Part shown: one piece after another, positions 1 to 64,000 of the stretch | Numbering within the stretch: the stretch's first letter is position 1 | Layout: every line of letters starts with the position of its first letter | Source: Deltaproteobacteria bacterium RIFCSPHIGHO2_02_FULL_44_16 | GTDB taxonomy: Bacteria > UBA10199 > 2-02-FULL-44-16 | Length of the DNA: 64,000 bases | Assembly: GCA_001798185.1 (NCBI GenBank) | Contig: MGRM01000014.1 | Span: forward strand, 1-64,000 | Direction: 5' to 3' | Position numbers and translations under genes: made by a program | The notes under the pieces: generated by a model | The model's database searches: none | What the model was told of the DNA's origin: nothing | Seen by the model: the letters and a program-made list of their open reading frames with translations, nothing else

Positions 1-50
1 AGTGGCTCATGTCTTCCTTCTACATCACCACCACATTTTATCCAAGATAA

Positions 51-161
51 TCAATGCCACTCAAGGAAGTTTTTAGAGGTGCCCATAAGAAGAAGGGCTC
101 CTAAAATATCCAAAATAAGTCCGAGTGAATTTATCCCTTCTGCCGTAATACATGTGTACAT
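51..161 (-). CDS. possible 36-residue membrane peptide
   Basis: A short reading frame on the minus strand opens with ATG at 161-159 and stops at TGA 53-51. A GGAG lies about eight bases upstream of the ATG. The peptide has one hydrophobic run, ILDILGALLLM, which could span or bind a membrane. I recognise no family. A second possible start, ATG at 10-8 behind AAGGA, may open another minus-strand gene that leaves the window. Both are weak calls resting on ribosome binding sites alone. Confidence 0.3.
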   Translation of the reverse strand: MYTCITAEGINSLGLILDILGALLLMGTSKNFLEWH

Positions 162-181
162 TTTTGTTTCTCCATTCTTTA

Positions 182-859
182 TTATTTCTCATATTTTAAA
201 TTTATATTTTCTCTTCCCAATTTTTTTAATGCATTCATGACACTTTGTTTTTCTTTTTTTGTAAGATTTCTAAAAGCTTCTTGCAGAGTTGTTTCTATCT
301 TTTGTTCAACAAGTGCATCTAAAACCATAAGCGCCGATGTTTGATCCTTTTCTTTTTTCTCTTTTGTTTTTCGTTGTTCGAAAATGATCAATTTATGTAA
401 ACAATAGTCTGCAGGATGGGGAAGTTTGAGCGGAATGCCTGCAAGTTCAATGGTGATCGGTTGTCGCCAAAGCATCGCCAAATGACGAAGAGGTTGCGCG
501 CTAAATTTGAGTTGGGGCAGAGGATAGGCTTTTGTCTTTGGCGGACCTATTTCTGGAATGAGAAATTCGAGGATAAGTTCATCGCTTTCGAGTTTCATCG
601 AACCATCGCGATGAAATGAAATTTCAAAACCGAGATCAGCAAGAAGAGCTTCAAGATCGACGTCATGAGAAAAGCGGACTCTATTGGGGACTAAAAAATC
701 AATATCACGTGTTTTGATCACAGCAAGGTATTCCGCATTTTTGAAAAAATCTTTATAGAATGCTGCGGCCCAACTTCCAATAATAAGGGTTTGATCGAGA
801 ATGCCAATTTTTGAAAGACATCGAAGGATTTCAATGACGAGCTTGTGTTGTTTTTCCAC
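182..859 (-). CDS. nucleotidyltransferase-fold protein, probable toxin-antitoxin or Abi-type component
   Basis: The 225-residue product has the nucleotidyltransferase signature GSWAAAFY followed by TRDIDFLVP, the Gly-Ser and Asp-x-Asp pattern of the Pol-beta superfamily. It looks most like the GSU2403 / NTP_transf_8 group (recalled family resemblance). The start is GTG at 859-857 with AAGGA about nine bases upstream, inside the end of the preceding gene, which it overlaps by 29 bases. The tight overlap says the two are translated as a pair. In such pairs the NTase is usually the toxin or effector, but its target cannot be read from the sequence. The gene would be transcribed from the operator-bearing promoter at 1195-1222. 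Confidence 0.65.
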   Translation of the reverse strand: MEKQHKLVIEILRCLSKIGILDQTLIIGSWAAAFYKDFFKNAEYLAVIKTRDIDFLVPNRVRFSHDVDLEALLADLGFEISFHRDGSMKLESDELILEFLIPEIGPPKTKAYPLPQLKFSAQPLRHLAMLWRQPITIELAGIPLKLPHPADYCLHKLIIFEQRKTKEKKEKDQTSALMVLDALVEQKIETTLQEAFRNLTKKEKQSVMNALKKLGRENINLKYEK

Positions 860-1157
860 GTAATGCTTTCCTTAAAATCGAGAGTTGTTGCCGTATACTT
901 TTCAATTTCTTTTGATAATTTTTACGCTGCATCATGAGTTGTTGGTAGTGTTCAATTTTTTTATCATCCATTTTTCCGAGATATTCTTGAACAATTTTTT
1001 CTCCATTGCGACGCGTGATATAACCATAACGATTGTCATTCTTTTTTCTGACAATAAAACAGCCTTTAGGAAGCTTTTGTAGGTCCTTCAGATATCTCTT
1101 CTCAAGCCGCAAAGCAGTTTTAAGCTCTTCTTTTAGGGTTGATATAAGAATGTTCAT
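831..1157 (-). CDS. small basic partner of the nucleotidyltransferase, possible antitoxin
   Basis: This 108-residue, Lys/Arg-rich protein precedes and overlaps the nucleotidyltransferase gene. It has a central YGYITRRNGEKIVQEYLGK motif and a helical, coiled-coil-like C-terminus. The layout 'LPKG... Y.Y... gk...YLGK' is seen in small proteins next to nucleotidyltransferases (from memory, no family name certain). ATG at 1157-1155 lies directly downstream of repeated TTTACACTACA boxes, which fits autoregulation by the pair. It lacks a strong Shine-Dalgarno, so the start is the least sure part. The antitoxin role is inference from gene order and size. Confidence 0.55.
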   Translation of the reverse strand: MNILISTLKEELKTALRLEKRYLKDLQKLPKGCFIVRKKNDNRYGYITRRNGEKIVQEYLGKMDDKKIEHYQQLMMQRKNYQKKLKSIRQQLSILRKALRGKTTQARH

Positions 1158-1194
1158 AAGTTTTACACTACAATCAGTTGTTTTTACAAAATGT

Positions 1195-1222
1195 AGTGTA
1201 ACAATTGGTGTGATGTTGTCAA
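1195..1222 (-). promoter_or_regulatory. promoter of the nucleotidyltransferase pair, overlapped by operator repeats
   Basis: On the minus strand TTGACA (1222-1217) is followed after 16 bases by TACACT (1200-1195). The -10 box is part of a repeated motif: TTTACACTACA occurs at 1162-1172 and 1226-1236, and its complement TGTAGTGTAA at 1192-1201. A partial copy AGTGTAAAAC is at 1258-1267. Repeats over and beside the core promoter are typical of autorepressed toxin-antitoxin operons. Confidence 0.55.
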
Positions 1223-1335
1223 GAGTTTACACTACAAAATCGTTTTTTTGAATTTTGAGTGTAAAACTTCAAGATTTTTTCTTCAGAAGATTGACACAAG
1301 TAACTTTTCTCTCTTTTAGACGATAATCAACCTAT

Positions 1336-2835
1336 ATGGCACCTCGCATACCTGAATCGGGCATTCATATCGAATATCGTGGAGCAACGTATTACTCGAG
1401 CGCTCATTTTGATCTCGAATGGTTCGCTGAAATTGTAGAGCAGAAACCTGATGACAATCACTTCATCCTCGATGAAGGAGATATCGATCGCCTGCTCGAT
1501 GTGAATTTTGGGAGGGTACTTTTAAGAGGGAGTAAAGCTTACGACGAAATAGGGATCGAAAAGGTAATGGATGTGGAAGACCTCTATCGGTCTCGAGTTT
1601 TCATACCCTCTCTCCCTGACGGGGAAAGGTTCTCTTCCTCGCTCGAAGCTTGGGGGGCAATGGTCTCGAGACTTCTTCCCAAAGTGATTGCTGAGATGGT
1701 GGAAGAACTTGGTCTCACCGATTTTGATCAGCGCGATATGGCGAGAAGTTTAGAAAGAGTGGAAATAGGAAGTGAAGAATGCCCGCCCGCGGCCGCGGCA
1801 TGTGTTGTTTATTGGGGCAAAAGCAAAGAGGAAGGAGAGGGACGATCGAAGTCCACAAAAAGATATCTCCTGAACACAATCTACTTGGTCCCAGAAATAC
1901 TGTTATGGAACACAGAAAACGAAATAAGGGGATATCTGAAACATGAAGTTACTCATCATCTTCTGAGATATGCACAATACTCTCGAGGAAACATTCATGC
2001 TTTAAAAGGTTCAACTTGGTACGATGAGGGATTGCCGAGTTTTTTTGAAAAAAAGTCGTATCCCTCATTTTATGACCCCCGTCTTTTCTTCTATAGTGGA
2101 GCTTTTGATGATTTAGATCCCGAAAGTCTTTTTATAGACAACAGTGTTTTTAAATATGAGCAAGCCGAATACGTTTTCCGTTTTATTGAGAAGAAGTGGG
2201 GGAAAGAGGGGTTGGAACGAGTTATCGCAGGGATCATCGAAAAAGATAATATTCATACAATTATCAGAGAAGCGCTTGGAATGCCGTGGGAGGAATTTCA
2301 TGGACAGTGCAAAGAATATGTTGATGCGCGTATGCATGAACGCCTCAATACGAATCCTGAATTGGACCTCGGTATTCATATGCGCCTTAGGGATCTTCAT
2401 GTTCCGGGGATTTCGATCAGCACCAGGCTCTCCACACCACTTGAAAAAACTTTAGGGATGAGCACTGCTCTTTTTCTCCGCTACGAAAAAAAGAAAGAAG
2501 AGGATCAAGTTGCGTCGAGCCACATCATCTTCGGCGGTGTGTCTCTAAACTCTCCCTATCTTTTCTGGTGGATAAACAGGGAATTTTCATTTGCTTCTCC
2601 GTTCACGTATCGAGGTTTTGACGTTTCAATTCTCTCCGCAAAGCTCTCTTTCAGTCCAACCATACTTTTGAGAAGAGAGGATCCGTCAGTTGATCTTACT
2701 CTCGGTGGAGGTTTGGATCTGTTTGAGATTTTTAAAGATTCGTGGCGAGGGAAGTTCGGCGTCGAATATAGGCGACAACTTCTGAGTGGCGAAGATGATT
2801 GGTACATCACAACCTCAGCCGGTTGGCAGTTTTGA
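1336..2835 (+). CDS. HEVTH metallopeptidase-like protein with beta-rich C-terminus
   Basis: The 499-residue protein carries HEVTHH at about residue 203 and WYDEG about 25 residues later. This is the zinc-ligand spacing of the gluzincin (peptidase MA-like) group. The last 150 residues alternate polar and aromatic residues and end in GWQF, like a partial outer-membrane beta-barrel. No N-terminal signal peptide is visible, which conflicts with export unless the start is wrong. ATG 1336 has no Shine-Dalgarno; a TTGACA at 1291 has only a poor -10, so the message may have a very short leader. Substrate unknown. Confidence 0.6.
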   Translation: MAPRIPESGIHIEYRGATYYSSAHFDLEWFAEIVEQKPDDNHFILDEGDIDRLLDVNFGRVLLRGSKAYDEIGIEKVMDVEDLYRSRVFIPSLPDGERFSSSLEAWGAMVSRLLPKVIAEMVEELGLTDFDQRDMARSLERVEIGSEECPPAAAACVVYWGKSKEEGEGRSKSTKRYLLNTIYLVPEILLWNTENEIRGYLKHEVTHHLLRYAQYSRGNIHALKGSTWYDEGLPSFFEKKSYPSFYDPRLFFYSGAFDDLDPESLFIDNSVFKYEQAEYVFRFIEKKWGKEGLERVIAGIIEKDNIHTIIREALGMPWEEFHGQCKEYVDARMHERLNTNPELDLGIHMRLRDLHVPGISISTRLSTPLEKTLGMSTALFLRYEKKKEEDQVASSHIIFGGVSLNSPYLFWWINREFSFASPFTYRGFDVSILSAKLSFSPTILLRREDPSVDLTLGGGLDLFEIFKDSWRGKFGVEYRRQLLSGEDDWYITTSAGWQF

Positions 2836-2855
2836 AATCCACACACAATTTTTCT

Positions 2856-2884
2856 TTGACAGTGTACATAAAAAATAATATCTT
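2856..2884 (+). promoter_or_regulatory. vapBC promoter with paired TGTACA operator boxes
   Basis: TTGACA (2856-2861) and TATCTT (2879-2884) are spaced by 17 bases. The self-complementary hexamer TGTACA occurs at 2863-2868 and again at 2885-2890, that is inside the spacer and just after the -10. Two boxes 22 bases apart (two helical turns) fit binding of a VapB dimer of dimers, the usual autorepression of such operons (inference). Confidence 0.5.
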
Positions 2885-2907
2885 TGTACATTATAAAGGG
2901 GGCTATT

Positions 2908-3108
2908 ATGGCCAAAGCAAATTATGATCTTCCTGAAGAGAAACTGATGCAGGTAGTGGAGTATTCAGGCGCGCGCTCAAAACGAGAAGCCATTATTCTT
3001 GCGCTTGATGAATATCTGAAGAACAAACAACTTCAGAAGCTTGTGCAGCAATATGGGAAGCGCCCGCTCAGATGGACGAAGAAGACACTTCGAGCCTATC
3101 GTGGATAA
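2908..3108 (+). CDS. vapB: VapB-type antitoxin
   Basis: The 66-residue protein begins with a short strand and two helices (ARSKREAIILALDEYL), the ribbon-helix-helix pattern of VapB/type II antitoxins, followed by a basic tail that would hold the toxin. The start is ATG 2908 behind a clear AAAGGGGG. The next gene, a PIN-domain toxin, starts inside the last codons (GTGGATAA), so the two are translationally coupled. It should neutralise the toxin and repress the operon through the TGTACA boxes upstream. Confidence 0.8.
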   Translation: MAKANYDLPEEKLMQVVEYSGARSKREAIILALDEYLKNKQLQKLVQQYGKRPLRWTKKTLRAYRG

Positions 3109-3499
3109 AGTACTCATCGATACTTCAGTCTGGATCGATTTCTTTCGCGGTTCCTTGAGTACAACATTTCTTGCTCATTTCACCGAGACACTCACAGCTC
3201 AAAAAGGAGTCATTACCGATCTGATTCGTCATGAAATTTTGGTCGGAGCTCAAGATAAAAAACGTTTTCAGGATCTTCAAGAGCTTCTCTCCCCACTTAC
3301 CTGTTACAGGATTCAAAGCGATGAACTTTTTCAGTTTGATGTCTTTGCTTGGGAGCTCCGAAAAAAAGGATTTAAAGGAAAGTATACAGATGCTTCTATC
3401 GCTTTTATCGCACACCGATATCATGTTCCTCTCATTACATTTGATCGCTATTTTCAGCTTGTCGAAAAATTTGGCCTGATTGAGCTAGTGAAATATTAG
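3101..3499 (+). CDS. vapC: VapC-type PIN-domain ribonuclease toxin
   Basis: The 132-residue protein has the four acidic residues of a PIN domain: D in LIDTSVWIDFF near the N-terminus, E in RHEILVG, D in YTDASIA and D in LITFD near the C-terminus. VapC proteins are Mg-dependent RNases, often cutting initiator tRNA or rRNA; the target here is unknown. GTG at 3101 is chosen because it overlaps the antitoxin stop and places the DTSVW strand at the N-terminus; an upstream ATG at 3041 would add residues unlike the family. Confidence 0.85.
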   Translation: MDKVLIDTSVWIDFFRGSLSTTFLAHFTETLTAQKGVITDLIRHEILVGAQDKKRFQDLQELLSPLTCYRIQSDELFQFDVFAWELRKKGFKGKYTDASIAFIAHRYHVPLITFDRYFQLVEKFGLIELVKY

Positions 3500-3558
3500 A
3501 TTATGGAAAGTCTTTTAGGACTCATTAGACCTCTTGCGTAACCCTGGGTGACACTCGT

Positions 3559-3634
3559 TGTCATTGCGAGCCCGAAGGGCGTGGCAATCTCCTCTGTTTA
3601 CTCGGGAGATCGCCACGCTTCGCTCGCGATGACA
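3559..3634. repeat. REP-like palindromic repeat, 'TCATTGCGAGCCC' type
   Basis: Arms of about 30 bases (TGTCATTGCGAGCCCGAAGG and its near-complement ending CGCGATGACA) flank a short loop. The same sequence type recurs at 23465-23603 and 25418-25505. It is common between genes in many environmental genomes. Here it lies between vapC and the convergent rsmD, where a hairpin would do no coding harm. Confidence 0.75.
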
Positions 3635-3704
3635 TCCAAGTGTATCTCTTTGAAAACAAAAACTTTATAGGCTTGATTCTATTGAGGTTATGCAAGAAGT
3701 CTAT

Positions 3705-4295
3705 TTAAGATTTTCTCTTTAAAAAACTGACATGCGTTTGACCATAGCGACGTTCATCCGTCAAGACGAGCGCTGCGAGTTCTTTGAGAGGTTCTTTTGG
3801 ATGATGCTCTACAATCATCAGCGTTTTGTCATGAAGAAGCGATGTGGTGCCAAGAAGTTCAAGTGTTGGATTCACAAGGTTTTGCTCATACGGAGGATCG
3901 ACAAAAATAAGATCAAATTCGTTTTTGTGAAAAAGTTTTCCTAAAAAACCTTTATTGTGTTCAAGCTTTTTCACGGCAGCATTGACCTTCATGGCAAGGA
4001 CGGTTGCTTTTTCAGTCAAATGACAACGATGAAGATTTTTATGAATCGAAGCAACCGCAAGTTTTCCGTGTTCCACAAAAACACAATGCACAGAACCACG
4101 AGAAAGAGCTTCAATGCCAATTGACCCGGAACCCGCAAAAAGATCGAGCACTTTTGAGTCGGTGACATCAAAAAGAATATCGAAAATCGATTCTTTCACA
4201 CGATCAAGCGCGGGCCGAGTCGCATCTGTTTTTGGAGCGACGAGCTTATGGCCTTTCGCTGTTCCGGCAATGACACGCATGTTCGTTTTATACAT
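3705..4295 (-). CDS. rsmD: 16S rRNA (guanine966-N2)-methyltransferase
   Basis: The 196-residue product opens with MRVIAGTAKGHKL and TRPALDRVKESIFDIL, both typical of RsmD. It has the SAM-binding loop VLDLFAGSGSIGIEALSRG and the catalytic N2-methyltransferase motif FVDPPYE. RsmD methylates G966 of 16S rRNA during 30S assembly. The first ATG (4295) is kept because CAGG lies about nine bases upstream; ATG 4280 would begin exactly at MRVIAG but has no ribosome site. It is transcribed away from the P2 element and the SHOCT gene. Confidence 0.92.
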   Translation of the reverse strand: MYKTNMRVIAGTAKGHKLVAPKTDATRPALDRVKESIFDILFDVTDSKVLDLFAGSGSIGIEALSRGSVHCVFVEHGKLAVASIHKNLHRCHLTEKATVLAMKVNAAVKKLEHNKGFLGKLFHKNEFDLIFVDPPYEQNLVNPTLELLGTTSLLHDKTLMIVEHHPKEPLKELAALVLTDERRYGQTHVSFLKRKS

Positions 4296-4366
4296 GATTT
4301 GACCTGAAAGATCGAGCCTGCTAAAGCAACATCACAAAATGAGAAAGAATGTTTGTGTTATTTTTA

Positions 4367-4515
4367 CGAAAAAGGCCGTAGGAGGCGACCCTCGAGCGGC
4401 GTCTTCAGACGCTGGCAACGAAGCCTCAATACCCAGCAGGCTGAAGCGCATGGCAAAAATCCGGCGTGTGAGGATTTTTGCCGTAGTGAGAGGGCGCCTC
4501 CGAGAGACTTTTTCG
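4367..4515. repeat. P2 palindromic element, copy A
   Basis: A 149-bp element with 21-base inverted ends: CGAAAAAG...GGAGGCG at 4367-4387 and CGCCTCC...CTTTTTCG at 4495-4515. The inner bases of the ends (GCCGTA versus GAGAGA) do not pair, but are kept in the second copy at 21115-21263. Both copies share an internal CGAGCGGCGTCT and GCCGTAGTGAGA. Each sits just upstream of the start of an envelope-related gene, and an open frame runs through both. Confidence 0.75.
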
Positions 4516-4527
4516 AAGGAGATAATG

Positions 4528-5334
4528 ATGAAAAAAAATAATATTTTTGCTCTTAGTACTCTCTTTTTTTTATTGAGCACACCTGCATTTGCCAAAAAGA
4601 CGACATACATTGTGACCAATCAGAGATTTGATTACGTAAAACTAGGTGAAATCTCGTTGCGGGAAGCAGAAACTCGCGGTGTGAGTCATCCTGTGGAAGT
4701 TGATGAAGAAAAAATTCGAAAAGCGCTCGCCTCGTTAAAATTTTCTCGAGAAAGTTTCTGGAAAAAAAGTAATACTTTTGATCGAAAACTCTTTAGCGAT
4801 GAAGCAGTCAATTTTCTTAGCCTTCATCTTCCCAAAGCATTTCGACAAGCGAAGACAACAGAAGAGGTTGTCTTCTCTTATCTCGATAAAGATCCCATTG
4901 TGATTCTTCGCAATGATCGTTTAACGATCGCTTCGGTGTGGGTTCATGGAAATGAACTCCATCTTCAGTTTAAGAAGTTATTTGCGAAAGTTTCAGGGGA
5001 TACGGATAAACGAGGGAATGAAGTGCGTGCAGCCGCAAAAGCAAAGGGCCTTCGTATCGCTCTTCAGATTCAACCTGGACAGCGTCTCTCCCAAAACGAC
5101 GAGAAAGAAGTTATTTTGGACTTAAACCACGACTTCTCCTCCAATGCATCCTTTGCTGAAGAAGACAACGCAGATGAAAAGACAACCAAAACACCAAGAG
5201 CTGAAAAAGCAAGCACTGATAAGACGTTCAATACCAAACAACGCTTGGAGCAAATAGAGCAACTTCGAAAAGATAAATTCATTTCTCAAAAAGAATATGA
5301 CGAGAAACGAAAAGAAATTTTAAAAGATCTGTGA
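4528..5334 (+). CDS. exported SHOCT-domain protein
   Basis: The 268-residue protein starts with a signal peptide (MKKNNIFALSTLFFLLSTPAFA) and ends with a SHOCT motif, EQLRKDKFISQKEYDEKRKE, the short C-terminal helix pair thought to mediate oligomerisation. The middle is unrecognised, with a charged, low-complexity stretch before the SHOCT. Start ATG 4528 is preferred over 4525 because AAGGAG (4516-4521) is then six bases away. The P2 element ends just before that ribosome site. It runs directly into the tlyA-like gene and is probably co-transcribed with it. Confidence 0.75.
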   Translation: MKKNNIFALSTLFFLLSTPAFAKKTTYIVTNQRFDYVKLGEISLREAETRGVSHPVEVDEEKIRKALASLKFSRESFWKKSNTFDRKLFSDEAVNFLSLHLPKAFRQAKTTEEVVFSYLDKDPIVILRNDRLTIASVWVHGNELHLQFKKLFAKVSGDTDKRGNEVRAAAKAKGLRIALQIQPGQRLSQNDEKEVILDLNHDFSSNASFAEEDNADEKTTKTPRAEKASTDKTFNTKQRLEQIEQLRKDKFISQKEYDEKRKEILKDL

Positions 5335-5336
5335 TC

Positions 5337-6092
5337 ATGAGCAAAGAACGGTTGGATCAGCTTTTAGTAAAACTCGGTTTTGCCTCAAACGAAAAAGAAG
5401 CGTCCGCTCTTTTAATGACAGGCGATGTGCTTGTGGATGATGTCCCTGTCACCTCGCCTGGGAAGTACGTCTTATCGCACGCAGTCATTCGTCTCCGACA
5501 TGAAAAAATTCCTTACGTCAGTCGTGGCGGAATCAAATTGGCGCATGCTCTCAATCATTTTCACATTGAGGTAGAAGGAAAAATAGCTCTCGATGTGGGA
5601 GCTTCCACAGGAGGATTTACCGATTGTTTACTGCAGCATGGTGCAAAAAAAGTTTATGCTCTTGATGTCGGATATGGCCAGCTCGATATGAAGCTGCGCC
5701 GAGATGAGCGTGTGGTGGTGTTCGACCGAACCCATATTCGCGATCTGAAAAAAGAGCAGCTCCGTGAAGCCATTGATCTGATGGTGGTCGATCTTTCATT
5801 TACCTCAACAGCAGCGCTTCTCAAGCTCATGCATCGATGGGCGAATACGAAAACCTTGCTTCTGGTGTTAGTGAAACCTCAGTTTGAAGGAGCGGCTGAG
5901 ACCATAGAAGAGGGGGGAATTGTGCTCGATCCCAAGGCTCATGAGAAAGCAATACAAAAAGTTATCAACGCTGGTGAAAAGGTTGGATGGGAAACGGTGG
6001 GAATGACGCCTTCTCCCATTACCGGAACGCACGGCAACCGAGAATTTTTAGTTCTTTTCCGATCATCAGTTGCTGTTTTTTCCTTCAAATGA
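5337..6092 (+). CDS. tlyA: TlyA family rRNA 2'-O-methyltransferase (hemolysin A family)
   Basis: The 251-residue product has an N-terminal S4 RNA-binding domain (RLDQLLVKLGFASNEKEASA, about residues 4-60) followed by an FtsJ-like methyltransferase with the SAM loop LDVGASTGGFTDCLL and the TlyA-specific PYVSRGGIKLAHAL. TlyA enzymes 2'-O-methylate 16S/23S rRNA; the 'hemolysin' name is historical. ATG 5337 begins three bases after the previous stop. A GTG at 5331 overlapping that stop is the alternative. Full family length. Confidence 0.9.
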   Translation: MSKERLDQLLVKLGFASNEKEASALLMTGDVLVDDVPVTSPGKYVLSHAVIRLRHEKIPYVSRGGIKLAHALNHFHIEVEGKIALDVGASTGGFTDCLLQHGAKKVYALDVGYGQLDMKLRRDERVVVFDRTHIRDLKKEQLREAIDLMVVDLSFTSTAALLKLMHRWANTKTLLLVLVKPQFEGAAETIEEGGIVLDPKAHEKAIQKVINAGEKVGWETVGMTPSPITGTHGNREFLVLFRSSVAVFSFK

Positions 6093-6141
6093 TATGCCTC
6101 CCTCAGTTAAATTCCTCACCTTTTCATTTTTTGGAGGTTTT

Positions 6142-7776
6142 TTGAATCGTCGTTTTTTCTTTCTCTCTTTCTTTTCTCTTCTTTTTATTTTGCCGAGCTG
6201 TGCATCAAAGAAAAAAGTGGATGTTGCCATCACTGCTCCCCAAAAAAAGATAAAACATGACGATCTTTTATTCCGATTTATGGAAGCGAGTCTCGAAGGA
6301 CTTGAAGGTCGTTCGGCGGAAGCGCTGAAAACACTCACTCAACTCGTGGAAGAGCATCCGGAAAGTTCTTTTTTCCATTTTCAAAAAGCACGCGTTCAAG
6401 TTTTGCTCGGCGAACTCGATCAAGCTGTGGTGTCATGTCAAAAAGCATTCGAACTCAGTCCAAAAGATATTGAAATACAGATTTTTTTGGCTCGCCTTCT
6501 CGCGGAACAGGAAAAATATCAAGAAGCAGCCGCGCTTTTTGAAAAAGTATTACGCGTTGATCCGGAACGAGAACCGGTTTATACGCTTTTAGCCAAACAA
6601 TATCTCCAGTTGAAAGAATTTACGAATGCTGTTTCCGTGATGGGACGCCTTCTTGAAGTGAATCCCGATGCTGTTGCTGCCTATCTTTTTTTAGGTTCGC
6701 TGTATCAGAATTATCTTCATCATGTTCCCAAAGCAATTCAGATGTATGAAGCAACTCTCGACATCGATCCGGAAAATCTTTCTGCGCTGGGTGCGCTTGC
6801 GCAAATCTCTATCGATCAGAAGAAACTTCAAAAGGCTCTCCCTTATTTTTTAGAAATTGAACGAAAAGTTCCCGATGACGTGTCGATCGCTCTCCGTATT
6901 GCTTTGATTTATTATGAACTCGGACAATATCCCAAAGCGATTGAACGTTTTCAGAAAATCACGGAACAAAATCCAGAAGCAGAAAAAGTTCGTTATTATT
7001 TAGGTGTTCTTTATGAGAGCATTGAAGAATTTGAAAAAGCGATCGAAGAATTTGAAAAAATACCTCCACATGTTGCTTCTTATCGAGATGCGATTCTTCA
7101 TGTGGCCTCTATCTTGCGTTCTCGTGACGAAATGGCGCGTGCGATAAAAACGCTTGAAGAGGCGTTAAAGAAAAATAAGAATATTCTCGAATTTTATGAA
7201 TTCCTGGCATCACTGTATGAAGAACAAGGTGAGATTGGAACTGCCATTGAAATTTTAAATCAAGGGATCAAAGTTTTTCCACGCGAAGAGCGTTTTTTAA
7301 TGATGCAAGGTTTGCTGTATGAAAAGAAACAAGATCGCAAGCGCGCGTTACAGGCAATGGAGAAAGTTCTCAAAATAGATCCTCAAAACGCTACGGCTTT
7401 AAATTATATCGGCTATTCCTATGCTGAAGAAGGGGTTCGCCTGGATGAAGCCAAGGAAATGATTGAACGTGCCCTGACCTCTCGTCCCGGAGACGCCTAT
7501 ATAATAGATAGTCTCGGTTGGGTGCATTTTCGACGTCGAGAATATGACAAGGCCTTGAAACTCCTCAAGAAAGCCGAAAAAATGGCCTCTTCTGAGCCGA
7601 CTATTTTTTATCATCTCGGAGAGGTCTATTCAGCGCTCAACGAACGTGCTCTTGCCAAGCGTTATTTCAAACGAGCTCTCGAAGCGTGGAATAAAAAAAC
7701 ACAACCAGATAAAAAAGAAATTGAGGAGATCCAACGTCGTCTTCAAGAGATTGAGGGGAAAAAGAATCCATCGTGA
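6142..7776 (+). CDS. TPR-repeat lipoprotein
   Basis: A long tetratricopeptide array (about a dozen 34-residue repeats with W-LG-Y-A-F-A-P spacing, for example ALNYIGYSYAEEGVRLDEAK) follows an N-terminal lipoprotein signal RRFFFLSFFSLLFILPSC. Start TTG 6142 is proposed because GGAGG (6133-6137) precedes it and the signal peptide begins at once; upstream ATGs at 6070 and 6094 would overlap tlyA or lengthen the n-region. Length about 544. In related deltaproteobacteria such a TPR lipoprotein precedes a LolB-like gene, as here, which suggests an outer-membrane assembly role (inference). Confidence 0.8.
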   Translation: MNRRFFFLSFFSLLFILPSCASKKKVDVAITAPQKKIKHDDLLFRFMEASLEGLEGRSAEALKTLTQLVEEHPESSFFHFQKARVQVLLGELDQAVVSCQKAFELSPKDIEIQIFLARLLAEQEKYQEAAALFEKVLRVDPEREPVYTLLAKQYLQLKEFTNAVSVMGRLLEVNPDAVAAYLFLGSLYQNYLHHVPKAIQMYEATLDIDPENLSALGALAQISIDQKKLQKALPYFLEIERKVPDDVSIALRIALIYYELGQYPKAIERFQKITEQNPEAEKVRYYLGVLYESIEEFEKAIEEFEKIPPHVASYRDAILHVASILRSRDEMARAIKTLEEALKKNKNILEFYEFLASLYEEQGEIGTAIEILNQGIKVFPREERFLMMQGLLYEKKQDRKRALQAMEKVLKIDPQNATALNYIGYSYAEEGVRLDEAKEMIERALTSRPGDAYIIDSLGWVHFRRREYDKALKLLKKAEKMASSEPTIFYHLGEVYSALNERALAKRYFKRALEAWNKKTQPDKKEIEEIQRRLQEIEGKKNPS

Positions 7777-8495
7777 AAACGAAGTTTTGTTTTGCCATAA
7801 CGATTGTTTCTTTCTTGTTCGCTTGTCAGGGAAAACAACCTCCTTCGGCATCGCTTCGTCTTTTCTCTGCACATGAGACCGTTTTTTCTCGCATGCTTCA
7901 TCAAAGATTTCTGGCGGAACAATCAACTCGAAGTGTCGTTCGAGGTTTGGCTGAAATGACATGGCGCGATTCACATGGTACTCGCACTTCTGATGTCGCT
8001 CTTCATCTTCAACTTCCTCACGATCTTACAGCAGAAGCTTTTGATGCTCTTGCGGATGTGTGGGCGAAAATCCGAACCGACGGGAAGAAATTTTTTTTTG
8101 AGGTGCTGACAGATCGTGGGAAAAGACGCGGAAAAACAACAGAGCGACATCTGGCGAAATTTTTTTCTTTTGAATGGGAAACCGAAGAGTTCGTGGCAGC
8201 GCTTGCGGGAACGCTCCCTTTTTTAACTTCAGATATTTTTCTTGAAGAAAATCGTTCTCTCTTTCATTTTCAGCAGAGACCTTTCACGTTTCGAATTGAT
8301 CAAAAGGGGAGAGTGCTTTCGTATCGTCGTGGAGATGAATCAGGCACAAAGACTCTTTATGAAGTTCATTTTTCTGACTATCGATTGCATGGGAAAACTT
8401 TTTTCCCTTATCGTGTTGTGATCAAACTCCAAGAGAGAGAGTTGTCTCTTCGTTATCGTGAGGTGAAGTTCAATGAAGATGAGAAGTCATTTTAA
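7773..8495 (+). CDS. LolB-like lipoprotein
   Basis: The 240-residue protein has a lipoprotein signal (ITIVSFLFAC). Its body matches the LolB/DUF4292 pattern: an early G-A-x-M-x-W strand (VRGLAEMTWRD), antiparallel strands, and a late VHFSDYRLHGKTFFPYRVVI typical of the half-barrel's last strands. Start GTG 7773 overlaps the TPR gene stop (GTGA). Such proteins help place lipoproteins in the outer membrane; assignment is by fold pattern only. Its final codons (AAG TCA TTT TAA) form the left arm of P1 element 1. Confidence 0.6.
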   Translation: MKTKFCFAITIVSFLFACQGKQPPSASLRLFSAHETVFSRMLHQRFLAEQSTRSVVRGLAEMTWRDSHGTRTSDVALHLQLPHDLTAEAFDALADVWAKIRTDGKKFFFEVLTDRGKRRGKTTERHLAKFFSFEWETEEFVAALAGTLPFLTSDIFLEENRSLFHFQQRPFTFRIDQKGRVLSYRRGDESGTKTLYEVHFSDYRLHGKTFFPYRVVIKLQERELSLRYREVKFNEDEKSF

Positions 8496-8613
8496 AACAT
8501 TTCGTTGTTGCGGGTCCTGTCACCTCCGCCGTTCCACCTCCCCGCTGGCGCGGGGCGCCCCTGGGATCCAGCGTCGGCGACACCCGGACTATGTGGATTT
8601 TAAAATGACTTCT
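8482..8613 (+). repeat. P1 palindromic element, copy 1
   Basis: The outer arms AGAAGTCATTTTAAAA (8482-8497) and TTTTAAAATGACTTCT (8598-8613) are perfect 16-base inverted repeats. The GC-rich core between them begins GCGGGTCCTGTCACCTCCGC, contains the hairpin CCCCGCTGGCGCGGGG and ends GGCGACACCCG. The left arm holds the stop of the LolB-like gene, and the right arm holds the start ATG of the peptide-binding protein. Core subtype A, shared with copies 4, 5 and 7. Confidence 0.9.
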
Positions 8614-10188
8614 AAAATTTTTTTCACGCTGCTGTTTCTGTTATTAACAAGTTGCACCTATCGACTGGAGCGGGATGCTCGTGAATTGGTGATGCATCTT
8701 GCCGCAGAGCCTGCAACGCTCAATCTTCTCACGTATTCGGATCATTATGGTGCTCAAGTTTTAGGCAATATCTATGAACGTTTGATCGACGTGGATGCAA
8801 AAACGCTTACGTTTACTCCAAAACTTGCGACGCATTGGGAAATTTCAGCAGACGGCAAAACGATTACCTTTTTTCTCCGTGAGAATATTCGTTGGCACGA
8901 CGGATTTCCTTTTACGGCAGACGATGTGATATTTACATTTGAGCGTATTCTCGATCCCGCAGTGGATGCTCCACGCCTTCGTCAGCAATATCTCGATGTC
9001 GAAAAGTTGGAGAAGATTAACGACTATACTATTCAGTTTCATTATAAACGTCCCTATTTTGGCGCTTTTTTTACGGCAGGAGCACTTCCTGTTCTTCCGA
9101 AGCATGTTTTTAAAGCTGGCGAAAATTTTAATGCACATGAAATTGGGCGTAGTCCCATAGGAACAGGGCCTTATCGTTTTGTGTCGTGGGAGAAAGGACG
9201 ATCACTGCGTCTTGTGCGTCACGAGGAATATTGGGATCATAAACCACAAATCAAAGGAATCGTTTTTAATATTATTCCCAATGGCACCGTTGCATTTCAA
9301 TTCTTGAAAAAGGGAGGACTCGATCTTTTTGAACTCTCTCCGATGCAATGGGAAAAGCAGAGCTCGAGTCATTCTTTTCAAGAGCGTTTTCGTAAGTATC
9401 ACTATTTCCCTCCTAATTTTTCTTTTATTGCATGGAATATGAGGCGGCCTCTTTTTGCGGATAAACGTGTGAGGCAAGCGATGACCATGCTTCTCGATCG
9501 TTCTTCCATTATCGAGAAACAACTTGGTGGCTTAGGGAAGATAGTGACCGGAAGTGCCTATCCTCTCAGCAAAGATTACGATACTTCGATTGAACCTCTT
9601 CCATATAACCCTGAAAGGGCAATAGCTCTTTTGCGCGAAGCGGGATTTGATGATCACGATGGAGATGGACTGCTCGATCGAGAGGGAGTTGTTTTTGAAT
9701 TTACCTATCTCTATCCAAATAACTCGAACTTTGGGAAAAAAATTGGATTGCTTCTGCAACGGCAGCTGCAAAATGTCGGCATTCGAATGCATCTCGAACA
9801 ATTAGAATGGGCGACACTTCTTTCTCGTATGCAAAAGCGTGACTTCGATGCATTATCGCTCTCATGGATTCCTCCACTTCAGGCCGATCCGTTTCAACTT
9901 TGGCATTCTTCACAAGCAGATCGAGGTTCCAATATTTCGGGATTTCGACATGCAGAAGTGGATCGTCTCTTGGAAGAGGGAAGAACTCTTTTTGATGAAG
10001 ACGAGAGAGCCAAAAGATATCAAAAGGTGCATCGTTTGCTTTATGAGGAACAACCCGTGCTTTTTTTATTTCAGATGCCGACGCTTGCTGCTGTCAGTAA
10101 GAGATTTGAAAATGTTCAAGCATATCCTTTAGGGCTGAAGCCTCGAGAGTGGACAATTGAGAGTACCGCAATGCTGAAAGCATGGTGA
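8605..10188 (+). CDS. peptide ABC transporter substrate-binding lipoprotein (family 5)
   Basis: The 527-residue protein starts with a lipoprotein signal (FFTLLFLLLTSC) and matches DppA/OppA: ATHWEISADGKTITFFLREN, WHDGFPFTADDVIFTFERI and RSPIGTGPYRFVSWEKG are hallmark stretches of SBP_bac_5. It should capture oligopeptides outside the inner membrane for the permeases that follow. Start ATG 8605 gives the signal peptide at once; it lies in the right arm of P1 copy 1, and the open frame continues upstream through the element to 8473, giving an Arg-rich extension that is probably not used. First gene of a five-gene transporter operon. Confidence 0.93.
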   Translation: MTSKIFFTLLFLLLTSCTYRLERDARELVMHLAAEPATLNLLTYSDHYGAQVLGNIYERLIDVDAKTLTFTPKLATHWEISADGKTITFFLRENIRWHDGFPFTADDVIFTFERILDPAVDAPRLRQQYLDVEKLEKINDYTIQFHYKRPYFGAFFTAGALPVLPKHVFKAGENFNAHEIGRSPIGTGPYRFVSWEKGRSLRLVRHEEYWDHKPQIKGIVFNIIPNGTVAFQFLKKGGLDLFELSPMQWEKQSSSHSFQERFRKYHYFPPNFSFIAWNMRRPLFADKRVRQAMTMLLDRSSIIEKQLGGLGKIVTGSAYPLSKDYDTSIEPLPYNPERAIALLREAGFDDHDGDGLLDREGVVFEFTYLYPNNSNFGKKIGLLLQRQLQNVGIRMHLEQLEWATLLSRMQKRDFDALSLSWIPPLQADPFQLWHSSQADRGSNISGFRHAEVDRLLEEGRTLFDEDERAKRYQKVHRLLYEEQPVLFLFQMPTLAAVSKRFENVQAYPLGLKPREWTIESTAMLKAW

Positions 10189-11201
10189 TGATGAAACAAT
10201 ATGTGCTCAAACGTTTTTTTCTTCTTCTTCCCACGTTTTTGGGGATTACCGGTTTGACCTTTTTCATGCTTCAGCTTGCGCCAGGAGATCCAGCTGCATT
10301 AAAAGCACAATCTTTCACAGAGCTTCTTGCTGACCCACAACAAACGGAAGCAGTTGTGACCGAAACACAAAAACTTTATGGTTTGGAGAAACCTCTCTCT
10401 CTCCAATATCTGTTATGGCTCAAACGTATTGTGCTCTTTGATTTTGGTGAATCCTATCGTGATCATCGACCGGTGATGGCAAAAATTGCCGAAGCGCTTC
10501 CGATCACACTTCTTTTAAATGCTCTGACCCTTCTCGTTATCTTTGTGATTGCGTTTCCACTTGGCGCTTATAATGCGCTAAAACCCAACTCTTTTCATGA
10601 TCGGGTTTCCGCTCTCTTTCTATTTCTTCTCTATTCGCTTCCAAGTTTTTGGTTTGCGCTTTTACTGATCGTCCTTTTTGCGGGAGGAGATTATCTCAAT
10701 CTTTTTCCGCTTATCGGGATTTTTTCTGACGGAGCAGAGAGACTCCCTTGGTATGGACGTATTGGGAATCTCTTGTGGCATCTCATCCTCCCGGTCATCG
10801 TATTAAGTGTGGCGAATATCGCTTTTCTTTCGCGATTTGTTCGCGCTTCTTTAGTCGAGGTGATGAAAAAAGAATACATCCGAACTGCTTATGCAAAAGG
10901 GCTCTCGCCCTTTCAGGTCATGGTGAAACATGCATTCAAAAATGCGCTTCTTCCCTTGGTCACGTTGTTTGGGAGTCTTCTTCCCGCTCTTTTGAGTGGA
11001 AGCGTGATTGTGGAACAGATTTTTTCGATTCCCGGAATGGGCCGTCTCAGTTTTGAATCGGTTTTAGCTCGTGATTATCCCGTTATCATGGGGATTACCG
11101 TGATGACCGCAACGCTCATGCTCATCAGTTATTTTGTGACCGATATTGTCTATGGATTTTTAGATCCTCGTCTTCGTCTGCATGAAAGGAGAGGATTGTG
11201 A
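10182..11201 (+). CDS. peptide ABC transporter permease, DppB/OppB type
   Basis: This is a six-helix inner membrane permease of 339 residues, with LTFFMLQLAPGDPAAL near the start and the EAA loop YIRTAYAKGLSPFQVMVKHAFKNAL that docks on the ATPases. It forms the translocation pore with the DppC-type partner encoded next. Start candidates ATG 10182, GTG 10185 and ATG 10188/10191 all overlap or follow the binding-protein stop; none has a strong ribosome site, so coupling is likely. Confidence 0.93.
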   Translation: MVMMKQYVLKRFFLLLPTFLGITGLTFFMLQLAPGDPAALKAQSFTELLADPQQTEAVVTETQKLYGLEKPLSLQYLLWLKRIVLFDFGESYRDHRPVMAKIAEALPITLLLNALTLLVIFVIAFPLGAYNALKPNSFHDRVSALFLFLLYSLPSFWFALLLIVLFAGGDYLNLFPLIGIFSDGAERLPWYGRIGNLLWHLILPVIVLSVANIAFLSRFVRASLVEVMKKEYIRTAYAKGLSPFQVMVKHAFKNALLPLVTLFGSLLPALLSGSVIVEQIFSIPGMGRLSFESVLARDYPVIMGITVMTATLMLISYFVTDIVYGFLDPRLRLHERRGL

Positions 11202-12007
11202 AAGTCTCTGTGATCATTCTTCTTCTGATGACTCTCACGGCTCTTGCAGCCCCTTTTTTAGCCAATGATCGCTCTTTTTCATCGTTGCTTTCTCCTCCGA
11301 TTCCTTACCATCCCAATTCAACCGATAGCGACGCCATCTTGACCCCTCCGAATCGTTCTCATCTTCTCGGGACCGACGACATTGGTCGCGATGTCCTGGC
11401 ACAGCTCATTTGGGGAACACGCATCTCTCTTTCGGTGGGGCTTGTCGCGATGTCTATTGCACTGACTCTCGGCATTTTTCTCGGAGGAATCGCCGGTTAC
11501 TTTGGAGGAATATGGGATCTTCTGATTTCCCGTTTGATCGAGATTTTTTCTTGTTTTCCGACGTTTTTTTTCATCTTAGCACTTCTCTCCTTTGTCGGTC
11601 CTTCACTTTTGAATCTCATGATCGTGATTGGCGGGACCAGTTGGCCAGGCATTGCGCGGCTTGTGCGAGCTGAATTTTTCCGTTTGCGGGAAGAAGAGTT
11701 TGTGAAAGCAGCTTCTGCGCTTGGAGCGGGATCTTTTCGTATTCTTTTTCGTCATCTGCTTCCAAATATTGTTCGACCTCTTGTGGTCATTGCGAGTTTT
11801 GGAATTGCCGCTGCTATTTTGGGTGAAGCTTCACTCTCTTTTTTGGGGTTTGGTGTTCGTCCTGAAGATCCGAGTTGGGGATCGCTCCTTGCAAGTGGAG
11901 AAGCGTATTGGGATGTTGCGTGGTGGTTGACTTTGGCTCCAGGCTCTGCGATTTTTTTAACGGTGACGGCATTTAACCTTCTTGGCGAAAGTTTTCGCAA
12001 TCGATAG
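11198..12007 (+). CDS. peptide ABC transporter permease, DppC/OppC type
   Basis: The 269-residue inner-membrane permease has the DppC hallmarks HLLGTDDIGRDVLAQLIWG and the EAA loop FVKAASALGAGSFRILFRHL. GTG 11198 follows AGGAGAGG and overlaps the preceding stop. It lacks the longer cytoplasmic N-terminal segment of many OppC proteins, which is ordinary variation. It pairs with the DppB-type permease. Confidence 0.93.
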   Translation: MKVSVIILLLMTLTALAAPFLANDRSFSSLLSPPIPYHPNSTDSDAILTPPNRSHLLGTDDIGRDVLAQLIWGTRISLSVGLVAMSIALTLGIFLGGIAGYFGGIWDLLISRLIEIFSCFPTFFFILALLSFVGPSLLNLMIVIGGTSWPGIARLVRAEFFRLREEEFVKAASALGAGSFRILFRHLLPNIVRPLVVIASFGIAAAILGEASLSFLGFGVRPEDPSWGSLLASGEAYWDVAWWLTLAPGSAIFLTVTAFNLLGESFRNR

Positions 12008-12013
12008 GATTCC

Positions 12014-12991
12014 ATGTCTTTATTAGAAGTGAAACATCTCGAGACACATTTTTATCACGAAAAATCGGTGATCAAGGCTGTCGATGGCGTCTCACTTTAT
12101 TTAGCCAAAGGGGAAGCTGTCGGTATTGTCGGCGAAAGTGGTTGTGGAAAAAGTGTTTTTGCCCACTCTCTTTTGCGGTTAATCCCTTCTTCTCATGGCC
12201 GCATTGTGGGAGGAGCGATTATGTATCATCTTCCTCATCAACCAAATCCGATCGATTTGATGAAACTTCCGGAAGAAAAGATGCGTTCGTTGCGGGGAAA
12301 AAGAATGGCCATGATTTTTCAAGAGCCGATGACATCGCTCAATCCACTCTCTACGATTGGAGATCAAATTGCAGAGGCGATCGCTCTTCATGAAGGCGGG
12401 AGTCGTGCGGTGATTCGCGATCGTACGCTTGAAATGTTACAGCTTGTGGGGATTCCCGTTCCAGAGAAACGGATTGATGCTTTTCCGCATGAACTCTCGG
12501 GTGGAATGCGTCAGCGAGCCATGATTGCGATGGCGCTTTCGTGTAAGCCTGACATTCTGATTGCAGATGAACCGACCACAGCGCTTGATGTGACGATTCA
12601 AGCTCAAATTTTGGAACTTCTCGCAAAGCTTCGTGAACAATTGGGAATGGCGCTGCTTCTGATTACGCATGACTTAGGAGTTGTGGCTGAAGTCGCGCAT
12701 CGCGTGATGGTGATGTATGCGGGAAAATGTGTTGAAGAAGGGACGGTGCAAGAAATTTTTCATCACCCAAAACATCCCTATACACAGGCGCTTCTTCGAG
12801 CTCTCCCTTCTTTTGGAAAAAGAGGAGGAAAGCTTCCCACGATTCCAGGAGCTGTCCCTTCGCTCGCACATTTGCCTGAGGGATGTGCGTTTCAAGATCG
12901 CTGCCCCAAAGTACAAGAGCGATGTCGAAAAGGTGCGGTTCCTGATGATCCGTCTCATGTCGGAAGACTGGTGAGATGCTATTATGCATAA
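12014..12991 (+). CDS. peptide ABC transporter ATPase, DppD/OppD type
   Basis: The 325-residue nucleotide-binding subunit has Walker A GESGCGKS, signature LSGGMRQR, Walker B ILIADEPTTALD and the OppD/DppD C-terminal domain with clustered cysteines (CAFQDRCPKVQERC), which in this family bind an Fe-S cluster or stabilise the tail. ATG 12014 has AGGA just upstream. Its stop codon lies in the left arm of P1 copy 2, which separates it from the second ATPase gene. Confidence 0.94.
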   Translation: MSLLEVKHLETHFYHEKSVIKAVDGVSLYLAKGEAVGIVGESGCGKSVFAHSLLRLIPSSHGRIVGGAIMYHLPHQPNPIDLMKLPEEKMRSLRGKRMAMIFQEPMTSLNPLSTIGDQIAEAIALHEGGSRAVIRDRTLEMLQLVGIPVPEKRIDAFPHELSGGMRQRAMIAMALSCKPDILIADEPTTALDVTIQAQILELLAKLREQLGMALLLITHDLGVVAEVAHRVMVMYAGKCVEEGTVQEIFHHPKHPYTQALLRALPSFGKRGGKLPTIPGAVPSLAHLPEGCAFQDRCPKVQERCRKGAVPDDPSHVGRLVRCYYA

Positions 12992-13129
12992 AGCTTATTT
13001 TCAAAAGTATTTATTGTCTGCGGGTCCTGCCGCCTGCGGCATTCCGGAAGTTTTGCTGATACGCAATAACTTCCGAAATAGCCTCCGGCGTCACCCGCAG
13101 TTAATTATCTCTTTTGAAATAAATTTTAT
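12988..13129 (+). repeat. P1 palindromic element, copy 2
   Basis: Imperfect inverted arms (ATAAAGCTTATTTTCAAAAG at 12988-13007, CTTTTGAAATAAATTTTAT at 13111-13129) surround a subtype B core: CTGCGGGTCCTGCCGCCTGC ... GGCGTCACCCGCAG with an internal CCGGAAGTTTT / AACTTCCG hairpin. The left arm contains the stop codon of the first ATPase gene. The element ends before the ribosome site AAAAGGA of the second, so the operon is interrupted but no protein is. Confidence 0.85.
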
Positions 13130-13141
13130 GAAAAGGATTTT

Positions 13142-14140
13142 ATGTCAGACATTTTAGTTGAACTGAAAGATGTCGTGAAACATTTTCCGGTGAAGCGCGG
13201 ATTTTTTGAGCGACATGCTGCTCATGTTCATGCGGTGAATGGCGTCTCTTTGCGCATACGAAAAGGCGAGACCCTTGGCCTTGTCGGGGAGAGTGGTTGT
13301 GGGAAATCGACGCTTGGGCTTCTGCTGTTACGTCTTTTAAAACTCGATAGCGGACAGATTTTTTTTGAAGGAGAGGAAATTACGCATCTTCCAGAATCGA
13401 AGATGCGACCTCTGCGTCGGCAAATTCAGGTCGTCTTTCAAGATCCGTATGCATCGCTCAATCCCAGAATGAAGGTCAGCGCTCTTCTTGAAGAACCGCT
13501 GATCATTCATCGAGTCGGAAATAAAAAAGAGCGTTTAGATCGCGTTGATGAATTACTTTCTCTGGTCGGTCTCTCTTCTGACGCCAAAGAAAAATATCCT
13601 CACGAGTTTTCGGGAGGTCAGCGTCAACGGGTCTGTATCGCGCGAGCGCTCGCACTCAAACCGAAATTAATCATTGCCGATGAACCTGTCTCAGCGCTTG
13701 ATGTTTCTATTCGAGGACAAATTGTAAATCTGTTGATGGAGCTTCAAGAGAAACTCGGTCTTTCGTTGCTACTTATTTCTCATGATTTGACGGTGGTGCA
13801 GCACATGAGTCATCGCATTGCGGTGATGTATTTAGGAAAAATGATGGAACTTTTTCCTTCTGATCAGATGTCCATGGTTCGTCATCCCTATACGCAAGCA
13901 TTAATATCGGCGATTCCGATTCCAGAGCCGGGAGCCAAGAAAAAGAGACTTGTGCTTGCAGGAGATGTCCCATCTCCCATTTCACCCCCGTCTGGCTGCC
14001 CTTTTCATCCGCGTTGTCCTTATGCGGAACATCAATGCAAAGTGAATGTCCCTGCATTGCTCCTCAAAAACAGAGAAACATTGGCTGCATGTCATCTTTA
14101 TGACACTATCCCTCTTTTGAAGATGGGAGGAGAAGTATGA
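13142..14140 (+). CDS. peptide ABC transporter ATPase, DppF/OppF type
   Basis: The 332-residue nucleotide-binding subunit has Walker A GESGCGKST, signature FSGGQRQR, Walker B LIIADEPVSALD and the C-terminal Cys motif CPFHPRCPYAEHQC. With the DppD-type partner it powers uptake. ATG 13142 is preceded by AAAAGGA. P1 copy 2 lies between the two ATPase genes and could form a strong hairpin in the operon mRNA, perhaps altering the ratio of the two subunits (inference). Confidence 0.94.
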   Translation: MSDILVELKDVVKHFPVKRGFFERHAAHVHAVNGVSLRIRKGETLGLVGESGCGKSTLGLLLLRLLKLDSGQIFFEGEEITHLPESKMRPLRRQIQVVFQDPYASLNPRMKVSALLEEPLIIHRVGNKKERLDRVDELLSLVGLSSDAKEKYPHEFSGGQRQRVCIARALALKPKLIIADEPVSALDVSIRGQIVNLLMELQEKLGLSLLLISHDLTVVQHMSHRIAVMYLGKMMELFPSDQMSMVRHPYTQALISAIPIPEPGAKKKRLVLAGDVPSPISPPSGCPFHPRCPYAEHQCKVNVPALLLKNRETLAACHLYDTIPLLKMGGEV

Positions 14141-14640
14141 AAAAAATTCTGATCTGGTTTTTTATTTCCTTTTTTCTTTTGTCCGCAGGCCAGGTTGAAG
14201 CAAAAAAACAACCAAAAACAGTGCGCGCAGAGGGAGGGACTTCGATTGAAGGTTTTGGTTTTGCGATTGATGCCAGTTATGAGAAAAAACTCGATAAGCT
14301 CATCCCGGGTTATCGCATTTTAAATGTCGCTATCGTGAATAATTCTTTTCAGATTCTTTTCATGAATCCTGATAAAGATCGATGGTCTCTCAAAACAAAA
14401 GCAGGGAAAAAATTTGGAACGATCGTCAATTTATCCAAAGAAGATCCTAAAGCATGGGAACAAATTCCAAAGAGGGTGAAAAATCATCTTTCTTATCCCC
14501 TGGCTATTCCTATTGGCGCTCATCTTGCCTTTGATCTGTTTGTTCCGGAAAAAGTCCCTCTTGAAAAGATGCGTGAACTGGAAGTCGTCATGGAGTCTCT
14601 AGGAACGACCTTCCGAATAGAAGTATCCCCCTCTTCTTAA
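14137..14640 (+). CDS. exported protein of unknown function, last gene of the peptide transporter operon
   Basis: The 167-residue protein has a signal peptide ending around SAGQVEA and no lipobox. The mature part is short, with beta-strand-like stretches (RILNVAIVNNSFQILFM) that could be an immunoglobulin-like fold. ATG 14137 overlaps the ATPase stop (ATGA), so it is translated with the transporter. I recognise no family; a periplasmic accessory role is inference from position. Confidence 0.7.
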   Translation: MKKILIWFFISFFLLSAGQVEAKKQPKTVRAEGGTSIEGFGFAIDASYEKKLDKLIPGYRILNVAIVNNSFQILFMNPDKDRWSLKTKAGKKFGTIVNLSKEDPKAWEQIPKRVKNHLSYPLAIPIGAHLAFDLFVPEKVPLEKMRELEVVMESLGTTFRIEVSPSS

Positions 14641-14845
14641 ATTCTCTCTCTGAAATTTCTTATTGCGAGAAAGAACACCGACCTTAGCTCTAGAAGCCTT
14701 TTTCTCCTTTTTCTCAAAATGAAAAATTTTTCTCCCACTTTTTTGGGTGAAAACAGACCCTTTGGGTCTATTCTGGGTAATAAAAAACACATATATAAAT
14801 ATTTGATTTTATTTATTTTTATCTGAAAACGTAAAATAAAACACA

Positions 14846-14861
14846 TGGCATGTTCCTTGCT
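14846..14861 (+). promoter_or_regulatory. sigma-54 type promoter
   Basis: TGGCATGTTCCTTGCT matches the -24/-12 consensus TGGCACGNNNNTTGCW at all but one defined position, with the GG and GC dinucleotides at the required 10-base separation. It lies 35 bases before the ATG of the M30-like peptidase gene, in an otherwise AT-rich 255-base gap that also has a small hairpin (AGACCCTTTGGGTCT, 14756-14770). Transcription from it would need RpoN and an enhancer-binding activator, neither of which is in this window. Confidence 0.6.
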
Positions 14862-14896
14862 CTTTTGATGCTCAAGTAGCGCAAAAGGGAGCATGC

Positions 14897-16543
14897 ATGA
14901 GGGGGACGTGGAAAACATATCTGATGGCTTCGTTGGGAATAATACTTCTCAGCGCAGGTTGCGGAGGGGCGGGAAGCCCTTCTGCAAGTGTCAGTGGTTC
15001 TGGAAGATCTGGCGGTTCAGCGATCGGCATTCAAGGGGGAGTCGGTATCAGTAATTCCGTGAAATCTCCTTCTGAAATGAATGTCGGAGATCTCATGGGA
15101 ATCGAATTCCAAGGTGCTGACGAAATGAATATTGATTTTGAAGGGGCAGATCCAGATGCTGAATATATCCTTATTGTGGGATCTGCAAATGCTGGAGGAT
15201 TTGGAACCGCAATGCAGGTCACCAATGATATCAATAGTCTTCTTCCAAATCTTGCGTATGACGAAGAAAATGTGGATCAAGGAAATCTTTTATTTAAATC
15301 AGCTTCGTTGAATTCAAATGATGTGACCGAGAACTTTCATAATCAGCTTCGTGAAGCAGAGCTTGACGTTGCTGAAGAAGATTTCTCTTTTTCAAAAGCC
15401 TCAATGACCTCGAAGGGAGTTTCGAAATCAGTCGCGCTTGGAGAGGTTGATACCTTCCAAGTACTTTCGAGCATTAGTTCTGTTTCCAGTTTTGTCGACG
15501 TTGATTCTCGACTTGAATGTTTAGGTGAGCGCATTGCGGTGTATGTGGATACTCGAGTTTCAGATGATGTTTTGAGTGCTCAAGATATTGAAAAATTATG
15601 TGCCATGTATGATCGAGCGGCAGGGATCGAAGATGAAATTTTAGGCGCATCCCCTGATGTGGATGGAGATGGAGTGGTTCATGCTCATATTACCTATGCG
15701 GTCAATAGTCTTGGCGCACATGCTGGAGGCATTGTGACGGGATATTTCTGGGCGGGCCACCGTGATCGTGAAGTGGTGCATCTTGTAGCCCCAGATCCAA
15801 ACGGAAGTTATGGCCCTGCCGTGTCAAAAGAGATGGCGCTGAATAATTTTCTCCCCGCTGTTTTTCCTCATGAACTTCAACATCTCAAAAATTATTATCA
15901 ACGTGTGGGTGTCCAAGGAGTATCGCCAGATGAAGCGTGGAAGAATGAAGGTTTGTCACACTTATTCGAAGATGTGGTCGGTTGGAACATGGAAAACTAT
16001 TCTCGATATGATCTTGCACTTTCAAGTCCTTCATCCACGAAAGTCGTTGCGGGAAGTTCGCCGAATCTTTTGGAGCGAGGCGCTTCCTATCTTTTCTTGC
16101 GCTTCCTGTATGAACAATCGGAAAACCCAAATGAATTTTTACGCAATATGGTTCGGTCGGAGTTAAGTGGAGTGGAAGCGGTGCAAGAAGCATTTGATGG
16201 CCCAGATGATTTTAATCAATTTTCTGAATTTTTTGGACGTTGGACAGTGGCAGTCGCGATGACCAATCGCGGGGTGACGGCTGATAGTCGTTATACCTAT
16301 AAGGCACGGACCTTGAACGCAGAAACACAAACATGGCAGGGAGTCTGTCTCATTTGCGAACCGGATGATGGACGAGGGACGGTGCTCGAAGGTGTTTATA
16401 TGTCTGAATACGATGGATTCAATGCGACGAATATTAAAGCTTCCGCTGCAAAATATTATCAAGTGAGCGAGGCTCCTTCTGAAATTACACTCAAAGGAAC
16501 TCATGATGGTGGGAACTTCGGTGTTTTAATTCGCACGAAGTAG
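14897..16543 (+). CDS. secreted lipoprotein metallopeptidase, M30 hyicolysin-like
   Basis: The 548-residue protein has a lipoprotein signal (LGIILLSAGC), a Gly/Ser-rich linker, and a catalytic region with HELQH at about residue 325, followed by NEGLSHLFEDVVG. This is the zinc-binding arrangement of the M30 hyicolysin group (HExxH plus a downstream Glu). AAGGGAG precedes ATG 14897. It should degrade proteins at the cell surface or outside the cell. The sigma-54 promoter directly upstream points to controlled, condition-dependent expression. Confidence 0.75.
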   Translation: MRGTWKTYLMASLGIILLSAGCGGAGSPSASVSGSGRSGGSAIGIQGGVGISNSVKSPSEMNVGDLMGIEFQGADEMNIDFEGADPDAEYILIVGSANAGGFGTAMQVTNDINSLLPNLAYDEENVDQGNLLFKSASLNSNDVTENFHNQLREAELDVAEEDFSFSKASMTSKGVSKSVALGEVDTFQVLSSISSVSSFVDVDSRLECLGERIAVYVDTRVSDDVLSAQDIEKLCAMYDRAAGIEDEILGASPDVDGDGVVHAHITYAVNSLGAHAGGIVTGYFWAGHRDREVVHLVAPDPNGSYGPAVSKEMALNNFLPAVFPHELQHLKNYYQRVGVQGVSPDEAWKNEGLSHLFEDVVGWNMENYSRYDLALSSPSSTKVVAGSSPNLLERGASYLFLRFLYEQSENPNEFLRNMVRSELSGVEAVQEAFDGPDDFNQFSEFFGRWTVAVAMTNRGVTADSRYTYKARTLNAETQTWQGVCLICEPDDGRGTVLEGVYMSEYDGFNATNIKASAAKYYQVSEAPSEITLKGTHDGGNFGVLIRTK

Positions 16544-16561
16544 ATATTTTCTGAAAATGCT

Positions 16562-16587
16562 TCACCCTTCGACAGGCTCAGGGTGAG
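16562..16587. repeat. short REP, 'CACCCTTCGACAGGCTCAGGGTG' type
   Basis: An imperfect palindrome typical of a very common dispersed repeat (CCTTCGACAGGCTCAGG). A relative is at 63517-63542 (CATCCTTCGACAAGCTCAGGATG). It lies between the peptidase and lgt genes, and an upstream in-frame extension of lgt reads through its edge. Confidence 0.75.
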
Positions 16588-16630
16588 CGGAAGGGTTTAC
16601 TTTTCTTTCTTCATTTCATATACAAATCCA

Positions 16631-17419
16631 ATGCATCCGGTCTTGTTTGAAATTCCTTTTTTTGGCGGCATTCCTGTTTTCTCGTATGGTGTCCTTGTGG
16701 CTACCGGATTTCTCGTTGGAAGTTTTTGGGTAAAGCGAGAAGCCATGCGTGTTGGCATCAGCCCTGAAAGGGCGATGGATCTTCTTTTTTATATTATCAT
16801 TGCAGCTCTCGTCGGTTCGCGTGTGCTTCATATTTTGGTCTCTGATCTCGATCGTGTTCTTGAAAATCCGCTTCTTCTTTTTAAAGTGTGGGAAGGGGGT
16901 CTTGTTTTCTATGGTGGTCTCATTGGCGCACTGCTCGTTTCCATCTGGTATGTTCGCAAATATCGACTTCCTTGGCTTATTTACTTCGATGTCTTCGCTC
17001 CTGCCATTCCACTTGGACACGCCATCGGGCGTCTTGGATGTTTGATGGCCGGATGCTGTTATGGGAAAGTGGTTCAAGGAAATCCCTGGTATGCTCTCGT
17101 TTTTCCCGAGACGGGAAGATCATTTGCACCAGCAGGAATTCCTCTCTATCCAACGCAATTGATGGAATCTGCAGCAGAGCTTCTCGTCTTTGTGATTTTA
17201 TTTTTTCTACGGCGGCGTAAAAAATTTAATGGTCAACTCATGGCCACCTATTTAATGCTCTACGCTGTTGTCCGTTCGACGATTGAGTTTTTTCGTGGCG
17301 ACATTGAGCGAGGTTTTATTATTGATCCTTGGCTTTCCACATCGCAGGGCATTGGTATCGTGATGTTTTTAGCGGGACTCTCAATGTATCTCTGGCAATG
17401 GAGAAAGAAGGCTGCATGA
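16631..17419 (+). CDS. lgt: prolipoprotein diacylglyceryl transferase (first of two)
   Basis: The 262-residue multi-pass membrane protein carries Lgt motifs: IPVFSYGVLVATGF at the N-terminus, GGLVFYGGLIGA, the signature GRLGCLMAGCCYGK with the catalytic-site Arg, and the late Arg in EFFRGDIERG. It transfers diacylglycerol to the lipobox Cys of prelipoproteins, many of which are encoded nearby. ATG 16631 gives the usual N-terminus; an upstream in-frame ATG (16583) would read part of a REP sequence. The Cys-rich form GCxxAGCCYG replaces the E. coli GNFxN form. Confidence 0.9.
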   Translation: MHPVLFEIPFFGGIPVFSYGVLVATGFLVGSFWVKREAMRVGISPERAMDLLFYIIIAALVGSRVLHILVSDLDRVLENPLLLFKVWEGGLVFYGGLIGALLVSIWYVRKYRLPWLIYFDVFAPAIPLGHAIGRLGCLMAGCCYGKVVQGNPWYALVFPETGRSFAPAGIPLYPTQLMESAAELLVFVILFFLRRRKKFNGQLMATYLMLYAVVRSTIEFFRGDIERGFIIDPWLSTSQGIGIVMFLAGLSMYLWQWRKKAA

Positions 17420-17952
17420 AGAAAAGAATTCTCAACCCCGTGAAGATCTCAACGAGATTCTTCACTTCGTTCAGAATGACAAACTTAGTGCTTATTGTAA
17501 CTTCGATGTTTTTCTCTTCCTGTTCAAAACCGATGGCGGAAGCGAAAGTGCTTCCTCGAGTTCAATATTTAGCGCAGAATTTTGATGCTGCTGTAGCGGA
17601 TATCACCAAAATTCTTCCCGACATTCTTCAAAAAAGAAAGTATGCGGTAGCAGAAGAAAAAAAGACGGAAGGTGTTTTGCTTACGACGTGGAAACCAACC
17701 ACGTCGGATTCTCATTATATTCGTATTTTCGGGCGTAAAGATTTGAGTCCGAACGGTGGCTATTATCAACTTGAAATTCATACGTTCACCGAAGGCGATT
17801 ACACGCGCGTCCGCGTGGCCAGTCGCATGAAGTCGCTTGCGATCAATCTTCGATCCTCTGGAATCGAAGAGCGCCGCATTCTCGAGGACATCTCCGATGT
17901 GCTTCGCAAGCAAGAACCGACGATTACAAATCTTGGGATTGAGAACGATTAA
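17416..17952 (+). CDS. lipoprotein of unknown function with repeat-derived signal region
   Basis: The 178-residue protein ends its signal region with a lipobox FFSSC and has a compact alpha/beta body (about 140 residues) resembling BamC-like or DUF3568-type lipoprotein domains (weak). ATG 17416 overlaps the lgt stop (ATGA). Residues 13-22 are encoded by the dispersed repeat GAGATTCTTCACTTCGTTCA, giving the peptide STRFFTSFRMTN, which puts charges in the middle of the signal. ATG 17476, inside the repeat's end, would give a cleaner but uncharged signal peptide. Its stop overlaps that of ileS by three bases. Confidence 0.7.
   Translation: MKKRILNPVKISTRFFTSFRMTNLVLIVTSMFFSSCSKPMAEAKVLPRVQYLAQNFDAAVADITKILPDILQKRKYAVAEEKKTEGVLLTTWKPTTSDSHYIRIFGRKDLSPNGGYYQLEIHTFTEGDYTRVRVASRMKSLAINLRSSGIEERRILEDISDVLRKQEPTITNLGIEND
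17454..17480 (+). repeat. dispersed repeat inside a coding region
   Basis: GAGATTCTTCACTTCGTTCA plus GAATGAC belongs to the same REP family as 'CTTTACTTCGTTCAGGATGAC' at 45251-45276. Here it is read in frame within the lipoprotein signal region and adds about ten residues. Confidence 0.6.
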
Positions 17953-20900
17953 TGAGGATGTGTTTTTAACGCAATCGTCAGTTTCATTTCATCAATCTCA
18001 CATTCTTCGATCGCATTTCCTTGTGGATGAGATGTCTGTTTGCATTTGATCGCTAAGGTTTGGTCTTGAATGTAGTCGAGATTTTTTGTGATCGCTTCCA
18101 ACAGTTCTTCTTCTGCTGCATATTCAACAACGATGCGATCATCGAGTTTGAGATCTGCTTTTTTACGTAATCGCTGAATACGGTTCACCACTTCTCGTGC
18201 CAGGCCGTCGAGCATTTGATCTTTTTCAACGGTCGTGTCGAGTTCGATGGTAATGAACGCATCTGAAATCAAATTCTCATGCCCCGGTTTTGCATTTCGA
18301 TAAATCGTTACATCTTCTCGCGAAAGGCTTTCGCTTTCGACGATGAGTAGCTCTCCTTTTTCTAATGAAGCAATATCGTGAGTGGAGAGTTGTTGAATGG
18401 CTTTACTGACTGCGCCAAATTTCTTTCCCAGTCGCGGTCCAAGAGTTGCGCCATTCGCTTTTGCGGTCAGCTCAACATAGCTTGCTTCATCGGTGACAAA
18501 GAGAAGATGACGAACGTTGAGTTCTTCTTTGAGATAACTTTCAAGAGGTTTTAAATCTTCTAAGATTTTTTTGTCACGATGAATAAGTGAGAGCTGTTTT
18601 AAAGGTATTTTAATTTTAATATTTTTCTGTTCGCGCAAGTTTCGTCCCATTACGAGAATGCGGGCCATCAGTGCTACGGAGCGCTCAAGATTTGGAATAA
18701 TGAGACTTTTGTCAGCAACCGGGTAATCTTGAAGGTGAACGCTTTCCTCCGAGGGATTCGTGCGTAAATTTTGAAACATTGTTTCGGATAAAAACGGAGC
18801 AAAGGGTGCCATAGTTTTCGTCATGCTCAATAAAACCGTATAAAGGGTTTGATACGCCTGTTCTTTATCTTCCGATGTTCCTTCGGACCAAAAACGTTTT
18901 CGATTGAGGCGAATATAAATGTTTGTGAGGTTTTCGATGAAATCGAGAAGCTGCGGAACCACACTATAAAGATGATATTCTTTCATCTCGACTTCAACGT
19001 GGTTGAGAAGTGTTTGCAAACGAGAGAGAATCCATTGATCCAACAGTGCTGACGCGCTTTTCTGGGTGGTTCCAGGTTTCCACTGATCGATGGTCGCGTA
19101 ACTGATGAAGAAGGTATACGCGTTCCACCACTTCAGTAACACTCGACGAACAATTTCTTTCACGCCAGCTTCCGAAAATCGCAACTCTTCAGCTCGGACC
19201 GCAGGCGAGTTGATTAAATACAGACGAAGAGCATCAGCTCCGTAAGCGTTGATCACTGTTTCCGGGTCGGGATAATTTTTCAGGCGCTTGCTCATTTTTT
19301 TCCCATCTTCAGCAAGGACGAGTCCGTTGACGACAACATGTTGAAAAGGAGCGGTATCAAAAAGCGCAGTTCCTAAGACTGAGAGCGTATAAAACCAACC
19401 ACGCGTTTGATCGAGCCCTTCAGCGATAAAATCTGCAGGAAAGGTTTTTTCAAATGTTTCCTTATGTTCAAATGGATAATGATATTGTGCGAAGGGCATG
19501 GCACCGGATTCAAACCAACAGTCAAATACCTGCGGTATTCGCTTAAGAACTCCACGGTTTTCTGTGTTAGGAATTTCAATGTCATCAAGCGATTCTCGAT
19601 GAAGGTCAGTGACTTTTTTTCCACTTAATTTTTCAAGTTCGGCGATACTCCCAATACAGATCATTTCGCCCGTCTCATCATTGCGCCAGACCGGGAGAGG
19701 ATTCCCCCAATAGCGATTGCGGGAAATATTCCAATCACGCGCGTTTTCGAGCCAATTTCCAAAACGACCATCGCGTAAATTTTCCGGAACCCAGTGGGTT
19801 TTTTGGTTATTTTGAATGAGTCGCTCTTTGATGGCCTCAACCTTCAGAAACCACGAAGAGACAGCCCGATAAATAAGCGGAGTGTCTGAACGCCAACAGA
19901 AAGGATAACTGTGAGTGATGGTGTCGTGGCGAAAAAGTTTTCCGTGATGTTTTAACCACGCAATAATTTCTTTATCTGCTTCTTTGACATGCTTTCCCGA
20001 AAAGTCTTTCACTTCATCAGTAAATTTTCCGTCGTCATCAACTGGAAGAACAATTTCAATGCCATGTTTCTTTGCCAGTTGAAAATCATCTTCGCCAAAT
20101 GCAGGCGCAATATGGACAATACTCGTTCCCTCTTCTTCCGTAACAAATTCACCAGCGAGAACCCGAAAGGCACCGACATTTTTTCGCGATGCAAAATAAG
20201 AGAAGAGAGGTTCATATGTTTTTCCGACGAGTTCTTTTCCAAGAAAAGTGTTGACGATTTCAACGTCAGCATCTTTTTTGAAAAGAGCATGAAAAGCTTT
20301 GGCTCCAAGAATCAGGCTAACGCCTGTCTTCTGATGTTTTACTTTGACATACTCAAGTTCAGGGTTGACCGCGAGTGCGAGGTTGCTGGGAAGCGTCCAC
20401 GGTGTTGTCGTCCAGACAAGAAAAAAAGTATTGGGTTCTCCATCAAGCGCAAACATGACCGTGATCGCCGGATCCTGAACATCTTTATAGTTGAGACCTG
20501 CTTCAAAGTTGGAAAGTGGCGTGGCAACTGCCGTTGAATAGGGCATGACACGAAATCCTTCGTAGATGAGTTTTTTCTCCCAAAGCTGTTTGAATCCCCA
20601 CCAGACCGATTCCATAAAGTGACGATCCATGGTTTTATAGTCATTTTTGAAATCGACCCATCGACCGATACGACTGATGGTCCGTTCCCATTCAGCGGTA
20701 TAACGAAGCACAATACTTCGACATGCTTCGTTATATTTTTTGATTCCCATAGCTTCCACATCCGCGCGACCGCGAATGCCGAGGTCTTTATCGATTTCAT
20801 GTTCGACGGGGAGCCCGTGACAATCCCAGCCAAAGCGGCGTTCAATACGATATCCTTTCATCGTCCAATAACGAGGGATAATGTCTTTCAAAACACTTGC

Positions 20901-21083
20901 GAGCAGATGTCCATAGTGGGGGAGACCTGTGGCAAAGGGAGGGCCGTCGTAAAAGCTGAAGGATTTTTCTTTGGCGCGTTGCTCAATACTTTTTTGAAAA
21001 ATATTCTGCTTTTTCCAAAACGCGAGAATTTCTTCCTCTTGCTTTGGAAAATCAATCTGCGGTTGTACTTTTTCAAATGTCAT
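17949..21083 (-). CDS. ileS: isoleucyl-tRNA synthetase, type 2-like
   Basis: The 1044-residue class I synthetase has the HIGH motif as HYGH in GPPFATGLPHYGHLLAS, the editing (CP1) domain with HIAPAFGEDD, and KMSKRLKNYPDP. The wording GPPFATGLPHYGH rather than GPPYANGDIHIGH marks the clade shared with eukaryotic cytosolic and mupirocin-resistant bacterial enzymes. It charges tRNA-Ile. ATG 21083 has no strong ribosome site; the end of the P2 copy B element lies upstream on the other side. The C-terminal region (about 800-1044) is a tRNA-binding anticodon domain plus extension. Confidence 0.95.
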   Translation of the reverse strand: MTFEKVQPQIDFPKQEEEILAFWKKQNIFQKSIEQRAKEKSFSFYDGPPFATGLPHYGHLLASVLKDIIPRYWTMKGYRIERRFGWDCHGLPVEHEIDKDLGIRGRADVEAMGIKKYNEACRSIVLRYTAEWERTISRIGRWVDFKNDYKTMDRHFMESVWWGFKQLWEKKLIYEGFRVMPYSTAVATPLSNFEAGLNYKDVQDPAITVMFALDGEPNTFFLVWTTTPWTLPSNLALAVNPELEYVKVKHQKTGVSLILGAKAFHALFKKDADVEIVNTFLGKELVGKTYEPLFSYFASRKNVGAFRVLAGEFVTEEEGTSIVHIAPAFGEDDFQLAKKHGIEIVLPVDDDGKFTDEVKDFSGKHVKEADKEIIAWLKHHGKLFRHDTITHSYPFCWRSDTPLIYRAVSSWFLKVEAIKERLIQNNQKTHWVPENLRDGRFGNWLENARDWNISRNRYWGNPLPVWRNDETGEMICIGSIAELEKLSGKKVTDLHRESLDDIEIPNTENRGVLKRIPQVFDCWFESGAMPFAQYHYPFEHKETFEKTFPADFIAEGLDQTRGWFYTLSVLGTALFDTAPFQHVVVNGLVLAEDGKKMSKRLKNYPDPETVINAYGADALRLYLINSPAVRAEELRFSEAGVKEIVRRVLLKWWNAYTFFISYATIDQWKPGTTQKSASALLDQWILSRLQTLLNHVEVEMKEYHLYSVVPQLLDFIENLTNIYIRLNRKRFWSEGTSEDKEQAYQTLYTVLLSMTKTMAPFAPFLSETMFQNLRTNPSEESVHLQDYPVADKSLIIPNLERSVALMARILVMGRNLREQKNIKIKIPLKQLSLIHRDKKILEDLKPLESYLKEELNVRHLLFVTDEASYVELTAKANGATLGPRLGKKFGAVSKAIQQLSTHDIASLEKGELLIVESESLSREDVTIYRNAKPGHENLISDAFITIELDTTVEKDQMLDGLAREVVNRIQRLRKKADLKLDDRIVVEYAAEEELLEAITKNLDYIQDQTLAIKCKQTSHPQGNAIEECEIDEMKLTIALKTHPH

Positions 21084-21114
21084 GAGATTATCTCTTCGTT
21101 ATTTATTGATATGT

Positions 21115-21263
21115 CGAAAAAGGCCGCAGGAGGCGTTTGTCGAGCGGCGTCTGCAGGCACTGCGGACAGCAGCCATCATCCTCGCAGTGCCAAAGAGCAG
21201 GCGGCAAGATGGCGATTGAATCGAGCCGCCGTAGTGAGACAACGCCTCCGAGAGACTTTTTCG
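21115..21263. repeat. P2 palindromic element, copy B
   Basis: A 149-bp element, the same length as copy A, with ends CGAAAAAGGCCGCAGGAGGC (from 21115) and CGCCTCCGAGAGACTTTTTC (from 21243). Internal CGAGCGGCGTCTGCAGGCAC and GCCGCCGTAGTGAGA match copy A, while the central stretch diverges. It fills the gap between the divergent ileS and lspA genes and lies 36 bases before the lspA ATG, so it must sit next to or within both promoters. Confidence 0.75.
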
Positions 21264-21298
21264 ATTCTTTACAAATAGAAGGCGAGAAGTCAAAGCTG

Positions 21299-21823
21299 AT
21301 GACACTATCCCGCAAATATAAGTTTCTTTTTTTGATAACGCCGATTGTCCTTTTTTTGGATCAACTGACCAAATGGCTTGTAGTCAAAGAGATACCCTAT
21401 AGTTCCCGTATTCCGATCATTCCAGGCTATTTTGATCTCGTTCATTTTCGCAATCGAGGCGCTGCGTTTGGTATGCTTTCTGAACTTCCTGATCACATTC
21501 GTCCTTTCTTTTTTTATGGTATTGCTGTCGTTGCGGTCATTGTTTTGTTCTTTTATTTTCGATCGCTCAAGGGAGAGGAAAAGTTGATGCCTATAACGCT
21601 TTCACTGATTTTGGGTGGAATTTTTGGAAATATTCTCGATCGACTTCGTTACGGCGATGTCGTCGATTTTCTCTCCTTTCATTTTCAAGAGAAAATAATT
21701 CGAGGCGTCTATCTTGAATGGCCGGCATTTAATGTAGCTGATAGCGCAATTACGGTGGCGATGATGTTGTTAATTGTGTCAACGCTCAAAACAAAAGGGA
21801 GTCATGATCGGCAAAAAAGTTGA
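21299..21823 (+). CDS. lspA: lipoprotein signal peptidase II
   Basis: The 174-residue protein has four membrane segments and the catalytic aspartates in GNILDRLRYGDVVDF and FNVADSAI, with the conserved NRGAAFGML. It cleaves prolipoprotein signals after Lgt has modified the Cys. ATG 21299 gives the family N-terminus; the frame stays open upstream through the P2 element but that part is not family-like. The end of the gene forms the left arm of inverted repeat P3, and lgt-type and CPBP genes follow in the same direction. Confidence 0.93.
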   Translation: MTLSRKYKFLFLITPIVLFLDQLTKWLVVKEIPYSSRIPIIPGYFDLVHFRNRGAAFGMLSELPDHIRPFFFYGIAVVAVIVLFFYFRSLKGEEKLMPITLSLILGGIFGNILDRLRYGDVVDFLSFHFQEKIIRGVYLEWPAFNVADSAITVAMMLLIVSTLKTKGSHDRQKS

Positions 21824-21995
21824 GGTGTCGATTCACAGCCTCATAGAACCTATTCGATTATGGGAGAGGCGGCACCAAAAAAGCTGCTGATGCCACAATG
21901 TGACATACGGAGCTACGCGACAGAGCTTGACGAAGTACTGCCCGACGACCATGTTCACACTTTCATGAGGCGAGAAGCGATGCCCCAACTTTTTT
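21813..21995. repeat. P3 imperfect inverted repeat between lspA and the second lgt
   Basis: AAAAAAGTTGAGGTGTCG (21813-21830), continuing to CAGCCTCAT, pairs imperfectly with ATGAGGCG...CGATGCCCCAACTTTTTT (about 21964-21995), giving arms of about 33 bases. The 115-base interior has no clear open frame. The left arm overlaps the last codons of lspA and the right arm ends 14 bases before the next ATG. It has the layout of P1 and P2 but I found no second copy here. Confidence 0.5.
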
Positions 21996-22009
21996 ATGAG
22001 GTCTTTTGA

Positions 22010-22789
22010 ATGAAACCATTTATCTTTCATTACGCTGACATTTATATTCCTTCTTTCTTTTTTATGACCATGATCGGCTCACTTGCCGCTGCGTTTTATG
22101 CTTCATGGTTTGCAAAACATCATGATGGCGATCCAGTCATCATGCTCGATTTTGGCATCATTGGAATTATTGCAGGTGTTTTAGGTGCGAGAATTTTTCA
22201 TATTCTTATCGAGAATCCAAAATATTACTTCGAAGATCCGATTCGTGTATTTTATTTTTGGCAGGGTGGGTTTGTTTCACTTGGAGCGTTCGTTTTTTCG
22301 GCTCTTACCTGGATTCTTTATTTGCATGTCCGAAAGTTTCCTGTTCTGAAACATTTCGATCACATTACTCTTTCGGTTCCAATTATTATTTTTTTTGTCA
22401 GACTTGGATGTCTTTTGGCCGGTTGCTGTTATGGAAAGCCGACCGATTTTTTTCTTCATTTGATTTTTACCGACCCCTCTTCTGCTGCAGGGAAGCTGCA
22501 TTCCGGTGAAGCACTTCATGCGACGCAAGTCTATTTTATGCTGAATGCTGTTGTCATGTTTATCGTGCTGCATCTTACCTATCGATATCGGCGTTTTCAG
22601 GGTCAGGTTTTGACCACATTTCTCATCTATTATGGAATCACAAGGTTTTTGATCGAATTTTTGCGTGGTGATGCTGATCGAGGAGTTTATTTCGATGGAA
22701 TGATTTCGACCGGTCAGATTGTGATGGTGATTTCATTTGGGGTGGGGATCTTTTTGTGGAAATACTTGAAGAAACGGTTCCCTGTATGA
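22010..22789 (+). CDS. second, divergent prolipoprotein diacylglyceryl transferase-like protein
   Basis: The 259-residue membrane protein shares the Lgt signature VRLGCLLAGCCYGKP and the late EFLRGDADRG with the product of 16631-17419, but the GGLVFYGGLIGA loop is replaced by GGFVSLGAFVFSAL. The two key arginines remain. It may be a second Lgt with altered specificity or a paralogue that lost activity. It is sandwiched between lspA and a CPBP protease, so a role in lipoprotein or membrane-protein processing is likely. AGG lies 7-9 bases before ATG 22010. Confidence 0.8.
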   Translation: MKPFIFHYADIYIPSFFFMTMIGSLAAAFYASWFAKHHDGDPVIMLDFGIIGIIAGVLGARIFHILIENPKYYFEDPIRVFYFWQGGFVSLGAFVFSALTWILYLHVRKFPVLKHFDHITLSVPIIIFFVRLGCLLAGCCYGKPTDFFLHLIFTDPSSAAGKLHSGEALHATQVYFMLNAVVMFIVLHLTYRYRRFQGQVLTTFLIYYGITRFLIEFLRGDADRGVYFDGMISTGQIVMVISFGVGIFLWKYLKKRFPV

Positions 22790-23442
22790 AATTATTTCTT
22801 GAAGTCATCAGTGTGACCATTTTTTTAACGGTTACTTCGCATCTTCTTTATGCTTTTCGTTCTGTCCCCTGGATCAATGAATATCTTTCGATCATCGTGG
22901 CGCTTCTTCTTCTCTATGTCCCGGTTCTTCTCATGTGGCGAAAAGGAAGAAAGATTACGTTTTTTGATGAAGGGTGGAAAGCTTACACCCGTTCGCTCAA
23001 AATTTTTCTCATAAGCCTCTTTATTGTCTTCCCTCCATTTTTGATCGCTGCTCATTTTTGGTATGAAATCGTGTTTCACCTGAAAGGATTTTCGTTTCCC
23101 CCATATCCCAATATGCTCAACATTCTCTTTTTTCAGGTTCTTTTAGTTGCGCTTCCGGAAGAATTTTTCTTTCGGGGATATATGCAGACAACCTTCAACG
23201 AGATCTTTAAATCTCGTTGGAGGATTTTAGGGGTGAATCTTGGGTGGAGTTGGATTTTAACCGCCGCTCTCTTTGCACTTGCTCATTCGATTGTGGTGGT
23301 TCAGTGGTGGCATTTTGCCATCTTCTTTCCAGCGCTGCTTTTTGGGTATCTTCGTGAGCGAACTGGTTCCATTACTGTCCCCATTCTTTTCCACGCTGCA
23401 TCAAATATAATTCTCGATTTTTTTTCAAGAGGTTATAGGTAG
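22786..23442 (+). CDS. CPBP family intramembrane metalloprotease
   Basis: The 218-residue membrane protein contains the CAAX/Abi motifs in order: PEEFFFRGY (EExxxR), FALAHS, and LFHAASNI. These supply the Glu and His residues of the intramembrane glutamic/metal active site. ATG 22786 overlaps the stop of the second lgt (ATGA), so it is co-translated with it. Members with this layout are often tied to secretion or protein-sorting systems; the substrate here is unknown. Confidence 0.85.
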   Translation: MKLFLEVISVTIFLTVTSHLLYAFRSVPWINEYLSIIVALLLLYVPVLLMWRKGRKITFFDEGWKAYTRSLKIFLISLFIVFPPFLIAAHFWYEIVFHLKGFSFPPYPNMLNILFFQVLLVALPEEFFFRGYMQTTFNEIFKSRWRILGVNLGWSWILTAALFALAHSIVVVQWWHFAIFFPALLFGYLRERTGSITVPILFHAASNIILDFFSRGYR

Positions 23443-23464
23443 TTTATCAAGTATTATTTCAATG

Positions 23465-23603
23465 TGTCATCGCGAGCCCAAAGGGTGTGGCGATCTCCTT
23501 TTTGTCATCCCCGAATGTTTTTGTCGGGGATCCAGAGCTAGATTCCCGCCTTCGCGGGAATGACAATCGAGATTGCTTCGTCGCTCATGCTCCTCGCAAT
23601 GAC
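23465..23603. repeat. composite REP: one dispersed repeat nested in another
   Basis: The outer repeat TGTCATCGCGAGCCCAAAGG ... CATGCTCCTCGCAATGAC is split by a second type, TCATCCCCGAATG...TCGGGGATCC and GATTCCCGCCTTCGCGGGAA. Both types occur elsewhere here (3559, 25418, 45184). The 261-base gap between the CPBP gene and the next gene holds nothing else apart from that gene's ribosome site. Confidence 0.75.
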
Positions 23604-23704
23604 CGCAGAAGTTTTGAGATAGCTTTCTTGCCATTTTCCGCTTGATTTCAGCTTATGAGAGGTATAGAAAAATTGAAAATCAAACACTAACCCAAGGAGG
23701 TGTT

Positions 23705-24043
23705 ATGGCAAGAAATATGGATCACCAAAACGAACCGCAACAGCACGACGACAGTATGAAGAAAAAGTTTTTGTTTGCTATCGCCTTCGCAGTACTCCTT
23801 GGTGTTTACATTGCTCCTATCAGCCGTGACAATGCTCCTCTTGCATGGGACACAGGTCCTATCTTGAACAATGATGCTCCAGTAGTTGCTCATGACTACG
23901 GCCCAATTCTTGAGCCCTATGCTCCCGTTGTTGCAAAGAGCTGCGCTGTTCCAAGCGATGGTCAAGATAACTGGGGATATACAAGAACATGGCAAGATCC
24001 AGTTGACCGTGAGCAAGATGTAGTGACCGGCGTTTATATTTAA
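23705..24043 (+). CDS. small membrane-anchored or exported protein with internal duplication
   Basis: The 112-residue product has a polar 17-residue head, one hydrophobic segment (FLFAIAFAVLLGVYIAPI), then two similar units NAPLAWDTGPIL / DAPVVAHDYGPIL and a final YAPVVAKS before a Trp-rich tail. ATG 23705 sits behind an excellent AAGGAGG, and a strong terminator follows directly, so this looks like a highly expressed single gene. I recognise no family. The head before the hydrophobic segment makes a type II membrane anchor as likely as a cleaved signal. Confidence 0.7.
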   Translation: MARNMDHQNEPQQHDDSMKKKFLFAIAFAVLLGVYIAPISRDNAPLAWDTGPILNNDAPVVAHDYGPILEPYAPVVAKSCAVPSDGQDNWGYTRTWQDPVDREQDVVTGVYI

Positions 24044-24064
24044 CTCTTAAAAATTTTCATTTGA

Positions 24065-24096
24065 AAAAAAAGCGCATCACACGATGCGCTTTTTTA
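24065..24096. terminator. bidirectional terminator between the small exported protein and dinB
   Basis: AAAAAAGCGCATC, loop ACAC, GATGCGCTTTTTT: a GC-rich stem flanked by A and T runs on both sides. It serves the plus-strand gene ending at 24043 and the minus-strand dinB ending at 24100. Confidence 0.85.
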
Positions 24097-24099
24097 TTT

Positions 24100-25386
24100 C
24101 TAATGCACCATCGGAATCTTCAAGCGCTGTCGAGCGCTTTCTCCTTTAAAGAGATTTTGTTTTCGATATGCGGCTTCTCCTTGCCTTCCTGAATGCTGAT
24201 CTCCAAGGCGCAGTCCATCAGCCAGAAACACTGCGTGTTTTCCATATTTTTCTGCGAGTTGATCTACAGCATGAAATGCATTGGCAGCATTGATTGCTTG
24301 TTGCGGATTTTCAAAAAGTCCAAATTGTGTCGGCAGTGGATCAGTCAGATGCGAAAGCACAACTCCTGTGGCGCGGTAGGATGTTTTCGGCTGAAAGAGC
24401 TTATCAAAAAGGGAGATGAGTGCTGCTCCGAGTTCAGTCGGTGCAGAAGAAGCTCGCTGCAATTTCATCTCACATGCGCTCGATTCAAAACCTTGCGAGC
24501 GAAGGCTTAAGATGAGTTGCTTTGCGGCGAGACCATATCGCCGTGCCTTAATGCACGCTGACTCCAAGTTTCGAAGCGCTCGCGCTTTGACATATTCTCG
24601 ATCGCTCGATGCCGGAGTAAAAGTTTTCATCTTGCTAATTGAGAGTGGGCTGCGTCCCATTTCCGGGTTCACGTTCCAAACGCTTTCACCTCGAAGTTCC
24701 ATCCAGATGTCATGCCCCACTTTTCCTAAAAGATTTTCTACCCAATCGAGAGGTCGATGGACAAAATTCAGAGCTGTTCGAAGTCCATGTTTTTCCAGAA
24801 GGGCAGTGGTGTTCGGACCAAATCCCCACACTTCATGCAGTGGTGTTTTTTCAAGAAGAAGATGAATATGGCGACCTTTGACAGCAGTAAGCCCACAGGG
24901 CTTTCGAAATTTTGAACAAAGTTTTGCTAAACTTTTGCTTAAAGAAATTCCGATGGAAACAGTCATGCCTAACTCGTTTTCAATTTCTTGTTGGAGTGCA
25001 GTTGCTATTTCTTTGTAACCTTTGTGATGGAGTCGTCGTGTGCCGGTGAGATCGATGAAACCTTCGTCGATTGACGATTCTTCAACAAGAGGTGAGTAAC
25101 GCCGCATGATTGTAAACATTCGTTTCGAAAAAATGCTGTAAAGTTCGTAGTCAGAAGGGAGAAGAATGAGCTGCGGGCAAAGACGTGTGGCTTCTGAGAG
25201 AGAAACTCCCCGCTGAATGCCAAGCGCTTTTGCTTCATAGGAGGCAGCAGCTACGATGCCGCGCTCAGCGCCGGTAATGACCGGTTTCCCTTTGAGCTCC
25301 GGTCGAACCGCTTGCTCGACTGAAACAAAGAATGCGTCACCATCGACATGAGCAATGGCTTGTGGCCAGGATTTTAAAGTAAACAT
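24100..25386 (-). CDS. dinB: DNA polymerase IV, Y-family translesion polymerase
   Basis: The 428-residue protein has the Y-family N-terminus AIAHVDGDAFFVSVEQA with the first catalytic Asp, the second acidic pair in SSIDEGFIDLTG, the steric residues of the palm, and a little-finger domain. QFGLF near the C-terminus resembles a sliding-clamp binding peptide. ATG 25386 is chosen because AAGGAGG precedes it. It follows lexA on the same strand with only a REP element between, so it is probably SOS-induced with it. Confidence 0.93.
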   Translation of the reverse strand: MFTLKSWPQAIAHVDGDAFFVSVEQAVRPELKGKPVITGAERGIVAAASYEAKALGIQRGVSLSEATRLCPQLILLPSDYELYSIFSKRMFTIMRRYSPLVEESSIDEGFIDLTGTRRLHHKGYKEIATALQQEIENELGMTVSIGISLSKSLAKLCSKFRKPCGLTAVKGRHIHLLLEKTPLHEVWGFGPNTTALLEKHGLRTALNFVHRPLDWVENLLGKVGHDIWMELRGESVWNVNPEMGRSPLSISKMKTFTPASSDREYVKARALRNLESACIKARRYGLAAKQLILSLRSQGFESSACEMKLQRASSAPTELGAALISLFDKLFQPKTSYRATGVVLSHLTDPLPTQFGLFENPQQAINAANAFHAVDQLAEKYGKHAVFLADGLRLGDQHSGRQGEAAYRKQNLFKGESARQRLKIPMVH

Positions 25387-25417
25387 ATTTTCCTCCTTAG
25401 AATATCTTTTCAAAGAA

Positions 25418-25505
25418 TGTCATCGCGAGCCCGTAGGGCGTGGCGATCTCCTGAATAGCACTGTCTGTAGGAGATTGCTTCGTCGCTGATGCTCCTCGCA
25501 ATGAC
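25418..25505. repeat. REP-like palindromic repeat between lexA and dinB
   Basis: TGTCATCGCGAGCCCGTAGG ... GATGCTCCTCGCAATGAC, same type as 3559-3634. It could form a hairpin in a lexA-dinB transcript. Confidence 0.75.
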
Positions 25506-25523
25506 TACAACGTTTTATAGTTC

Positions 25524-26111
25524 CTAATATTTCCTTATTACCGCTTTCACAATGCCACCCAGTTTCAACTCCATTCGTGGCCGCAAGACTGGATATTTTG
25601 GATTTGCGGGAATAAGTTCCACGCTTGTTCCCCGTTTTTGAAAATATTTCAGTGTCCATTCGTTATCAATGTGGGCAAGAATGATGTCACCACTTCGTGC
25701 CGGTTTTCCTCGTTCGATGATGACGAGATCGCCTTCAAGAATTCCAGCATCGACCATCGAGTCGCCATTTACTTTGAGAAGAAAAGAAGCTTCGGGTTTG
25801 TCGATGAGAAATTCATCGAGCGAAAGAGTATCAATGAGTTCTTCTTCGGCAGGAGAGGGGAAACCGGCTTGGACGAAACCTGCGAGGGGGATACCAAGCC
25901 GGTCTCCCTTTGGAATGAGTCTCCCACTTTTATCTTTTTCAAGATAACCTTCAGTGATCAATTTTTGAGCAAAGCGAAAAGCAGCGTTTTTGGATTGATA
26001 TCCAAAGAGACGCGTCATTTCGCCGTAACTCGGGAGCCTTCGATTGGCTCGATAAAATCGTCGTAAAATGTCGATGTGATAAGGATCTACTACTTTTGGC
26101 GCAATGGTCAT
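25524..26111 (-). CDS. lexA: LexA-type SOS repressor
   Basis: The 195-residue product has an N-terminal winged-helix part (about residues 1-75) and a C-terminal S24 peptidase domain. The self-cleavage site is the Ala-Gly in GFVQAGFPSP, the nucleophile is Ser in VNGDSMVDAGI and the general base Lys in EWTLKYF. ATG 26111 follows GGAGGAGGT. A perfect palindromic operator lies upstream inside its own promoter. With dinB downstream this is a local SOS unit. The N-terminal half is less like E. coli LexA than the C-terminal half is. Confidence 0.9.
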   Translation of the reverse strand: MTIAPKVVDPYHIDILRRFYRANRRLPSYGEMTRLFGYQSKNAAFRFAQKLITEGYLEKDKSGRLIPKGDRLGIPLAGFVQAGFPSPAEEELIDTLSLDEFLIDKPEASFLLKVNGDSMVDAGILEGDLVIIERGKPARSGDIILAHIDNEWTLKYFQKRGTSVELIPANPKYPVLRPRMELKLGGIVKAVIRKY

Positions 26112-26137
26112 ACCTCCTCCTGGCGATGATGAAAAGA

Positions 26138-26166
26138 AGATGCGTGAACGATCGTTCACTTGTCAA
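26138..26166 (-). promoter_or_regulatory. lexA promoter with SOS box
   Basis: On the minus strand TTGACA (26166-26161) is followed by a 17-base spacer that is almost wholly the perfect palindrome GTGAACGATCGTTCAC (26144-26159), then a weak GCATCT. GAAC-N4-GTTC is the SOS-box form known from Bacillus and some other non-enteric groups. Its place between -35 and -10 fits direct autorepression. Confidence 0.7.
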
Positions 26167-26222
26167 AACATTTTCGAAAATTTCTTGAAATATTTTCCAA
26201 AAACCTGTCAATTGCGCACCTT

Positions 26223-27335
26223 ATGACAACAACCGTCATCATTGGTGGGGGAATTGTTGGGCTCAATATTGCGCTTGCGCTTCATGACGCCAAAAAAGGG
26301 GGCGAGATTTATCTCATTGAGGGTGAAGAGTTTTACGGGCATCACACGAGTGGTCGTAATAGCGAAGTGGTTCATGCTGGTCTTGCCTATCCACCAAACT
26401 CCTTAAAAATGAAACTTTGTGTTGAGGGAAATCGTCTCACCAAAGAATTGGCTCATCGTTTGAATGTTCCCATTCGCAAAGATGGAAAATGGGTGCTTGC
26501 GACAAACATCGAAGAAGCTGAAGGTCTTCACAAGCTTGCAACAACTGCAAAAGAGGGGGGATCGGTTGGACTTGAGTTTCGTGATCCCCAGGAAGCAGTT
26601 AATGCTGTCCCAGAACTGAAACTTCCGTATGCTGCGACGTTTTCACCTTCAACCGCGATGATTGATGCTGCTTCTTATGTCAAAGCCCTTGACCGCTATC
26701 TTTCGAGTCAAGCCGGAGTTGCTCTGATCAATCCGTGTAAGGTTACAGGGGTGAATGTTGCAGCATCAACCTTAGACACTGATCGTGGCGAAATGCCTTT
26801 TGATGTTCTCATTAATAGTGCAGGACTTTTTGCAGATGAAATTTATCACATGAGCGGTGGAAAACGAAAATTTGAAATTCGTCCTTTCAAAGGAGAATAT
26901 TATCGTTGGAAAAATGGGACATTACAGTCGGTCATTTATCCGGTTCCAGGTCGTTTTGTGAAAAAAGAAGCAAGTACTGATGGTGTTATGGTTTCAAGTC
27001 TTGGGATTCATGCGCATCGTAATGTCGGAGGAGATCTTCTCCTTGGACCTTCGCAAGTGAAGATCGATCCTAAAGCAAAAACCGATTATTCGTTTGTTTC
27101 TCCGCCAGAGGATTTCATTAAGGCGATGATTCCATTTGTCAAAAAACCTCCGACAGCCAATGATCTTGAAATGGCGTATGCTGGCAATCGTCCAAAACTC
27201 TATGAAGAGGGAAAACCTCTTGGCGATTTTATGATCGAACGCGAAGGAAATATCATTCATCTTCTCGGAATCGAATCTCCTGGCCTCACCGCTGCTCCTG
27301 CGATTGGAAAATATATTGTGCGGATGATGAGTTAA
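26223..27335 (+). CDS. FAD-dependent oxidoreductase, L-2-hydroxyglutarate dehydrogenase-like
   Basis: The 370-residue protein has an N-terminal Rossmann FAD-binding motif VIIGGGIVGLNIALAL and the DAO-family sequence GHHTSGRNSEVVHAGLAYP, characteristic of LhgO-like enzymes, plus a late IESPGLTAAPAIG. LhgO oxidises L-2-hydroxyglutarate to 2-oxoglutarate, passing electrons to quinone; the exact substrate is inferred. ATG 26223 gives the family N-terminus. It diverges from lexA over a 111-base gap holding both promoters. Confidence 0.85.
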   Translation: MTTTVIIGGGIVGLNIALALHDAKKGGEIYLIEGEEFYGHHTSGRNSEVVHAGLAYPPNSLKMKLCVEGNRLTKELAHRLNVPIRKDGKWVLATNIEEAEGLHKLATTAKEGGSVGLEFRDPQEAVNAVPELKLPYAATFSPSTAMIDAASYVKALDRYLSSQAGVALINPCKVTGVNVAASTLDTDRGEMPFDVLINSAGLFADEIYHMSGGKRKFEIRPFKGEYYRWKNGTLQSVIYPVPGRFVKKEASTDGVMVSSLGIHAHRNVGGDLLLGPSQVKIDPKAKTDYSFVSPPEDFIKAMIPFVKKPPTANDLEMAYAGNRPKLYEEGKPLGDFMIEREGNIIHLLGIESPGLTAAPAIGKYIVRMMS

Positions 27336-27363
27336 CTTTCTTTTGTTGTATTGTTTTTTGATC

Positions 27364-28518
27364 TCAACAAATGTCACCAGACCAAAGCATTTGGAGGAAC
27401 TCTTTTAAGGGATAAATGCTGACATCGTCGTATTGTGCTCGTCTTTCGCCGAGATAGACTCCGATACATTTTACTTTTGATTTCCCGACCTCCTGTTTCA
27501 TGCGATGGAGTCCCTTTTGAAAATCTTTTTTCCATATTGAAGCCGACTTGCATTCGATTGCAACATATCCACGATCTGTTTCAAAAAAGAAATCGACTTC
27601 AACATCGTCATGACTTCGCCAAAAAGTGAGGGGATAATTGAGTCCCGAATATGAAAAATAGGAGACAAGCTCATGATGAAGCAGAGTTTCGAGAAGCGCA
27701 CCGATTTCTTCCGGCAAGGGGGGATAAGGGAGTCGTCCCGAAAGAGATCGTGCAACCCCTGAATCGAAAAAATAAAACTTGGGATGTGCAATTTGTTTGG
27801 TCGCTCGCTTGAGTTTCCAGGCTTGAAGCCAAGAACCGATGAGAGTATCGACTAAAATTTCAAAAAAACCTTGCACTGTTTGCCTTGCAACTCCGGCATC
27901 GCGAGCAATATCGCTCACATTGGTCACTTGTCCATTCTGTCGTGCAGCCACTTCGAGAAAGCGGGCGAAACTTCCAATATTTCGGGTGAGAGCTTCCTCC
28001 TTGATCTCTTCCTTCAGATAAACTTCTGCATAAGAAGTTAAATAACTCTTTGGATCTTCTGCCGTGAGAGCAGTCGGAAGCATTCCATGTTCGATGGCGT
28101 GTGAAGGCTTAAAATCAAAATCAATTTCTTTTGAGGTCAGAGGAAAAAAATGAACCAGTCGTGCACGTCCAGCCAAAAGATTGGTTCCCGCTCTTTTCAA
28201 TTTTCTTGCGCTTGATCCACAGAGAATAAAACGGAGCTTCTTCTCCTCCATGAGCCGATGAACTTCATTGAGAAGCTCCGGCACCTTTTGCACTTCATCG
28301 ATAACGACCCATGAATCGGGAGATAAATGTTCAAGTTCGTGAAAGAGAAGGCTCGGATCTCTGGAAAGACGAAGTGCCTCTGATGTCGTAAGAAGGTTAT
28401 ACGTTGGCTCATGTGGGAAATGTTTGCGAATCCACGTCGATTTTCCCGTCCCTCGTGGCCCTAACAGGAGAATCGAAGTCTTGGGAGTTGTCAAAATGCG
28501 TTGAAACATCGACGGCAA
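27364..28518 (-). CDS. AAA ATPase with DUF4143 domain
   Basis: The 384-residue protein has Walker A LLGPRGTGKST, Walker B WVVIDEVQKVP, a sensor region FILCGSSARKL and a C-terminal DUF4143 nuclease-like domain with E-x-K (AIECKSA). Such ATPases are widespread and variable, often near toxin-antitoxin genes, and their role is not well established. The start may be ATG 28518 or 28509. It stands alone between the convergent LhgO-like gene and ychF. Confidence 0.85.
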   Translation of the reverse strand: MPSMFQRILTTPKTSILLLGPRGTGKSTWIRKHFPHEPTYNLLTTSEALRLSRDPSLLFHELEHLSPDSWVVIDEVQKVPELLNEVHRLMEEKKLRFILCGSSARKLKRAGTNLLAGRARLVHFFPLTSKEIDFDFKPSHAIEHGMLPTALTAEDPKSYLTSYAEVYLKEEIKEEALTRNIGSFARFLEVAARQNGQVTNVSDIARDAGVARQTVQGFFEILVDTLIGSWLQAWKLKRATKQIAHPKFYFFDSGVARSLSGRLPYPPLPEEIGALLETLLHHELVSYFSYSGLNYPLTFWRSHDDVEVDFFFETDRGYVAIECKSASIWKKDFQKGLHRMKQEVGKSKVKCIGVYLGERRAQYDDVSIYPLKEFLQMLWSGDIC

Positions 28519-28586
28519 TTATGCCGGAAATATGCCGGAAGTAAAGCCATTTTTTAGATGTCATCCCTGCAGGGGATGTTAGGGGC

Positions 28587-29681
28587 TTAAACATTAAACC
28601 GAAAATGCATGATGTCGCCGTCCTGGACAATGTATTCAGCCCCTTCAATGCGAAGGCGGCCCGCTTCTTTGACTTTGGCTTCACTCCCATATTTCATCAG
28701 ATCATCATACGAGAAAACTTCGGCTCGAATAAATCCTCGCTCAAAGTCAGAGTGAATCGCTCCTGCTGCTTGTGGAGCGGTTGATCCTTTTGGAATCGTC
28801 CAGGCGCGACACTCTTTTTTCCCAGCAGTAAAAAATGTCGTGAGATCTAAAAGTTTATAACCAGCGCGAATCAAGCGATGAAGTCCTGGTTCTGTGAGTC
28901 CCATCTCTGCAAGAAAATCTTTTTTCTCTTCATCCGAAAGTTCTGCTAGTTCGCTTTCAATGGAAGCGCTAATAAGCACTGCTTCCGCGCGATCGCTTTT
29001 TGCATAATCAATCACGCGTTTCATTTTTTCTGAAGGATGAGCAACATCGTTTTCATTCACATTGAGAACATAGAGAACGGGTTTTGCGGTGAGGAGATTG
29101 AGCTCGGCAAGGAGTGGACGTTCTTTTTCGTCAAGTGGTGTATGTCGTGCAGCTTTTCCTTGTTCTAAATGATTTTTTATTTTTTCAAGTGTTGAAAGTG
29201 AAGCTTGTGCTTCTTTATTTCCAATTTTTGCGAGCGACGCTGTTTTTTCAAAACGCTTGGCAAGACTTTCGAGGTCAGCAAGAATCAGTTCTGTCGTGAT
29301 CACTTCAATATCGCGAATGGGATCAACACTTTCATATTGATGAACAACACTTGTCTCTTCAAAACAACGAACCACATGCGCAATCGCATCAACGCTTCGA
29401 ATATTTCCTAAAAATTGATTGCCAAGACCTTCACCTTTATGGGCTCCAGCGACAAGCCCTGCAATATCGACAAATTCGACGGTTGTGGGAACAGTGCTTT
29501 TTGGTTCAAGGATTTTGCAGATATCGTCAAGACGTTTATCAGGAACAAAGGCAATCGCATTATGGGCGTCGATGGTGCAAAAAGGATAGTTTGCCGCAGG
29601 AACGCCTGCTTTTGTCATCGCGTTAAAAAGAGTCGACTTCCCGACGTTTGGGAGTCCAACAATTCCACAGTTAAATCCCAT
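28587..29681 (-). CDS. ychF: ribosome-associated ATPase YchF/OLA1
   Basis: The 364-residue product has Walker A GLPNVGKSTLFNAMT, the YchF nucleotide motif NVNEND in place of NKxD (ATP rather than GTP preference), DIAGLV, and a C-terminal TGS domain (GDIMHFRFNV). Length equals the family norm when started at ATG 29681; the upstream frame extension to 29765 is not family-like. It binds ribosomes and is linked to stress responses. Confidence 0.95.
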   Translation of the reverse strand: MGFNCGIVGLPNVGKSTLFNAMTKAGVPAANYPFCTIDAHNAIAFVPDKRLDDICKILEPKSTVPTTVEFVDIAGLVAGAHKGEGLGNQFLGNIRSVDAIAHVVRCFEETSVVHQYESVDPIRDIEVITTELILADLESLAKRFEKTASLAKIGNKEAQASLSTLEKIKNHLEQGKAARHTPLDEKERPLLAELNLLTAKPVLYVLNVNENDVAHPSEKMKRVIDYAKSDRAEAVLISASIESELAELSDEEKKDFLAEMGLTEPGLHRLIRAGYKLLDLTTFFTAGKKECRAWTIPKGSTAPQAAGAIHSDFERGFIRAEVFSYDDLMKYGSEAKVKEAGRLRIEGAEYIVQDGDIMHFRFNV

Positions 29682-29682
29682 A

Positions 29683-30390
29683 TTATTCTCGAGCTCGAAG
29701 AATGAGATAAGCAAGGTTGAGGAGCGCTGTTGCAGCGGCAGCGACATACGTGAGAGCAGCAGCATTCAAAACAGCAGCAACCCCTTTTTGCTCTGTGGGT
29801 TGAATAATTCCCGATTGAAGCAGAAATTCCTTTGCGCGACGACTTGCATCAAGCTCCACAGGGACCGTGATGAGTTGAAAGACAACCGCAATTCCAAAAA
29901 GAAGAATTCCAATTTTAACGAGTGAAAGGGCGTTCATCACAAAACCGATGAGAATCAAAAAATAGGAAATGTTACTTCCAAATGCTGCGACTGGCGTGAT
30001 GAGGTTTCGAAACTTGAGAGGCGCGTAGCCTTGCGCATGTTGAATCGCATGGCCTACTTCATGAGCGGCGATAGCCTGAGCTGCAATTGAACTTCCCGTA
30101 TACACATGCGGCGAGAGATGAACAGATTTCGTGCGCGGATCGTAATGATCGCTCAAATCTCCTCCATCACCTCCCATGCCGAAGCGTGCGCGGCGAGTGA
30201 CGGGTCCTACATGAGCATGAATCTCTGCAGCATGCAGCATTCGCTGGGCCACTTCGGCACCTGTCAAACCACTTTCAGATGATACTTTGCGATAACGGGC
30301 AAATGCCCCTTTCACTTTCGCTGTGGCCCAAAGAGAAAGAACAAGCGAGAAGAACATGACAAATAAATAAAGCGGATCCATGTAAAACAT
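29683..30390 (-). CDS. membrane zinc metallopeptidase, YugP-like
   Basis: The 235-residue protein has an N-terminal membrane segment, then HEVGH at about residue 110, two further hydrophobic helices, and ELDASRRA carrying the third zinc ligand Glu. This matches the neutral zinc metallopeptidase 2 (YugP) family of membrane proteases. ATG 30390 has AGGAGG just upstream. It ends one base before ychF starts on the same strand, so both are likely one transcript. Confidence 0.88.
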   Translation of the reverse strand: MFYMDPLYLFVMFFSLVLSLWATAKVKGAFARYRKVSSESGLTGAEVAQRMLHAAEIHAHVGPVTRRARFGMGGDGGDLSDHYDPRTKSVHLSPHVYTGSSIAAQAIAAHEVGHAIQHAQGYAPLKFRNLITPVAAFGSNISYFLILIGFVMNALSLVKIGILLFGIAVVFQLITVPVELDASRRAKEFLLQSGIIQPTEQKGVAAVLNAAALTYVAAAATALLNLAYLILRARE

Positions 30391-30510
30391 TGTTCCTCCT
30401 TTTTTGAAACGAAGAAGATATAAGATTGAGGTCGATGTTTGTCCAGGTCGAAACTTTTTTGTCATTTGTGTGATTTTTTTGTTGCATGAAGGTGAAGAAT
30501 GTAGATTATG

Positions 30511-30604
30511 CTTACGGAATGGCAGAACGCTTGAAGCGTCGTAAGTGGTCTTTACATATCAGGAAATTCAAAGCCCGGAGAGGTCTTACAACCCTCCGGG
30601 CTTT
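30511..30604 (+). ncRNA. structured leader or small RNA ending in a terminator
   Basis: CTTACG (30511-30516) can pair with CGTAAG (30540-30545), enclosing an inner hairpin ACGCT-TGA-AGCGT (30527-30539) and leaving a one-sided ten-base bulge GAATGGCAGA. A spacer then leads to a strong terminator. A weak promoter TTGCAT-N16-GATTAT (from about 30482) would start transcription near 30517, which cuts into the outer stem, so its start is uncertain. It matches no RNA class I know. It could be a separate small RNA or an attenuating leader of the five small genes. Confidence 0.4.
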
Positions 30605-30612
30605 TTCGTTTT
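30570..30612 (+). terminator. intrinsic terminator ahead of the small-gene cluster
   Basis: AAAGCCCGGAG (30570-30580), a 13-base loop, CTCCGGGCTTT (30594-30604) and a T-rich tail. It stands 56 bases before the first small gene, so either it ends a small RNA or it is an attenuator. A further hairpin TACTCG...CGAGTA (30630-30651) lies between it and the ribosome site. Confidence 0.85.
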
Positions 30613-30667
30613 TTCGTTAGCAACTTATTTTACTCGTTCGCGATACGAGTATTGAGAGGAGAAATAT

Positions 30668-30880
30668 ATGACTCGGCAAATCTGTGACAGACCAGTTTCG
30701 TGGAGTTCAGATATTGTTATAACAAAAACATTAACGCCTGTTGAAGTGCAAAAACTCTGTAGCAAAACAAAAACAATCCAGAACAGTGAATTTAACTTGA
30801 TCGACCCTCAACAACAGCAACTATTAATCAAATGTGGGGTAAGGGTTGTTGTGCCTTCTGCAGGCGGAGATTGGAGCTAG
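30668..30880 (+). CDS. small protein 1 of a five-gene cluster, function unknown
   Basis: The 70-residue product is polar, without signal peptide or membrane segment, and contains a helix-like stretch TLTPVEVQKLCSKTK and a Gln run (DPQQQQL). GAGAGGAG precedes ATG 30668. It is the first of five short genes on one strand, each with its own ribosome site and spaced by 8-19 bases. I recognise no family. The real support for coding is the repeated arrangement of good ribosome sites and ATG codons. Confidence 0.6.
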   Translation: MTRQICDRPVSWSSDIVITKTLTPVEVQKLCSKTKTIQNSEFNLIDPQQQQLLIKCGVRVVVPSAGGDWS

Positions 30881-30899
30881 AATCAAAAAGGAGGAACGT

Positions 30900-31121
30900 A
30901 TGAACCTTGATGTGAAACCAGTTTGTGATCGTATTCCAGAGGATGGGCATGGATGCGAAGCCCCATCTCCTCCTCAGCCTGATCCCGATGCACCAAAAGG
31001 TCCTCCTCCTTCACCACCGCCAGATGATTTTGGAAATCCAACAAATACGTATTCATTGATTGATCATGCAGCAAAAGAAAGAGTTCGGCATTTAGGAATT
31101 ATGAACACTTCACTTTCATAA
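30900..31121 (+). CDS. small protein 2 of the cluster, proline-rich
   Basis: The 73-residue product has a Pro-rich middle (PSPPQPDPDAPKGPPPSPPP) between a Cys-containing head (CDRIPEDGHGCE) and a helix-like tail (IDHAAKERVRHLGIM). AAAAAGGAGGAAC before ATG 30900 is a near-ideal ribosome site. There is no signal peptide. Unrecognised. Confidence 0.65.
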   Translation: MNLDVKPVCDRIPEDGHGCEAPSPPQPDPDAPKGPPPSPPPDDFGNPTNTYSLIDHAAKERVRHLGIMNTSLS

Positions 31122-31131
31122 AGGAGGGTTT

Positions 31132-31389
31132 ATGTTGGCAGCAGGAAAAGGACCTATATGTTATTATTTTACTGGCCCAGATGGTCGATATAATCCTTAT
31201 TATGTTGCAGGACCACTTCCTCAAAATACAGCAGTGAAAGCGCCAAAACCAGAAGCTTCACCACCTCCAGTTCGAAAAGCAGGAACACCAGCACAAAAAA
31301 GAGATGACGTTGTTATTGTTGATGCAGAGAGCACAAAATGTGCGCGTCGTATGGGACTTAACATTTGGTGTCATTTGCCACCATTATAA
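31132..31389 (+). CDS. small protein 3 of the cluster
   Basis: The 85-residue product has an aromatic head (GPICYYFTGPDGRYNPYYV), a Pro/Ala/Lys linker (KAPKPEASPPPVRKAG) and a C-terminal part with two Cys. AAAGGAGGG precedes ATG 31132. The head-linker-tail plan is shared loosely with proteins 2 and 4, so they may be diverged paralogues (inference). Unrecognised. Confidence 0.65.
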   Translation: MLAAGKGPICYYFTGPDGRYNPYYVAGPLPQNTAVKAPKPEASPPPVRKAGTPAQKRDDVVIVDAESTKCARRMGLNIWCHLPPL

Positions 31390-31402
31390 AAAGGAGAGAA
31401 AA

Positions 31403-31612
31403 ATGGCTCGTTATCATTCAGCAGATGTTGGATTCCCAGCTTGTGTAAGAGGTGACAGATCTCCGTATGTTCGACAAGAACCGCGCTCTGAAGAACCTGT
31501 GAAGAAAAAGGAGAAAGCAGAAGCAGCTCCTTCTGTACCAACACCACGAACGTGGAATGTCGCTGATGCTCAACAGTATAGACGAATAACAGGTCTTCCA
31601 TTAACACGTTAG
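31403..31612 (+). CDS. small protein 4 of the cluster
   Basis: The 69-residue product begins MARYHSADVGFPACVRGD, continues with a charged linker (EEPVKKKEKAEAAPSVPTP) and ends TWNVADAQQYRRITGLPLTR. AAAGGAGAG precedes ATG 31403. It has one Cys in the head, as do the other members. Unrecognised. Confidence 0.65.
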   Translation: MARYHSADVGFPACVRGDRSPYVRQEPRSEEPVKKKEKAEAAPSVPTPRTWNVADAQQYRRITGLPLTR

Positions 31613-31620
31613 GAGGATTT

Positions 31621-31818
31621 ATGGCGCGTGGTGTCGAAGGTTGTGCAACGCTTGTGTGGATGAATCGTTCGGGAACAATGACGCAAGAAATCCGGGAACA
31701 AAAACCTGCTCACGTGCAAACAGGAGCCAAAGCTCCTGATTCACCTCAGCCGGCAACAACGGGGTATCAAACTGTCGACCCTGGAACCCCACGTTACGTC
31801 AAACCCCGTCATTATTAA
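31621..31818 (+). CDS. small protein 5 of the cluster
   Basis: The 65-residue product begins MARGVEGCATLVWMNRSG and has a Pro/Gln-rich tail ending RYVKPRHY. TAGGAGG precedes ATG 31621, starting within the preceding stop codon. The rng gene follows 45 bases later and may be read from the same transcript. Unrecognised. Confidence 0.65.
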   Translation: MARGVEGCATLVWMNRSGTMTQEIREQKPAHVQTGAKAPDSPQPATTGYQTVDPGTPRYVKPRHY

Positions 31819-31863
31819 GCTGTTTGCTTTCCGTAAGCTCACTTGCTAAAGCAAAAAAATCCT

Positions 31864-33363
31864 ATGGCAAATGAGCTTATTCTCAATGTCACCTTAAGTG
31901 AAACCCGGGTTGCTCGTCTCGAAAACGGAGTTGTCTCTGAGCTTTTCATCGAGCGCATGCGTGACGAAGGGGTTGTCGGCAATATCTACAAGGGAAAAGT
32001 TGTTCGTGTCCTTCCTGGTATGCAAGCTGCATTTGTCGATATCGGCCTTGATCGCACTGCTTTTCTTCATGCATCTGATGTCGTCGAAGATCTCTCTTAT
32101 GATGAGGACGATGATGAGGCTTCTGGAAAACAGGAACGGCGCAAACCGCGAAAGGGGATTGATCGAGAGATCGAAAAGCTTTTGAAAGAAGGGGATGAAA
32201 TCCTCGTTCAAGTCGAAAAAGAGGCAATGGGGACCAAAGGGGCGCGTATTACCTCGCATATTTCCCTTCCGGGCCGATTTCTTGTTTATATGCCTACGGT
32301 TCGTCATATCGGGGCATCTCGTCGTATTTCGGATATTTCCGAACGCATTCGGCTCAAAAATCTTATTCGTAAACTTCATAAAGGTTCAGGGGGATTTATT
32401 GTCCGAACAGTTTCTGAAGGAGTGACCGAAAAAGAAATTCAAGCTGACATCGATTACCTCACGACACTCTGGAAAGAGATCGAGCAAAAAGTGGCAAAAG
32501 CAAAAGAGAAAGAACTCATTCAAGCAGAGCTCGGCGTGCTTGAACGTGTTGTTCGAGATTCTTTCACCCCAGATTTAACACGGTTGGTCGTAGATGCACC
32601 GAAAGCCTATGAGCAGATCGAAGGCTTTGTGAGCACCTACATGCCTGAAGGAAAGAAGGCGTTGGAACTTTATAAAGGGAGTGAACCCATTTTCGACGCC
32701 TTCGGAATCGAGGTCGAAATTACGCGTGCGCTCGGTCAGAAAGTGTGGCTGAAAAGCGGGGGATACATCATCATCGAACAAACCGAAGCGCTCACCGCAA
32801 TTGACGTCAATACCGGACGCTTTGTAGGGCGACGGGATGTGGAAGATACGATTCTCAAAACCAATCTCGAAGCGGTCAAAGAAATTGTCTATCAACTGAA
32901 ACTTCGCAATATCGGTGGCATTATTATTCTCGATTTTATCGACATGGAACGAATTCAAAATCGCACTAAAGTTTATAATGCTCTCAAAGAAGCGCTGAAA
33001 GCAGACCGAGCGCGTACCACTTTAACGAAGATATCCGAACTTGGCCTTGTAGAGATGACGCGGAAACGGACGCGCGACGATTTGCGACGCCAGCTTACCA
33101 ATGCATGTCCGGAATGCGATGGGAAAGGGTATCTTAAAAGTGCGACGACTGTCTGCTACGAAATCTTTCGTGAAATTCTCCGCGAAGTTGCACATTTAGA
33201 GGGGAAGCACGTCATTGTGACCTGTCATTCAAATGTGGCGAATGTTCTTTATGATGAAGAGAGGCAGCATTTAGAAGAGATCGAAAAGCAGATCAAACGT
33301 CGCATCAGCATTAAAAACATTCCAGAGTACCATTTAGAGCAATTTGAAGTTGCAGCGAAGTAA
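31864..33363 (+). CDS. rng: ribonuclease G/E family endoribonuclease
   Basis: The 499-residue protein has the S1 domain in the N-terminal third (VVGNIYKGKVVRVLPGMQAA, with an acidic insertion around DEDDDE), the catalytic Mg-binding aspartates in TAIDVNTGRF and IIILDFIDME, and the zinc-link CPECDGKG. RNase G/E cuts single-stranded 5' ends of rRNA precursors and mRNA. Length and lack of a long C-terminal scaffold make it RNase G-like. ATG 31864 gives the family N-terminus ANELILNVTL. Its stop lies in a 17-base inverted repeat. Confidence 0.93.
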   Translation: MANELILNVTLSETRVARLENGVVSELFIERMRDEGVVGNIYKGKVVRVLPGMQAAFVDIGLDRTAFLHASDVVEDLSYDEDDDEASGKQERRKPRKGIDREIEKLLKEGDEILVQVEKEAMGTKGARITSHISLPGRFLVYMPTVRHIGASRRISDISERIRLKNLIRKLHKGSGGFIVRTVSEGVTEKEIQADIDYLTTLWKEIEQKVAKAKEKELIQAELGVLERVVRDSFTPDLTRLVVDAPKAYEQIEGFVSTYMPEGKKALELYKGSEPIFDAFGIEVEITRALGQKVWLKSGGYIIIEQTEALTAIDVNTGRFVGRRDVEDTILKTNLEAVKEIVYQLKLRNIGGIIILDFIDMERIQNRTKVYNALKEALKADRARTTLTKISELGLVEMTRKRTRDDLRRQLTNACPECDGKGYLKSATTVCYEIFREILREVAHLEGKHVIVTCHSNVANVLYDEERQHLEEIEKQIKRRISIKNIPEYHLEQFEVAAK

Positions 33364-33434
33364 GTGCCGTGCACTTATTTGAAAAAAAAACGCATTATAT
33401 TGCAGTTTTATTCATATTAAGTGCACGGCACTTA
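33361..33434. repeat. 17-base inverted repeat after rng
   Basis: TAAGTGCCGTGCACTTA (33361-33377) and TAAGTGCACGGCACTTA (33418-33434) are perfect complements around a 40-base A/T-rich loop. The first three bases are the rng stop codon. A shorter palindrome of similar style, AAGTGTCTGACACTT, is at 63558-63572. Confidence 0.8.
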
Positions 33435-33513
33435 AATAAATGAATATCAGCTTGACGAAGCCTTGTGGGCTGGGCTAAGCGTACCCCTCTTTTATCATTC
33501 TAAGGAGTAACTC

Positions 33514-33825
33514 GTGTACGCAATTGTCAGAACAGGTGGAAAGCAATATCGTGTCAGCAAAGGGGAGCGTTTCTTTGTCGAGAAACTCGAAGGAGATGTC
33601 GGTTCCGTGGTGACGCTTGACGATATTCTTCTTATTGGCGGTAAAGGGGATGTCAAACTCGGAACACCGACAATTGCAGGAGCAGCGATCAGTGCAAAGA
33701 TCGTGGATCAAGGTCGCGATAAGAAAGTGATTGTTTTTAAGAAAAAACGTCGCAAGGGATATTCAAAGAAACAGGGACATCGTCAACCTTACACTCAGCT
33801 CGAAGTGACTGAGGTCAAGGGATAA
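33514..33825 (+). CDS. rplU: 50S ribosomal protein L21
   Basis: The 103-residue protein begins MYAIVRTGGKQYRVSKGERF and ends with the basic KKKRRKGYSKKQGHRQPYT typical of bL21. It binds 23S rRNA in the large subunit. The start is GTG 33514 behind AAGGAG. It opens the usual rplU-rpmA-obg group. A possible weak -35 TTGACG lies at 33453. Confidence 0.97.
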   Translation: MYAIVRTGGKQYRVSKGERFFVEKLEGDVGSVVTLDDILLIGGKGDVKLGTPTIAGAAISAKIVDQGRDKKVIVFKKKRRKGYSKKQGHRQPYTQLEVTEVKG

Positions 33826-33828
33826 ACT

Positions 33829-34089
33829 ATGGCACATAAAAAATCACAAGGTGCTGCAAAAAACGGTCGCGATAGTCAGGGCCAACGCCGTGGTGTGAAA
33901 CGTTTTGCTGGCCAATTTGTCAAAGCTGGAAATATTCTTGTTCGTCAATGTGGTACAAAAGTGCATGCAGGAAGAAATGTCGGTGAAGGAAAAGATTGGA
34001 CCCTTTTTGCAAAGATCGATGGAATTGTTTCGTTTGAATGGGGCCGTCATGATCGCAAATTTGTCAGTGTCCTTCCTGCTGCTGCATAA
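33829..34089 (+). CDS. rpmA: 50S ribosomal protein L27
   Basis: The 86-residue protein starts [20 protein letters not shown] and contains [19 protein letters not shown] and [11 protein letters not shown], all bL27 signatures. Its N-terminal tail reaches the peptidyl-transferase centre. It carries no N-terminal cleavage extension of the Firmicutes kind. It follows rplU by three bases; a terminator-like hairpin separates it from obg. Confidence 0.97.
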
Positions 34090-34111
34090 ATCACAAAGCA
34101 ATGAGCTGATA

Positions 34112-34140
34112 AAAGGCTCTCTGAAAAGAGGGCCTTTTTT
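34112..34140 (+). terminator. terminator or attenuator between rpmA and obg
   Basis: AAAGGCTCTC, loop TGAAAA, GAGGGCCTTT followed by a T run. It probably reduces read-through from the ribosomal protein genes into obg, which starts 22 bases later. Confidence 0.75.
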
Positions 34141-34161
34141 ATTCGAGGAAAATGTTTTCTT

Positions 34162-35190
34162 ATGAAATTTATTGATGAAGCCATAATTGAAGTCAAAGCG
34201 GGTGACGGTGGAGATGGATGCGCTAGTTTCCGACGGGAAAAATTTGTGCCTCGTGGTGGTCCGGATGGAGGGAATGGAGCTCACGGTGGCGATATAATTA
34301 TTCGCGCCGATGAAGGACTGACGACGTTAATGGATGTTCGTTATCGTCGACGTTTCGAGGCAGAACGGGGTGGGCACGGGAAGGGTTCCCAGATGCATGG
34401 TCGAAGTGGAAAAGATCTCGTTCTTCGTTTGCCAGTTGGAACGGTTATCTCTGATGCTGACACGGAAGAAATCCTGATGGATCTTGATCATCCAAAGCAA
34501 GAGTGGATTGCGGCCAAAGGAGGAAAGGGAGGATGGGGAAATCTCCATTACGTGAGTTCTACTCATCAAGCTCCCCGAAAAACAGAAAAAGGGGTCAAAG
34601 GAGAAGAGAAACGCTTACGACTTGAACTCAAACTTCTTGCAGATGTGGGACTTGTCGGACTTCCAAATGCGGGAAAATCGACCCTCATTGCTGCGATTTC
34701 AAATGTTCGCCCGAAAATCGCCGACTATCCTTTTACCACGAAAGTTCCAAACTTAGGTGTTGTCGAATATGCTCCTGAAGCGAGTTTTGTGGTTGCTGAT
34801 ATGCCAGGTCTCATCGAAGGAGCAAGTGAAGGATCGGGAATGGGTTTTCAGTTTTTGCGTCATATTGAGCGGACACGCGTTCTAGTGCATCTTCTGGATC
34901 CGGTGGATCCAGCACATCTTGATCCTCTCGAAAATTATCGGATGATTCGGGAAGAACTTCGTGCTCATGGAACAGGATTAGAGCAACGAAAAGAGATCAT
35001 CTGTTTGACCAAAATGGATATCACCGAAGCGCGCGAAAAAGCGGAAGAGGTAAAAGAAGAACTTGAAAGAGCGTCGCAAAATCAAGTCCTGCTTATTTCT
35101 GCAGCGAGTCGAAAAGGTTTGCAGCCCCTTTTGACCGCGATGATGCAAGCAGTAACAGCAGAAAGAGAAAAGTTGTCGAACAAGGGATAA
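34162..35190 (+). CDS. obg: Obg GTPase
   Basis: The 342-residue protein has the Gly-rich Obg domain (GGDGGDGCASFRREKFVPRG, GGPDGGNGAHGGD) and the GTPase domain with GLPNAGKSTLI, DMPGLIEGAS and a TKMD specificity motif. It acts in large-subunit assembly and stress control. The variable C-terminal domain is short. GAGG lies further upstream than usual from ATG 34162. Confidence 0.96.
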   Translation: MKFIDEAIIEVKAGDGGDGCASFRREKFVPRGGPDGGNGAHGGDIIIRADEGLTTLMDVRYRRRFEAERGGHGKGSQMHGRSGKDLVLRLPVGTVISDADTEEILMDLDHPKQEWIAAKGGKGGWGNLHYVSSTHQAPRKTEKGVKGEEKRLRLELKLLADVGLVGLPNAGKSTLIAAISNVRPKIADYPFTTKVPNLGVVEYAPEASFVVADMPGLIEGASEGSGMGFQFLRHIERTRVLVHLLDPVDPAHLDPLENYRMIREELRAHGTGLEQRKEIICLTKMDITEAREKAEEVKEELERASQNQVLLISAASRKGLQPLLTAMMQAVTAEREKLSNKG

Positions 35191-35219
35191 AAGAGTAGGA
35201 TAACAACCAGGAGGCAATT

Positions 35220-35588
35220 TTGAGAGGAGAACGGCTGGCGAAAAAAATAGCGCTGATTGCCAACGAAAAAAAAGCGCACGATATTCTTGTCCTCGATCTT
35301 CGAGGTCTTACCAGTTTTACTGATTATTTTGTTATCTGCAGCGGTATGTCGGATCGTCAAGTAGAAGCCATCGTCAATGCTATTTCCACGGAACTCAAAG
35401 AGAGAGGGTGTCCTCCGCTCGGTAAAGAGGGGGAAGAGTCGGGTCATTGGGTCCTTGTCGATTATGGTGACGTGGTGGCTCATGTCTTTCATTATGAGGA
35501 ACGTGAGTTCTATCATCTTGAGCGGCTTTGGGTGGATGCGAAAAGAGTTGAGGTGGAAGAGATTTCTGCGATAGAAAAAGCTTCATGA
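35220..35588 (+). CDS. rsfS: ribosomal silencing factor RsfS
   Basis: The 122-residue protein has the RsfS core DILVLDLRGLTSFTDYFVICSG, GHWVLVDYGDVVAHVFH and EFYHLERLW. It binds L14 and blocks subunit joining when nutrients are low. The start is TTG 35220 with GGAGG 35210-35214, an unusual start codon but well placed. The position after obg is common; no nadD lies between. Its stop overlaps the gpmI start. Confidence 0.92.
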   Translation: MRGERLAKKIALIANEKKAHDILVLDLRGLTSFTDYFVICSGMSDRQVEAIVNAISTELKERGCPPLGKEGEESGHWVLVDYGDVVAHVFHYEEREFYHLERLWVDAKRVEVEEISAIEKAS

Positions 35589-37120
35589 TGCGACCGCGAC
35601 CTGTTGTGTTGATGATCCTCGATGGCTGGGGTTCTCGAAAAGAAAAAGAAGGAAACGCCATCCTTCTTGCGAAGACCCCTCATTGGAATTCTCTTTGGGA
35701 AAAATATCCTCATACCTTTCTCACGACCTCTGGTGAATCAGTCGGCCTTCCACCAAATACCATTGGCAACTCAGAAGTAGGTCATCTCAATATCGGAGCT
35801 GGTCGTATTGTCCAACAAGATTTAGCGCGCATCAATCACACGATTCGCGACAAAAGTTTTTTTAAAAATGAAATATTTCTTGCTGCGATGAGAGAAGTAA
35901 AAGAAAAGCGCGGAGCGCTCCATTTGATGGGACTTTGCTCAGATGTTGGTGTTCATGCTCATCTCGACCATCTCGACGCCCTCCTGCAACTTGCAAAGAA
36001 CGAAGGACTTCAAAACGTGGTCATCCATGCCATTACTGATGGCCGCGATTCTTCTCCCACTTCTGGAAAAGGATATCTTGAACGTGTTGAGAAATCATGT
36101 CGCGAGATCGGAGTTGGGCGCATTGCAACAGTTTCTGGTCGCTACTATGCCATGGATCGTGACAAGCGCTGGGATCGAACCGAGAAGACATGGAAGGCTG
36201 TCGCCCTATCTCATGGTGAACACGCGGTTTCCAGCATCGAGGCTATGAATGTTGCTTATTCTCAAAAAATCACGGATGAATTTATTCTTCCAACCGTGAT
36301 CGGAGAAACTTGTCCCATCAAGGATGGTGACGCAGTCACCTTTTTTAATTTTCGTTCGGATCGTGCACGACAGATCACACGTGCGCTTGCGCTCAAAGAT
36401 TTTCAGGAATTTCCGCGACTTTATGTTCCTCGGTTATCTCAATTTGTCTGCATGACCGAATATGACGAGACCTTTGGTCTTCCGATTGCATTCCCCCAGG
36501 AACACTTACATGGCATTTTAGGAGAAGCGATTTCAGAAGCTCATTTCAAACAACTTCGCATTGCAGAGACCGAAAAATATGCACATGTGACTTTCTTTTT
36601 TAACGGAGGAAGGGAGAAAGCATTTCCGGGTGAAGATCGCTGCTTGATTCCGAGTCCACGCGATGTGCCGACGTATGATTTGAAACCCGAGATGAATGCT
36701 GTAGAAGTGACAACGAAACTCCTCATGCATCTTGATCAGCGCGCGTATGATGTCATCATTCTTAACTTTGCCAATCCTGATATGATCGGCCACACCGGAA
36801 ATCTTACAGCCGCCATCAAAGCAGTGGAGACAGTCGACAGTGCTCTGGGAAAAATTGTGCCACGTGTTTTGGATCAGGGAGGAGTTCTTCTCATTACTTC
36901 TGACCATGGTAATTGCGAGCAAATGATTGATGACAAGGGAGGAGTGCATACAGCACATACGTTATTTCCAGTTCCATTTCTGTATGTGGCTTCGGATACA
37001 TCGAAGGTTCAACTTCGAGAACAGGGAATCCTTGCCGATATTGCTCCTACGGTCCTCGAACTTTTAGAGGTTCAAAAACCTCTTCAGATGACAGGAACTT
37101 CGCTCTTTCCAACAAAATGA
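35585..37120 (+). CDS. gpmI: 2,3-bisphosphoglycerate-independent phosphoglycerate mutase
   Basis: The 511-residue glycolytic enzyme starts RPVVLMILDGWGSRKEKEGN and has the catalytic Ser in PNTIGNSEVGHLNIGAGR, HAITDGRDSSP, and the metal sites in NFANPDMIGHTG and ITSDHGNCE. It interconverts 3- and 2-phosphoglycerate using two metal ions. ATG 35585 overlaps the rsfS stop (ATGA). Full length. Confidence 0.96.
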   Translation: MMRPRPVVLMILDGWGSRKEKEGNAILLAKTPHWNSLWEKYPHTFLTTSGESVGLPPNTIGNSEVGHLNIGAGRIVQQDLARINHTIRDKSFFKNEIFLAAMREVKEKRGALHLMGLCSDVGVHAHLDHLDALLQLAKNEGLQNVVIHAITDGRDSSPTSGKGYLERVEKSCREIGVGRIATVSGRYYAMDRDKRWDRTEKTWKAVALSHGEHAVSSIEAMNVAYSQKITDEFILPTVIGETCPIKDGDAVTFFNFRSDRARQITRALALKDFQEFPRLYVPRLSQFVCMTEYDETFGLPIAFPQEHLHGILGEAISEAHFKQLRIAETEKYAHVTFFFNGGREKAFPGEDRCLIPSPRDVPTYDLKPEMNAVEVTTKLLMHLDQRAYDVIILNFANPDMIGHTGNLTAAIKAVETVDSALGKIVPRVLDQGGVLLITSDHGNCEQMIDDKGGVHTAHTLFPVPFLYVASDTSKVQLREQGILADIAPTVLELLEVQKPLQMTGTSLFPTK

Positions 37121-37785
37121 AAAAATTTTTCTCTCATGTTTCCTCGTCACTTCTCACATTTTTTTATCCTTCTCGATGTCCTTTGTGTGAAGCGTGGTCG
37201 CTTCATCATGATAAAGTATGTGAGACATGTGTCTCTTCTCTTCATCCTCTCCCTGCTGCATTTACTGCGCCCATATTGCATCGTGTCTGGTTTCAAGAAG
37301 CAAGGAGCGCTGTGGCGTATGAAGGGAAGTTAATCGATGCGATCTGGAATTTTAAATATCATGAACGATTTGATCTTCTTCCTTTCTTTACGCACCTTCT
37401 TTTCAAAAGTTTTCCCGAAAAAACGTATGATCTGATGCTCCCTGTTCCGTTACATCAAAAGAAACTTGCGAAAAGAGGCTTTAATCAGGCGGGAATGCTT
37501 GTGCAGTCGCTTTCTGCACGGATAGGCGTTCCGCATGATCTTTTTCTTCTCGAGCGAAGACGTGCAACAGAGACGCAAGTGAGAAAAGAGGTGAAAGAGA
37601 GAGAAGAAAATGTTCGCGATGCATTTGCGATTAAACTTTCTCAGAAAGAAAAACTTTCTCAAAAAAATGTTTTGTTGATTGATGATGTCATCACTACAGG
37701 CGCAACCGTCAATGAATGTGCAAAAGCGCTTATCAAAGGAGGGGTTCAATCGGTCGATGTCTTGACGATTGCACGACCATTATGA
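37117..37785 (+). CDS. ComF family phosphoribosyltransferase-like protein
   Basis: The 222-residue protein has an N-terminal zinc-finger-like CPLCEAWSLHHDKVCETC and a C-terminal PRPP-binding motif LLIDDVITTGATV, as in ComFC/GntX. These proteins are tied to DNA uptake or processing in some species. ATG 37117 overlaps the gpmI stop. Its own stop codon begins the left arm of P1 copy 3. Confidence 0.9.
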   Translation: MKKFFSHVSSSLLTFFYPSRCPLCEAWSLHHDKVCETCVSSLHPLPAAFTAPILHRVWFQEARSAVAYEGKLIDAIWNFKYHERFDLLPFFTHLLFKSFPEKTYDLMLPVPLHQKKLAKRGFNQAGMLVQSLSARIGVPHDLFLLERRRATETQVRKEVKEREENVRDAFAIKLSQKEKLSQKNVLLIDDVITTGATVNECAKALIKGGVQSVDVLTIARPL

Positions 37786-37923
37786 AAGCGTTTTTCAAAA
37801 CAGATCAAGATTCGGGTGACGCCGGAGCGTGTTCCGGGAGGTCTCCGTCTTTAGCGGAGGGCCGGAACACCGCAGGCGGCAGGACCCGTATCCAATGAGC
37901 AAACGTTTTTAAAAACGCTTTTC
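37784..37923 (-). repeat. P1 palindromic element, copy 3
   Basis: Arms GAAAGCGTTTTTCAAAAC (37784-37801) and GTTTTTAAAAACGCTTTTC (37905-37923) are inverted repeats with one mismatch and one extra base. The core, read on the minus strand, is subtype B (CGGGTCCTGCCGCCTGCGG ... GGCGTCACCCG). The left arm overlaps the ComF stop TGA. It lies between the ComF gene and the inositol phosphatase gene. Confidence 0.88.
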
Positions 37924-37953
37924 GTAGTGATACGAGAATGCTATCTTTCAATC

Positions 37954-38751
37954 ATGCACACTGACCCTCAAAAAGCGCTTCACTATGCCGTAAAACTCGC
38001 GAAGAAAGCGGGGAAGATTCAAATGAAGCGTTTGGGCGAGAAGCATCATATCGAATATAAAGGTGAGATCAATATTGTCACTGAAGTTGATCATGCTTGT
38101 GAAGAGCTGATTGTGAATGGCCTTAAGAAAGCGTTTCCTCATCACGATATTCTTGCAGAGGAGGGGAGAGGTGGTGGTTCTTCCTCAGAATATCGCTGGA
38201 TTGTGGATCCTCTTGATGGAACCGTGAACTATGCTCACGGTTTTCTCGCTTTCTGTGTCTCCATTGCGCTTGAGATCAGAGGTGAGCTTGTGGTCGGCGT
38301 TATTTATGATCCCACTCGCGATGAATGTTTTACGGCGATCAAGGGAAAAGGAGCCTATCTCAATAAAAAGCGAATACAGGTCTCCCCTGTTTCCAAGCTG
38401 CGACAGGCTCTTTTAGCCACAGGCTTTGCCTATAATATCTATGAAAAAGAGGTCATGGATAATTTCAATCATTTTCAAAATTTTATCAAAACAGCACAAG
38501 CGGTTCGACGCCCCGGCTCCGCTGCTCTTGATCTGGCCTGGGTTGCAAGTGGAAGGCTCGATGGCTTTTGGGAATTCTTTTTGAAACCGTGGGATATGGC
38601 TGCTGGGGTGCTCATCGTTCGCGAAGCGGGTGGAACTGTCACTTCGTTTGACGGTAGCGCTTTTGACCTGTATGGTACTCGAATTCTCGCTTCAAACGGA
38701 TTCATTCATGATGACATGAGAGGAATTCTCAGCGGTGATCGATCCCAATAA
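37954..38751 (+). CDS. inositol monophosphatase family phosphatase
   Basis: The 265-residue protein has the metal-binding motifs ILAEEG, WIVDPLDGTVNYAHG and KPWDMAAGVLIVREAGG of the IMPase/SuhB family, and VTEVDHACE near the N-terminus. It should hydrolyse inositol-1-phosphate or a related sugar phosphate; SuhB also has a ribosome-assembly role in some bacteria. ATG 37954 is chosen for the family N-terminus; a GTG at 37927 lies next to the P1 arm. Confidence 0.9.
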   Translation: MHTDPQKALHYAVKLAKKAGKIQMKRLGEKHHIEYKGEINIVTEVDHACEELIVNGLKKAFPHHDILAEEGRGGGSSSEYRWIVDPLDGTVNYAHGFLAFCVSIALEIRGELVVGVIYDPTRDECFTAIKGKGAYLNKKRIQVSPVSKLRQALLATGFAYNIYEKEVMDNFNHFQNFIKTAQAVRRPGSAALDLAWVASGRLDGFWEFFLKPWDMAAGVLIVREAGGTVTSFDGSAFDLYGTRILASNGFIHDDMRGILSGDRSQ

Positions 38752-39409
38752 AAAAGAAAATGCTCCTGTGCAGTCAAGCGATGTGTGCCGACGTGCATTT
38801 GAGCTGATGCATGAGAAGCGATACGATGAAGCGGAAAAATTGCTGGTCGGAAACATGGCGAAAACCGATGATGAAAGCGCGATTGCGCTGTATCATTCGG
38901 TCTTAGGTGTGCTTTTCAAACTTCAAGGAGAATATAAAACAGCGTGGAAACATTATGAGCGTGCTGAGAAATTGCTTCCCTTAGATCCAGCACTGAAAAT
39001 CATCTCTGCCCGTCTTTTGCTGGAACAATTTGCTCAGTACGATCAAGCGATTAAAAAAGCAAAAAAGGTCTTCGACCTGATTCCGAATAATCCGGTGTTT
39101 GCTCACCAAGCGCATACAACGCTTGGTCTTGCGTATTTAAAAAAAGGGGAGAAGAAAAAAGCAATTGCATCGTTACAAACTTCTGTGGGTGAAGGTTTTT
39201 ATGGATTTGTCAGTGCGAAAAATATCGATTTTTCTCTTGTCGAAGCGCTGTTGAGAAAAAATATGGCTCAGAAAGAGTGTGTCTCTTTTTTTGAAAAAGC
39301 GCTTCGCTTTGCGACAAAAAATGCAGAGACAAAATATGTCGAACTTTTTCAAAAGATGATGAATGTCTTTGAACGGGACTATGGACAAACAACAGATTCC
39401 ACTGATTGA
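38735..39409 (+). CDS. TPR-repeat cytoplasmic protein
   Basis: The 224-residue protein has about four tetratricopeptide-like helix pairs (RAFELMHEKRYDEAEKLLVG, ALYHSVLGVLFKLQGEYKTA, TLGLAYLKKGEKKKAIASLQ) and no signal peptide. Start GTG 38735 overlaps the phosphatase gene by 17 bases. The C-terminus overlaps the start of tatD. A protein-binding role is all that can be said. Confidence 0.8.
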   Translation: MIDPNKKENAPVQSSDVCRRAFELMHEKRYDEAEKLLVGNMAKTDDESAIALYHSVLGVLFKLQGEYKTAWKHYERAEKLLPLDPALKIISARLLLEQFAQYDQAIKKAKKVFDLIPNNPVFAHQAHTTLGLAYLKKGEKKKAIASLQTSVGEGFYGFVSAKNIDFSLVEALLRKNMAQKECVSFFEKALRFATKNAETKYVELFQKMMNVFERDYGQTTDSTD

Positions 39410-40169
39410 TACTCATGCGCATCTTACCTTTGATCAATTTCAAGGAGAGGAAGAGGCTGCTTTAACTCGAGCTTGGGATGCGGGCCTTCAGGCGATTGTG
39501 CTCATTGGGGCTGGTCGCGGAATCGAAGGAAATCGACGTGCACTGGAATTTTCCAAAACCGATTCGCGACTTTTCGTTGCGGTGGGAGTTCATCCCAACG
39601 ATGTCGAGGGAATGACCGACGAATGGCTTCAAGAGATACGTTTAGCGGCTCAAGAAAAAAAAGTGGTTGCGATTGGCGAAATTGGACTCGATTATTTTCG
39701 TCAGCATGCTGCAAAAGAGAAGCAATTTTTTTGGTTTGAACGTCACATTGATCTCGCAAAAGAAGCGAATCTTCCGATCATTATTCATAATCGCGACGCT
39801 TCTGATGACACACTGCGTGTGCTTCAATATGTAAAGCCCCCTTCGAAATGCGGCGTGTTCCATGCATTTCCTGGAGATATCGCTTTTGCTCAGAAAGTTC
39901 TCGATTTGGGATTTTTTATTTCCATCACGGGTGTGGTCACGTTTAAGAACGCGCCGACTCTTCGTGATATGGTCAAGTATGTGCCGCTCGATCGCATCAT
40001 GATCGAAACCGATTGTCCCTATCTTGCTCCGGAACCGCATCGCGGTCTTCGCAACGAACCTTCTTATATTCCTTTGATTGCAGAGAAGATTGCTGAAGTG
40101 AAAGGAATTTCAGTTGAAGAAGTCGCTCGTGTCACCACAGAAAATGCGAAGAATTTATTGAGCATATGA
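39381..40169 (+). CDS. tatD: TatD family metal-dependent DNase
   Basis: The 262-residue TIM-barrel protein has the metal ligands in LIDTHAHLTFDQF, AIGEIGLDYFRQ, PIIIHNRDA, FHAFPGD and IETDCPYLAP, in family order. TatD-type enzymes are Mg-dependent nucleases acting in DNA repair or turnover. ATG 39381 gives the typical short N-terminus; ATG 39363 is an alternative. It overlaps the TPR gene by 29 bases. Confidence 0.93.
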   Translation: MDKQQIPLIDTHAHLTFDQFQGEEEAALTRAWDAGLQAIVLIGAGRGIEGNRRALEFSKTDSRLFVAVGVHPNDVEGMTDEWLQEIRLAAQEKKVVAIGEIGLDYFRQHAAKEKQFFWFERHIDLAKEANLPIIIHNRDASDDTLRVLQYVKPPSKCGVFHAFPGDIAFAQKVLDLGFFISITGVVTFKNAPTLRDMVKYVPLDRIMIETDCPYLAPEPHRGLRNEPSYIPLIAEKIAEVKGISVEEVARVTTENAKNLLSI

Positions 40170-41644
40170 AAAAGCTTATTTTATCATTGCCTCTTCTCTT
40201 CTCTTTTTCTCTTGCACATGCTCAGCTTCATACATGTCCTTATCTTCAGAATCCATCTCCTGATGGAATGAGTATTCTGTGGTTTTCGAAAGATGCGAAT
40301 CCAGGAACTCTTAAATTTTGGAGAGAAAACGAGTCAGTACAAGAGGTGGTTTCAAAACCAGTCTTAGCATCAGCATTGCTCTATTCAGAATATGAAGTCA
40401 GAAAATATTTTTCAGGAAAGCAGCCTTCGCTTCCTTACCGTCATCATGTACGGCTTACCGATTTACAACCAGATGGGCTTTATCATTATCGTGTCGAACA
40501 GGGAAAAGATGTCTTGCAGGCAACATTTCGCACTTCCCCTCTCTCAAACAGAAAAATTCGTTTTATTGTCTATGCAGATAGTGAAACAGAACCTGAATCC
40601 ACTGGTATCGCTCGTTTATGGACCGATCCTTCAGGAATCAATACAGACCGTCGCTACCCTATTGATCAAACAAGAGGGTATGCTCAAAATCTTTCTGTTA
40701 TGTTCCGCTCTCGTCCTGATTTTATTCTTATTGCAGGAGATCTCGTTGAAACAGGTGGCGAACAGCGTGACTGGGATGAGTTTTGGAAACATAATTGTAA
40801 TCCTGAATCTTCTCGCAGTCTCGCAAGTCATATTCCGATTTTACCCGCACTTGGAAATCATGAATATTATTACGGAGAACCCCATGGGTATAGTACGCTG
40901 GGATCAAAAATGAGCATTGCGAAATATCTTACCTATTTTGAAGTTCCAAACAATCAAACTCAAGACACAAAGGATCAAGGTCATTATTATCGATTTGATT
41001 ACGGTCCAGCGTCCTTTATAGTCCTCGATTCCTTTCACAATCAGCTCTACCCTTATGGTCCAGACTTTAGACCTGGTTCTCAACAGTATGAATGGTTACA
41101 AAAAGAACTCAAAGATGCTCAAGCAAATAGCGAGTTTACTTTTGTCATTTTTCACCACGCTCCCTATACTTCTGGTGTTCACGGACTTTCTTTAGGGAAG
41201 GATGCGGAACGTGAAGACACGCTTTCGAGTCGTGAGTTACAAGTGCTGACTCCCTTATTTCTTTCTTACGGCGTTGATGCTGTTTTTGGAGGCCATGATG
41301 AGATGTATGAACGTTCTGAAATAAGTGGTTTTGAAGTGATGAATAAACAGAAGCTTCCTCATACCATTCATTTTTATGATATTGGAATTGGAGGAGATGG
41401 ATTGCGCGGTCCTCATCGTCACGTTCATAATCCCTATCGAAAATTTCTTGCTCACATCGATTCACCTGAAAAATGGAGAGGAACAAAATTACTGAAAGGT
41501 GGAAAACACTATGGTCACTTGCAGATTGACATTCATCCCAAACAAGATGGTTATTGGAAGGCAATCTTGACTCCTGTTTACGTACTTCCACGACCAAAAC
41601 CAAAGCGATTTATTTATACCGATATCGTTACAATTCAAAAATGA
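40166..41644 (+). CDS. exported metallophosphoesterase, purple-acid-phosphatase-like
   Basis: The 492-residue protein has a signal peptide (LPLLFSFSLAHA), a fibronectin-like N-terminal domain (HHVRLTDLQPDGLYHYRVEQ) and a calcineurin-like domain with FIVYADSE, LIAGDLVETGG, LGNHEYYYG, FHHAPY and FGGHDEMYE. This order and the N-terminal domain match purple acid phosphatase-type enzymes. It acts outside the inner membrane on phosphate esters. ATG 40166 overlaps the tatD stop (ATGA). Confidence 0.88.
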   Translation: MKKLILSLPLLFSFSLAHAQLHTCPYLQNPSPDGMSILWFSKDANPGTLKFWRENESVQEVVSKPVLASALLYSEYEVRKYFSGKQPSLPYRHHVRLTDLQPDGLYHYRVEQGKDVLQATFRTSPLSNRKIRFIVYADSETEPESTGIARLWTDPSGINTDRRYPIDQTRGYAQNLSVMFRSRPDFILIAGDLVETGGEQRDWDEFWKHNCNPESSRSLASHIPILPALGNHEYYYGEPHGYSTLGSKMSIAKYLTYFEVPNNQTQDTKDQGHYYRFDYGPASFIVLDSFHNQLYPYGPDFRPGSQQYEWLQKELKDAQANSEFTFVIFHHAPYTSGVHGLSLGKDAEREDTLSSRELQVLTPLFLSYGVDAVFGGHDEMYERSEISGFEVMNKQKLPHTIHFYDIGIGGDGLRGPHRHVHNPYRKFLAHIDSPEKWRGTKLLKGGKHYGHLQIDIHPKQDGYWKAILTPVYVLPRPKPKRFIYTDIVTIQK

Positions 41645-41701
41645 GGCGGAAAAATTACTTGCTGCACTTTTATACGTCATCTAATATTTTAAAAGTGTCC
41701 T

Positions 41702-42088
41702 ATGAAAAAAAAGACAGAAACATGGTTTAGTATGGCTCAAAGTGATCTCGATTTTGCGCGAGATATTGTGCAAAAAGGAGAGCGTCATTTCTATGCTGTG
41801 CAATTCTGTCATCAAGCAATTGAAAAAATTTTAAAAGCAATCATTCAAGAAAAAACTGAAGAAATTCCAAAACACACTCATAATTTTAAAACCTTATGCC
41901 AACAAGCAGATCTTGAAGTGCCAGAGCACATTCAGCAGTTTCTTGCGAGACTTGCTCCGCATTATATTGCTTCACGCTATCCGGAAGATATGAAAAATCT
42001 CGCAAAACAGTATCATCACGATTATGTGAGAGCTCTCTTGAAAGAGACTGAGGAGGTATTTTCATGGTTCAAACAGAAACTCAGCTGA
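41702..42088 (+). CDS. HEPN-domain protein of a HEPN/MNT pair
   Basis: The 128-residue helical protein has the HEPN layout: WFSMAQSDLDFARD in the first helix, YAVQFCHQAIEKILKAI in the second, and HYIASRYPEDM followed by YHHDYV. In HEPN/MNT modules the HEPN protein is usually an RNase toxin with an R-x4-6-H site; the expected RYPEDM region lacks a clean copy, so activity is uncertain. It overlaps the MNT gene by 25 bases. Confidence 0.82.
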   Translation: MKKKTETWFSMAQSDLDFARDIVQKGERHFYAVQFCHQAIEKILKAIIQEKTEEIPKHTHNFKTLCQQADLEVPEHIQQFLARLAPHYIASRYPEDMKNLAKQYHHDYVRALLKETEEVFSWFKQKLS

Positions 42089-42402
42089 GAAGTATAGTTG
42101 AAGAATACGTAAAGCTACTTCAAAGAGAGGGTATTACAGTGGAAAAAGTCTATCTTTATGGATCCTATGCACGTGGATCAGCTCATGCTGATAGCGATAT
42201 TGATCTTGTTATCATTTCAAAAGATTTTGATGGTTACGATTCCTTAGAACTTCTCGAAATGTTGTCTCAGGTTGCATGGAAGTGTGATGCTCCTCTTGAA
42301 GTACTCGGATATACTCCCGAAGAGATTCGTAAAAATGAAGGAAAAAGTATTTTTTGGGATGAGATTCGTTCGACCGGCCGTATTTTATATGAAGCGGCCT
42401 GA
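42064..42402 (+). CDS. MNT nucleotidyltransferase of the HEPN/MNT pair
   Basis: The 112-residue minimal nucleotidyltransferase has GSYARGSAHADSDIDLVI, the full GSx10DxD motif, so it is likely active. In HEPN/MNT systems it acts as antitoxin by adding AMP to the HEPN tyrosine (known from related pairs). ATG 42064 follows GGAGG. This is the third toxin-antitoxin-like pair in the window. Confidence 0.88.
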   Translation: MVQTETQLRSIVEEYVKLLQREGITVEKVYLYGSYARGSAHADSDIDLVIISKDFDGYDSLELLEMLSQVAWKCDAPLEVLGYTPEEIRKNEGKSIFWDEIRSTGRILYEAA

Positions 42403-42443
42403 TTCGGTCGCACTGTCGTCGCGCATTCTATATGGAGGAAACC

Positions 42444-43004
42444 ATGAAATGGTTTTTTATTTTCACCTTGGTTTTGGTTATTAGTGCTTGTGGTGGGCAG
42501 GTCACCAACACTCCCGGTCCCGATAAAAATGTGACCGGCGCTGGGAATCCTTGTCTTCCAGGCCAAACGTGTACGCTGATCAGTTCCTTCCATGTAGGAG
42601 TCACACATCCTGGATGGCAGCAGGGTCAGTCCCCGACTGCATTAGAGCAGCCTTCTCCAGACCCCAATGCTGAGCATCAGGAGACGCAAGTCATCTTTTT
42701 TGAAACTGAAGATCCAAATGATGCGACAAATGTTTTTATGAAATTTACCAAACTTTCTTCTCCGCCCTCATCATTAGAAGAACATCTGAAAGCTTTATTT
42801 CCAGAGAGAACTTTCTCTCCTTACAAGACTTCTCAACTTTTAGGATTTCTGTATGATGATCCTTCATCAGGCTTTCAAGGAGAAGACCGGCGTCTCTACT
42901 ACTTTCTTAAGGCCGATATTTTTGTCGAAATCACCGCACATGTTTTTCCGACCGGCGAAGAAGCAGTCAAAACTTTGCTCGACAATATCCGATTTGGAAA
43001 TTGA
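42444..43004 (+). CDS. lipoprotein of unknown function
   Basis: The 186-residue protein has a clean lipobox (LVLVISACGG), a Pro/Gly-rich spacer with two Cys, and a compact domain of about 100 residues (ETQVIFFETEDPNDATNVFM ... YYFLKADIFVEITAHVF). GGAGGAA precedes ATG 42444. I recognise no family. It ends two bases before the convergent gene. Confidence 0.75.
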   Translation: MKWFFIFTLVLVISACGGQVTNTPGPDKNVTGAGNPCLPGQTCTLISSFHVGVTHPGWQQGQSPTALEQPSPDPNAEHQETQVIFFETEDPNDATNVFMKFTKLSSPPSSLEEHLKALFPERTFSPYKTSQLLGFLYDDPSSGFQGEDRRLYYFLKADIFVEITAHVFPTGEEAVKTLLDNIRFGN

Positions 43005-43006
43005 AG

Positions 43007-44269
43007 TTAGCGATTTTGCTCTTGCTGCATTCTCAATACTTTGGTGAGAGGAATAAAAGAACCGCCAACAAGATTGAGAACCATTAAGCGAAGCCGGCTT
43101 TCTAAAGACATAAGACCTATGCCTATTTGAAATGAACCATCGCTTAATTGGAGGGGAATAGCGTCTTCCATTCCACTGATGATAATGTTTCTCGTTGTTG
43201 GATCATAGGTAATGCTGAGCGAATTTGAAAGGAGGCTTAATTTTTGCTGATCGGTTTCACTTAAACTCGCTAACAAATCCTCTTTGGAAATTTGAACTTC
43301 CAAGGAACTAAAATTGTTATTTTCGTCATAATGAAAAAGGGGAACAACAGCTTCCTTGATATTTGGAAGCCATACTTCATCTTCAACGCTTAAGACATCG
43401 CCAGCGTATGAATAGTTAATTCCAGCATCTCTTAAAAGCCGTATCATTTCTTGAGCAGTAAGGAGCTCAGAGAGATATTTATTCTGCTCACGTGCTCTTG
43501 CCAGGGCTTCATGAAAACTTTGAGGGACCAGAGTATCAACATTTATGAGAGAAGCTTTATCATCGATTGTCGGTGTCGAAGTACGAGCAAACTTCTGAGA
43601 TGGGCATTCCTTTTGAGTTCTGATTTCCAACGAAGGGCCTCCAAGCGCAAGAATATTACCAAATCGAAAGGCAAAATGGCCATCTTGATATGGCATGTTA
43701 GGGAAAACTTCTCTCCACGCACTTTCATCAAGAGAAAACGAAACGCCTTTTCGCGAAGGATAGGTTTTGCCATTTGAAAGGGAAATTTCTCCTAAAGGAT
43801 TTTCAGAACAAAAAAGAATGTGCATTGTTGGTTTGGAAGTGAAACCGCCCACATTATTTCTTTTAAAGACCGGACCGACTTCAGGGTTTTCAGGTTGAAC
43901 AATTCCATATCGAATACGTGCGAGGCCGCGTATCACATTGTTGTCAGCATCTGAATAGAGTGAGGCATTGTTTTTTGGACCAGCTGTTCGCGACTGCTGA
44001 TCTTGTAAGCGCACTTCTATTTTTTGAATGAGCAAAGAAATCAGGGCTTCGGGATCTTTGCAGCTATTGGGCTGATAAGCTGCGACTTCATCCAAGATGA
44101 ATGAAAAAGTTTCATCATTTGCAGCGATACCAAATTGATGTCGGATCTGATCCAACTCATGAGCAATTTTTTCTGCCTGAGCATGAGTTCCTGCAGAACC
44201 ATAATTTAAAACTTGGCTAAGAGCAGTAAAGAGCGACTCCAGTGATGATGTGTTTCGTATTGTGGTCAT
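43007..44269 (-). CDS. unrecognised cytoplasmic protein
   Basis: The 420-residue protein has no signal peptide, membrane segment or motif I can name. It is mixed alpha/beta, with a helical N-terminus (about 1-95), a beta-rich centre and a C-terminal ESRLRLMVLNLVGG helix. AAGGA precedes ATG 44269. It is followed on the opposite side by the Cys-rich lipoprotein gene on the same strand, 72 bases upstream. Base composition looks like its neighbours. Confidence 0.6.
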   Translation of the reverse strand: MTTIRNTSSLESLFTALSQVLNYGSAGTHAQAEKIAHELDQIRHQFGIAANDETFSFILDEVAAYQPNSCKDPEALISLLIQKIEVRLQDQQSRTAGPKNNASLYSDADNNVIRGLARIRYGIVQPENPEVGPVFKRNNVGGFTSKPTMHILFCSENPLGEISLSNGKTYPSRKGVSFSLDESAWREVFPNMPYQDGHFAFRFGNILALGGPSLEIRTQKECPSQKFARTSTPTIDDKASLINVDTLVPQSFHEALARAREQNKYLSELLTAQEMIRLLRDAGINYSYAGDVLSVEDEVWLPNIKEAVVPLFHYDENNNFSSLEVQISKEDLLASLSETDQQKLSLLSNSLSITYDPTTRNIIISGMEDAIPLQLSDGSFQIGIGLMSLESRLRLMVLNLVGGSFIPLTKVLRMQQEQNR

Positions 44270-44341
44270 CTTTATATCCTTTTTGTAATCAGCTCAGGTT
44301 TCTTATTAAATTGCGTATTCTTCTCAAATTTCCGACACGCC

Positions 44342-44989
44342 CTAGTCGGACAGAGGAATCGTACAAAGTCCGACGCCATTCTCTTTCTTACAAAAAGCAC
44401 CTTCATTACAGTCTTTGTCTGCTTCGCAAAAATGTCCCTCTCCAATTGGTAATACAAGACAGGATTGACGACACATCCCGGGTATTTTGGATGGTATGGG
44501 CTTTCCTTCGGCATCAACGGTGCCAATGACCATTTCACAAAAATAACCTTCTGCGCATTCTTCGTCTGATTGACAAAAGTCATCGTGATGAATGGGAATG
44601 CAGATACCTGGTTTCAAGCTTAGTTTTTCTTGAAAGGCGATATCTCTATATTCACAAATATAACCTTTCTTGCACTCATCGTCAGAAACACAAAAATCGT
44701 CATGACGAGGTTCTTCACCTGGACAATATTGCAGACAAGAATGGGGCTGAGTTAAAGCTCCTGTGCCATCAGGGCATTCTCTGTATTCCATGGTACAAAC
44801 AAAGTGCTCGCATTGGTTGTTCTCACTACAAAATTGATCCTCTTCGCATTCAGAGTTGAGCGTACATTGTTTTGCTTCTTTATCCAGATCGATATCAGGA
44901 TCGACTTGGACATCTTCTCCAACGTTGCATCCCATGGAGATCATAAATGCGAACATCATAACGATTTGTTTTGCGTGAAGTTTTTTCAT
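44342..44989 (-). CDS. Cys-rich lipoprotein with Dickkopf-like repeats
   Basis: The 215-residue protein has a lipoprotein signal ending FMISMGC and then five Cys-rich units of the type C.S/DDEC..GYFCE (CTLNSECEEDQFCSENNQC; SDDECKKGYICEY; SDEECAEGYFCEM; ADKDCNEGAFCKK). This is the pattern of the Dickkopf N-terminal Cys-rich domain found in myxobacterial surface proteins. It should be disulphide-bonded at the surface. AAAGGAG precedes ATG 44989. Its upstream region carries GTATTC-type inverted repeats. Confidence 0.8.
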   Translation of the reverse strand: MKKLHAKQIVMMFAFMISMGCNVGEDVQVDPDIDLDKEAKQCTLNSECEEDQFCSENNQCEHFVCTMEYRECPDGTGALTQPHSCLQYCPGEEPRHDDFCVSDDECKKGYICEYRDIAFQEKLSLKPGICIPIHHDDFCQSDEECAEGYFCEMVIGTVDAEGKPIPSKIPGMCRQSCLVLPIGEGHFCEADKDCNEGAFCKKENGVGLCTIPLSD

Positions 44990-45039
44990 TGTCTGCTCCT
45001 TTGTTTTTTGATCATGCTAACAAAAGTATCGACCGAAGA

Positions 45040-45172
45040 GTATTCCGAGTTGCTAGAATAGGATAAATTTCGTATTCTTATTGAATACGACTTTAAAAAT
45101 TTAATGAATAATTACAATTAGTTATAGAATATATATTTAAAAATGAAACTTTTGAGTATACTATCGGAATAC
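45040..45172. promoter_or_regulatory. cluster of GTATTC inverted motifs between divergent genes
   Basis: GTATTCCGA (45040-45048), its complement TCGGAATAC (45164-45172) and the palindrome CGTATTC-N5-GAATACG (45071-45089) occur within 135 bases of an AT-rich intergenic region. The gap lies between the Cys-rich lipoprotein gene and the TIGR02147 gene. They look like regulator binding sites; the regulator is unknown, though the adjacent TIGR02147 product is a candidate. Confidence 0.4.
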
Positions 45173-45183
45173 AAAAAAATATT

Positions 45184-45276
45184 GTCATTCCCGCGAAAGC
45201 GGGAATCTCAGGAGATCCCTGCTTTCGCAGGGATGACATGCAAAACTGGATATCCTTTACTTCGTTCAGGATGACA
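45184..45276. repeat. composite REP of the 'CATTCCCGCGAAAGCGGGAAT' type
   Basis: GTCATTCCCGCGAAAGCGGG and CCCTGCTTTCGCAGGGATGA are followed by TATCCTTTACTTCGTTCAGG ATGACA, two common dispersed repeats in tandem. The element ends eight bases before the next ATG, so it forms the 5' leader of that gene. Confidence 0.75.
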
Positions 45277-45286
45277 TCGAGGTTTT

Positions 45287-46099
45287 ATGCCGGATATTTT
45301 TCAGTACCACGATTATCGTCTCTATTTAAAGGATGTGTATGAAGAGCAGAAGGTTCGGAATACACATTATTCTTTTCGTTTTATGGCAAAGCGAGCTGGG
45401 TTTTCTTCTCCAAACTTTCTTCAGCTCATTATGCAAGGGAAGCGAAATTTAAGTCACGAAAGTATTCTGAAAATTTCTCGCTTTCTGAAGCTCAATAAAG
45501 CCGAAGCTGAATTTTTTGAAAATTTGGTCCATTTCAATCAGAGTCGTACCGACGAAGAGCGCAATACGTATTATGCTCGACTCTCAGCGCAAAAACAGTA
45601 TTTGGCGATTCGGAAGATTGAGAAGGTTCATTATGAATATTTTTCTCAGTGGTATCATGCTGCCATTCGTGAACTGGTGTTGCTTTCTGAATTTCAAGAA
45701 GATCCTGCGTGGATTGCGCAACAACTTCATCCTCTGAGTCCTCAAGAGGCCGCAACATCGCTCACTTTATTGCAGGAGTTAGGATTTATTGTTCGAGATA
45801 AATCTGGGAAGTTGACACAACAAGACCGATTCATTGATAGCGGTGATGACATTCTCTCTTTGGCTGTTGCCAATTATCATCGAGCGATGATTACCAAAGC
45901 TTTGGAGTCGATTGAAGGGACGTCTCCTGAGAGAAGAGAGATCAATGCGCTGACCTTTGCCGTTTCAAAAAAACGTATCCCAGAAATGAAAACCATGATT
46001 CAAGAATTTAGAAAGAAGATGGGCTCTCTGCTTGCGGAAGAAAAAAATACCGACGAAGTGTATCAGTTAAACATTCAGTTTTTTAATCTTACAAAATAA
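45287..46099 (+). CDS. TIGR02147 family protein
   Basis: The 270-residue protein begins DIFQYHDYRLYLKDVYEEQK and continues with SFRFMAKRAGFSSPNFLQLI and a helix-turn-helix-like N-terminal half, the diagnostic features of TIGR02147 (DUF4423). The family is typical of Fibrobacter, Bdellovibrio and deltaproteobacterial genomes, is often lineage-expanded and is thought to regulate transcription. The start ATG 45287 has only GAGG upstream, provided by the end of the REP element. Confidence 0.85.
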   Translation: MPDIFQYHDYRLYLKDVYEEQKVRNTHYSFRFMAKRAGFSSPNFLQLIMQGKRNLSHESILKISRFLKLNKAEAEFFENLVHFNQSRTDEERNTYYARLSAQKQYLAIRKIEKVHYEYFSQWYHAAIRELVLLSEFQEDPAWIAQQLHPLSPQEAATSLTLLQELGFIVRDKSGKLTQQDRFIDSGDDILSLAVANYHRAMITKALESIEGTSPERREINALTFAVSKKRIPEMKTMIQEFRKKMGSLLAEEKNTDEVYQLNIQFFNLTK

Positions 46100-46107
46100 A
46101 GTGAATC

Positions 46108-46143
46108 CGTCGTCGCTCCCCAGAATTATGGGGAGCGACGACG
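46108..46143. terminator. perfect 15-bp hairpin after the TIGR02147 gene
   Basis: CGTCGTCGCTCCCCA, loop GAATTA, TGGGGAGCGACGACG. It has no T run, so it may act as an mRNA-stabilising hairpin or as part of a double terminator with the hairpin at 46152-46188. Confidence 0.6.
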
Positions 46144-46151
46144 TGATAAAC

Positions 46152-46188
46152 AAAAAAGGCGCGTTCCTTAGTGTGGTCGCGCCGTTTT
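46152..46188. terminator. bidirectional terminator between the TIGR02147 gene and HU
   Basis: AAAAAAGGCGCG, 14-base loop, CGCGCCGTTTTT: a GC stem with A and T runs on either side, placed between convergent genes (TIGR02147 on plus, HU on minus). Confidence 0.8.
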
Positions 46189-46213
46189 TGATTTTCCAAA
46201 TTTTAAAAAAATA

Positions 46214-46486
46214 TTAGCAAACCCATGTCTTCAATTGCTTACCTGGCTTGAAACGCGGAACGCGACGTGCCTTGATGTTGATAACAGCGCCGGTCTGCGG
46301 ATTACGACCAGTTCGCGCTTTTCGACGGGAGACGTAGAACGTTCCAAAACCCGTGAGTGTAATCTTGTCGTTTTTACGCAAACATTTGGCGACATTATTC
46401 GTCACAGCGTTCAGAGCTTTCTCGGCCTGAGCCTTCGAAATCTTGCAATCCTTCGAGATTGTGTTGATTAATTCTGCTTTTGTCAT
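46214..46486 (-). CDS. HU-type DNA-binding protein
   Basis: The 90-residue protein has the HU/IHF core with GFGTFYVSRRKARTGRNPQTG and INIKARRVPRFKPGK, the beta-arm that wraps DNA. It compacts and bends DNA as a dimer. ATG 46486 gives the normal 90-residue length with GGGGG about nine bases upstream. A promoter TTGACA-N17-TAGATT lies at 46602-46574. Whether it is HU or an IHF-like subunit cannot be told. Confidence 0.93.
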   Translation of the reverse strand: MTKAELINTISKDCKISKAQAEKALNAVTNNVAKCLRKNDKITLTGFGTFYVSRRKARTGRNPQTGAVINIKARRVPRFKPGKQLKTWVC

Positions 46487-46573
46487 TGAAGTCACCCCCT
46501 TTCAGATTGGATTTCAAAAAACAGTCTTTGTGCAATGCTTGGGTGATGCGTATTTCCTGTTTTTGATTTCTGC

Positions 46574-46602
46574 AATCTATGTGATGATATTTTTATTGTC
46601 AA
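46574..46602 (-). promoter_or_regulatory. promoter of the HU gene
   Basis: On the minus strand TTGACA (46602-46597), 17-base spacer, TAGATT (46579-46574), about 90 bases before the ATG. Confidence 0.5.
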
Positions 46603-46667
46603 ACAAAATGGTGGCGCAAAAGATGATTTTGTCGTCACTTGCCACGATCTCATCATGGCAAATCACG

Positions 46668-46695
46668 TTGACTTTTAAAGTTGCATCTCGATAAT
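46668..46695 (+). promoter_or_regulatory. possible gyrA promoter
   Basis: TTGACT (46668-46673), 16-base spacer, GATAAT (46690-46695). If used, P1 copy 4 (46711-46847) would be transcribed as the gyrA leader and would fold into a strong hairpin just before the ribosome site. The 384-base gap between HU and gyrA holds only the two promoters and this element. Confidence 0.45.
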
Positions 46696-46710
46696 GCCAA
46701 ATCAACTGAT

Positions 46711-46847
46711 GAGAACTTATTTCAAAATGTTTGCTGTTCGCGGGTCCTGTCACCAGCGCCGTTCCACCTCCCCGCTGACGCGGGGCACCCCTGGGATCCG
46801 GACGCTGATGCCACCCACAATCATCACCAATTTTGAAATAAGTTCTC
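46711..46847 (+). repeat. P1 palindromic element, copy 4
   Basis: Arms GAGAACTTATTTCAAAAT (46711-46728) and ATTTTGAAATAAGTTCTC (46830-46847) are perfect 18-base inverted repeats. The core is subtype A (CGCGGGTCCTGTCACC ... CCCCGCTGACGCGGGG ... GGGATCC). The element ends 9 bases before the gyrA ribosome site AAGGAG. Confidence 0.92.
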
Positions 46848-46870
46848 TATGCTTTTAAGGAGTCACCATC

Positions 46871-49800
46871 ATGGCCAGCCATTCTGCAGAAGTAATTCCA
46901 ATTAATATCGAAGAGGAAATGAAAGGTTCGTACCTTGACTACGCCATGAGCGTGATCATTGGTCGGGCCCTTCCTGATGTGCGCGACGGTCTGAAGCCAG
47001 TCCATCGCCGCATTCTTTATGCGATGTTTCGTGAAGGTCTCCTTTCCAATAAAAAATTTAGTAAATGCGCCGGTGTGGTCGGTGAAGTGCTGAAAAAATA
47101 CCATCCGCATGGTGATACTGCTGTCTACGATACCCTCGTTCGCATGGCTCAAGATTGGAATTTGCGTTATCCCTTAATCGATGGACAGGGGAATTTCGGT
47201 TGTTTTACGGGAGATACGCGTGTCCGATTAGCTGATGGAAGTTCAAAATCTTTTGAGGAGTTGGTAAGAGATGAAGCTGAAGGGATATCTCATTTTACCT
47301 ATACCATCGGTAATAATGGAGCCATTGCTATGGTCCCAATTCAAGCTCCGCGCTTAACCAAAATAAACACTCCGATCGTCTGCGTGACACTCGACAACGG
47401 AGAAAAAATTCGTTGTACACCGGATCATCGTTTTTTACTTCGTGACAACACCTATCGAGAAGCTCGTGATTTGAAGCCAAACGATGCGTTAATGCCATTC
47501 TACAGCAGACCCTATAGTGGAAGCGATGCGAACTTGAACGAATACGAAGAAGTCTATAATCCATCTCATCATCAATGGATTTTTGCACATCGTTTAGCCG
47601 ATGCGTACAACCTCAAGGCAGGTATTTATTTCAGAAACGCAGGTCGTGTTCGTCACCACAAAGATTTTCATAAATGGAATAACGATCCTCGCAATATCAT
47701 CAGGATGTCATGGGCAGACCACCGTCGCCTGCATATGAAATATCTCAAGAAACTTTGGGAGGATCCACAATTCCGAAACAAAATGACGAAAGTCTTAGCA
47801 AAATTGTGGAAAGATCCGAAGTTCAGAGAGAAAACAATTGCTGCAATTGGGAACGAAAATCGGCGCCGATGGAAAGATCCAGCGTTTCAGTCGAAACAAC
47901 AGAAAGCAAAGGAAGAACTGTGGAAGAACCCAGAATTTCGAGAACGAATCTTAAAAGCAGCGATGCAAAAAAACGTCCTCCTTTATGGAACCGAGAAACA
48001 GAAAGAGGTTATCACACAAGCTCAAAGAGAATGGCTCAAAGCAATGTGGCAAGATCCTAACTATATTGCGACACAACGAGATCGCATGAAGGAGATTTCC
48101 AAGGCTCTCTGGGCAAGTCCCGCGCATCGCAAAAGAATGCAGGATCTCTCTCGTCGTCGAATGCGAACGCCAGAGATGAAGAAAATGACAAGCCAATGGT
48201 CTAAAACTCAATGGCAGGACGTCCAATATAGAAAGGCACGTTCAACACAAAGTGTTCTTCAATGGAAAGATCCAAACTATTGCGAAAAATTTGAAGGTCA
48301 CTTTTCATCAAACGGTCACGTGACCACGCGTGCGCGTTTTTTTTCGATTTGTATTGAAGCCATGGAATCTCCAAAAGGACTCAATGCTGAGAGTTATGAG
48401 CGAGTTCGGTCTTCAAAGAAAGCTCGCGGTGTGGTGAGATTTGAGCAAGGATTTGAACGTTACTGTAACGAGGACTGGGAGATTCTTCAGGAGGCTTGTG
48501 GCATCCGAAAAGAGCAGTGCGTTCAGACAGGTCGGTCCGCATATCTTAATCATAAGGTTGTTGTGGTGGAACCTGCGGGACGAGCAGATGTTTATGATTT
48601 AACGGTAGATGAGACGCATAATTTTGCACTCGATGCCGGTGTTTTTGTGCACAACTCGATAGACGGTGACTCTGCGGCGGCCTATCGTTATACAGAGGCG
48701 AGGCTCCGCGCTATAGCTGAAGAGCTTTTGGCAGACATTGATAAAGAGACGGTCGATTTTTCTCCTAATTTTGATGGTACCACTGAAGAACCTACTGTTC
48801 TTCCGAGCAAAATTCCAAACCTGCTCATGAACGGCTCGGACGGCATTGCCGTCGGTATGGCCACGAAGATTCCACCGCATAATTTAGGTGAAATTATCGA
48901 TGGTTGTCTGGCGGTCATTCAGAATCCGAATGTGACGACCAAAGAGCTCAACAAGTTAATTCCAGGACCCGACTTCCCGACCGGAGGTTTTATTCATGGT
49001 CGTGAAGGGATTCGATCGGCGTATGATACCGGTCGTGGCATGGTGCGCATGCGCGCGCGTGCCGTGATTGAATCGATGGCCAAGGGAGACCGTGAATGCA
49101 TCGTGGTGACGGAAATTCCGTTTCAAGTGAATAAAGCAAAGCTCGTGGAACGCATTGCGGAACTTGTGCGTGATGGAAAGATTGAAGGGATCAGCGATCT
49201 TCGCGATGAATCCGATCGCGATGGCATGCGCATTGTCATCGAACTCAAACGAGGAACCGTTGCTGCTGTTGTGCTTAATCAGCTCTACACGCACACGGCT
49301 ATGCAGAGTTCATTCGGTGTGATCATGCTCTCGATCGTGAACGGTCAGCCAAAAGTGCTGAACCTTCGTGAGATGCTGACCTATTTTGTCGATCACCGTA
49401 AAGAAGTCGTGATTCGTCGCACAGCGTATGAACTTCGAAAAGCAGAAGAGCGCGCCCATATTTTAGCGGGCCTTAAAATTGCCGTTGAAAATATTGATGA
49501 GGTGATTGCTCTTATCAAGAAATCGAAAGAACCAGCCATTGCCAAAGTTGCTCTTATCAAAGCTTTTCAACTGAGTGAGATTCAAGCGCAAGCGGTGTTG
49601 GAGATGCGTTTACAGCGACTGACCGGTCTTGAACGCGAGAAAATCATCGCCGAATATAATGAAATGCAAGCGCTTATGAAGAAACTCAAAGAGATTTTGG
49701 GAAGTGAAAAATTAGTGATGAGCATTATCTCTGAAGAGCTTACTGAAACGAAGAAAAAATTTGGAGATGAACGCAGAACCGTGATTCAAGATAAAGTTGA

Positions 49801-50773
49801 AGATCTTTCGGTGGAAGATCTGATTCAAGAAGAAGAGATGGTGGTTACCGTTTCGCATCACGGTTACATTAAACGAAATCCGATCTCTCTCTATCGTGCG
49901 CAGCGTCGGGGTGGAAAGGGAAAGAAGGGGATGACCACACGAGAAGAGGATTTTGTCGAAGAACTTTTTGTGGCTTCAACCCATAATTCTGTTCTTATTT
50001 TTTCTTCTTCCGGAAAAGTTTATTGGTTGAAAGTTCATCAAATTCCTCAAGTAGGACGAGTTGCCCGTGGTCAGTCCATTACGAATCTCGTGAATATGTC
50101 AGGCGGCGAGCGTATTGCCGCTATCCTTCCAGTTCGAGCATTTGAAGAAGGGCAGCATATCATTATGGCAACCAAAAAGGGCGTGATTAAAAAGACCGAT
50201 CTGATGGCTTATTCCAATCCACGCGCCGGTGGAATTATCGCGTGTACGATTGATGAGGGAGATGAGCTCATTACGTGTCATTTAACAGATGGTTCCCAGG
50301 AAATTTTCCTTGCGACGAAAAATGGCCAAGCGATTCGTTTCCCTGAAGCCGATGTTCGGCCCATGGGAAGAAGCGCTCGTGGCGTACGCGGTATTACCTT
50401 AAAGAAAAAAGATGAAGTGATTGGCATGGAAGTTCTCTCTTCAAAGGCAACAATGCTCACGGTTGCAGAAAGAGGATACGGCAAACGAAGTGAGATTAAC
50501 GATTATCGCGTGCAATCGCGCGGTGGTTCAGGAATTATTAATCTCAAAGTGACTGATCGTACGGGACTTGTCATCGGTGTGAAGCAGGTGACAGAGAATG
50601 ATGATATTATGCTTGTGACTGATGGCGGAAAAGTGATTCGCAGTCGTTGTAAAGAGATTTCCGTGATCGGACGTGCAACACAGGGAGTGCGACTCATCAA
50701 CGTTGATCAAAATGAAAAAGTGGTTTCTGTGGCAACGCTCGCAGAAGACGATGAAGATGAGGCATCAGAATAA
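46871..50773 (+). CDS. gyrA: DNA gyrase subunit A precursor containing an intein
   Basis: The 1300-residue product is GyrA interrupted by a 485-residue intein at residues 111-595. After splicing it would be 815 residues, normal for GyrA. The N-terminal extein has [20 protein letters not shown] and [20 protein letters not shown]; the C-terminal extein resumes with [17 protein letters not shown]. The catalytic Tyr becomes residue 122, the E. coli number. The C-terminal beta-pinwheel contains the GyrA-box-like [10 protein letters not shown]. GyrA forms the A2B2 gyrase that introduces negative supercoils. AAGGAG precedes ATG 46871. Confidence 0.97.
47201..48655 (+). other. GyrA intein with HNH homing endonuclease
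   Basis: The intein begins with Cys ([20 protein letters not shown], block A), has block [10 protein letters not shown] with the conserved T..H, and ends [20 protein letters not shown] plus Asn, followed by extein Ser: all residues for standard splicing are present. Between lies an HNH-like motif [20 protein letters not shown] ... HRRLH (around 47650-47735), then about nine repeats of a 16-20 residue W-x-(D/N)-P-x-(F/Y) unit (47750-48290), likely DNA-binding modules. No LAGLIDADG motif is seen. Insertion is after GQGNFG, 12 residues before the catalytic Tyr. Confidence 0.95.
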
Positions 50774-50776
50774 GAG

Positions 50777-51556
50777 ATGAAGTATTTTCTTTTCTGCTTC
50801 TTTCTTTTTTCATGTCAAAGTAAAAGTATCGAACGTCATATCAAAGAAGCAGAGCTTTCTGTCGCTTCTGGAGATTTTGAAAAAGCGGCATCTCGCTACC
50901 ACAATCTTGCTCAAGATTATGAGGAGCATCCTGAATCTGTGGCTTGGCTCATGCAATCAGCCGAACTTTTAGAGCTTCGTCTTCATGATGAAGAAGCTCT
51001 GAAGCGTTATCAACAAGTGGTCGAAAAAAATCCTTTGGGGAATTTTGGGAAAGAGGCGAGAAAACGACGCGCAGCTCTTTTCGAACGTCTTGGGCTTATT
51101 CAAGAATATCTCGAAGAATATACTCAACTTCTGAAATATTATGGAAGCGATGCTGAAGCGCCGCTCTATCGGCTTCGTATTGCGGAAGGTTTTATCATGG
51201 CGGATCAATATGAACAAGCGCGGTTAGAGTTGAAAACAATACTTTTTGATCCTGATTTTCCAAAAAATCTTCTGGAACAAGCATTTTTTGATTTAGGAGA
51301 AACTTTTTATCTGCAAGATCGATATCATGAAGCACAAAATATTTATGAAGAATTTTTAAGACGCTATCCGCTTTCAACACTTTCTGGAGAAGTTTATCTC
51401 AAACTTTCACATACCCTCGAAGTGCAAGGGTATCTCGGGGATGCCTATCGTGTTCTGCTTCTTGCTCGCGATCTCTATCCTGACCCAGCGGTGATCGAAG
51501 AACGTCTCAAACGCTTGGCCAAGCGTGCTCGCATCACGCCCTTAGGGAAGGATTAA
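50777..51556 (+). CDS. TPR lipoprotein, BamD/YbgF-like
   Basis: The 259-residue protein has a very short lipoprotein signal (FLFCFFLFSC) and about six tetratricopeptide repeats (FEKAASRYHNLAQDYEEHPE, FDLGETFYLQDRYHEAQNIY). This resembles BamD or YbgF-type outer membrane assembly factors, but the repeat type is common so the role is uncertain. It begins three bases after gyrA and is probably co-transcribed. Confidence 0.78.
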   Translation: MKYFLFCFFLFSCQSKSIERHIKEAELSVASGDFEKAASRYHNLAQDYEEHPESVAWLMQSAELLELRLHDEEALKRYQQVVEKNPLGNFGKEARKRRAALFERLGLIQEYLEEYTQLLKYYGSDAEAPLYRLRIAEGFIMADQYEQARLELKTILFDPDFPKNLLEQAFFDLGETFYLQDRYHEAQNIYEEFLRRYPLSTLSGEVYLKLSHTLEVQGYLGDAYRVLLLARDLYPDPAVIEERLKRLAKRARITPLGKD

Positions 51557-51618
51557 TCCTCGACAAAGGAAAAAAGATCCGCTACGACAAAAAAAAATCT
51601 TGAACAAAGGAGATGTCC

Positions 51619-52053
51619 ATGAAGGCCGAACGTACGTTAGCCATGATTAAGCCAGATGCAGTCGAAAAGGGAGTTATTGCCGAAATTATAAAGCGCATCG
51701 AAGATGCGAATCTCAAAATTGTCGGTTTGAAAATGCATCATCTTTCGAAACAACGTGTAGAAGGATTTTATGCTGTTCATAAAACCAAACCTTTTTTTAA
51801 TGCATTAACCACGTATATGGCGTCTGGTCCTTCTATCGCTCTTGTTCTCGAAGGTGAGAAAGCGATTTCCACATGGCGAACTGTCATGGGAGCTACAAAT
51901 CCAGAAGAAGCTCAAGAAGGGACCATTCGTGGTGATTTCGGAACCAATATTGAACGCAATGCAGTTCACGGTTCTGATGCTTCCGATACCGCAACGTTTG
52001 AAATTTCTTATTTCTTTGATGACAGTGATCTTGTTGAATACGAATGGGTTTAG
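51619..52053 (+). CDS. ndk: nucleoside diphosphate kinase
   Basis: The 144-residue enzyme begins ERTLAMIKPDAVEKGVIAEI and has the active-site His in NAVHGSDA. It balances NTP and dNTP pools by phosphate transfer from ATP. ATG 51619 is preferred to 51613 because AAAGGAG (51606-51612) would touch the latter. Full family length. Confidence 0.97.
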   Translation: MKAERTLAMIKPDAVEKGVIAEIIKRIEDANLKIVGLKMHHLSKQRVEGFYAVHKTKPFFNALTTYMASGPSIALVLEGEKAISTWRTVMGATNPEEAQEGTIRGDFGTNIERNAVHGSDASDTATFEISYFFDDSDLVEYEWV

Positions 52054-52064
52054 GGTTGGTGAGT

Positions 52065-53738
52065 ATGTCTGAGCAAGAGGCTCATAAACTTCTCGACTCG
52101 TATCTTGCTTTATTTCTTCCTCTCGAAGAGGAGATGAGTCAGAAATGGTATGCCTATGCCGTTTCAGGGGATAAAGAACTTTCACAGCAAACCACCGAAG
52201 CTGAATTTCAGTTACGAAAACTCCACAGCGATAAAAAATATTTTTCAGAGTTTCGTCAGTTCTATGAAGGAAGAACCAATATAAGAGAGCGCAAGCTCCG
52301 ACGAGAAATAGAGCTGGCATATTTGCGATATCTCCCCAATCAGGTTGATCCCACAAAACTCGAAAAGCTCACAATACTTGAAGGACGTTTGCGGGAACTT
52401 GCGAATGATTATCGTCCCACCGTTGAAGGAAAGAGACTTGGGCCTGACGAAGTTTCGCGCATTCTGGTTGAAAACACCGATTCTCTTTATCTTGAAAAAG
52501 TGTGGAAAGAACAGACTCGTGTGGGTGAAGTTCTCGAAGAAGATTATCGTCAAGTGGTTTCACTTCGCAACGAAATTGCTCGAGATCTCGGGTTTTCAAA
52601 TTTTATTGAACTTTCTGCCGTCGCGACTGAACTTGATTTGAAACAGATCAATCGTTTTTATGATGATCTTGAAAAAAAGACGACGCAGCCATTCCAAAAG
52701 TTAAAAACGAAATTTCTCGATCCAAAATTAGCAAAGCGATATAACATAAAAACTAATGAGCTTTTCCCGTGGCACTATCAAAATCAATATTTTCAGGATG
52801 TTCCTTCTGCTGTCTTTGAAAAATTACATCTTGATGATGTGTATAAAGGAAAAGATTCTCATGTGGTCGTGGCAAAGACGTCCGATTTTTTTGCAAGTAT
52901 GGGAATCGATGTTGCTTCGATCATCAAGCGTTCAAGCCTTTTTCCCAAAGAGGGGAAAAATCCACACGCTTTTGCAACGATGCTCAAGCGCGAACCTGGT
53001 TCCTCAGTGCTTTTAATGAATCTCCCGCATCCTCCAAAATCTCCAAGCGCTCGCGATGTAGCAGTTTTATTTCATGAACTCGCGCATGACATTCATTATG
53101 AAGCAGTGCTTCAGAATAAAAAACTGCCGGTTTCCTTAAAGGAACTCCCACTTCTGACAGAAGCGAATTCCATTCTTTTTGAGAGTCAAACACGCACTCC
53201 TGAATGGCTGATGAGTTTTGGGGTGAGTCGGAAAGAAGCGAATGAGATCATACAGCAAGTGAAACTTCGTCAATATGTAGAAGAACTGGTATTTCTTCGT
53301 TTTGCGTGTGTCATGCATGCTTTTGAAGCACGTTTTTATGCAGATCCTTCGCAGGATATCGGATATCTCTGGTGGGAATGTAAAGAGAGATACCAGTTCC
53401 TGAAACGCCCACAGGGCTGGAAAAATCCAGATGCGCTTGCAAAATATCATATTCCCAATGTTCCACCGCTTTATTATCCCTATTATGCGATTGGACATAT
53501 TGCGAATGCAGAATTTGCGGAACTCTTTTCTCGTCGTATTGATCAAGATCCGCAAACGGCAAGTTACTATCATCAAAAAGAACTCGGAACGTGGCTCATG
53601 ACCGATTTTTTAGCGCAAGGTCAATTGTATCGTTGGGATGAATATCTCGAGAAAACAACAGGGCATTCTCTTTCGCTTGATGCGTGGGAGCGATGTTATC
53701 TTCAGTCTCATGTGGAAGAGCAACTATTTCCTTTATGA
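52065..53738 (+). CDS. M2/M3-like gluzincin peptidase
   Basis: The 557-residue protein has HELAHDIHYE at about residue 337 and the third ligand Glu in LLTEANSILFE, the arrangement of clan MA peptidases with long helical scaffolds. The helical N-terminal half and the YYPYYAIGHIANAEF stretch fit bacterial M2 (ACE-like) or M3 oligopeptidases. No signal peptide, so it would cut peptides in the cytoplasm, matching the peptide transporter elsewhere here. ATG 52065 gives MSEQEAHKL. Co-transcribed with ndk and the next gene. Confidence 0.8.
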   Translation: MSEQEAHKLLDSYLALFLPLEEEMSQKWYAYAVSGDKELSQQTTEAEFQLRKLHSDKKYFSEFRQFYEGRTNIRERKLRREIELAYLRYLPNQVDPTKLEKLTILEGRLRELANDYRPTVEGKRLGPDEVSRILVENTDSLYLEKVWKEQTRVGEVLEEDYRQVVSLRNEIARDLGFSNFIELSAVATELDLKQINRFYDDLEKKTTQPFQKLKTKFLDPKLAKRYNIKTNELFPWHYQNQYFQDVPSAVFEKLHLDDVYKGKDSHVVVAKTSDFFASMGIDVASIIKRSSLFPKEGKNPHAFATMLKREPGSSVLLMNLPHPPKSPSARDVAVLFHELAHDIHYEAVLQNKKLPVSLKELPLLTEANSILFESQTRTPEWLMSFGVSRKEANEIIQQVKLRQYVEELVFLRFACVMHAFEARFYADPSQDIGYLWWECKERYQFLKRPQGWKNPDALAKYHIPNVPPLYYPYYAIGHIANAEFAELFSRRIDQDPQTASYYHQKELGTWLMTDFLAQGQLYRWDEYLEKTTGHSLSLDAWERCYLQSHVEEQLFPL

Positions 53739-54631
53739 TCGATGCTTTTGAAAAAGAGAGATTGCTTGCGCGGAGTAAGCGAGAGATTTTTTTTGAATAT
53801 GCAGTGATCACCTTTGGCAGTGTGATCTTTGCTCTTGCAGTCGTTCTTTTTCTTCTTCCCTATCAAGTGGCACCAGGTGGCGTCACGGGTGCTGCAATTA
53901 TCATTCATTTTCTGACTCATTTCCCGGTTGGCGTTACCATGTTCACCATCAACATGGTTATTTTTTTGCTGGGACTCAAAACGCTCGGAGTCGATTTTAC
54001 GATGAAAAGTATTTATGCCTCCGCTGTTATTTCGTTTTGTACCGATCTTTTCCATGAAGTGTGGCATCTTCAGATGCCGATTCGCGATGCGGTGTTAGCT
54101 CCTGTTTTTGGGGGAGTTGTTTTAGGTGTCGGGCTTGGACTTATCATTCGCATGGGAGGGGGGACCTCCGGTTCGAATACGCTTGCTCGTGTTATTTCTC
54201 GTTATACTAATCTCAAACAAGGCGCTGCGATTTTTGTGATCAACAGTGGAGTCATTGCCGCTGCGGGAATTATTTTTAAAAGCGCTGATCTTGCGCTCTA
54301 TGGCTATGTTGCCGTGTACACCTCTTCTCTTGTCATCGATTTTATTGTTGAAGGATTTGAATATGCGCGCGGTGCTTACATCATTTCATCACGCAATATC
54401 GAAATCGCTGACATGATTGTCTATGAAATGGGGAGAGGAGTGACAACACTGAGTGGCCGAGGTTTTTATACGCAAGAAGATCGTGGCGTTCTTTTTACGG
54501 TCATGCCTCGTAAAGAGATTCATGATCTCATTACCATTGTAAAGCGCATCGATCCGAAAGCGTTTGTGATTATTATGCCTGTCCATGAAGTGCTTGGCGA
54601 AGGTTTCAAAATGCGCCGCCAAAGAGTCTAA
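53735..54631 (+). CDS. YitT family membrane protein (DUF161 plus DUF2179)
   Basis: The 298-residue protein has five to six membrane segments with PGGVTGAAII and GLIIRMGGGTSGSNTLARVI, the YitT/DUF161 core, and a C-terminal soluble DUF2179 domain (GRGFYTQEDRGVLFTVMPRK). The transported or sensed compound is unknown for the family. ATG 53735 overlaps the peptidase stop (ATGA). An upstream frame extension reads into the peptidase gene and is not used. Confidence 0.9.
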   Translation: MIDAFEKERLLARSKREIFFEYAVITFGSVIFALAVVLFLLPYQVAPGGVTGAAIIIHFLTHFPVGVTMFTINMVIFLLGLKTLGVDFTMKSIYASAVISFCTDLFHEVWHLQMPIRDAVLAPVFGGVVLGVGLGLIIRMGGGTSGSNTLARVISRYTNLKQGAAIFVINSGVIAAAGIIFKSADLALYGYVAVYTSSLVIDFIVEGFEYARGAYIISSRNIEIADMIVYEMGRGVTTLSGRGFYTQEDRGVLFTVMPRKEIHDLITIVKRIDPKAFVIIMPVHEVLGEGFKMRRQRV

Positions 54632-55416
54632 TGTCCATGCACGTTGTCAAAAAAAGAGGGGAAGGCCCTCCATGCTTTTTGCTGCATGGTGGTCCTGGAT
54701 TTGACTCCTCTTACTTTGATCCTTTTTTGCAACCTCTTGAAAAAAGCCTGCGGCTTTTCTTTTTGGAGCATGATCGGGATGCTCCGGAATATACACTTGA
54801 AAATATTGTGAATGGCATTGAAAAACTTCGACGAGAGAGTGGGCATGAAAAAATATTACTTCTGGGTCATTCTGCAGGAGGACTTTTCAGCCTTTCCTAT
54901 GCGATACATTTTCCTCACAATGTAATGGGACTTATTCTCGAGTCCACAGCAGCTGATAAAAGTTTTGTCAAAGAGAGCGAACAAGCGATCAAAGCATATC
55001 CCGATGCTCTTGCTGGTCTTCAGGAATATATTGCGAGTGATCGGACGGACGAAGATTATAAAAAAATGTCACTTCGTTATATTCCCTTTTCCGTGATGCC
55101 AGAGGCACAGAAATCGGCATTAGTGGTGTTTGACAACATACATTATAATGCTCGCCTTTTTGAAGAGACGAAGAAGAAGATATTGCCATACTTTTCTGCG
55201 CGAGAGCATTTACCAAAACTTACAATGCCAACCCTTGTCATCACCGGAAAACATGATCGAGTTGTTGCTCCATCATATTCACAAGAGCTTGCCGAAAAAA
55301 TGCCAAACGCTGAATTTGTCATGCTCGAAAACAGTGGCCACTTCCCACATCTCGAAGAGCCAAAGAAATTTTGTGAGGTTGTAGAAGATTGGATGAACCG
55401 ATATTGGCCATCTTAA
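54631..55416 (+). CDS. alpha/beta hydrolase, proline iminopeptidase-like
   Basis: The 261-residue protein has HGGPGFDSSYF (oxyanion hole), the nucleophile elbow GHSAGG, Asp in VITGKHDRVV and the catalytic His in ENSGHFPHLEEP, a complete triad. HGGPG is typical of proline iminopeptidases and their relatives. ATG 54631 shares a base with the preceding stop. It may finish peptide breakdown together with the M2/M3-like enzyme two genes upstream (inference). Confidence 0.85.
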   Translation: MSMHVVKKRGEGPPCFLLHGGPGFDSSYFDPFLQPLEKSLRLFFLEHDRDAPEYTLENIVNGIEKLRRESGHEKILLLGHSAGGLFSLSYAIHFPHNVMGLILESTAADKSFVKESEQAIKAYPDALAGLQEYIASDRTDEDYKKMSLRYIPFSVMPEAQKSALVVFDNIHYNARLFEETKKKILPYFSAREHLPKLTMPTLVITGKHDRVVAPSYSQELAEKMPNAEFVMLENSGHFPHLEEPKKFCEVVEDWMNRYWPS

Positions 55417-55522
55417 CTCTTGCTCCATCTGGTGTGTCCGCGCACTGGTGTGTCCGCGACTTTACTTGTTTCCTCAAAAATATTACGATGACAACCGGTG
55501 ATTCTGAAAAGGAGATTTATTT

Positions 55523-57142
55523 ATGGGTTCAAAATCCATTTTTCGATTTGCCTTTTTTATTTTTGTCTTCCTTTTCTCTTTTTCCGAAGTTTTTGCCCAA
55601 ACTGCGTTTCCTTGTCCTCTGACACCTTTTGCGGGCAATGGCGGCGTGGGAAATACTGGCGATGGAGGAGCGGCAACAGCGGCGTCGCTCTCAAGGCCAG
55701 TTGAATTCACGTTCGATTCTGCAGGGAATGCCTACATTATCAGTGAGCATAAGGTGCGAAAAGTTGATCGCAATGGAAATATTTCAACCTTTGCAGGGAC
55801 TGGAGTTTTCGGATTCTTTGGAGACGGAGGAGCGGCAACGCAGGCACAGCTCGATGAGCCGGTAGATATCGCGACCGACCTTCAGGGAAATGTTTATATT
55901 GCAGATAGTAAAAATGGCCGGATTCGCAAAGTCGATCTGAATGGTATCATCACCACTGTTGCAGGGAATGGGAACCAAGGGGTTGAACCACAAAATGGAC
56001 TTTTAGCCACTTCCATCAAGCTCGGGGTGACTTTGCAAAACTATCAGAATCGCATGTCTGGGCTTACAGCAATCACATTGGACCGACAAGGCAACCTCTA
56101 TGTCGCACTTGGAGACAATGAAACTTGCCGCATTGAAAGGTCCCAAAATATTATCAAAGTAGATACCAGTGGCCACATTACATTAATACCACTTCCTGAC
56201 GATTGCCCATTCCGACTCAAAACCGACAACAATGGAAATCTCTATTATCTCGGTGAAACATCGCGCCTCGGTCACGCGTTACGCGACAGAATTTATAAAA
56301 TTGATACGAACGGAAATGTTACGGTTGTGGCAGGAACTGGTATACGAGGTTCATCTGGGGACGGTGGTCTCGCAACGAGCGCCCAAATTTCGATTGATAC
56401 GCGCTTTCTCTCGGGCTTGAATGGATTGGCACTCGATCTCCATGGAAATCTCTATTTTATTGAGCCGGGACCGCTCGCAGCGCGACAGAACAAACTGAGA
56501 AAAATTGATCAAGCAGGAATTATTCGTTCTTATCTCATCACAAACGATGCAGCCGGTTACCCCATTAGTCTTTCAGATATAGAATTTGATAAGGACAATA
56601 TTTTTTATGGTGCTGGTATTTTTAGTATTCTCAAATGTAATTATTGTGCACAGCAAAACATCCAGATTGATGATAACAATTCCTGTACACAGGACTCCTG
56701 TATTTTCTTGGACGGCTCTATTCTCCATGATCCCATTCCCTTCAACGGTCAAACTTGTTCAGACAGTAACATCTGCGATGGAACGAGCGCTTGTTCGAAT
56801 GGCCAATGCAGAAATCGTCCTCAAACGCGTCCGGCTGATGGAACGAGTTGCCCTCTTCCTGCTGATCCTTTTACAGGGCTTGTAAGGCAGGGGATTTGTC
56901 AGCGAGGACAATGCGTGCAGGGTGGCACGGTTAACTGGCCTCCTCCAAAACCACCGGTCGTGGATGCTTCTTGTTTTGAGCAGTTAAAAAAATTGCCACC
57001 AAATCCATGTGTTACAAAGAGCTGCAATGCTCTCAATAAAGTTGTCAGCTCTTACAAAGCAGATTTTACTCCTTGTGAAGAAGGAAAAGTATGTTGTTCA
57101 GGTGCGTGTCTCTTTCGAAACCAGTGTGGAGAACCCAATTAA
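55523..57142 (+). CDS. secreted NHL-repeat protein with Cys-rich C-terminus
   Basis: The 539-residue protein has a signal peptide ending SEVFAQ, then NHL-type beta-propeller blades marked by TPFAGNGGVGNTGDGG, DLQGNVYIADSKNGRIRKVD and LDLHGNLYFIE (about residues 30-370), followed by a Cys-rich tail with about 20 Cys (CTQDSCIF, CDGTSACSNGQCRNRP, CCSGACLFRNQC). Such secreted propellers bind proteins or polymers. AAGGAG lies ten bases before ATG 55523. The preceding gap has a direct repeat TGGTGTGTCCGCG (55431, 55447). Confidence 0.83.
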   Translation: MGSKSIFRFAFFIFVFLFSFSEVFAQTAFPCPLTPFAGNGGVGNTGDGGAATAASLSRPVEFTFDSAGNAYIISEHKVRKVDRNGNISTFAGTGVFGFFGDGGAATQAQLDEPVDIATDLQGNVYIADSKNGRIRKVDLNGIITTVAGNGNQGVEPQNGLLATSIKLGVTLQNYQNRMSGLTAITLDRQGNLYVALGDNETCRIERSQNIIKVDTSGHITLIPLPDDCPFRLKTDNNGNLYYLGETSRLGHALRDRIYKIDTNGNVTVVAGTGIRGSSGDGGLATSAQISIDTRFLSGLNGLALDLHGNLYFIEPGPLAARQNKLRKIDQAGIIRSYLITNDAAGYPISLSDIEFDKDNIFYGAGIFSILKCNYCAQQNIQIDDNNSCTQDSCIFLDGSILHDPIPFNGQTCSDSNICDGTSACSNGQCRNRPQTRPADGTSCPLPADPFTGLVRQGICQRGQCVQGGTVNWPPPKPPVVDASCFEQLKKLPPNPCVTKSCNALNKVVSSYKADFTPCEEGKVCCSGACLFRNQCGEPN

Positions 57143-58323
57143 ATTTTCTCAAAAAAATTTGGATTGATTTTTTTAAGATAGGAGATTTCAGATTGAAAGA
57201 ACCTTTCTGATTGTCGAAAGAGAGAAAAATACTTCTCAATCAATGGTCCATCGTTTGGAAAGAGCTGCTTTAAAGTTTTTTCTGCCTGGCCAGCTTCTTT
57301 CACGCTCATAGCGCGTGCAAGAAAGATAAGAGCTGTAAGTTTTGGCAACCTCTCTTCGCGATTGGGGATTTTTAGTTCAACGTTTTCCCTCACTTTATCG
57401 GGAGCGACACCATCGGGAAGAAGATCCTTGAGATGTCGACGAAGACCATTGGCGTAACCTCTCTTCACTTCAGATGATGCTGCTATCTGATAAAAAATGC
57501 CATCGCAGGCTTCTCTCGTATATTGTTTGATAATTTTTTGTTCCCTCTCACTCTTTGCTGCAGCAAGTATTTCTTTGAGAAGAATGCCGCCTTTGGGACT
57601 CTTCATCATTGCATCTGTATAGCTCGATGCCCCCCATTTTTGAGCAATTTTTTGCTGGAGATCATGACCTCGTTCATGCCGCACGAGCATCTGCCATTGT
57701 CGTGGAAGAGTCGCATCATCAGTCTGATCTGAAATTCTATATCCAAGACAGAGATAGACAGTCTTTCCTTTTTTTCCAAATGTCACTAAAGCAGCGGCGG
57801 TTTCACAAAGGAGTCCGTAGAAACAAGGAAGTTCTGGTTCAGAACACTCCCGACCTGTACGAGAAAAAACCTCGCTCCCCCATCTATCATCAGTAGCTAC
57901 GATGGCTGCCAACTCCAGAAAGTCTTGAGAAGAAGGAGGGGACGGTGTTCGGCCGGATCTCATGACCTCTTTTTGATCCAATTTAAAAAATAATCGATCA
58001 GAGGAAGAAAGAGTTTTTATCCGATCGTAATTGCTTTGAGCCTGAGCTGACAATTCTGCTTTCGCAACTGAAACGATGGGGTATTCAATTTCACCAGCTT
58101 GAGTGCGCGGTAAAAGGCCAATCTGTCCATTATTTCCATCAAGTGAATCGATTTTGGTTAATTGTGTCAATGCTCGGATTACTTGATCGGCATCGAGGTA
58201 AAAATCACCTGAAGGTCGATTGATCTTCACGTAACCTTGGCCGTCGATTTTGTTGGGTTTGATTCCACGCAAAGCTTGATACCAGGAATCAGCCACGTCT
58301 TTATTGGTAAGGAAGATATCCAT
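57139..58323 (-). CDS. HERGH metallopeptidase-like protein of unknown family
   Basis: The 394-residue protein has HERGHD at residue 216 and TREACDG about 54 residues later, which could supply a Glu zinc ligand. No signal peptide or membrane segment is seen. The C-terminal third is helical. HExxH with a downstream Glu suggests a zincin, but the rest is unlike families I know. AAGGAA precedes ATG 58323. Its stop overlaps that of the NHL gene by four bases. Confidence 0.6.
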   Translation of the reverse strand: MDIFLTNKDVADSWYQALRGIKPNKIDGQGYVKINRPSGDFYLDADQVIRALTQLTKIDSLDGNNGQIGLLPRTQAGEIEYPIVSVAKAELSAQAQSNYDRIKTLSSSDRLFFKLDQKEVMRSGRTPSPPSSQDFLELAAIVATDDRWGSEVFSRTGRECSEPELPCFYGLLCETAAALVTFGKKGKTVYLCLGYRISDQTDDATLPRQWQMLVRHERGHDLQQKIAQKWGASSYTDAMMKSPKGGILLKEILAAAKSEREQKIIKQYTREACDGIFYQIAASSEVKRGYANGLRRHLKDLLPDGVAPDKVRENVELKIPNREERLPKLTALIFLARAMSVKEAGQAEKTLKQLFPNDGPLIEKYFSLFRQSERFFQSEISYLKKINPNFFEKI

Positions 58324-58403
58324 AGAATTTTTATCGTTCCTTCTTTGAAATTGTTGCTTTTCTTAAAGATTGAAAATGAATGAAGAACTGGTGAATTTTC
58401 TTG

Positions 58404-58474
58404 AGCGGGCGATGGGAATCGAACCCACGTCTCAAGCTTGGGAAGCTCACATTCTACCATTGAACCACGCCCGC
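58404..58474 (-). tRNA. tRNA-Gly (anticodon CCC)
   Basis: Minus-strand cloverleaf of 71 bases: acceptor GCGGGCG / CGCCCGC with discriminator T, D arm GGTTCAATGGTAGAA, anticodon stem TGAGC/GCTTG around loop TTCCCAA, T arm GTGGGTTCGATTCCCAT. CCA is not encoded. Confidence 0.95.
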
Positions 58475-58533
58475 AGAACTGTCAGAGCGTATACCAACTG
58501 GACTTTTTTGCTGCAATAGCATTTCATCTCCGT

Positions 58534-58722
58534 ATGAAGAAACTCACCAAAATAAAATGCCCTTACTGTGGAGGAGCGACAGTGTGGGAAGAGAATCTTT
58601 ATCGTCCCTTTTGCTCGGAGCGTTGTAAGCTGCTCGATCTTGGGAAATGGGCAAGTGATGAATATCGCATTGAGGGTGAAAAAACCTCAGATCCCAAAGA
58701 CACAGAAGATGATGACCAATAA
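58534..58722 (+). CDS. yacG: zinc-finger protein YacG (DNA gyrase inhibitor family)
   Basis: The 62-residue protein has [27 protein letters not shown] and YRIEG, the YacG/DUF329 zinc finger (C-x2-C...C-x3-C). The E. coli member binds GyrB and inhibits gyrase. It has an acidic tail. ATG 58534 is chosen for the family N-terminus; the ribosome site is weak. It is the second gyrase-related gene in the window, 8 kb from gyrA, so any link is indirect. Confidence 0.88.
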
Positions 58723-58899
58723 TAATTCGAATTCTCAACAGCTGCTTCGGCTGAACTTTCTCGGGCCGCTCCGTTGCGGGTCGACCCGCAACGTTCGCTT
58801 AGCTCTCAACAATTTTAAATTTAACCCCGTTTGTGAAAATTATTTCGAGATACCCTGCGAAAGCTTCAACCTCGCGCGCTGTTGAGAAATGGTTTTTGA

Positions 58900-59529
58900 T
58901 TAAAGTGTATGAATAAAATCAGCTAGGTGTTTTGGTGAATGGAGAATATAATCTGCTCGTGCGTCCCGTAACTTTTGTTCACTGTGAAGTCCCCAGGTTA
59001 CTCCGATAGCGGTGATACCTGCGAGTTTGGCTTCTTTCATGTCTCCAATCGTATCCCCGATGTAAAATGTTCGATTTTTTTCGAGAGAAGATTTTTCAAG
59101 CAGGAAGTGAATGCGGTCAACTTTATTTGTAGCCCCATCTCCTCCAAGAATATCGGTGAAATGAGAAGTCAGCGAATGTGACGTCAATATTCTGTTGATC
59201 GTCAACGTGGTATTGGACGAAACAATGGAATTTGTTGTTTTCAGTTCAATGTTTTGAAAAAATTCAGGAATTCCCTCAAAGAGAGAGATGTGATTCGTCT
59301 CACTTGCCTTGTCCAATTCAAGAAGAATCTCGTTAATATGATGTTGATGAACACCTCGTTTTTGAAATCCATAAATAACATTCGTTTCAAAAAGAGCCTG
59401 TAAATCTTCAGGAGATTGAAGAAAATTATATTCGAGTGCGATGAGGCGATCGTAGACAAGCTGCTGATAGAGGTTCAGAGAGTCTGCGATGACGCCATCG
59501 AAATCAAAAATGAGAAGAGGTTTCTTCAT
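58900..59529 (-). CDS. HAD family phosphatase, phosphoglycolate-phosphatase-like
   Basis: The 209-residue protein has HAD motif I LLIFDFDGVIADS, motif II IVSSNTT, Lys in the DGATNKVDRI region, and motif IV YIGDTIGDMKEA, with a helical cap between I and II. This fits Gph-like phosphatases; the substrate is not shown. ATG 59529 overlaps the mutY stop (TGA) by one base pair step, so it is translated with mutY. Downstream (58772-58793) lies a 22-base perfect palindrome built on TTGCGGGTCGACCCGCAA. Confidence 0.88.
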   Translation of the reverse strand: MKKPLLIFDFDGVIADSLNLYQQLVYDRLIALEYNFLQSPEDLQALFETNVIYGFQKRGVHQHHINEILLELDKASETNHISLFEGIPEFFQNIELKTTNSIVSSNTTLTINRILTSHSLTSHFTDILGGDGATNKVDRIHFLLEKSSLEKNRTFYIGDTIGDMKEAKLAGITAIGVTWGLHSEQKLRDARADYILHSPKHLADFIHTL

Positions 59530-60698
59530 GCTTGGGGGTCTACAAAGCGGGCTTTGACAAGTTTTGCAATCACTTCTTTGTTTGCAGGGGGAAATGTATA
59601 TTGGGTCAGCTCTTGTGGCTTAATCCATTTCATTTGCTGTGCCTCTTGCGATTTTGGTTTTCCCTTAAGAATCGAGCAGCGATGAAATCGGATATGAACC
59701 TGTCGATCTTCATAGGTGTAATCAGCTGTCCAATCGTGAGGCCGCACAGCTACTTCAATTCCTAACTCCTCTTTTATTTCTCGCTTGATGCAATCACGCC
59801 ACGACTCTTTTCCTTGTCGTTTGCCACCAGGGAATTCCCAATAGCCCTCAAGATGTTTTCCTTCGGGACGGCGTGTGATGAGAATGTTTCCATTTTTGTG
59901 AATGATCGCTGCCGCGATTTCGATTGATGGTGTACGAGAACGGGTTTCAAAACTGATGGGATACGGGTGTCGCCGAGGTCGGATCCCAGGGGCGCCCCGC
60001 GCCAGCGGGGATGTGGAACGACCGAGGTGACGGGCCCTGGAACCAATTTGTAGCGTTTTGAAATCCGTTCTCGATAAGGTTGAATACGAGCATAAGGGTC
60101 TCATCGGACAGATCAAACATGTCGGATCTTTCGCAGTACAAACAGCTGATCCAAAATCCATCATGGCTTGATGAAAGGCCCAAGATTTTTTCTTCGGCAC
60201 AAAATCAGCAGCATGCTCAGCCACTTCTTTGAGAAGATTCTTTCCGGTAATCCCAAACACACGCGAGAGAACCCGACTGGTATTGGTGTCAAGCACGAGC
60301 ACATCTTGTTCATATGCAAAAACTGCAATTGCACGGGCAGTGTAAGGACCAATTCCTGGAAGTGCTTCAAGGTCTTCGACCTTTTCGGGAAAGATTCCTT
60401 TATATTGTTGAACAATAACCTTTGCTGCTCGCAACATATTACGTGCACGACGGTAGTATCCGAGACCGCGCCATGCCGAGAGGACTTGTGGCCACCTTGC
60501 TTTGGCAAGTGTTTTGATATCGGGGAATTTTTGAAAGAAACGCTGATAATAATCGATGACCCGATCAACTTGGGTTTGTTGGAGCATCATTTCAGAAACC
60601 CAAATCTTGTAGGGATCACGTGTCTTGCGCCACGGAAGATTACGACCATTGGTTTCAAACCATTTTAGAAGCTGCGATGTAAATTGACGATGATTCAT
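59526..60698 (-). CDS. mutY: adenine DNA glycosylase MutY carrying an in-frame P1 insertion
   Basis: The 390-residue protein has the glycosylase Glu in WVSEMMLQQTQV, helix-hairpin-helix LPGIGPYTA, catalytic Asp in VLDTNTSRV and the Fe-S cluster C-x6-C-x2-C-x5-C (CTAKDPTCLICPMRPLC). The C-terminal part is a NUDIX-like domain (GYWEFPGGKRQGKESWRDCI). MutY removes A opposite 8-oxoG. Between Fe-S and NUDIX domains, residues about 209-255 are encoded by P1 copy 5 and give an Arg/Pro-rich segment ([14 protein letters not shown]) absent from normal MutY. It lies in the linker, so function is probably kept. Confidence 0.93.
   Translation of the reverse strand: MNHRQFTSQLLKWFETNGRNLPWRKTRDPYKIWVSEMMLQQTQVDRVIDYYQRFFQKFPDIKTLAKARWPQVLSAWRGLGYYRRARNMLRAAKVIVQQYKGIFPEKVEDLEALPGIGPYTARAIAVFAYEQDVLVLDTNTSRVLSRVFGITGKNLLKEVAEHAADFVPKKKSWAFHQAMMDFGSAVCTAKDPTCLICPMRPLCSYSTLSRTDFKTLQIGSRARHLGRSTSPLARGAPGIRPRRHPYPISFETRSRTPSIEIAAAIIHKNGNILITRRPEGKHLEGYWEFPGGKRQGKESWRDCIKREIKEELGIEVAVRPHDWTADYTYEDRQVHIRFHRCSILKGKPKSQEAQQMKWIKPQELTQYTFPPANKEVIAKLVKARFVDPQA
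59935..60073 (-). repeat. P1 palindromic element, copy 5, inside mutY
   Basis: Arms CGAGAACGGGTTTCAAAAC (59935-59953) and GTTTTGAAATCCGTTCTCG (60055-60073) are inverted repeats with one mismatch. The core, on the minus strand, is subtype A. It is read in the gene's frame without a stop, in the same orientation and frame as the upstream extension of the peptide-binding protein in copy 1 (shared peptide [12 protein letters not shown]). Confidence 0.92.
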
Positions 60699-60857
60699 GC
60701 AGATGGAAAATCTTCAATATTGTTTCTCGGCATGGATCGTGATGTACATGATCGCCGTATGCGTCTGCAAGTATTTGTACAAAGCTCTGAAATCTCCTTG
60801 ATAGCTCCTCCAGAATGTTTTAAGCGCTTTCAGTCTTCTTTATAGGTTGTGTGCTTG

Positions 60858-60929
60858 GGGCGCTTAGCTCAGCGGCAGAGCGTCTGCTTTACACGCAGAG
60901 GGTCGCAGGTTCAAATCCTGCAGCGCCCA
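60858..60929 (+). tRNA. tRNA-Val (anticodon TAC)
   Basis: A 72-base cloverleaf: acceptor GGGCGCT/AGCGCCC with discriminator A, D arm GCTC...GAGC, anticodon stem TCTGC/GCAGA around TTTACAC, variable loop GGGTC, T arm GCAGG-TTCAAAT-CCTGC. No encoded CCA. Confidence 0.95.
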
Positions 60930-61009
60930 CAGAACGAAAAACATGAACGAATAAGTCGATTTTTATTGACGTTCTTCGTCGTTCGGTAAAATTTGCTACA
61001 TCCAATTTT

Positions 61010-61083
61010 GGGGCGGTAGTTCAGCTGGTTAGAACGCATGCCTGTCACGCATGAGGTCGCGGGTTCGATCCCCGTCCGCCCCG
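61010..61083 (+). tRNA. tRNA-Asp (anticodon GTC)
   Basis: A 74-base cloverleaf: acceptor GGGGCGG/CCGCCCC with discriminator G, D arm GTTCAGCTGGTTAGAAC, anticodon loop CTGTCAC in stem CATGC/GCATG, T arm GCGGG-TTCGATC-CCCGT. It follows tRNA-Val by 80 bases, and the uppP ATG begins only seven bases after its end. Confidence 0.95.
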
Positions 61084-61090
61084 CATCACT

Positions 61091-61903
61091 ATGCATCATA
61101 TCTCGATTCTCCACGCGATCATTCTTGGGATTATTCAAGGCGCCACCGAGTTTCTCCCCATTTCCAGTAGCGGTCATTTGGTATTAGCCCAAAATCTTTT
61201 GGGGGTTGATCTCGAAAAAGAAGCACTCCTTGCATTTGATATTGCGCTTCATTTTGGAACGCTTTTGGCGCTCCTCCTTCTCTTTCGAAAAGATCTGAAG
61301 ACACTCATACAAGGAGCTTTCCAAAAAAATTCAGAAAATCCGCAGAGCGTGCCGTCAAGAAAATTACTCTGGTATCTTTTTTTGGCGACGCTCCCTGCCG
61401 TAGTGATCGGACTTGCGTTCAAAGATTTTTTTGAAGAGATGATGACCGATACGTTTTCGACGGGTGTGCAGTTTATCATCACCGGTTTTATTTTGTGGTC
61501 GACACGATATGCCCGTTTCTCTGTGCTCACAGCGACGCATATGCGATCGATGCATGCACTCATCATCGGCGTTGCTCAAGCAATAGCGATCATTCCGGCT
61601 ATTTCCCGTTCGGGGACTACCATTGCAGCGGCACTTCTTCTTCGTTTCGATCGTGAATTTGCGGCTCGTTTCTCTTTTTTACTTGCGATTCCAGCTTTGG
61701 GAGGAGCGACACTTTTGAGTCTTGACAATCTTCGATATTTTTCTTCAGAAAATCTGCTCGCGACATTGATCGGAACTGTCGTTTCATTCATTGTCGCGAT
61801 CGGCTGCATCAAGTGGTTGATGACGATCATCAAGAAAGGTCAGTTTTCCTGGTTTGCGATCTACTGTTGGATTATTGGTTTATGTGCAATCTTTCTTGCC
61901 TAA
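61091..61903 (+). CDS. uppP: undecaprenyl-diphosphatase (bacitracin resistance, BacA type)
   Basis: The 270-residue membrane protein begins ISILHAIILGIIQGATEFLP with ISSSGHL and has the second motif IPAISRSGTTIAAALLLRF. These are the catalytic regions of UppP, which recycles the undecaprenyl carrier for cell wall synthesis. ATG 61091 is the only start fitting the family but has no Shine-Dalgarno, since the tRNA-Asp ends just upstream. Its stop lies in the left arm of P1 copy 6. Confidence 0.95.
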   Translation: MHHISILHAIILGIIQGATEFLPISSSGHLVLAQNLLGVDLEKEALLAFDIALHFGTLLALLLLFRKDLKTLIQGAFQKNSENPQSVPSRKLLWYLFLATLPAVVIGLAFKDFFEEMMTDTFSTGVQFIITGFILWSTRYARFSVLTATHMRSMHALIIGVAQAIAIIPAISRSGTTIAAALLLRFDREFAARFSFLLAIPALGGATLLSLDNLRYFSSENLLATLIGTVVSFIVAIGCIKWLMTIIKKGQFSWFAIYCWIIGLCAIFLA

Positions 61904-62041
61904 GAAATAATTTTAAAACAGATCAAGATTCGGGTGACGCCGGAGGTGCTTCCGGGAGGGTCTCCCGCGATAAGTGGGAGGGCCGGAACACCGCAGGCGG
62001 CAGGACCCGTATCAATGAAATGTTTTAAAATTATTTCTTAG
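61900..62041 (-). repeat. P1 palindromic element, copy 6
   Basis: Perfect 20-base arms: CTAAGAAATAATTTTAAAAC (61900-61919) and GTTTTAAAATTATTTCTTAG (62022-62041). The core is subtype B, read on the minus strand, nearly identical at its ends to copy 3 (GATCAAGATTCGGGTGACGC, CGCAGGCGGCAGGACCCGTA). Each arm contains a stop codon, one for uppP and one for rarA on the other strand, so both proteins end in the element. Confidence 0.93.
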
Positions 62042-63476
62042 AAGATGTGCGCCACTTCTTTAATCGTTCAGAGATTTCTTTTTCTTCCCCGTTTTCGGTC
62101 GGTTCATAATAAATGGTCCCTTGCAGTTTTTCAGGAAGATATTTTTCACCGATAACAAAATTTTCTTCATAGTCATGTGCGTATTTGTAATTCTTGCCGT
62201 AATCGAGTTCCTTCATGAGTTTTGTCGGAGCGTTGCGAATATGTTTTGGTGTTTGCAGCACTCCGTGCTTTTCTATATCTGTTTTTGCTTTCTTGTATGC
62301 CATATAACTCGCATTCGATTTGGGAGCGCTTGCGAGATAGGTCGCGCACTGCGCGAGCGGAATCCATCCTTCAGGCATGCCGACAAAATCAAACGCTTGC
62401 ATGCAGCTGATCGCCACTTGCACTGCTTGCGAATCAGCGTTGCCGATATCTTCTGATGCAAAGATCACCATGCGGCGAGCGCAAAAGAGAGGCTCTTCGC
62501 CGGCCTCTAACATGCGTGCGAGATAGTAGATAGCAGCGTCAGGATCAGAACCGCGCATACTTTTGATGAATGCGCTGATGACATTGTAATGTTCTTCTCC
62601 TTTTTTGTCGTAAAACAGACTTTTTTTCTGCAGCGCTGCTTCGACATGGTTCAGGTTTATGCAAAAACCAATTTCAAAACGATCCGCAGATACGGGTCCT
62701 GTCACCTCCGTCGTTTCACCTCCCCGCTGGCGCGGGGCGCCCCTGGGATCCGACGTCGGTGCCACCCGTACGCCATCTGTTTTGAAATGTGTTTTGACAA
62801 GGTCAGCAGCAATTTCCAATGTATTCAACGCCCGACGTGCATCACCATCAGCGCTTGCGCATAAAAAGTTGAGAGCATCATCGTTCATAGTCAGATGAAA
62901 TTTCCCAAGTCCTTTTTCTTCATCCTGTAAGGCTTTCAACACAACTTTTTTGAGATCACCATGTGAGAGAGGTTCAATCACATAAACTTTGGTTCGAGAA
63001 AGAAGCGCGCCGATGACTTCAAACGAAGGGTTTTCCGTAGTTGAACCGATGATCGTAATCGTGCCGTCTTCAACGTGCGGCAGAAGTGCGTCCTGCTGCG
63101 CTTTATTCCAGCGATGAATTTCATCAATGAAAAGAAGACTTCGCTGACCGTTAAATTTTCGGGCTGTGTTTGCCTCTTCGATAATGTCGCGAAGTTCTTT
63201 GACGCCAGAAAGAACTGCAGAGAGTTGAAAAAATTTTGCTTTCGTGTGATGCGCGATAATTCGTGCGAGCGTGGTTTTCCCCGTTCCCGGAGGTCCCCAG
63301 AAGATGATCGAGGGGAGGGTGTCAGCTTCGATGAGAGACGTAAGAGGTTTCCCTTTGCCGATGAGATGCGTCTGGCCGACAACGTCTTCAAGTATTTTGG
63401 GCCGCATCCGCTCTGCGAGGGGAGCATGAGTGCGCGCGATCTGATCAAAAAGAGTGGCCATAGCTTCATGAATCAT
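62031..63476 (-). CDS. rarA: replication-associated recombination protein RarA (MgsA/WRNIP1 family) with in-frame P1 insertion
   Basis: The 481-residue AAA+ ATPase has [20 protein letters not shown], Walker [14 protein letters not shown], Walker [21 protein letters not shown], sensor 1 [12 protein letters not shown] and the family's C-terminal [20 protein letters not shown]. RarA acts at stalled replication forks. Residues about 228-271 are encoded by P1 copy 7 ([20 protein letters not shown] ...), between [10 protein letters not shown] and [11 protein letters not shown], where other RarA proteins have a short connection. Start ATG 63476; ATG 63461 (MATLFDQ) is possible. The last codons are in P1 copy 6. 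Confidence 0.93.
62664..62795 (+). repeat. P1 palindromic element, copy 7, inside rarA
   Basis: Arms AAAACCAATTTCAAAAC (62664-62680) and GTTTTGAAATGTGTTTT (62779-62795) pair at 15 of 17 positions. Core subtype A, on the plus strand, opposite to the gene. It is read through in the gene's frame without a stop, in a different frame from the mutY copy. Confidence 0.92.
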
Positions 63477-63516
63477 GTTTTTCGTTCACAGTTCAAGGGG
63501 AAAGATAAGGGCTTAC

Positions 63517-63542
63517 TCATCCTTCGACAAGCTCAGGATGAA
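63517..63542. repeat. short REP, 'CATCCTTCGACAAGCTCAGGATG' type
   Basis: A common dispersed palindrome, relative of 16562-16587. A second palindrome AAGTGTCTGACACTT is at 63558-63572. The 172-base gap between rarA and the next gene holds nothing else clear. Confidence 0.75.
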
Positions 63543-63648
63543 CAAAAGACGACCAATAAGTGTCTGACACTTTCTGGTCACAGGAAAGATCGACGCAACC
63601 TTTTTGGAGAGAGGCCGATAGAGAGAAAGCCCTTGATAAGGAGATGAT

Positions 63649-64000
63649 ATGTCTGAAAAATGCCAACTAACTCAAAATACACTGAATGTGAGGACGTTAC
63701 GCGAATGTACCGAAAAAGTTGTACCTTATCAGAAACTTCGGGACCTTGCGACAGCACTTCTGGATGCGACGAAATCTTATGACATTGATGAAGATGGGAT
63801 TTTTAAAGCAGGATTTGAATTACGAAGGCTGGCTCAGGGTGTTGGAACCTATGTTCTGCCAACACTTCAAGGCGATACTATTTATGATCCAAACTTGAGC
63901 GATTTTCGAAGGAAGTATCTCACACAACAAGTGTTCGAAATACTTCGAGATCGTCTCGATGGTGAGCTCAACGAGCAATATTATGATCGGTATGGTACGG
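63649..64000 (+). CDS. unrecognised protein, truncated by the window edge
   Basis: ATG 63649 with AAGGAG five bases upstream opens a frame with no stop for 117 codons to the end of the window. The visible part is polar and helical (KLRDLATALLDATKSYDIDE, FRRKYLTQQVFEILRDRLDG) with no signal peptide. No family recognised; the rest of the gene is not visible. Confidence 0.65.
   Translation, partial: MSEKCQLTQNTLNVRTLRECTEKVVPYQKLRDLATALLDATKSYDIDEDGIFKAGFELRRLAQGVGTYVLPTLQGDTIYDPNLSDFRRKYLTQQVFEILRDRLDGELNEQYYDRYGT

Follow-up and report, generated by a model that had tools for sequence, protein, structure and literature searches.

Several known bacterial systems consist of dispersed palindromes. 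The Rickettsia palindromic elements (RPE) are stem-loops of 105-150 bp that lie both within and between genes and have no known transposase (PMC2229807, PMC10969869). REP sequences and REPINs, which go with the RAYT (TnpA-REP) enzyme, are imperfect palindromes scattered through the genome in high copy number, mostly between genes, and they have a conserved asymmetric bulge (PMC8266576, PMC3116915). Other bacterial MITEs carry conserved terminal inverted repeats and often a TA target duplication (PMC2229807). Stems can also be altered by template switching, which produces mirrored stem changes and loop inversions (PMC8794818), and its published hallmarks are mirrored multi-base changes together with inversion of the loop (PMC8794818, PMC3820800).

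The window, i.e., the whole stretch of 64,000 nucleotides that was analyzed, contains seven copies of a palindromic element, P1 (Table 1), and the first-pass annotation had placed all of them to within 1-2 bases. It had also described outer arms that pair within a locus and differ between loci, and we find the same: the arms of copies 1, 4 and 6 pair perfectly and those of copy 3 almost so, a single mismatch occurs in copy 5, and the arms of copies 2 and 7 pair imperfectly, with two mismatches each. Both core subtypes and the TTTNAAAAC/GTTTTNAAA boundary are likewise real, and in some copies this boundary is swapped for other paired sequence (TTTCGAAAC/GTTTCGAAA, TCTCCAAAA/TTTTGGAGA or GCGATCATAAAC/GTTTGCGATCGC). 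All seven copies fold far better than shuffled sequences (z -3.9 to -11). In copy 1, the left arm holds the stop codon of the upstream ORF and the right arm holds an ATG; when its flanks are joined they read ATG-AAA-ATT-TTT-TTC, plausibly the original start of a lipoprotein gene. The core of copy 2 is 97% identical to that of another host copy, G000:C28:118287, whose arms differ yet also pair.

Table 1. P1 copies in the window and the two genes that contain copies in frame.
Feature	Coordinates	Strand	Details
P1 copy 1, subtype A	8482..8613	+	Left arm 8482-8498, core 8512-8585, right arm 8598-8613
P1 copy 2, subtype B	12987..13130	+	Arms CATAAAgcTTATTTTCAAAAG / CTTTTGAAATAAatTTTATG, imperfect
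P1 copy 3, subtype B	37784..37923	-	Directly adjoins ORF 37117-37785 at its end
P1 copy 4, subtype A	46711..46847	+	Upstream of gyrA; arms perfect over 18 nt (GAGAACTTATTTCAAAAT)
P1 copy 5, subtype A	59935..60073	-	In frame in mutY, between its glycosylase and NUDIX domains
P1 copy 6, subtype B	61900..62041	-	20-21-nt perfect arms; between the ORF ending at 61903 and the end of rarA
P1 copy 7, subtype A	62663..62797	+	In frame in rarA/mgsA, gene antisense to element; arms with 2 mismatches
mutY (A/G-specific adenine glycosylase) ORF	59526..60698	-	Contains copy 5 in frame
rarA/mgsA ORF	62031..63476	-	Contains copy 7 in frame

The host genome (G000; 1.98 Mb in 29 contigs) has about 70 copies by profile search, the seven of the window included, and 63 host copies are used below. 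Most host copies are 117-157 nt long with their arms (about 140 bases for the family). A covariance model of the 63 copies has a core stem GGGT[CCT]G...C-ACCC with a one-sided, unpaired CCT bulge, followed outward by a loosely paired stretch, the TTTNAAAAC/GTTTTNAAA stem and about 10 pairs of variable sequence. The ends that are conserved read GGGTCCTG/CACCC, and CGTC adjoins CACCC only in some subtypes. The motif GGGTCCTGYC...YCACCC, with a gap of 46-106 nt, was found in 29 of the phylum's 46 genomes (those returned by both the phylum and the class search), while control matches are near zero; the most matches are found in G017 (81), the host genome (57), G015 (25) and G019 (21). A few single motif matches in low-copy genomes look like chance. 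Beyond the phylum the search covered only the exact 25-nt core pattern, which had one match among GTDB species contigs, in a groundwater Deltaproteobacteria MAG that has the mutY of the relative G002, and none in viral contigs. No Rfam family matches the copies, and only tRNAs were found. On the best reading, P1 locally represents a phylum-wide group of small non-autonomous mobile palindromes with the core inside a long stem.

By gene context, 33 of the 63 host copies are flanked by codirectional genes, 7 by convergent and 5 by divergent genes, and 15 lie inside read-through ORFs. That several copies sit in frame inside conserved genes had been missed in the first-pass annotation. At least ten host copies, the one in mutY included, are in frame in genes recognizable by Pfam or NCBIfam; genes with inserts comprise mutY, rarA, miaA, mutL, mnmE, metH, feoB, an ABC ATPase gene and a yggS-like alanine-racemase-like gene, and a PRMT-like methyltransferase gene holds two copies. 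At pyrD and gltX, the copy may precede the true start of the gene and not lie inside it. Of the 15 in-ORF copies, 11 run antisense to the gene that they interrupt, and eight of the 11 share one frame; the open frames and intact domains on either side suggest that the inserts are translated. The mutY gene of the relative G003 has no element, and that of G002 has one in the same linker as copy 5, but its subtype, frame and arms differ. Because of these differences, the mutY linker may be a tolerant spot that has been hit by insertion repeatedly. A main role as intrinsic terminator, which would be a GC stem with a T run behind it, was considered and rejected, as the context is not enriched for convergent genes (33 copies between codirectional vs 7 between convergent genes). 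None of the four copies within 46000-63500 scored as a terminator.

The arm pairing described for the window extends to the copies elsewhere in the genome, where the first-pass annotation had proposed to check it. The ten outer pairs of the 63 host copies make 630 cells, of which 480 hold Watson-Crick pairs; when left and right arms were re-dealt between loci (1000 shuffles), the number was 264 on average and never above 302. When the register was fitted per copy, the arms measured 10-26 nt with 3.4% mismatches, a figure that is optimistic because the fit maximizes pairing. Arms are often longer in other genomes (30 and 29 bp in G006, 26 in G007, 25 in G026), and those of G022, G044, G018 and G032 are mostly 24-28 bp and usually perfect or with 1-2 mismatches. 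Acquisition of arms from elsewhere in the genome was not supported, as each of 22 long arms searched in its own genome matches only its own two arms.

We regard the observations as a whole as best explained by a mobile palindrome whose arms are inserted with the core and later co-changed by DNA-level recopying, and give this a probability of roughly 0.58. The outer stem arms are part of the element and arrive with it, as empty sites show (see below), after which they diverge fast, locus by locus, while a change in one arm would be copied to the other at the DNA level, thereby keeping complementarity. The copying step would most likely be template switching at the hairpin during replication; hairpin-templated or template-switch synthesis, as already put forward in the first-pass annotation, is still the best mechanism for the pairing of the arms. 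The same process could also invert the core between the arms, and cores could be exchanged or replaced between loci (one case seen of each). Insertions persist at operon gene junctions and in frame in conserved genes.

Concerted change of the arms can be followed in the three filled orthologous pairs of loci found in G022 and G044, whose flanks differ by 5-18%; nearly every arm change there is mirrored. The L254/L266 arms show 9 differences over 26 positions, each of them mirrored, and both copies are paired at 26/26. L262/L264 has two arm differences, both mirrored, and L257/L265 has about four mirrored substitutions and one mirrored indel (about 5 positions per arm). Pairing in the six copies is 26/26, 26/26, 24/25, 25/26, 26/26 and 26/26. 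At the divergence rate of the flanks about 16 broken pairs would be expected, whereas two are seen (Poisson P ~1e-5), both at arm ends. The mutational spectrum rests on about 15 mirrored changes from these three pairs, about nine of which are transversion pairs that cannot pass through G-U. Additionally, the L262/L264 core is inverted between orthologous flanks, and the L257/L265 cores differ in subtype (72 vs 96 nt).

Selection could also keep the arms paired through compensatory drift if the long stem is functional, i.e., for RNA stability, as an RNase target or as a protein-bound DNA cruciform. This would account for the roughly 97% of fitted arm positions that stay paired, for the A-rich left and T-rich right bias that the window arms keep, and for the many copies in operons beside stop and start codons, a position from which a stem could act on the mRNA. 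However, few mismatched intermediates are seen and the double changes are mostly of the transversion type, with one mirrored indel and one core inversion besides. Mismatches oriented by transcription show no G-U excess either: the host arms have 9 G-U and 8 A-C mismatches, which are few events oriented from simple ORF calls, and such near-equal counts are not what selection on an RNA stem predicts. Unoriented G017 arms have 1 G-U and 9 A-C. These arguments weigh on an RNA stem and less on a selected perfect DNA palindrome, and the sequences alone would fit recopying as well as selection for such a palindrome. Collectively, we consider a functional stem the strongest of the alternatives but unlikely.

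A further alternative is that the arms are rewritten during transposition, when one arm of a hairpin or single-strand intermediate would be resynthesized with errors and copied to the other. Such a mobile hairpin rewriting its own arms would surround the conserved core with a perfect palindrome that is private to each insertion, and cores could move between arm pairs that already exist. In its favor, 14 G017 copies have an identical 69-nt core and differing arms, the 22 long arms match no parent copy, and for the recent G022 insertions no copy with closely related arms was found. Nevertheless, the arms of one genome retain a fading common consensus; in G022 they are alike between loci beyond shuffles (0/400, in outer and inner halves) and so have a shared ancestry. 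Arms at orthologous loci also change in concert with no new insertion, so transposition is not needed. We therefore hold arm rewriting, in either wording, to be improbable. Under DNA-level recopying, on the other hand, the identical G017 cores with unlike arms need an extra assumption, which could be core replacement, strong constraint on the core, or arm rewriting at the time of transposition; core replacement would be the explanation under the preferred reading. The lack of a closely related parent copy for the recent G022 insertions likewise counts against recopying.

The origin of the arms was addressed with ten G022 copies, the flanks of which were searched in six related genomes. At the intergenic site L256 the element is missing from G044, where the flanks are 95-98% identical, and also from G027 and G018. 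Site L258 lies inside dnaE, where the element forms a 48-aa in-frame insert that is missing from G044 and G018; the dnaE ORFs of G022 and G044 have 90% amino acid identity. Neither arm is present at the empty L256 and L258 sites, which shows that the arms were inserted together with the core. At L259, G044 has only a core end and the right arm, identical over 25 nt, and this is a deletion remnant. The first-pass annotation had raised the idea of a locus-specific duplication, in which one target flank would be copied in inverted form to the other side at insertion; that the inverted arms are specific to each locus beyond chance holds, but the inverted target copy fails, as the sister species lack both arms at their empty dnaE and intergenic sites. 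Arms that pair and differ between loci would fit such a duplication, but they have a family consensus, and we consider it very unlikely. The annotation had also named a palindrome already present at empty sites as evidence against its idea, and the empty sites contain no such palindrome. Insertion of the core into pre-existing palindromes such as terminators is the least credible explanation: hairpin-seeking elements exist, and one G022 insertion adjoins an unrelated hairpin in the empty site, but the empty sites lack the palindrome, copies lie inside coding sequence, and the joined arms would make perfect 52-bp palindromes with no loop.

The search for a Y1 transposase or reverse transcriptase suggested by the first-pass annotation yielded neither as a gene common to the carriers. 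Y1 (HUH) transposases occur in many genomes with and without elements, and none was detected in the carriers G019 (98% complete), G040 and G044. RVT_1 had no match in G017 (81 copies), G015 and G019, the richest carriers besides the host genome, which leaves non-RVT_1 or trans-acting enzymes as possible options.

Compared with known systems, P1 behaves like other small mobile palindromes, among them the palindromic elements of Rickettsia and Wolbachia, which are likewise non-autonomous long stem-loops of 105-150 bp and likewise lie in frame in conserved genes and between genes. As a dispersed palindrome of this size with about 70 copies, 15 of 63 in read-through ORFs, P1 matches RPE in both respects. 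The likeness is drawn from descriptions of RPE, and the two belong to different phyla with no taxonomic link. Moreover, the terminal inverted repeats of RPE are conserved, whereas the terminal arms of P1 are locus-specific and mirrored, and no report of such arms was found in the RPE literature examined. P1 adds phylum-wide mobile palindromes with in-frame insertion in protein genes outside Rickettsiales, in one species within the gene for the replicative DNA polymerase.

With REP/REPIN, P1 shares dispersed imperfect palindromes, a conserved asymmetric bulge, a high copy number and a mostly intergenic location, but REP sequences are 20-50 bp and the P1 family 120-155 bp, and the GTAG tag of the GTAG/CGTC ends of REP is absent from the P1 consensus. 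The MITEs ERIC, Correia/NEMIS and RUP are likewise stem-forming, of 100-200 bp and partly with open frames. Conserved terminal inverted repeats, a trait of DDE MITEs, were not found in P1, the termini of which differ per locus, and there is no target site duplication of fixed length, with flank direct repeats of 0-3 nt (mostly 0-1) and inconsistent length. We do not class P1 as RPE, REP or classical MITE, since a search for conserved terminal repeats, the GTAG tag and target duplications found none of them.

Template-switch (quasi-palindrome) mutation shares with P1 the mirrored changes without intermediates and the loop inversion, as seen in the small sample of three orthologous pairs. Template switching is a mutation process and not an element, and in P1 its action would have recurred within a single mobile family. 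Whether paired stem changes originate stepwise or in a single event is debated; each P1 copy is a natural record of arm-to-arm copying, so that stepwise compensation and single template-switch events can be tested against each other at many loci in one genome family. Collectively, the P1 family is best read as an RPE- or MITE-like mobile palindrome whose arms evolve in concert at the DNA level, probably through template switching, with selection on the stem or arm rewriting at transposition as possible alternatives.

A stem of 6-7 bp within the core of the G019 elements (loci L234-L249) likewise varies in mirrored form, with the variants CTCGGG/CCCGAG, CTTAAGG/CCTTAAG and CTGGGGG/CCCCCAG. Comparing L256, an intergenic element site in G022, with L284 in G044, the loop of the adjacent hairpin reads CTCACGG in the former and CCGTGAG in the latter. 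From the sequences, this loop appears inverted between the genomes, possibly another template-switch flip.

In the host genome, the two copies in the methyltransferase ORF are spaced 37 nt apart, and each is read through in a different frame. The three half copies could serve as controls for unpaired arm evolution. The gyrA ORF carries the splicing motifs of an intein's N-terminal (aa 111-189) and C-terminal (aa 573-596) ends, i.e., it encodes a gyrase A containing an intein. The inverted repeat in the window is separate from P1 and located at the end of ORF 31843-33363.

Coordinates of the features (G000, host genome)
Feature	Position	Description
L021/L089	G000:C4:29547-29860	two P1 copies, same PRMT-like methyltransferase ORF
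P1 half copies	G000:C12:83759, C22:84327, C7:32447	one arm and part of core kept
gyrA ORF	window 46871-50773	1300 aa; intein splicing motifs
Inverted repeat	window 33361-33434	74 nt; TAAGTGCCGTGCACTTA...TAAGTGCACGGCACTTA; without P1 core

G017 has a second element layout (L176, L184, L197, L199, L204, L208, L211, L213, L216-L219, L221, L227, L229, L230 and L232), where the linker around the core is fixed (...GGAGCTTCG/CTTCGCTCC...) and the paired arms, which are specific to each locus (types AAAAACGC, GGAATCGC and GCAATCGC), are found ~20-30 nt farther outward. This layout resembles that of the host genome.

Follow-up and report, generated by a model that had tools for sequence, protein, structure and literature searches.

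How can a palindromic repeat lie in frame within a gene such as rarA, and what keeps the two ends of such a repeat matched to each other? A reading made from the letters alone (the sequence-only reading) had described a repeat inserted in rarA without a stop or frameshift. The window analysed here, i.e. the whole 64,000-nt stretch of DNA (contig MGRM01000014.1), bears this out, as the 481-aa ORF is intact and full length, with zero stops and zero frameshifts, and its product carries the Pfam domains AAA (57-164), AAA_assoc_2, which is split into two stretches, and MgsA_C (309-476).

The element in rarA and its effect on the protein

The element measures 136 bp, is in frame and is read in the sense of rarA, where it encodes approximately 45 residues (230-274), in line with the estimate of about 44 made earlier. 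The repeat itself was correctly located, while its ends, first given as 62664-62795, lie 2 bp further out on each side (62662-62797) according to the covariance model. Its orientation is opposite to that in mutY, as had been proposed, with the copy there (59935-60073) lying antisense to the gene. A single long hairpin is predicted for the rarA element (z of -4.5/-5.0 versus shuffles), and a covariance-model search of the window against Rfam 15 matched only tRNAs, none of them on the element.

The alignment with RarA homologues and the structural model that the sequence-only reading had suggested agree with an insertion. The relatives compared, which belong to other genera of the same class, share 57-74% identity with RarA, the catalytic motifs being retained, and their alignment covers residues ~3-230 and ~272-477 with a short variable loop in between. 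This loop comprises ~50 residues here versus ~8-27 in the same-class relatives, and the net gain is therefore ~23-42 aa. The element is absent from rarA of all same-class relatives aligned, and a search of the alignment for homologues with the same residues found none. E. coli RarA (3pvs) is alignable at residues 14-229 and 284-475, the insert having no counterpart there. In an AlphaFold2 model based on a 26-sequence alignment, residues ~235-270 form a coil with pLDDT mostly below 50, and the remainder of the protein is mostly above 90. As such, the insert is predicted to protrude as a disordered loop, flanked by helix 213-234 on one side and helix 275-287 on the other, and the cell should translate rarA with this extra loop, which would be nearly neutral to function.

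Table 1. Copies of the palindromic element in the window, with the genes and the core motif discussed in the text.
Feature	Position	Strand	Remarks
Copy of the element	8480..8615	-	directly upstream of the coding portion of a lipoprotein-like ORF
Copy of the element	12988..13129	-	between adjacent + strand ORFs, ABC-transporter-like by sequence
Copy of the element	37783..37923	+	between two co-directional ORFs
Copy of the element	46710..46848	-	intergenic, near-perfect 19-bp arms
mutY	59526..60698	-	390 aa
Copy of the element in mutY	59935..60073	+	in frame, antisense to mutY, between glycosylase part and NUDIX domain
Copy of the element, second subfamily	61901..62040	+	between convergent ORFs; the stop codons of rarA and of the + strand ORF 61091-61903 lie in its arms
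rarA (RarA/MgsA)	62031..63476	-	481 aa, intact; contains the insertion
Palindromic element in rarA	62662..62797	-	outer arms of 10 bp, inner arms TTTCAAAAC and a hairpin core; source of rarA residues ~230-274
Core GGGTCCTGTC...CACCC	62694..62767	+	phylum-wide motif

Copies in the genome and across the phylum

The genome census was based on model searches and retrieved stretches. Within the same 1.98 Mb genome (G000), blastn gave 29 matches to the element, and a covariance model built from these matches (E<1e-8) identified 65 distinct copies, 7 of which lie within the window. At least three subfamilies, with an outer layout common to all, are found in both orientations in ORFs, at their starts and ends, and between genes. 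The rarA case is real but not isolated, since 15 copies are in frame inside 14 ORFs, in both orientations, and another lies in dnaE of a relative. Family searches identified the hosts as FeoB, MnmE, RarA, MutY, MutL, MiaA, MetH, YggS, PyrD, a LivF-like ATPase, a methyltransferase with two copies and a TolB-like protein; for one in-frame host (L024) the search gave no family. Among element-by-frame combinations, 95 of 390 are open, and wherever long ORFs on both sides were accompanied by internal stops (5/5), the copy lay between two separate genes, so that gene disruption by the element was seen in none of the five cases checked. From this pattern of frames and ORF positions, insertions in coding DNA seem to pass a filter for frame and tolerance. 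The inner length modulo 3 of the in-frame copies is 2 in six, 1 in seven and 0 in one; the six with a remainder of 2 fit a unit of the core plus one 10-bp arm, which is only suggestive.

Several repair and tRNA-modification genes are found among the hosts (mutL, miaA, mutY, rarA), and the adjoining mutL and miaA (L194, contig C2) carry one in-frame copy each. In addition to the element inside it, rarA has its own end within the arm of another (61901-62040). The two in-frame copies of the methyltransferase-like ORF (L187, 1847-2163) are ~36 bp apart. At L224 (2061-2199; C23:4361-4499), an in-frame copy lies directly upstream of an apparent signal peptide and separates it from the start codon, and the arrangement at C9:232400 is similar.

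Outside this genome, the core GGGTCCTGYC-N50-80-CACCC was found in 27 of the 46 class genomes, the same 46 being all the phylum genomes examined, and a control pattern gave approximately zero matches. The counts are highest in G017 (80) and G000 (59), followed by G015 (24), G019 (21) and G034 (15), and the single match in some genomes is due to chance. Viral contigs were considered as carriers and rejected, the palindromic flanks of the 79 pattern matches read being ≤6 bp, i.e. chance. In G017 (L305, L309, L327, L361 and others), the same core lies within a larger repeat, AACGC...GTTGGAGC-TTCG[core]CTTC-GCTCCAAC...GCGTT, the boxes of which look attC-like. The in-frame copy in dnaE belongs to another genus (L259, G022 contig C46), and G040 and G018 lack it at the corresponding site. 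Where G022 has copies, the element is absent from the matching sites of G040, G027 and G018, and the flanks at the junction are too diverged to show what was inserted or to distinguish an arm derived from the target from one brought by the element; an LRDS match in G018 dnaE is apparent only and not positionally homologous.

Arms that match within each locus

The ten bases outside TTTCAAAA and TTTTGAAA are mutual inverted copies, pairing at 75-98% per position across the 65 copies versus 26-64% (positions 1-10) after shuffling of the flanks between loci. One and two bases beyond the arms, pairing is down to 46% and 43%, and by 3 bp outside it is at chance. The arm sequence varies from locus to locus in G000, yet matches itself within each locus, and the arms of each genome follow a loose consensus (NNARAANTCATTTC in G000). 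Arm length differs among genomes: ~12-13 bp in G017, where 15 copies have identical 69-nt cores and differing flanks, mostly 24-27 bp in G022, and ~30 bp in G006 and G012, with short or interrupted arms in the copies looked at in G019 and G034. The G022 copies (L255-L264, G022/G040) commonly have GGTG to the left and AATTATT to the right of the arms, and the unit there may reach beyond the arms.

Covariation was found in 40 pairs, 23 of which show compensatory change, a level reached in 0 of 500 shuffles. In helix 1, both sides have changed in 15 of 19 pairs, and the changed pairs are almost all Watson-Crick, with few G-U. G022 and G040, which belong to the same genus, both carry the element at two loci (L255/L264 and L258/L286), and 10 of the 11 arm changes read from the alignments of these orthologous pairs are mirrored in the opposite arm (seven substitutions and three indels), one being unmirrored. 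Such mirrored changes point to copying between arms at the DNA level through template switching during replication, possibly with the arms derived from the target by inverted duplication. This locus-specific, mirrored evolution of the arms goes beyond what the sequence-only reading had seen.

Taken as a whole, we regard the following as the best explanation and a probable one. A small non-autonomous palindromic repeat, i.e. a MITE- or RPE-like hairpin, would have spread through G000 and related genomes of the phylum, presumably as a mobile unit, and survival within coding DNA would have been limited to copies that maintain the frame and lie in surface or linker loops. Changes in one arm would be copied to the other by template switching in the hairpin during replication, leading to perfect pairing, as the two orthologous pairs suggest. 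During insertion or shortly afterwards, bases at the outer ends might be taken from one flank and reverse-complemented to the other side, giving each copy arms of its own; this is the least certain step, and we advance it tentatively, with a slight lean towards doubt. Rather unlikely is a more specific version, namely that insertion leaves an inverted instead of a direct copy of the target by means of a hairpin intermediate that, once attached to one flank, serves as the primer for synthesis back along that flank. If true, inverted target copying would account for the genome-specific arm lengths (10, 12-13, ~25 and ~30 bp), and we know of no described bacterial element with such an inverted target-duplication signature. 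The excess of direct flank repeats that a direct target duplication would leave was not found in the 65 copies, nor was an autonomous version of the element in the loci read. Y1_Tnp was rejected as a transposase partner; it is common, yet absent from G019 with its 21 core matches, and its presence does not follow copy number.

The arms might instead belong to the mobile unit, being inherited with it and drifting neutrally in lockstep, while the target contributes nothing. The loose consensus within genomes is not predicted by a pure target origin and, together with the mirrored divergence at orthologous loci, allows such element-borne arms. However, arm distance in G000 is independent of core distance (Mantel r of -0.02), with means of 0.51 at core distances below 0.05 versus 0.58 at 0.4-0.5, and G017 pairs with identical cores show an arm distance of 0.63, so that homogenising gene conversion among the cores, or a strong constraint on them, would be required. 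We consider this origin of the arms possible but doubtful, and favour their acquisition at or after insertion because the correlation between arms and cores is zero. It also seems unlikely that the hairpin has a host function, as a structured RNA or protein-binding site whose pairing is kept by selection through compensatory substitutions and not by copying, even though the covariation is very strong across the whole stem, including the inner stems, and the arms vary while the cores are conserved. No Rfam family matches the element, and copies lie in both orientations, within genes, in the spaces between them and across start and stop codons; furthermore, because indels are mirrored and G-U intermediates are scarce in helix 1, copying between arms is favoured over selection at the RNA level. 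Insertion of the core at the centre of pre-existing palindromes, i.e. targeting of hairpin tips, would fit the observation that one core caps two different hairpin types in G017, but is very unlikely and was rejected, as the arms in G022, G032, G006 and G012 are 24-30 bp long and mostly perfect, and random or coding DNA offers such arms far too seldom for every copy to have found them as a target. Finally, that rarA is a decaying pseudogene, a prospect raised by the sequence-only reading, or that the insert is an assembly artefact can practically be dismissed, since the frame is full length and the catalytic motifs are conserved, many copies with differing flanks lie inside long contigs of several genomes, and no evidence for either was found.

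Relation to known repeat families

In behaviour, the element is closest to the Rickettsia palindromic elements (RPEs), which according to the summaries of Ogata et al. 2000/2002 (PMC10969869, PMC3767692) are ~100-150 bp long and lie in frame inside unrelated genes. As in those summaries, we found a palindrome of that size (136 bp, one hairpin) with several subfamilies and 65 copies, 15 of them in frame in 14 unrelated ORFs whose genes are not destroyed, which supports the earlier suggestion of RPE-like behaviour outside the Rickettsiales. In contrast to the RPEs of Rickettsia and Wolbachia, the host lies outside that order, and the element is in frame in both orientations and has locus-specific mirrored arms and the phylum-wide GGGTCCTGYC/CACCC core. 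We classify it as a protein-coding palindromic element by behaviour, the likeness to RPEs being behavioural and an origin independent of the RPE families being assumed. As such, it would be a second case of protein-coding palindromes, in another phylum than that of Rickettsia and Wolbachia and probably unrelated to theirs, with the insert being carried by conserved genes of repair and translation (mutY, mutL, rarA, miaA, mnmE).

Like MITEs (ERIC/RU, Correia; PMC2759123, PMC10969869), the element is short, non-autonomous, bounded by inverted repeats, intergenic and sometimes intragenic, but it lacks a shared terminal sequence (the outermost 10 bp vary), a direct target duplication and a recognisable transposase partner. 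REP/RAYT systems (PMC2817692, PMC3733652) are likewise palindromic genomic repeats, and Y1_Tnp genes occur in most genomes of this phylum; however, the element is 136 bp long versus 20-40 bp for REPs, is often intragenic, and is present in G019, which has no Y1_Tnp match. The coding palindromes of Nematomorpha mitochondria (PMC6649704) also consist of perfect inverted repeats located in functional protein genes, but both arms there encode conserved protein, whereas the dispersed repeat described here adds new residues.

The behaviour of the arms is the part that deserves follow-up. Template switching has been reported to create and maintain hairpin stems (PMC8794818) and to homogenise the arms of inverted repeats (PMC8604942), and the copying of multi-base changes between stem arms is common to those systems and to ours. 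The published cases come from RNA genes and, in yeast genes, from short inverted repeats, whereas here a dispersed bacterial repeat offers dozens of parallel cases, and its locus-specific, self-matching arms and mirrored indels make selection versus template switching in the upkeep of hairpins testable by strain comparison.
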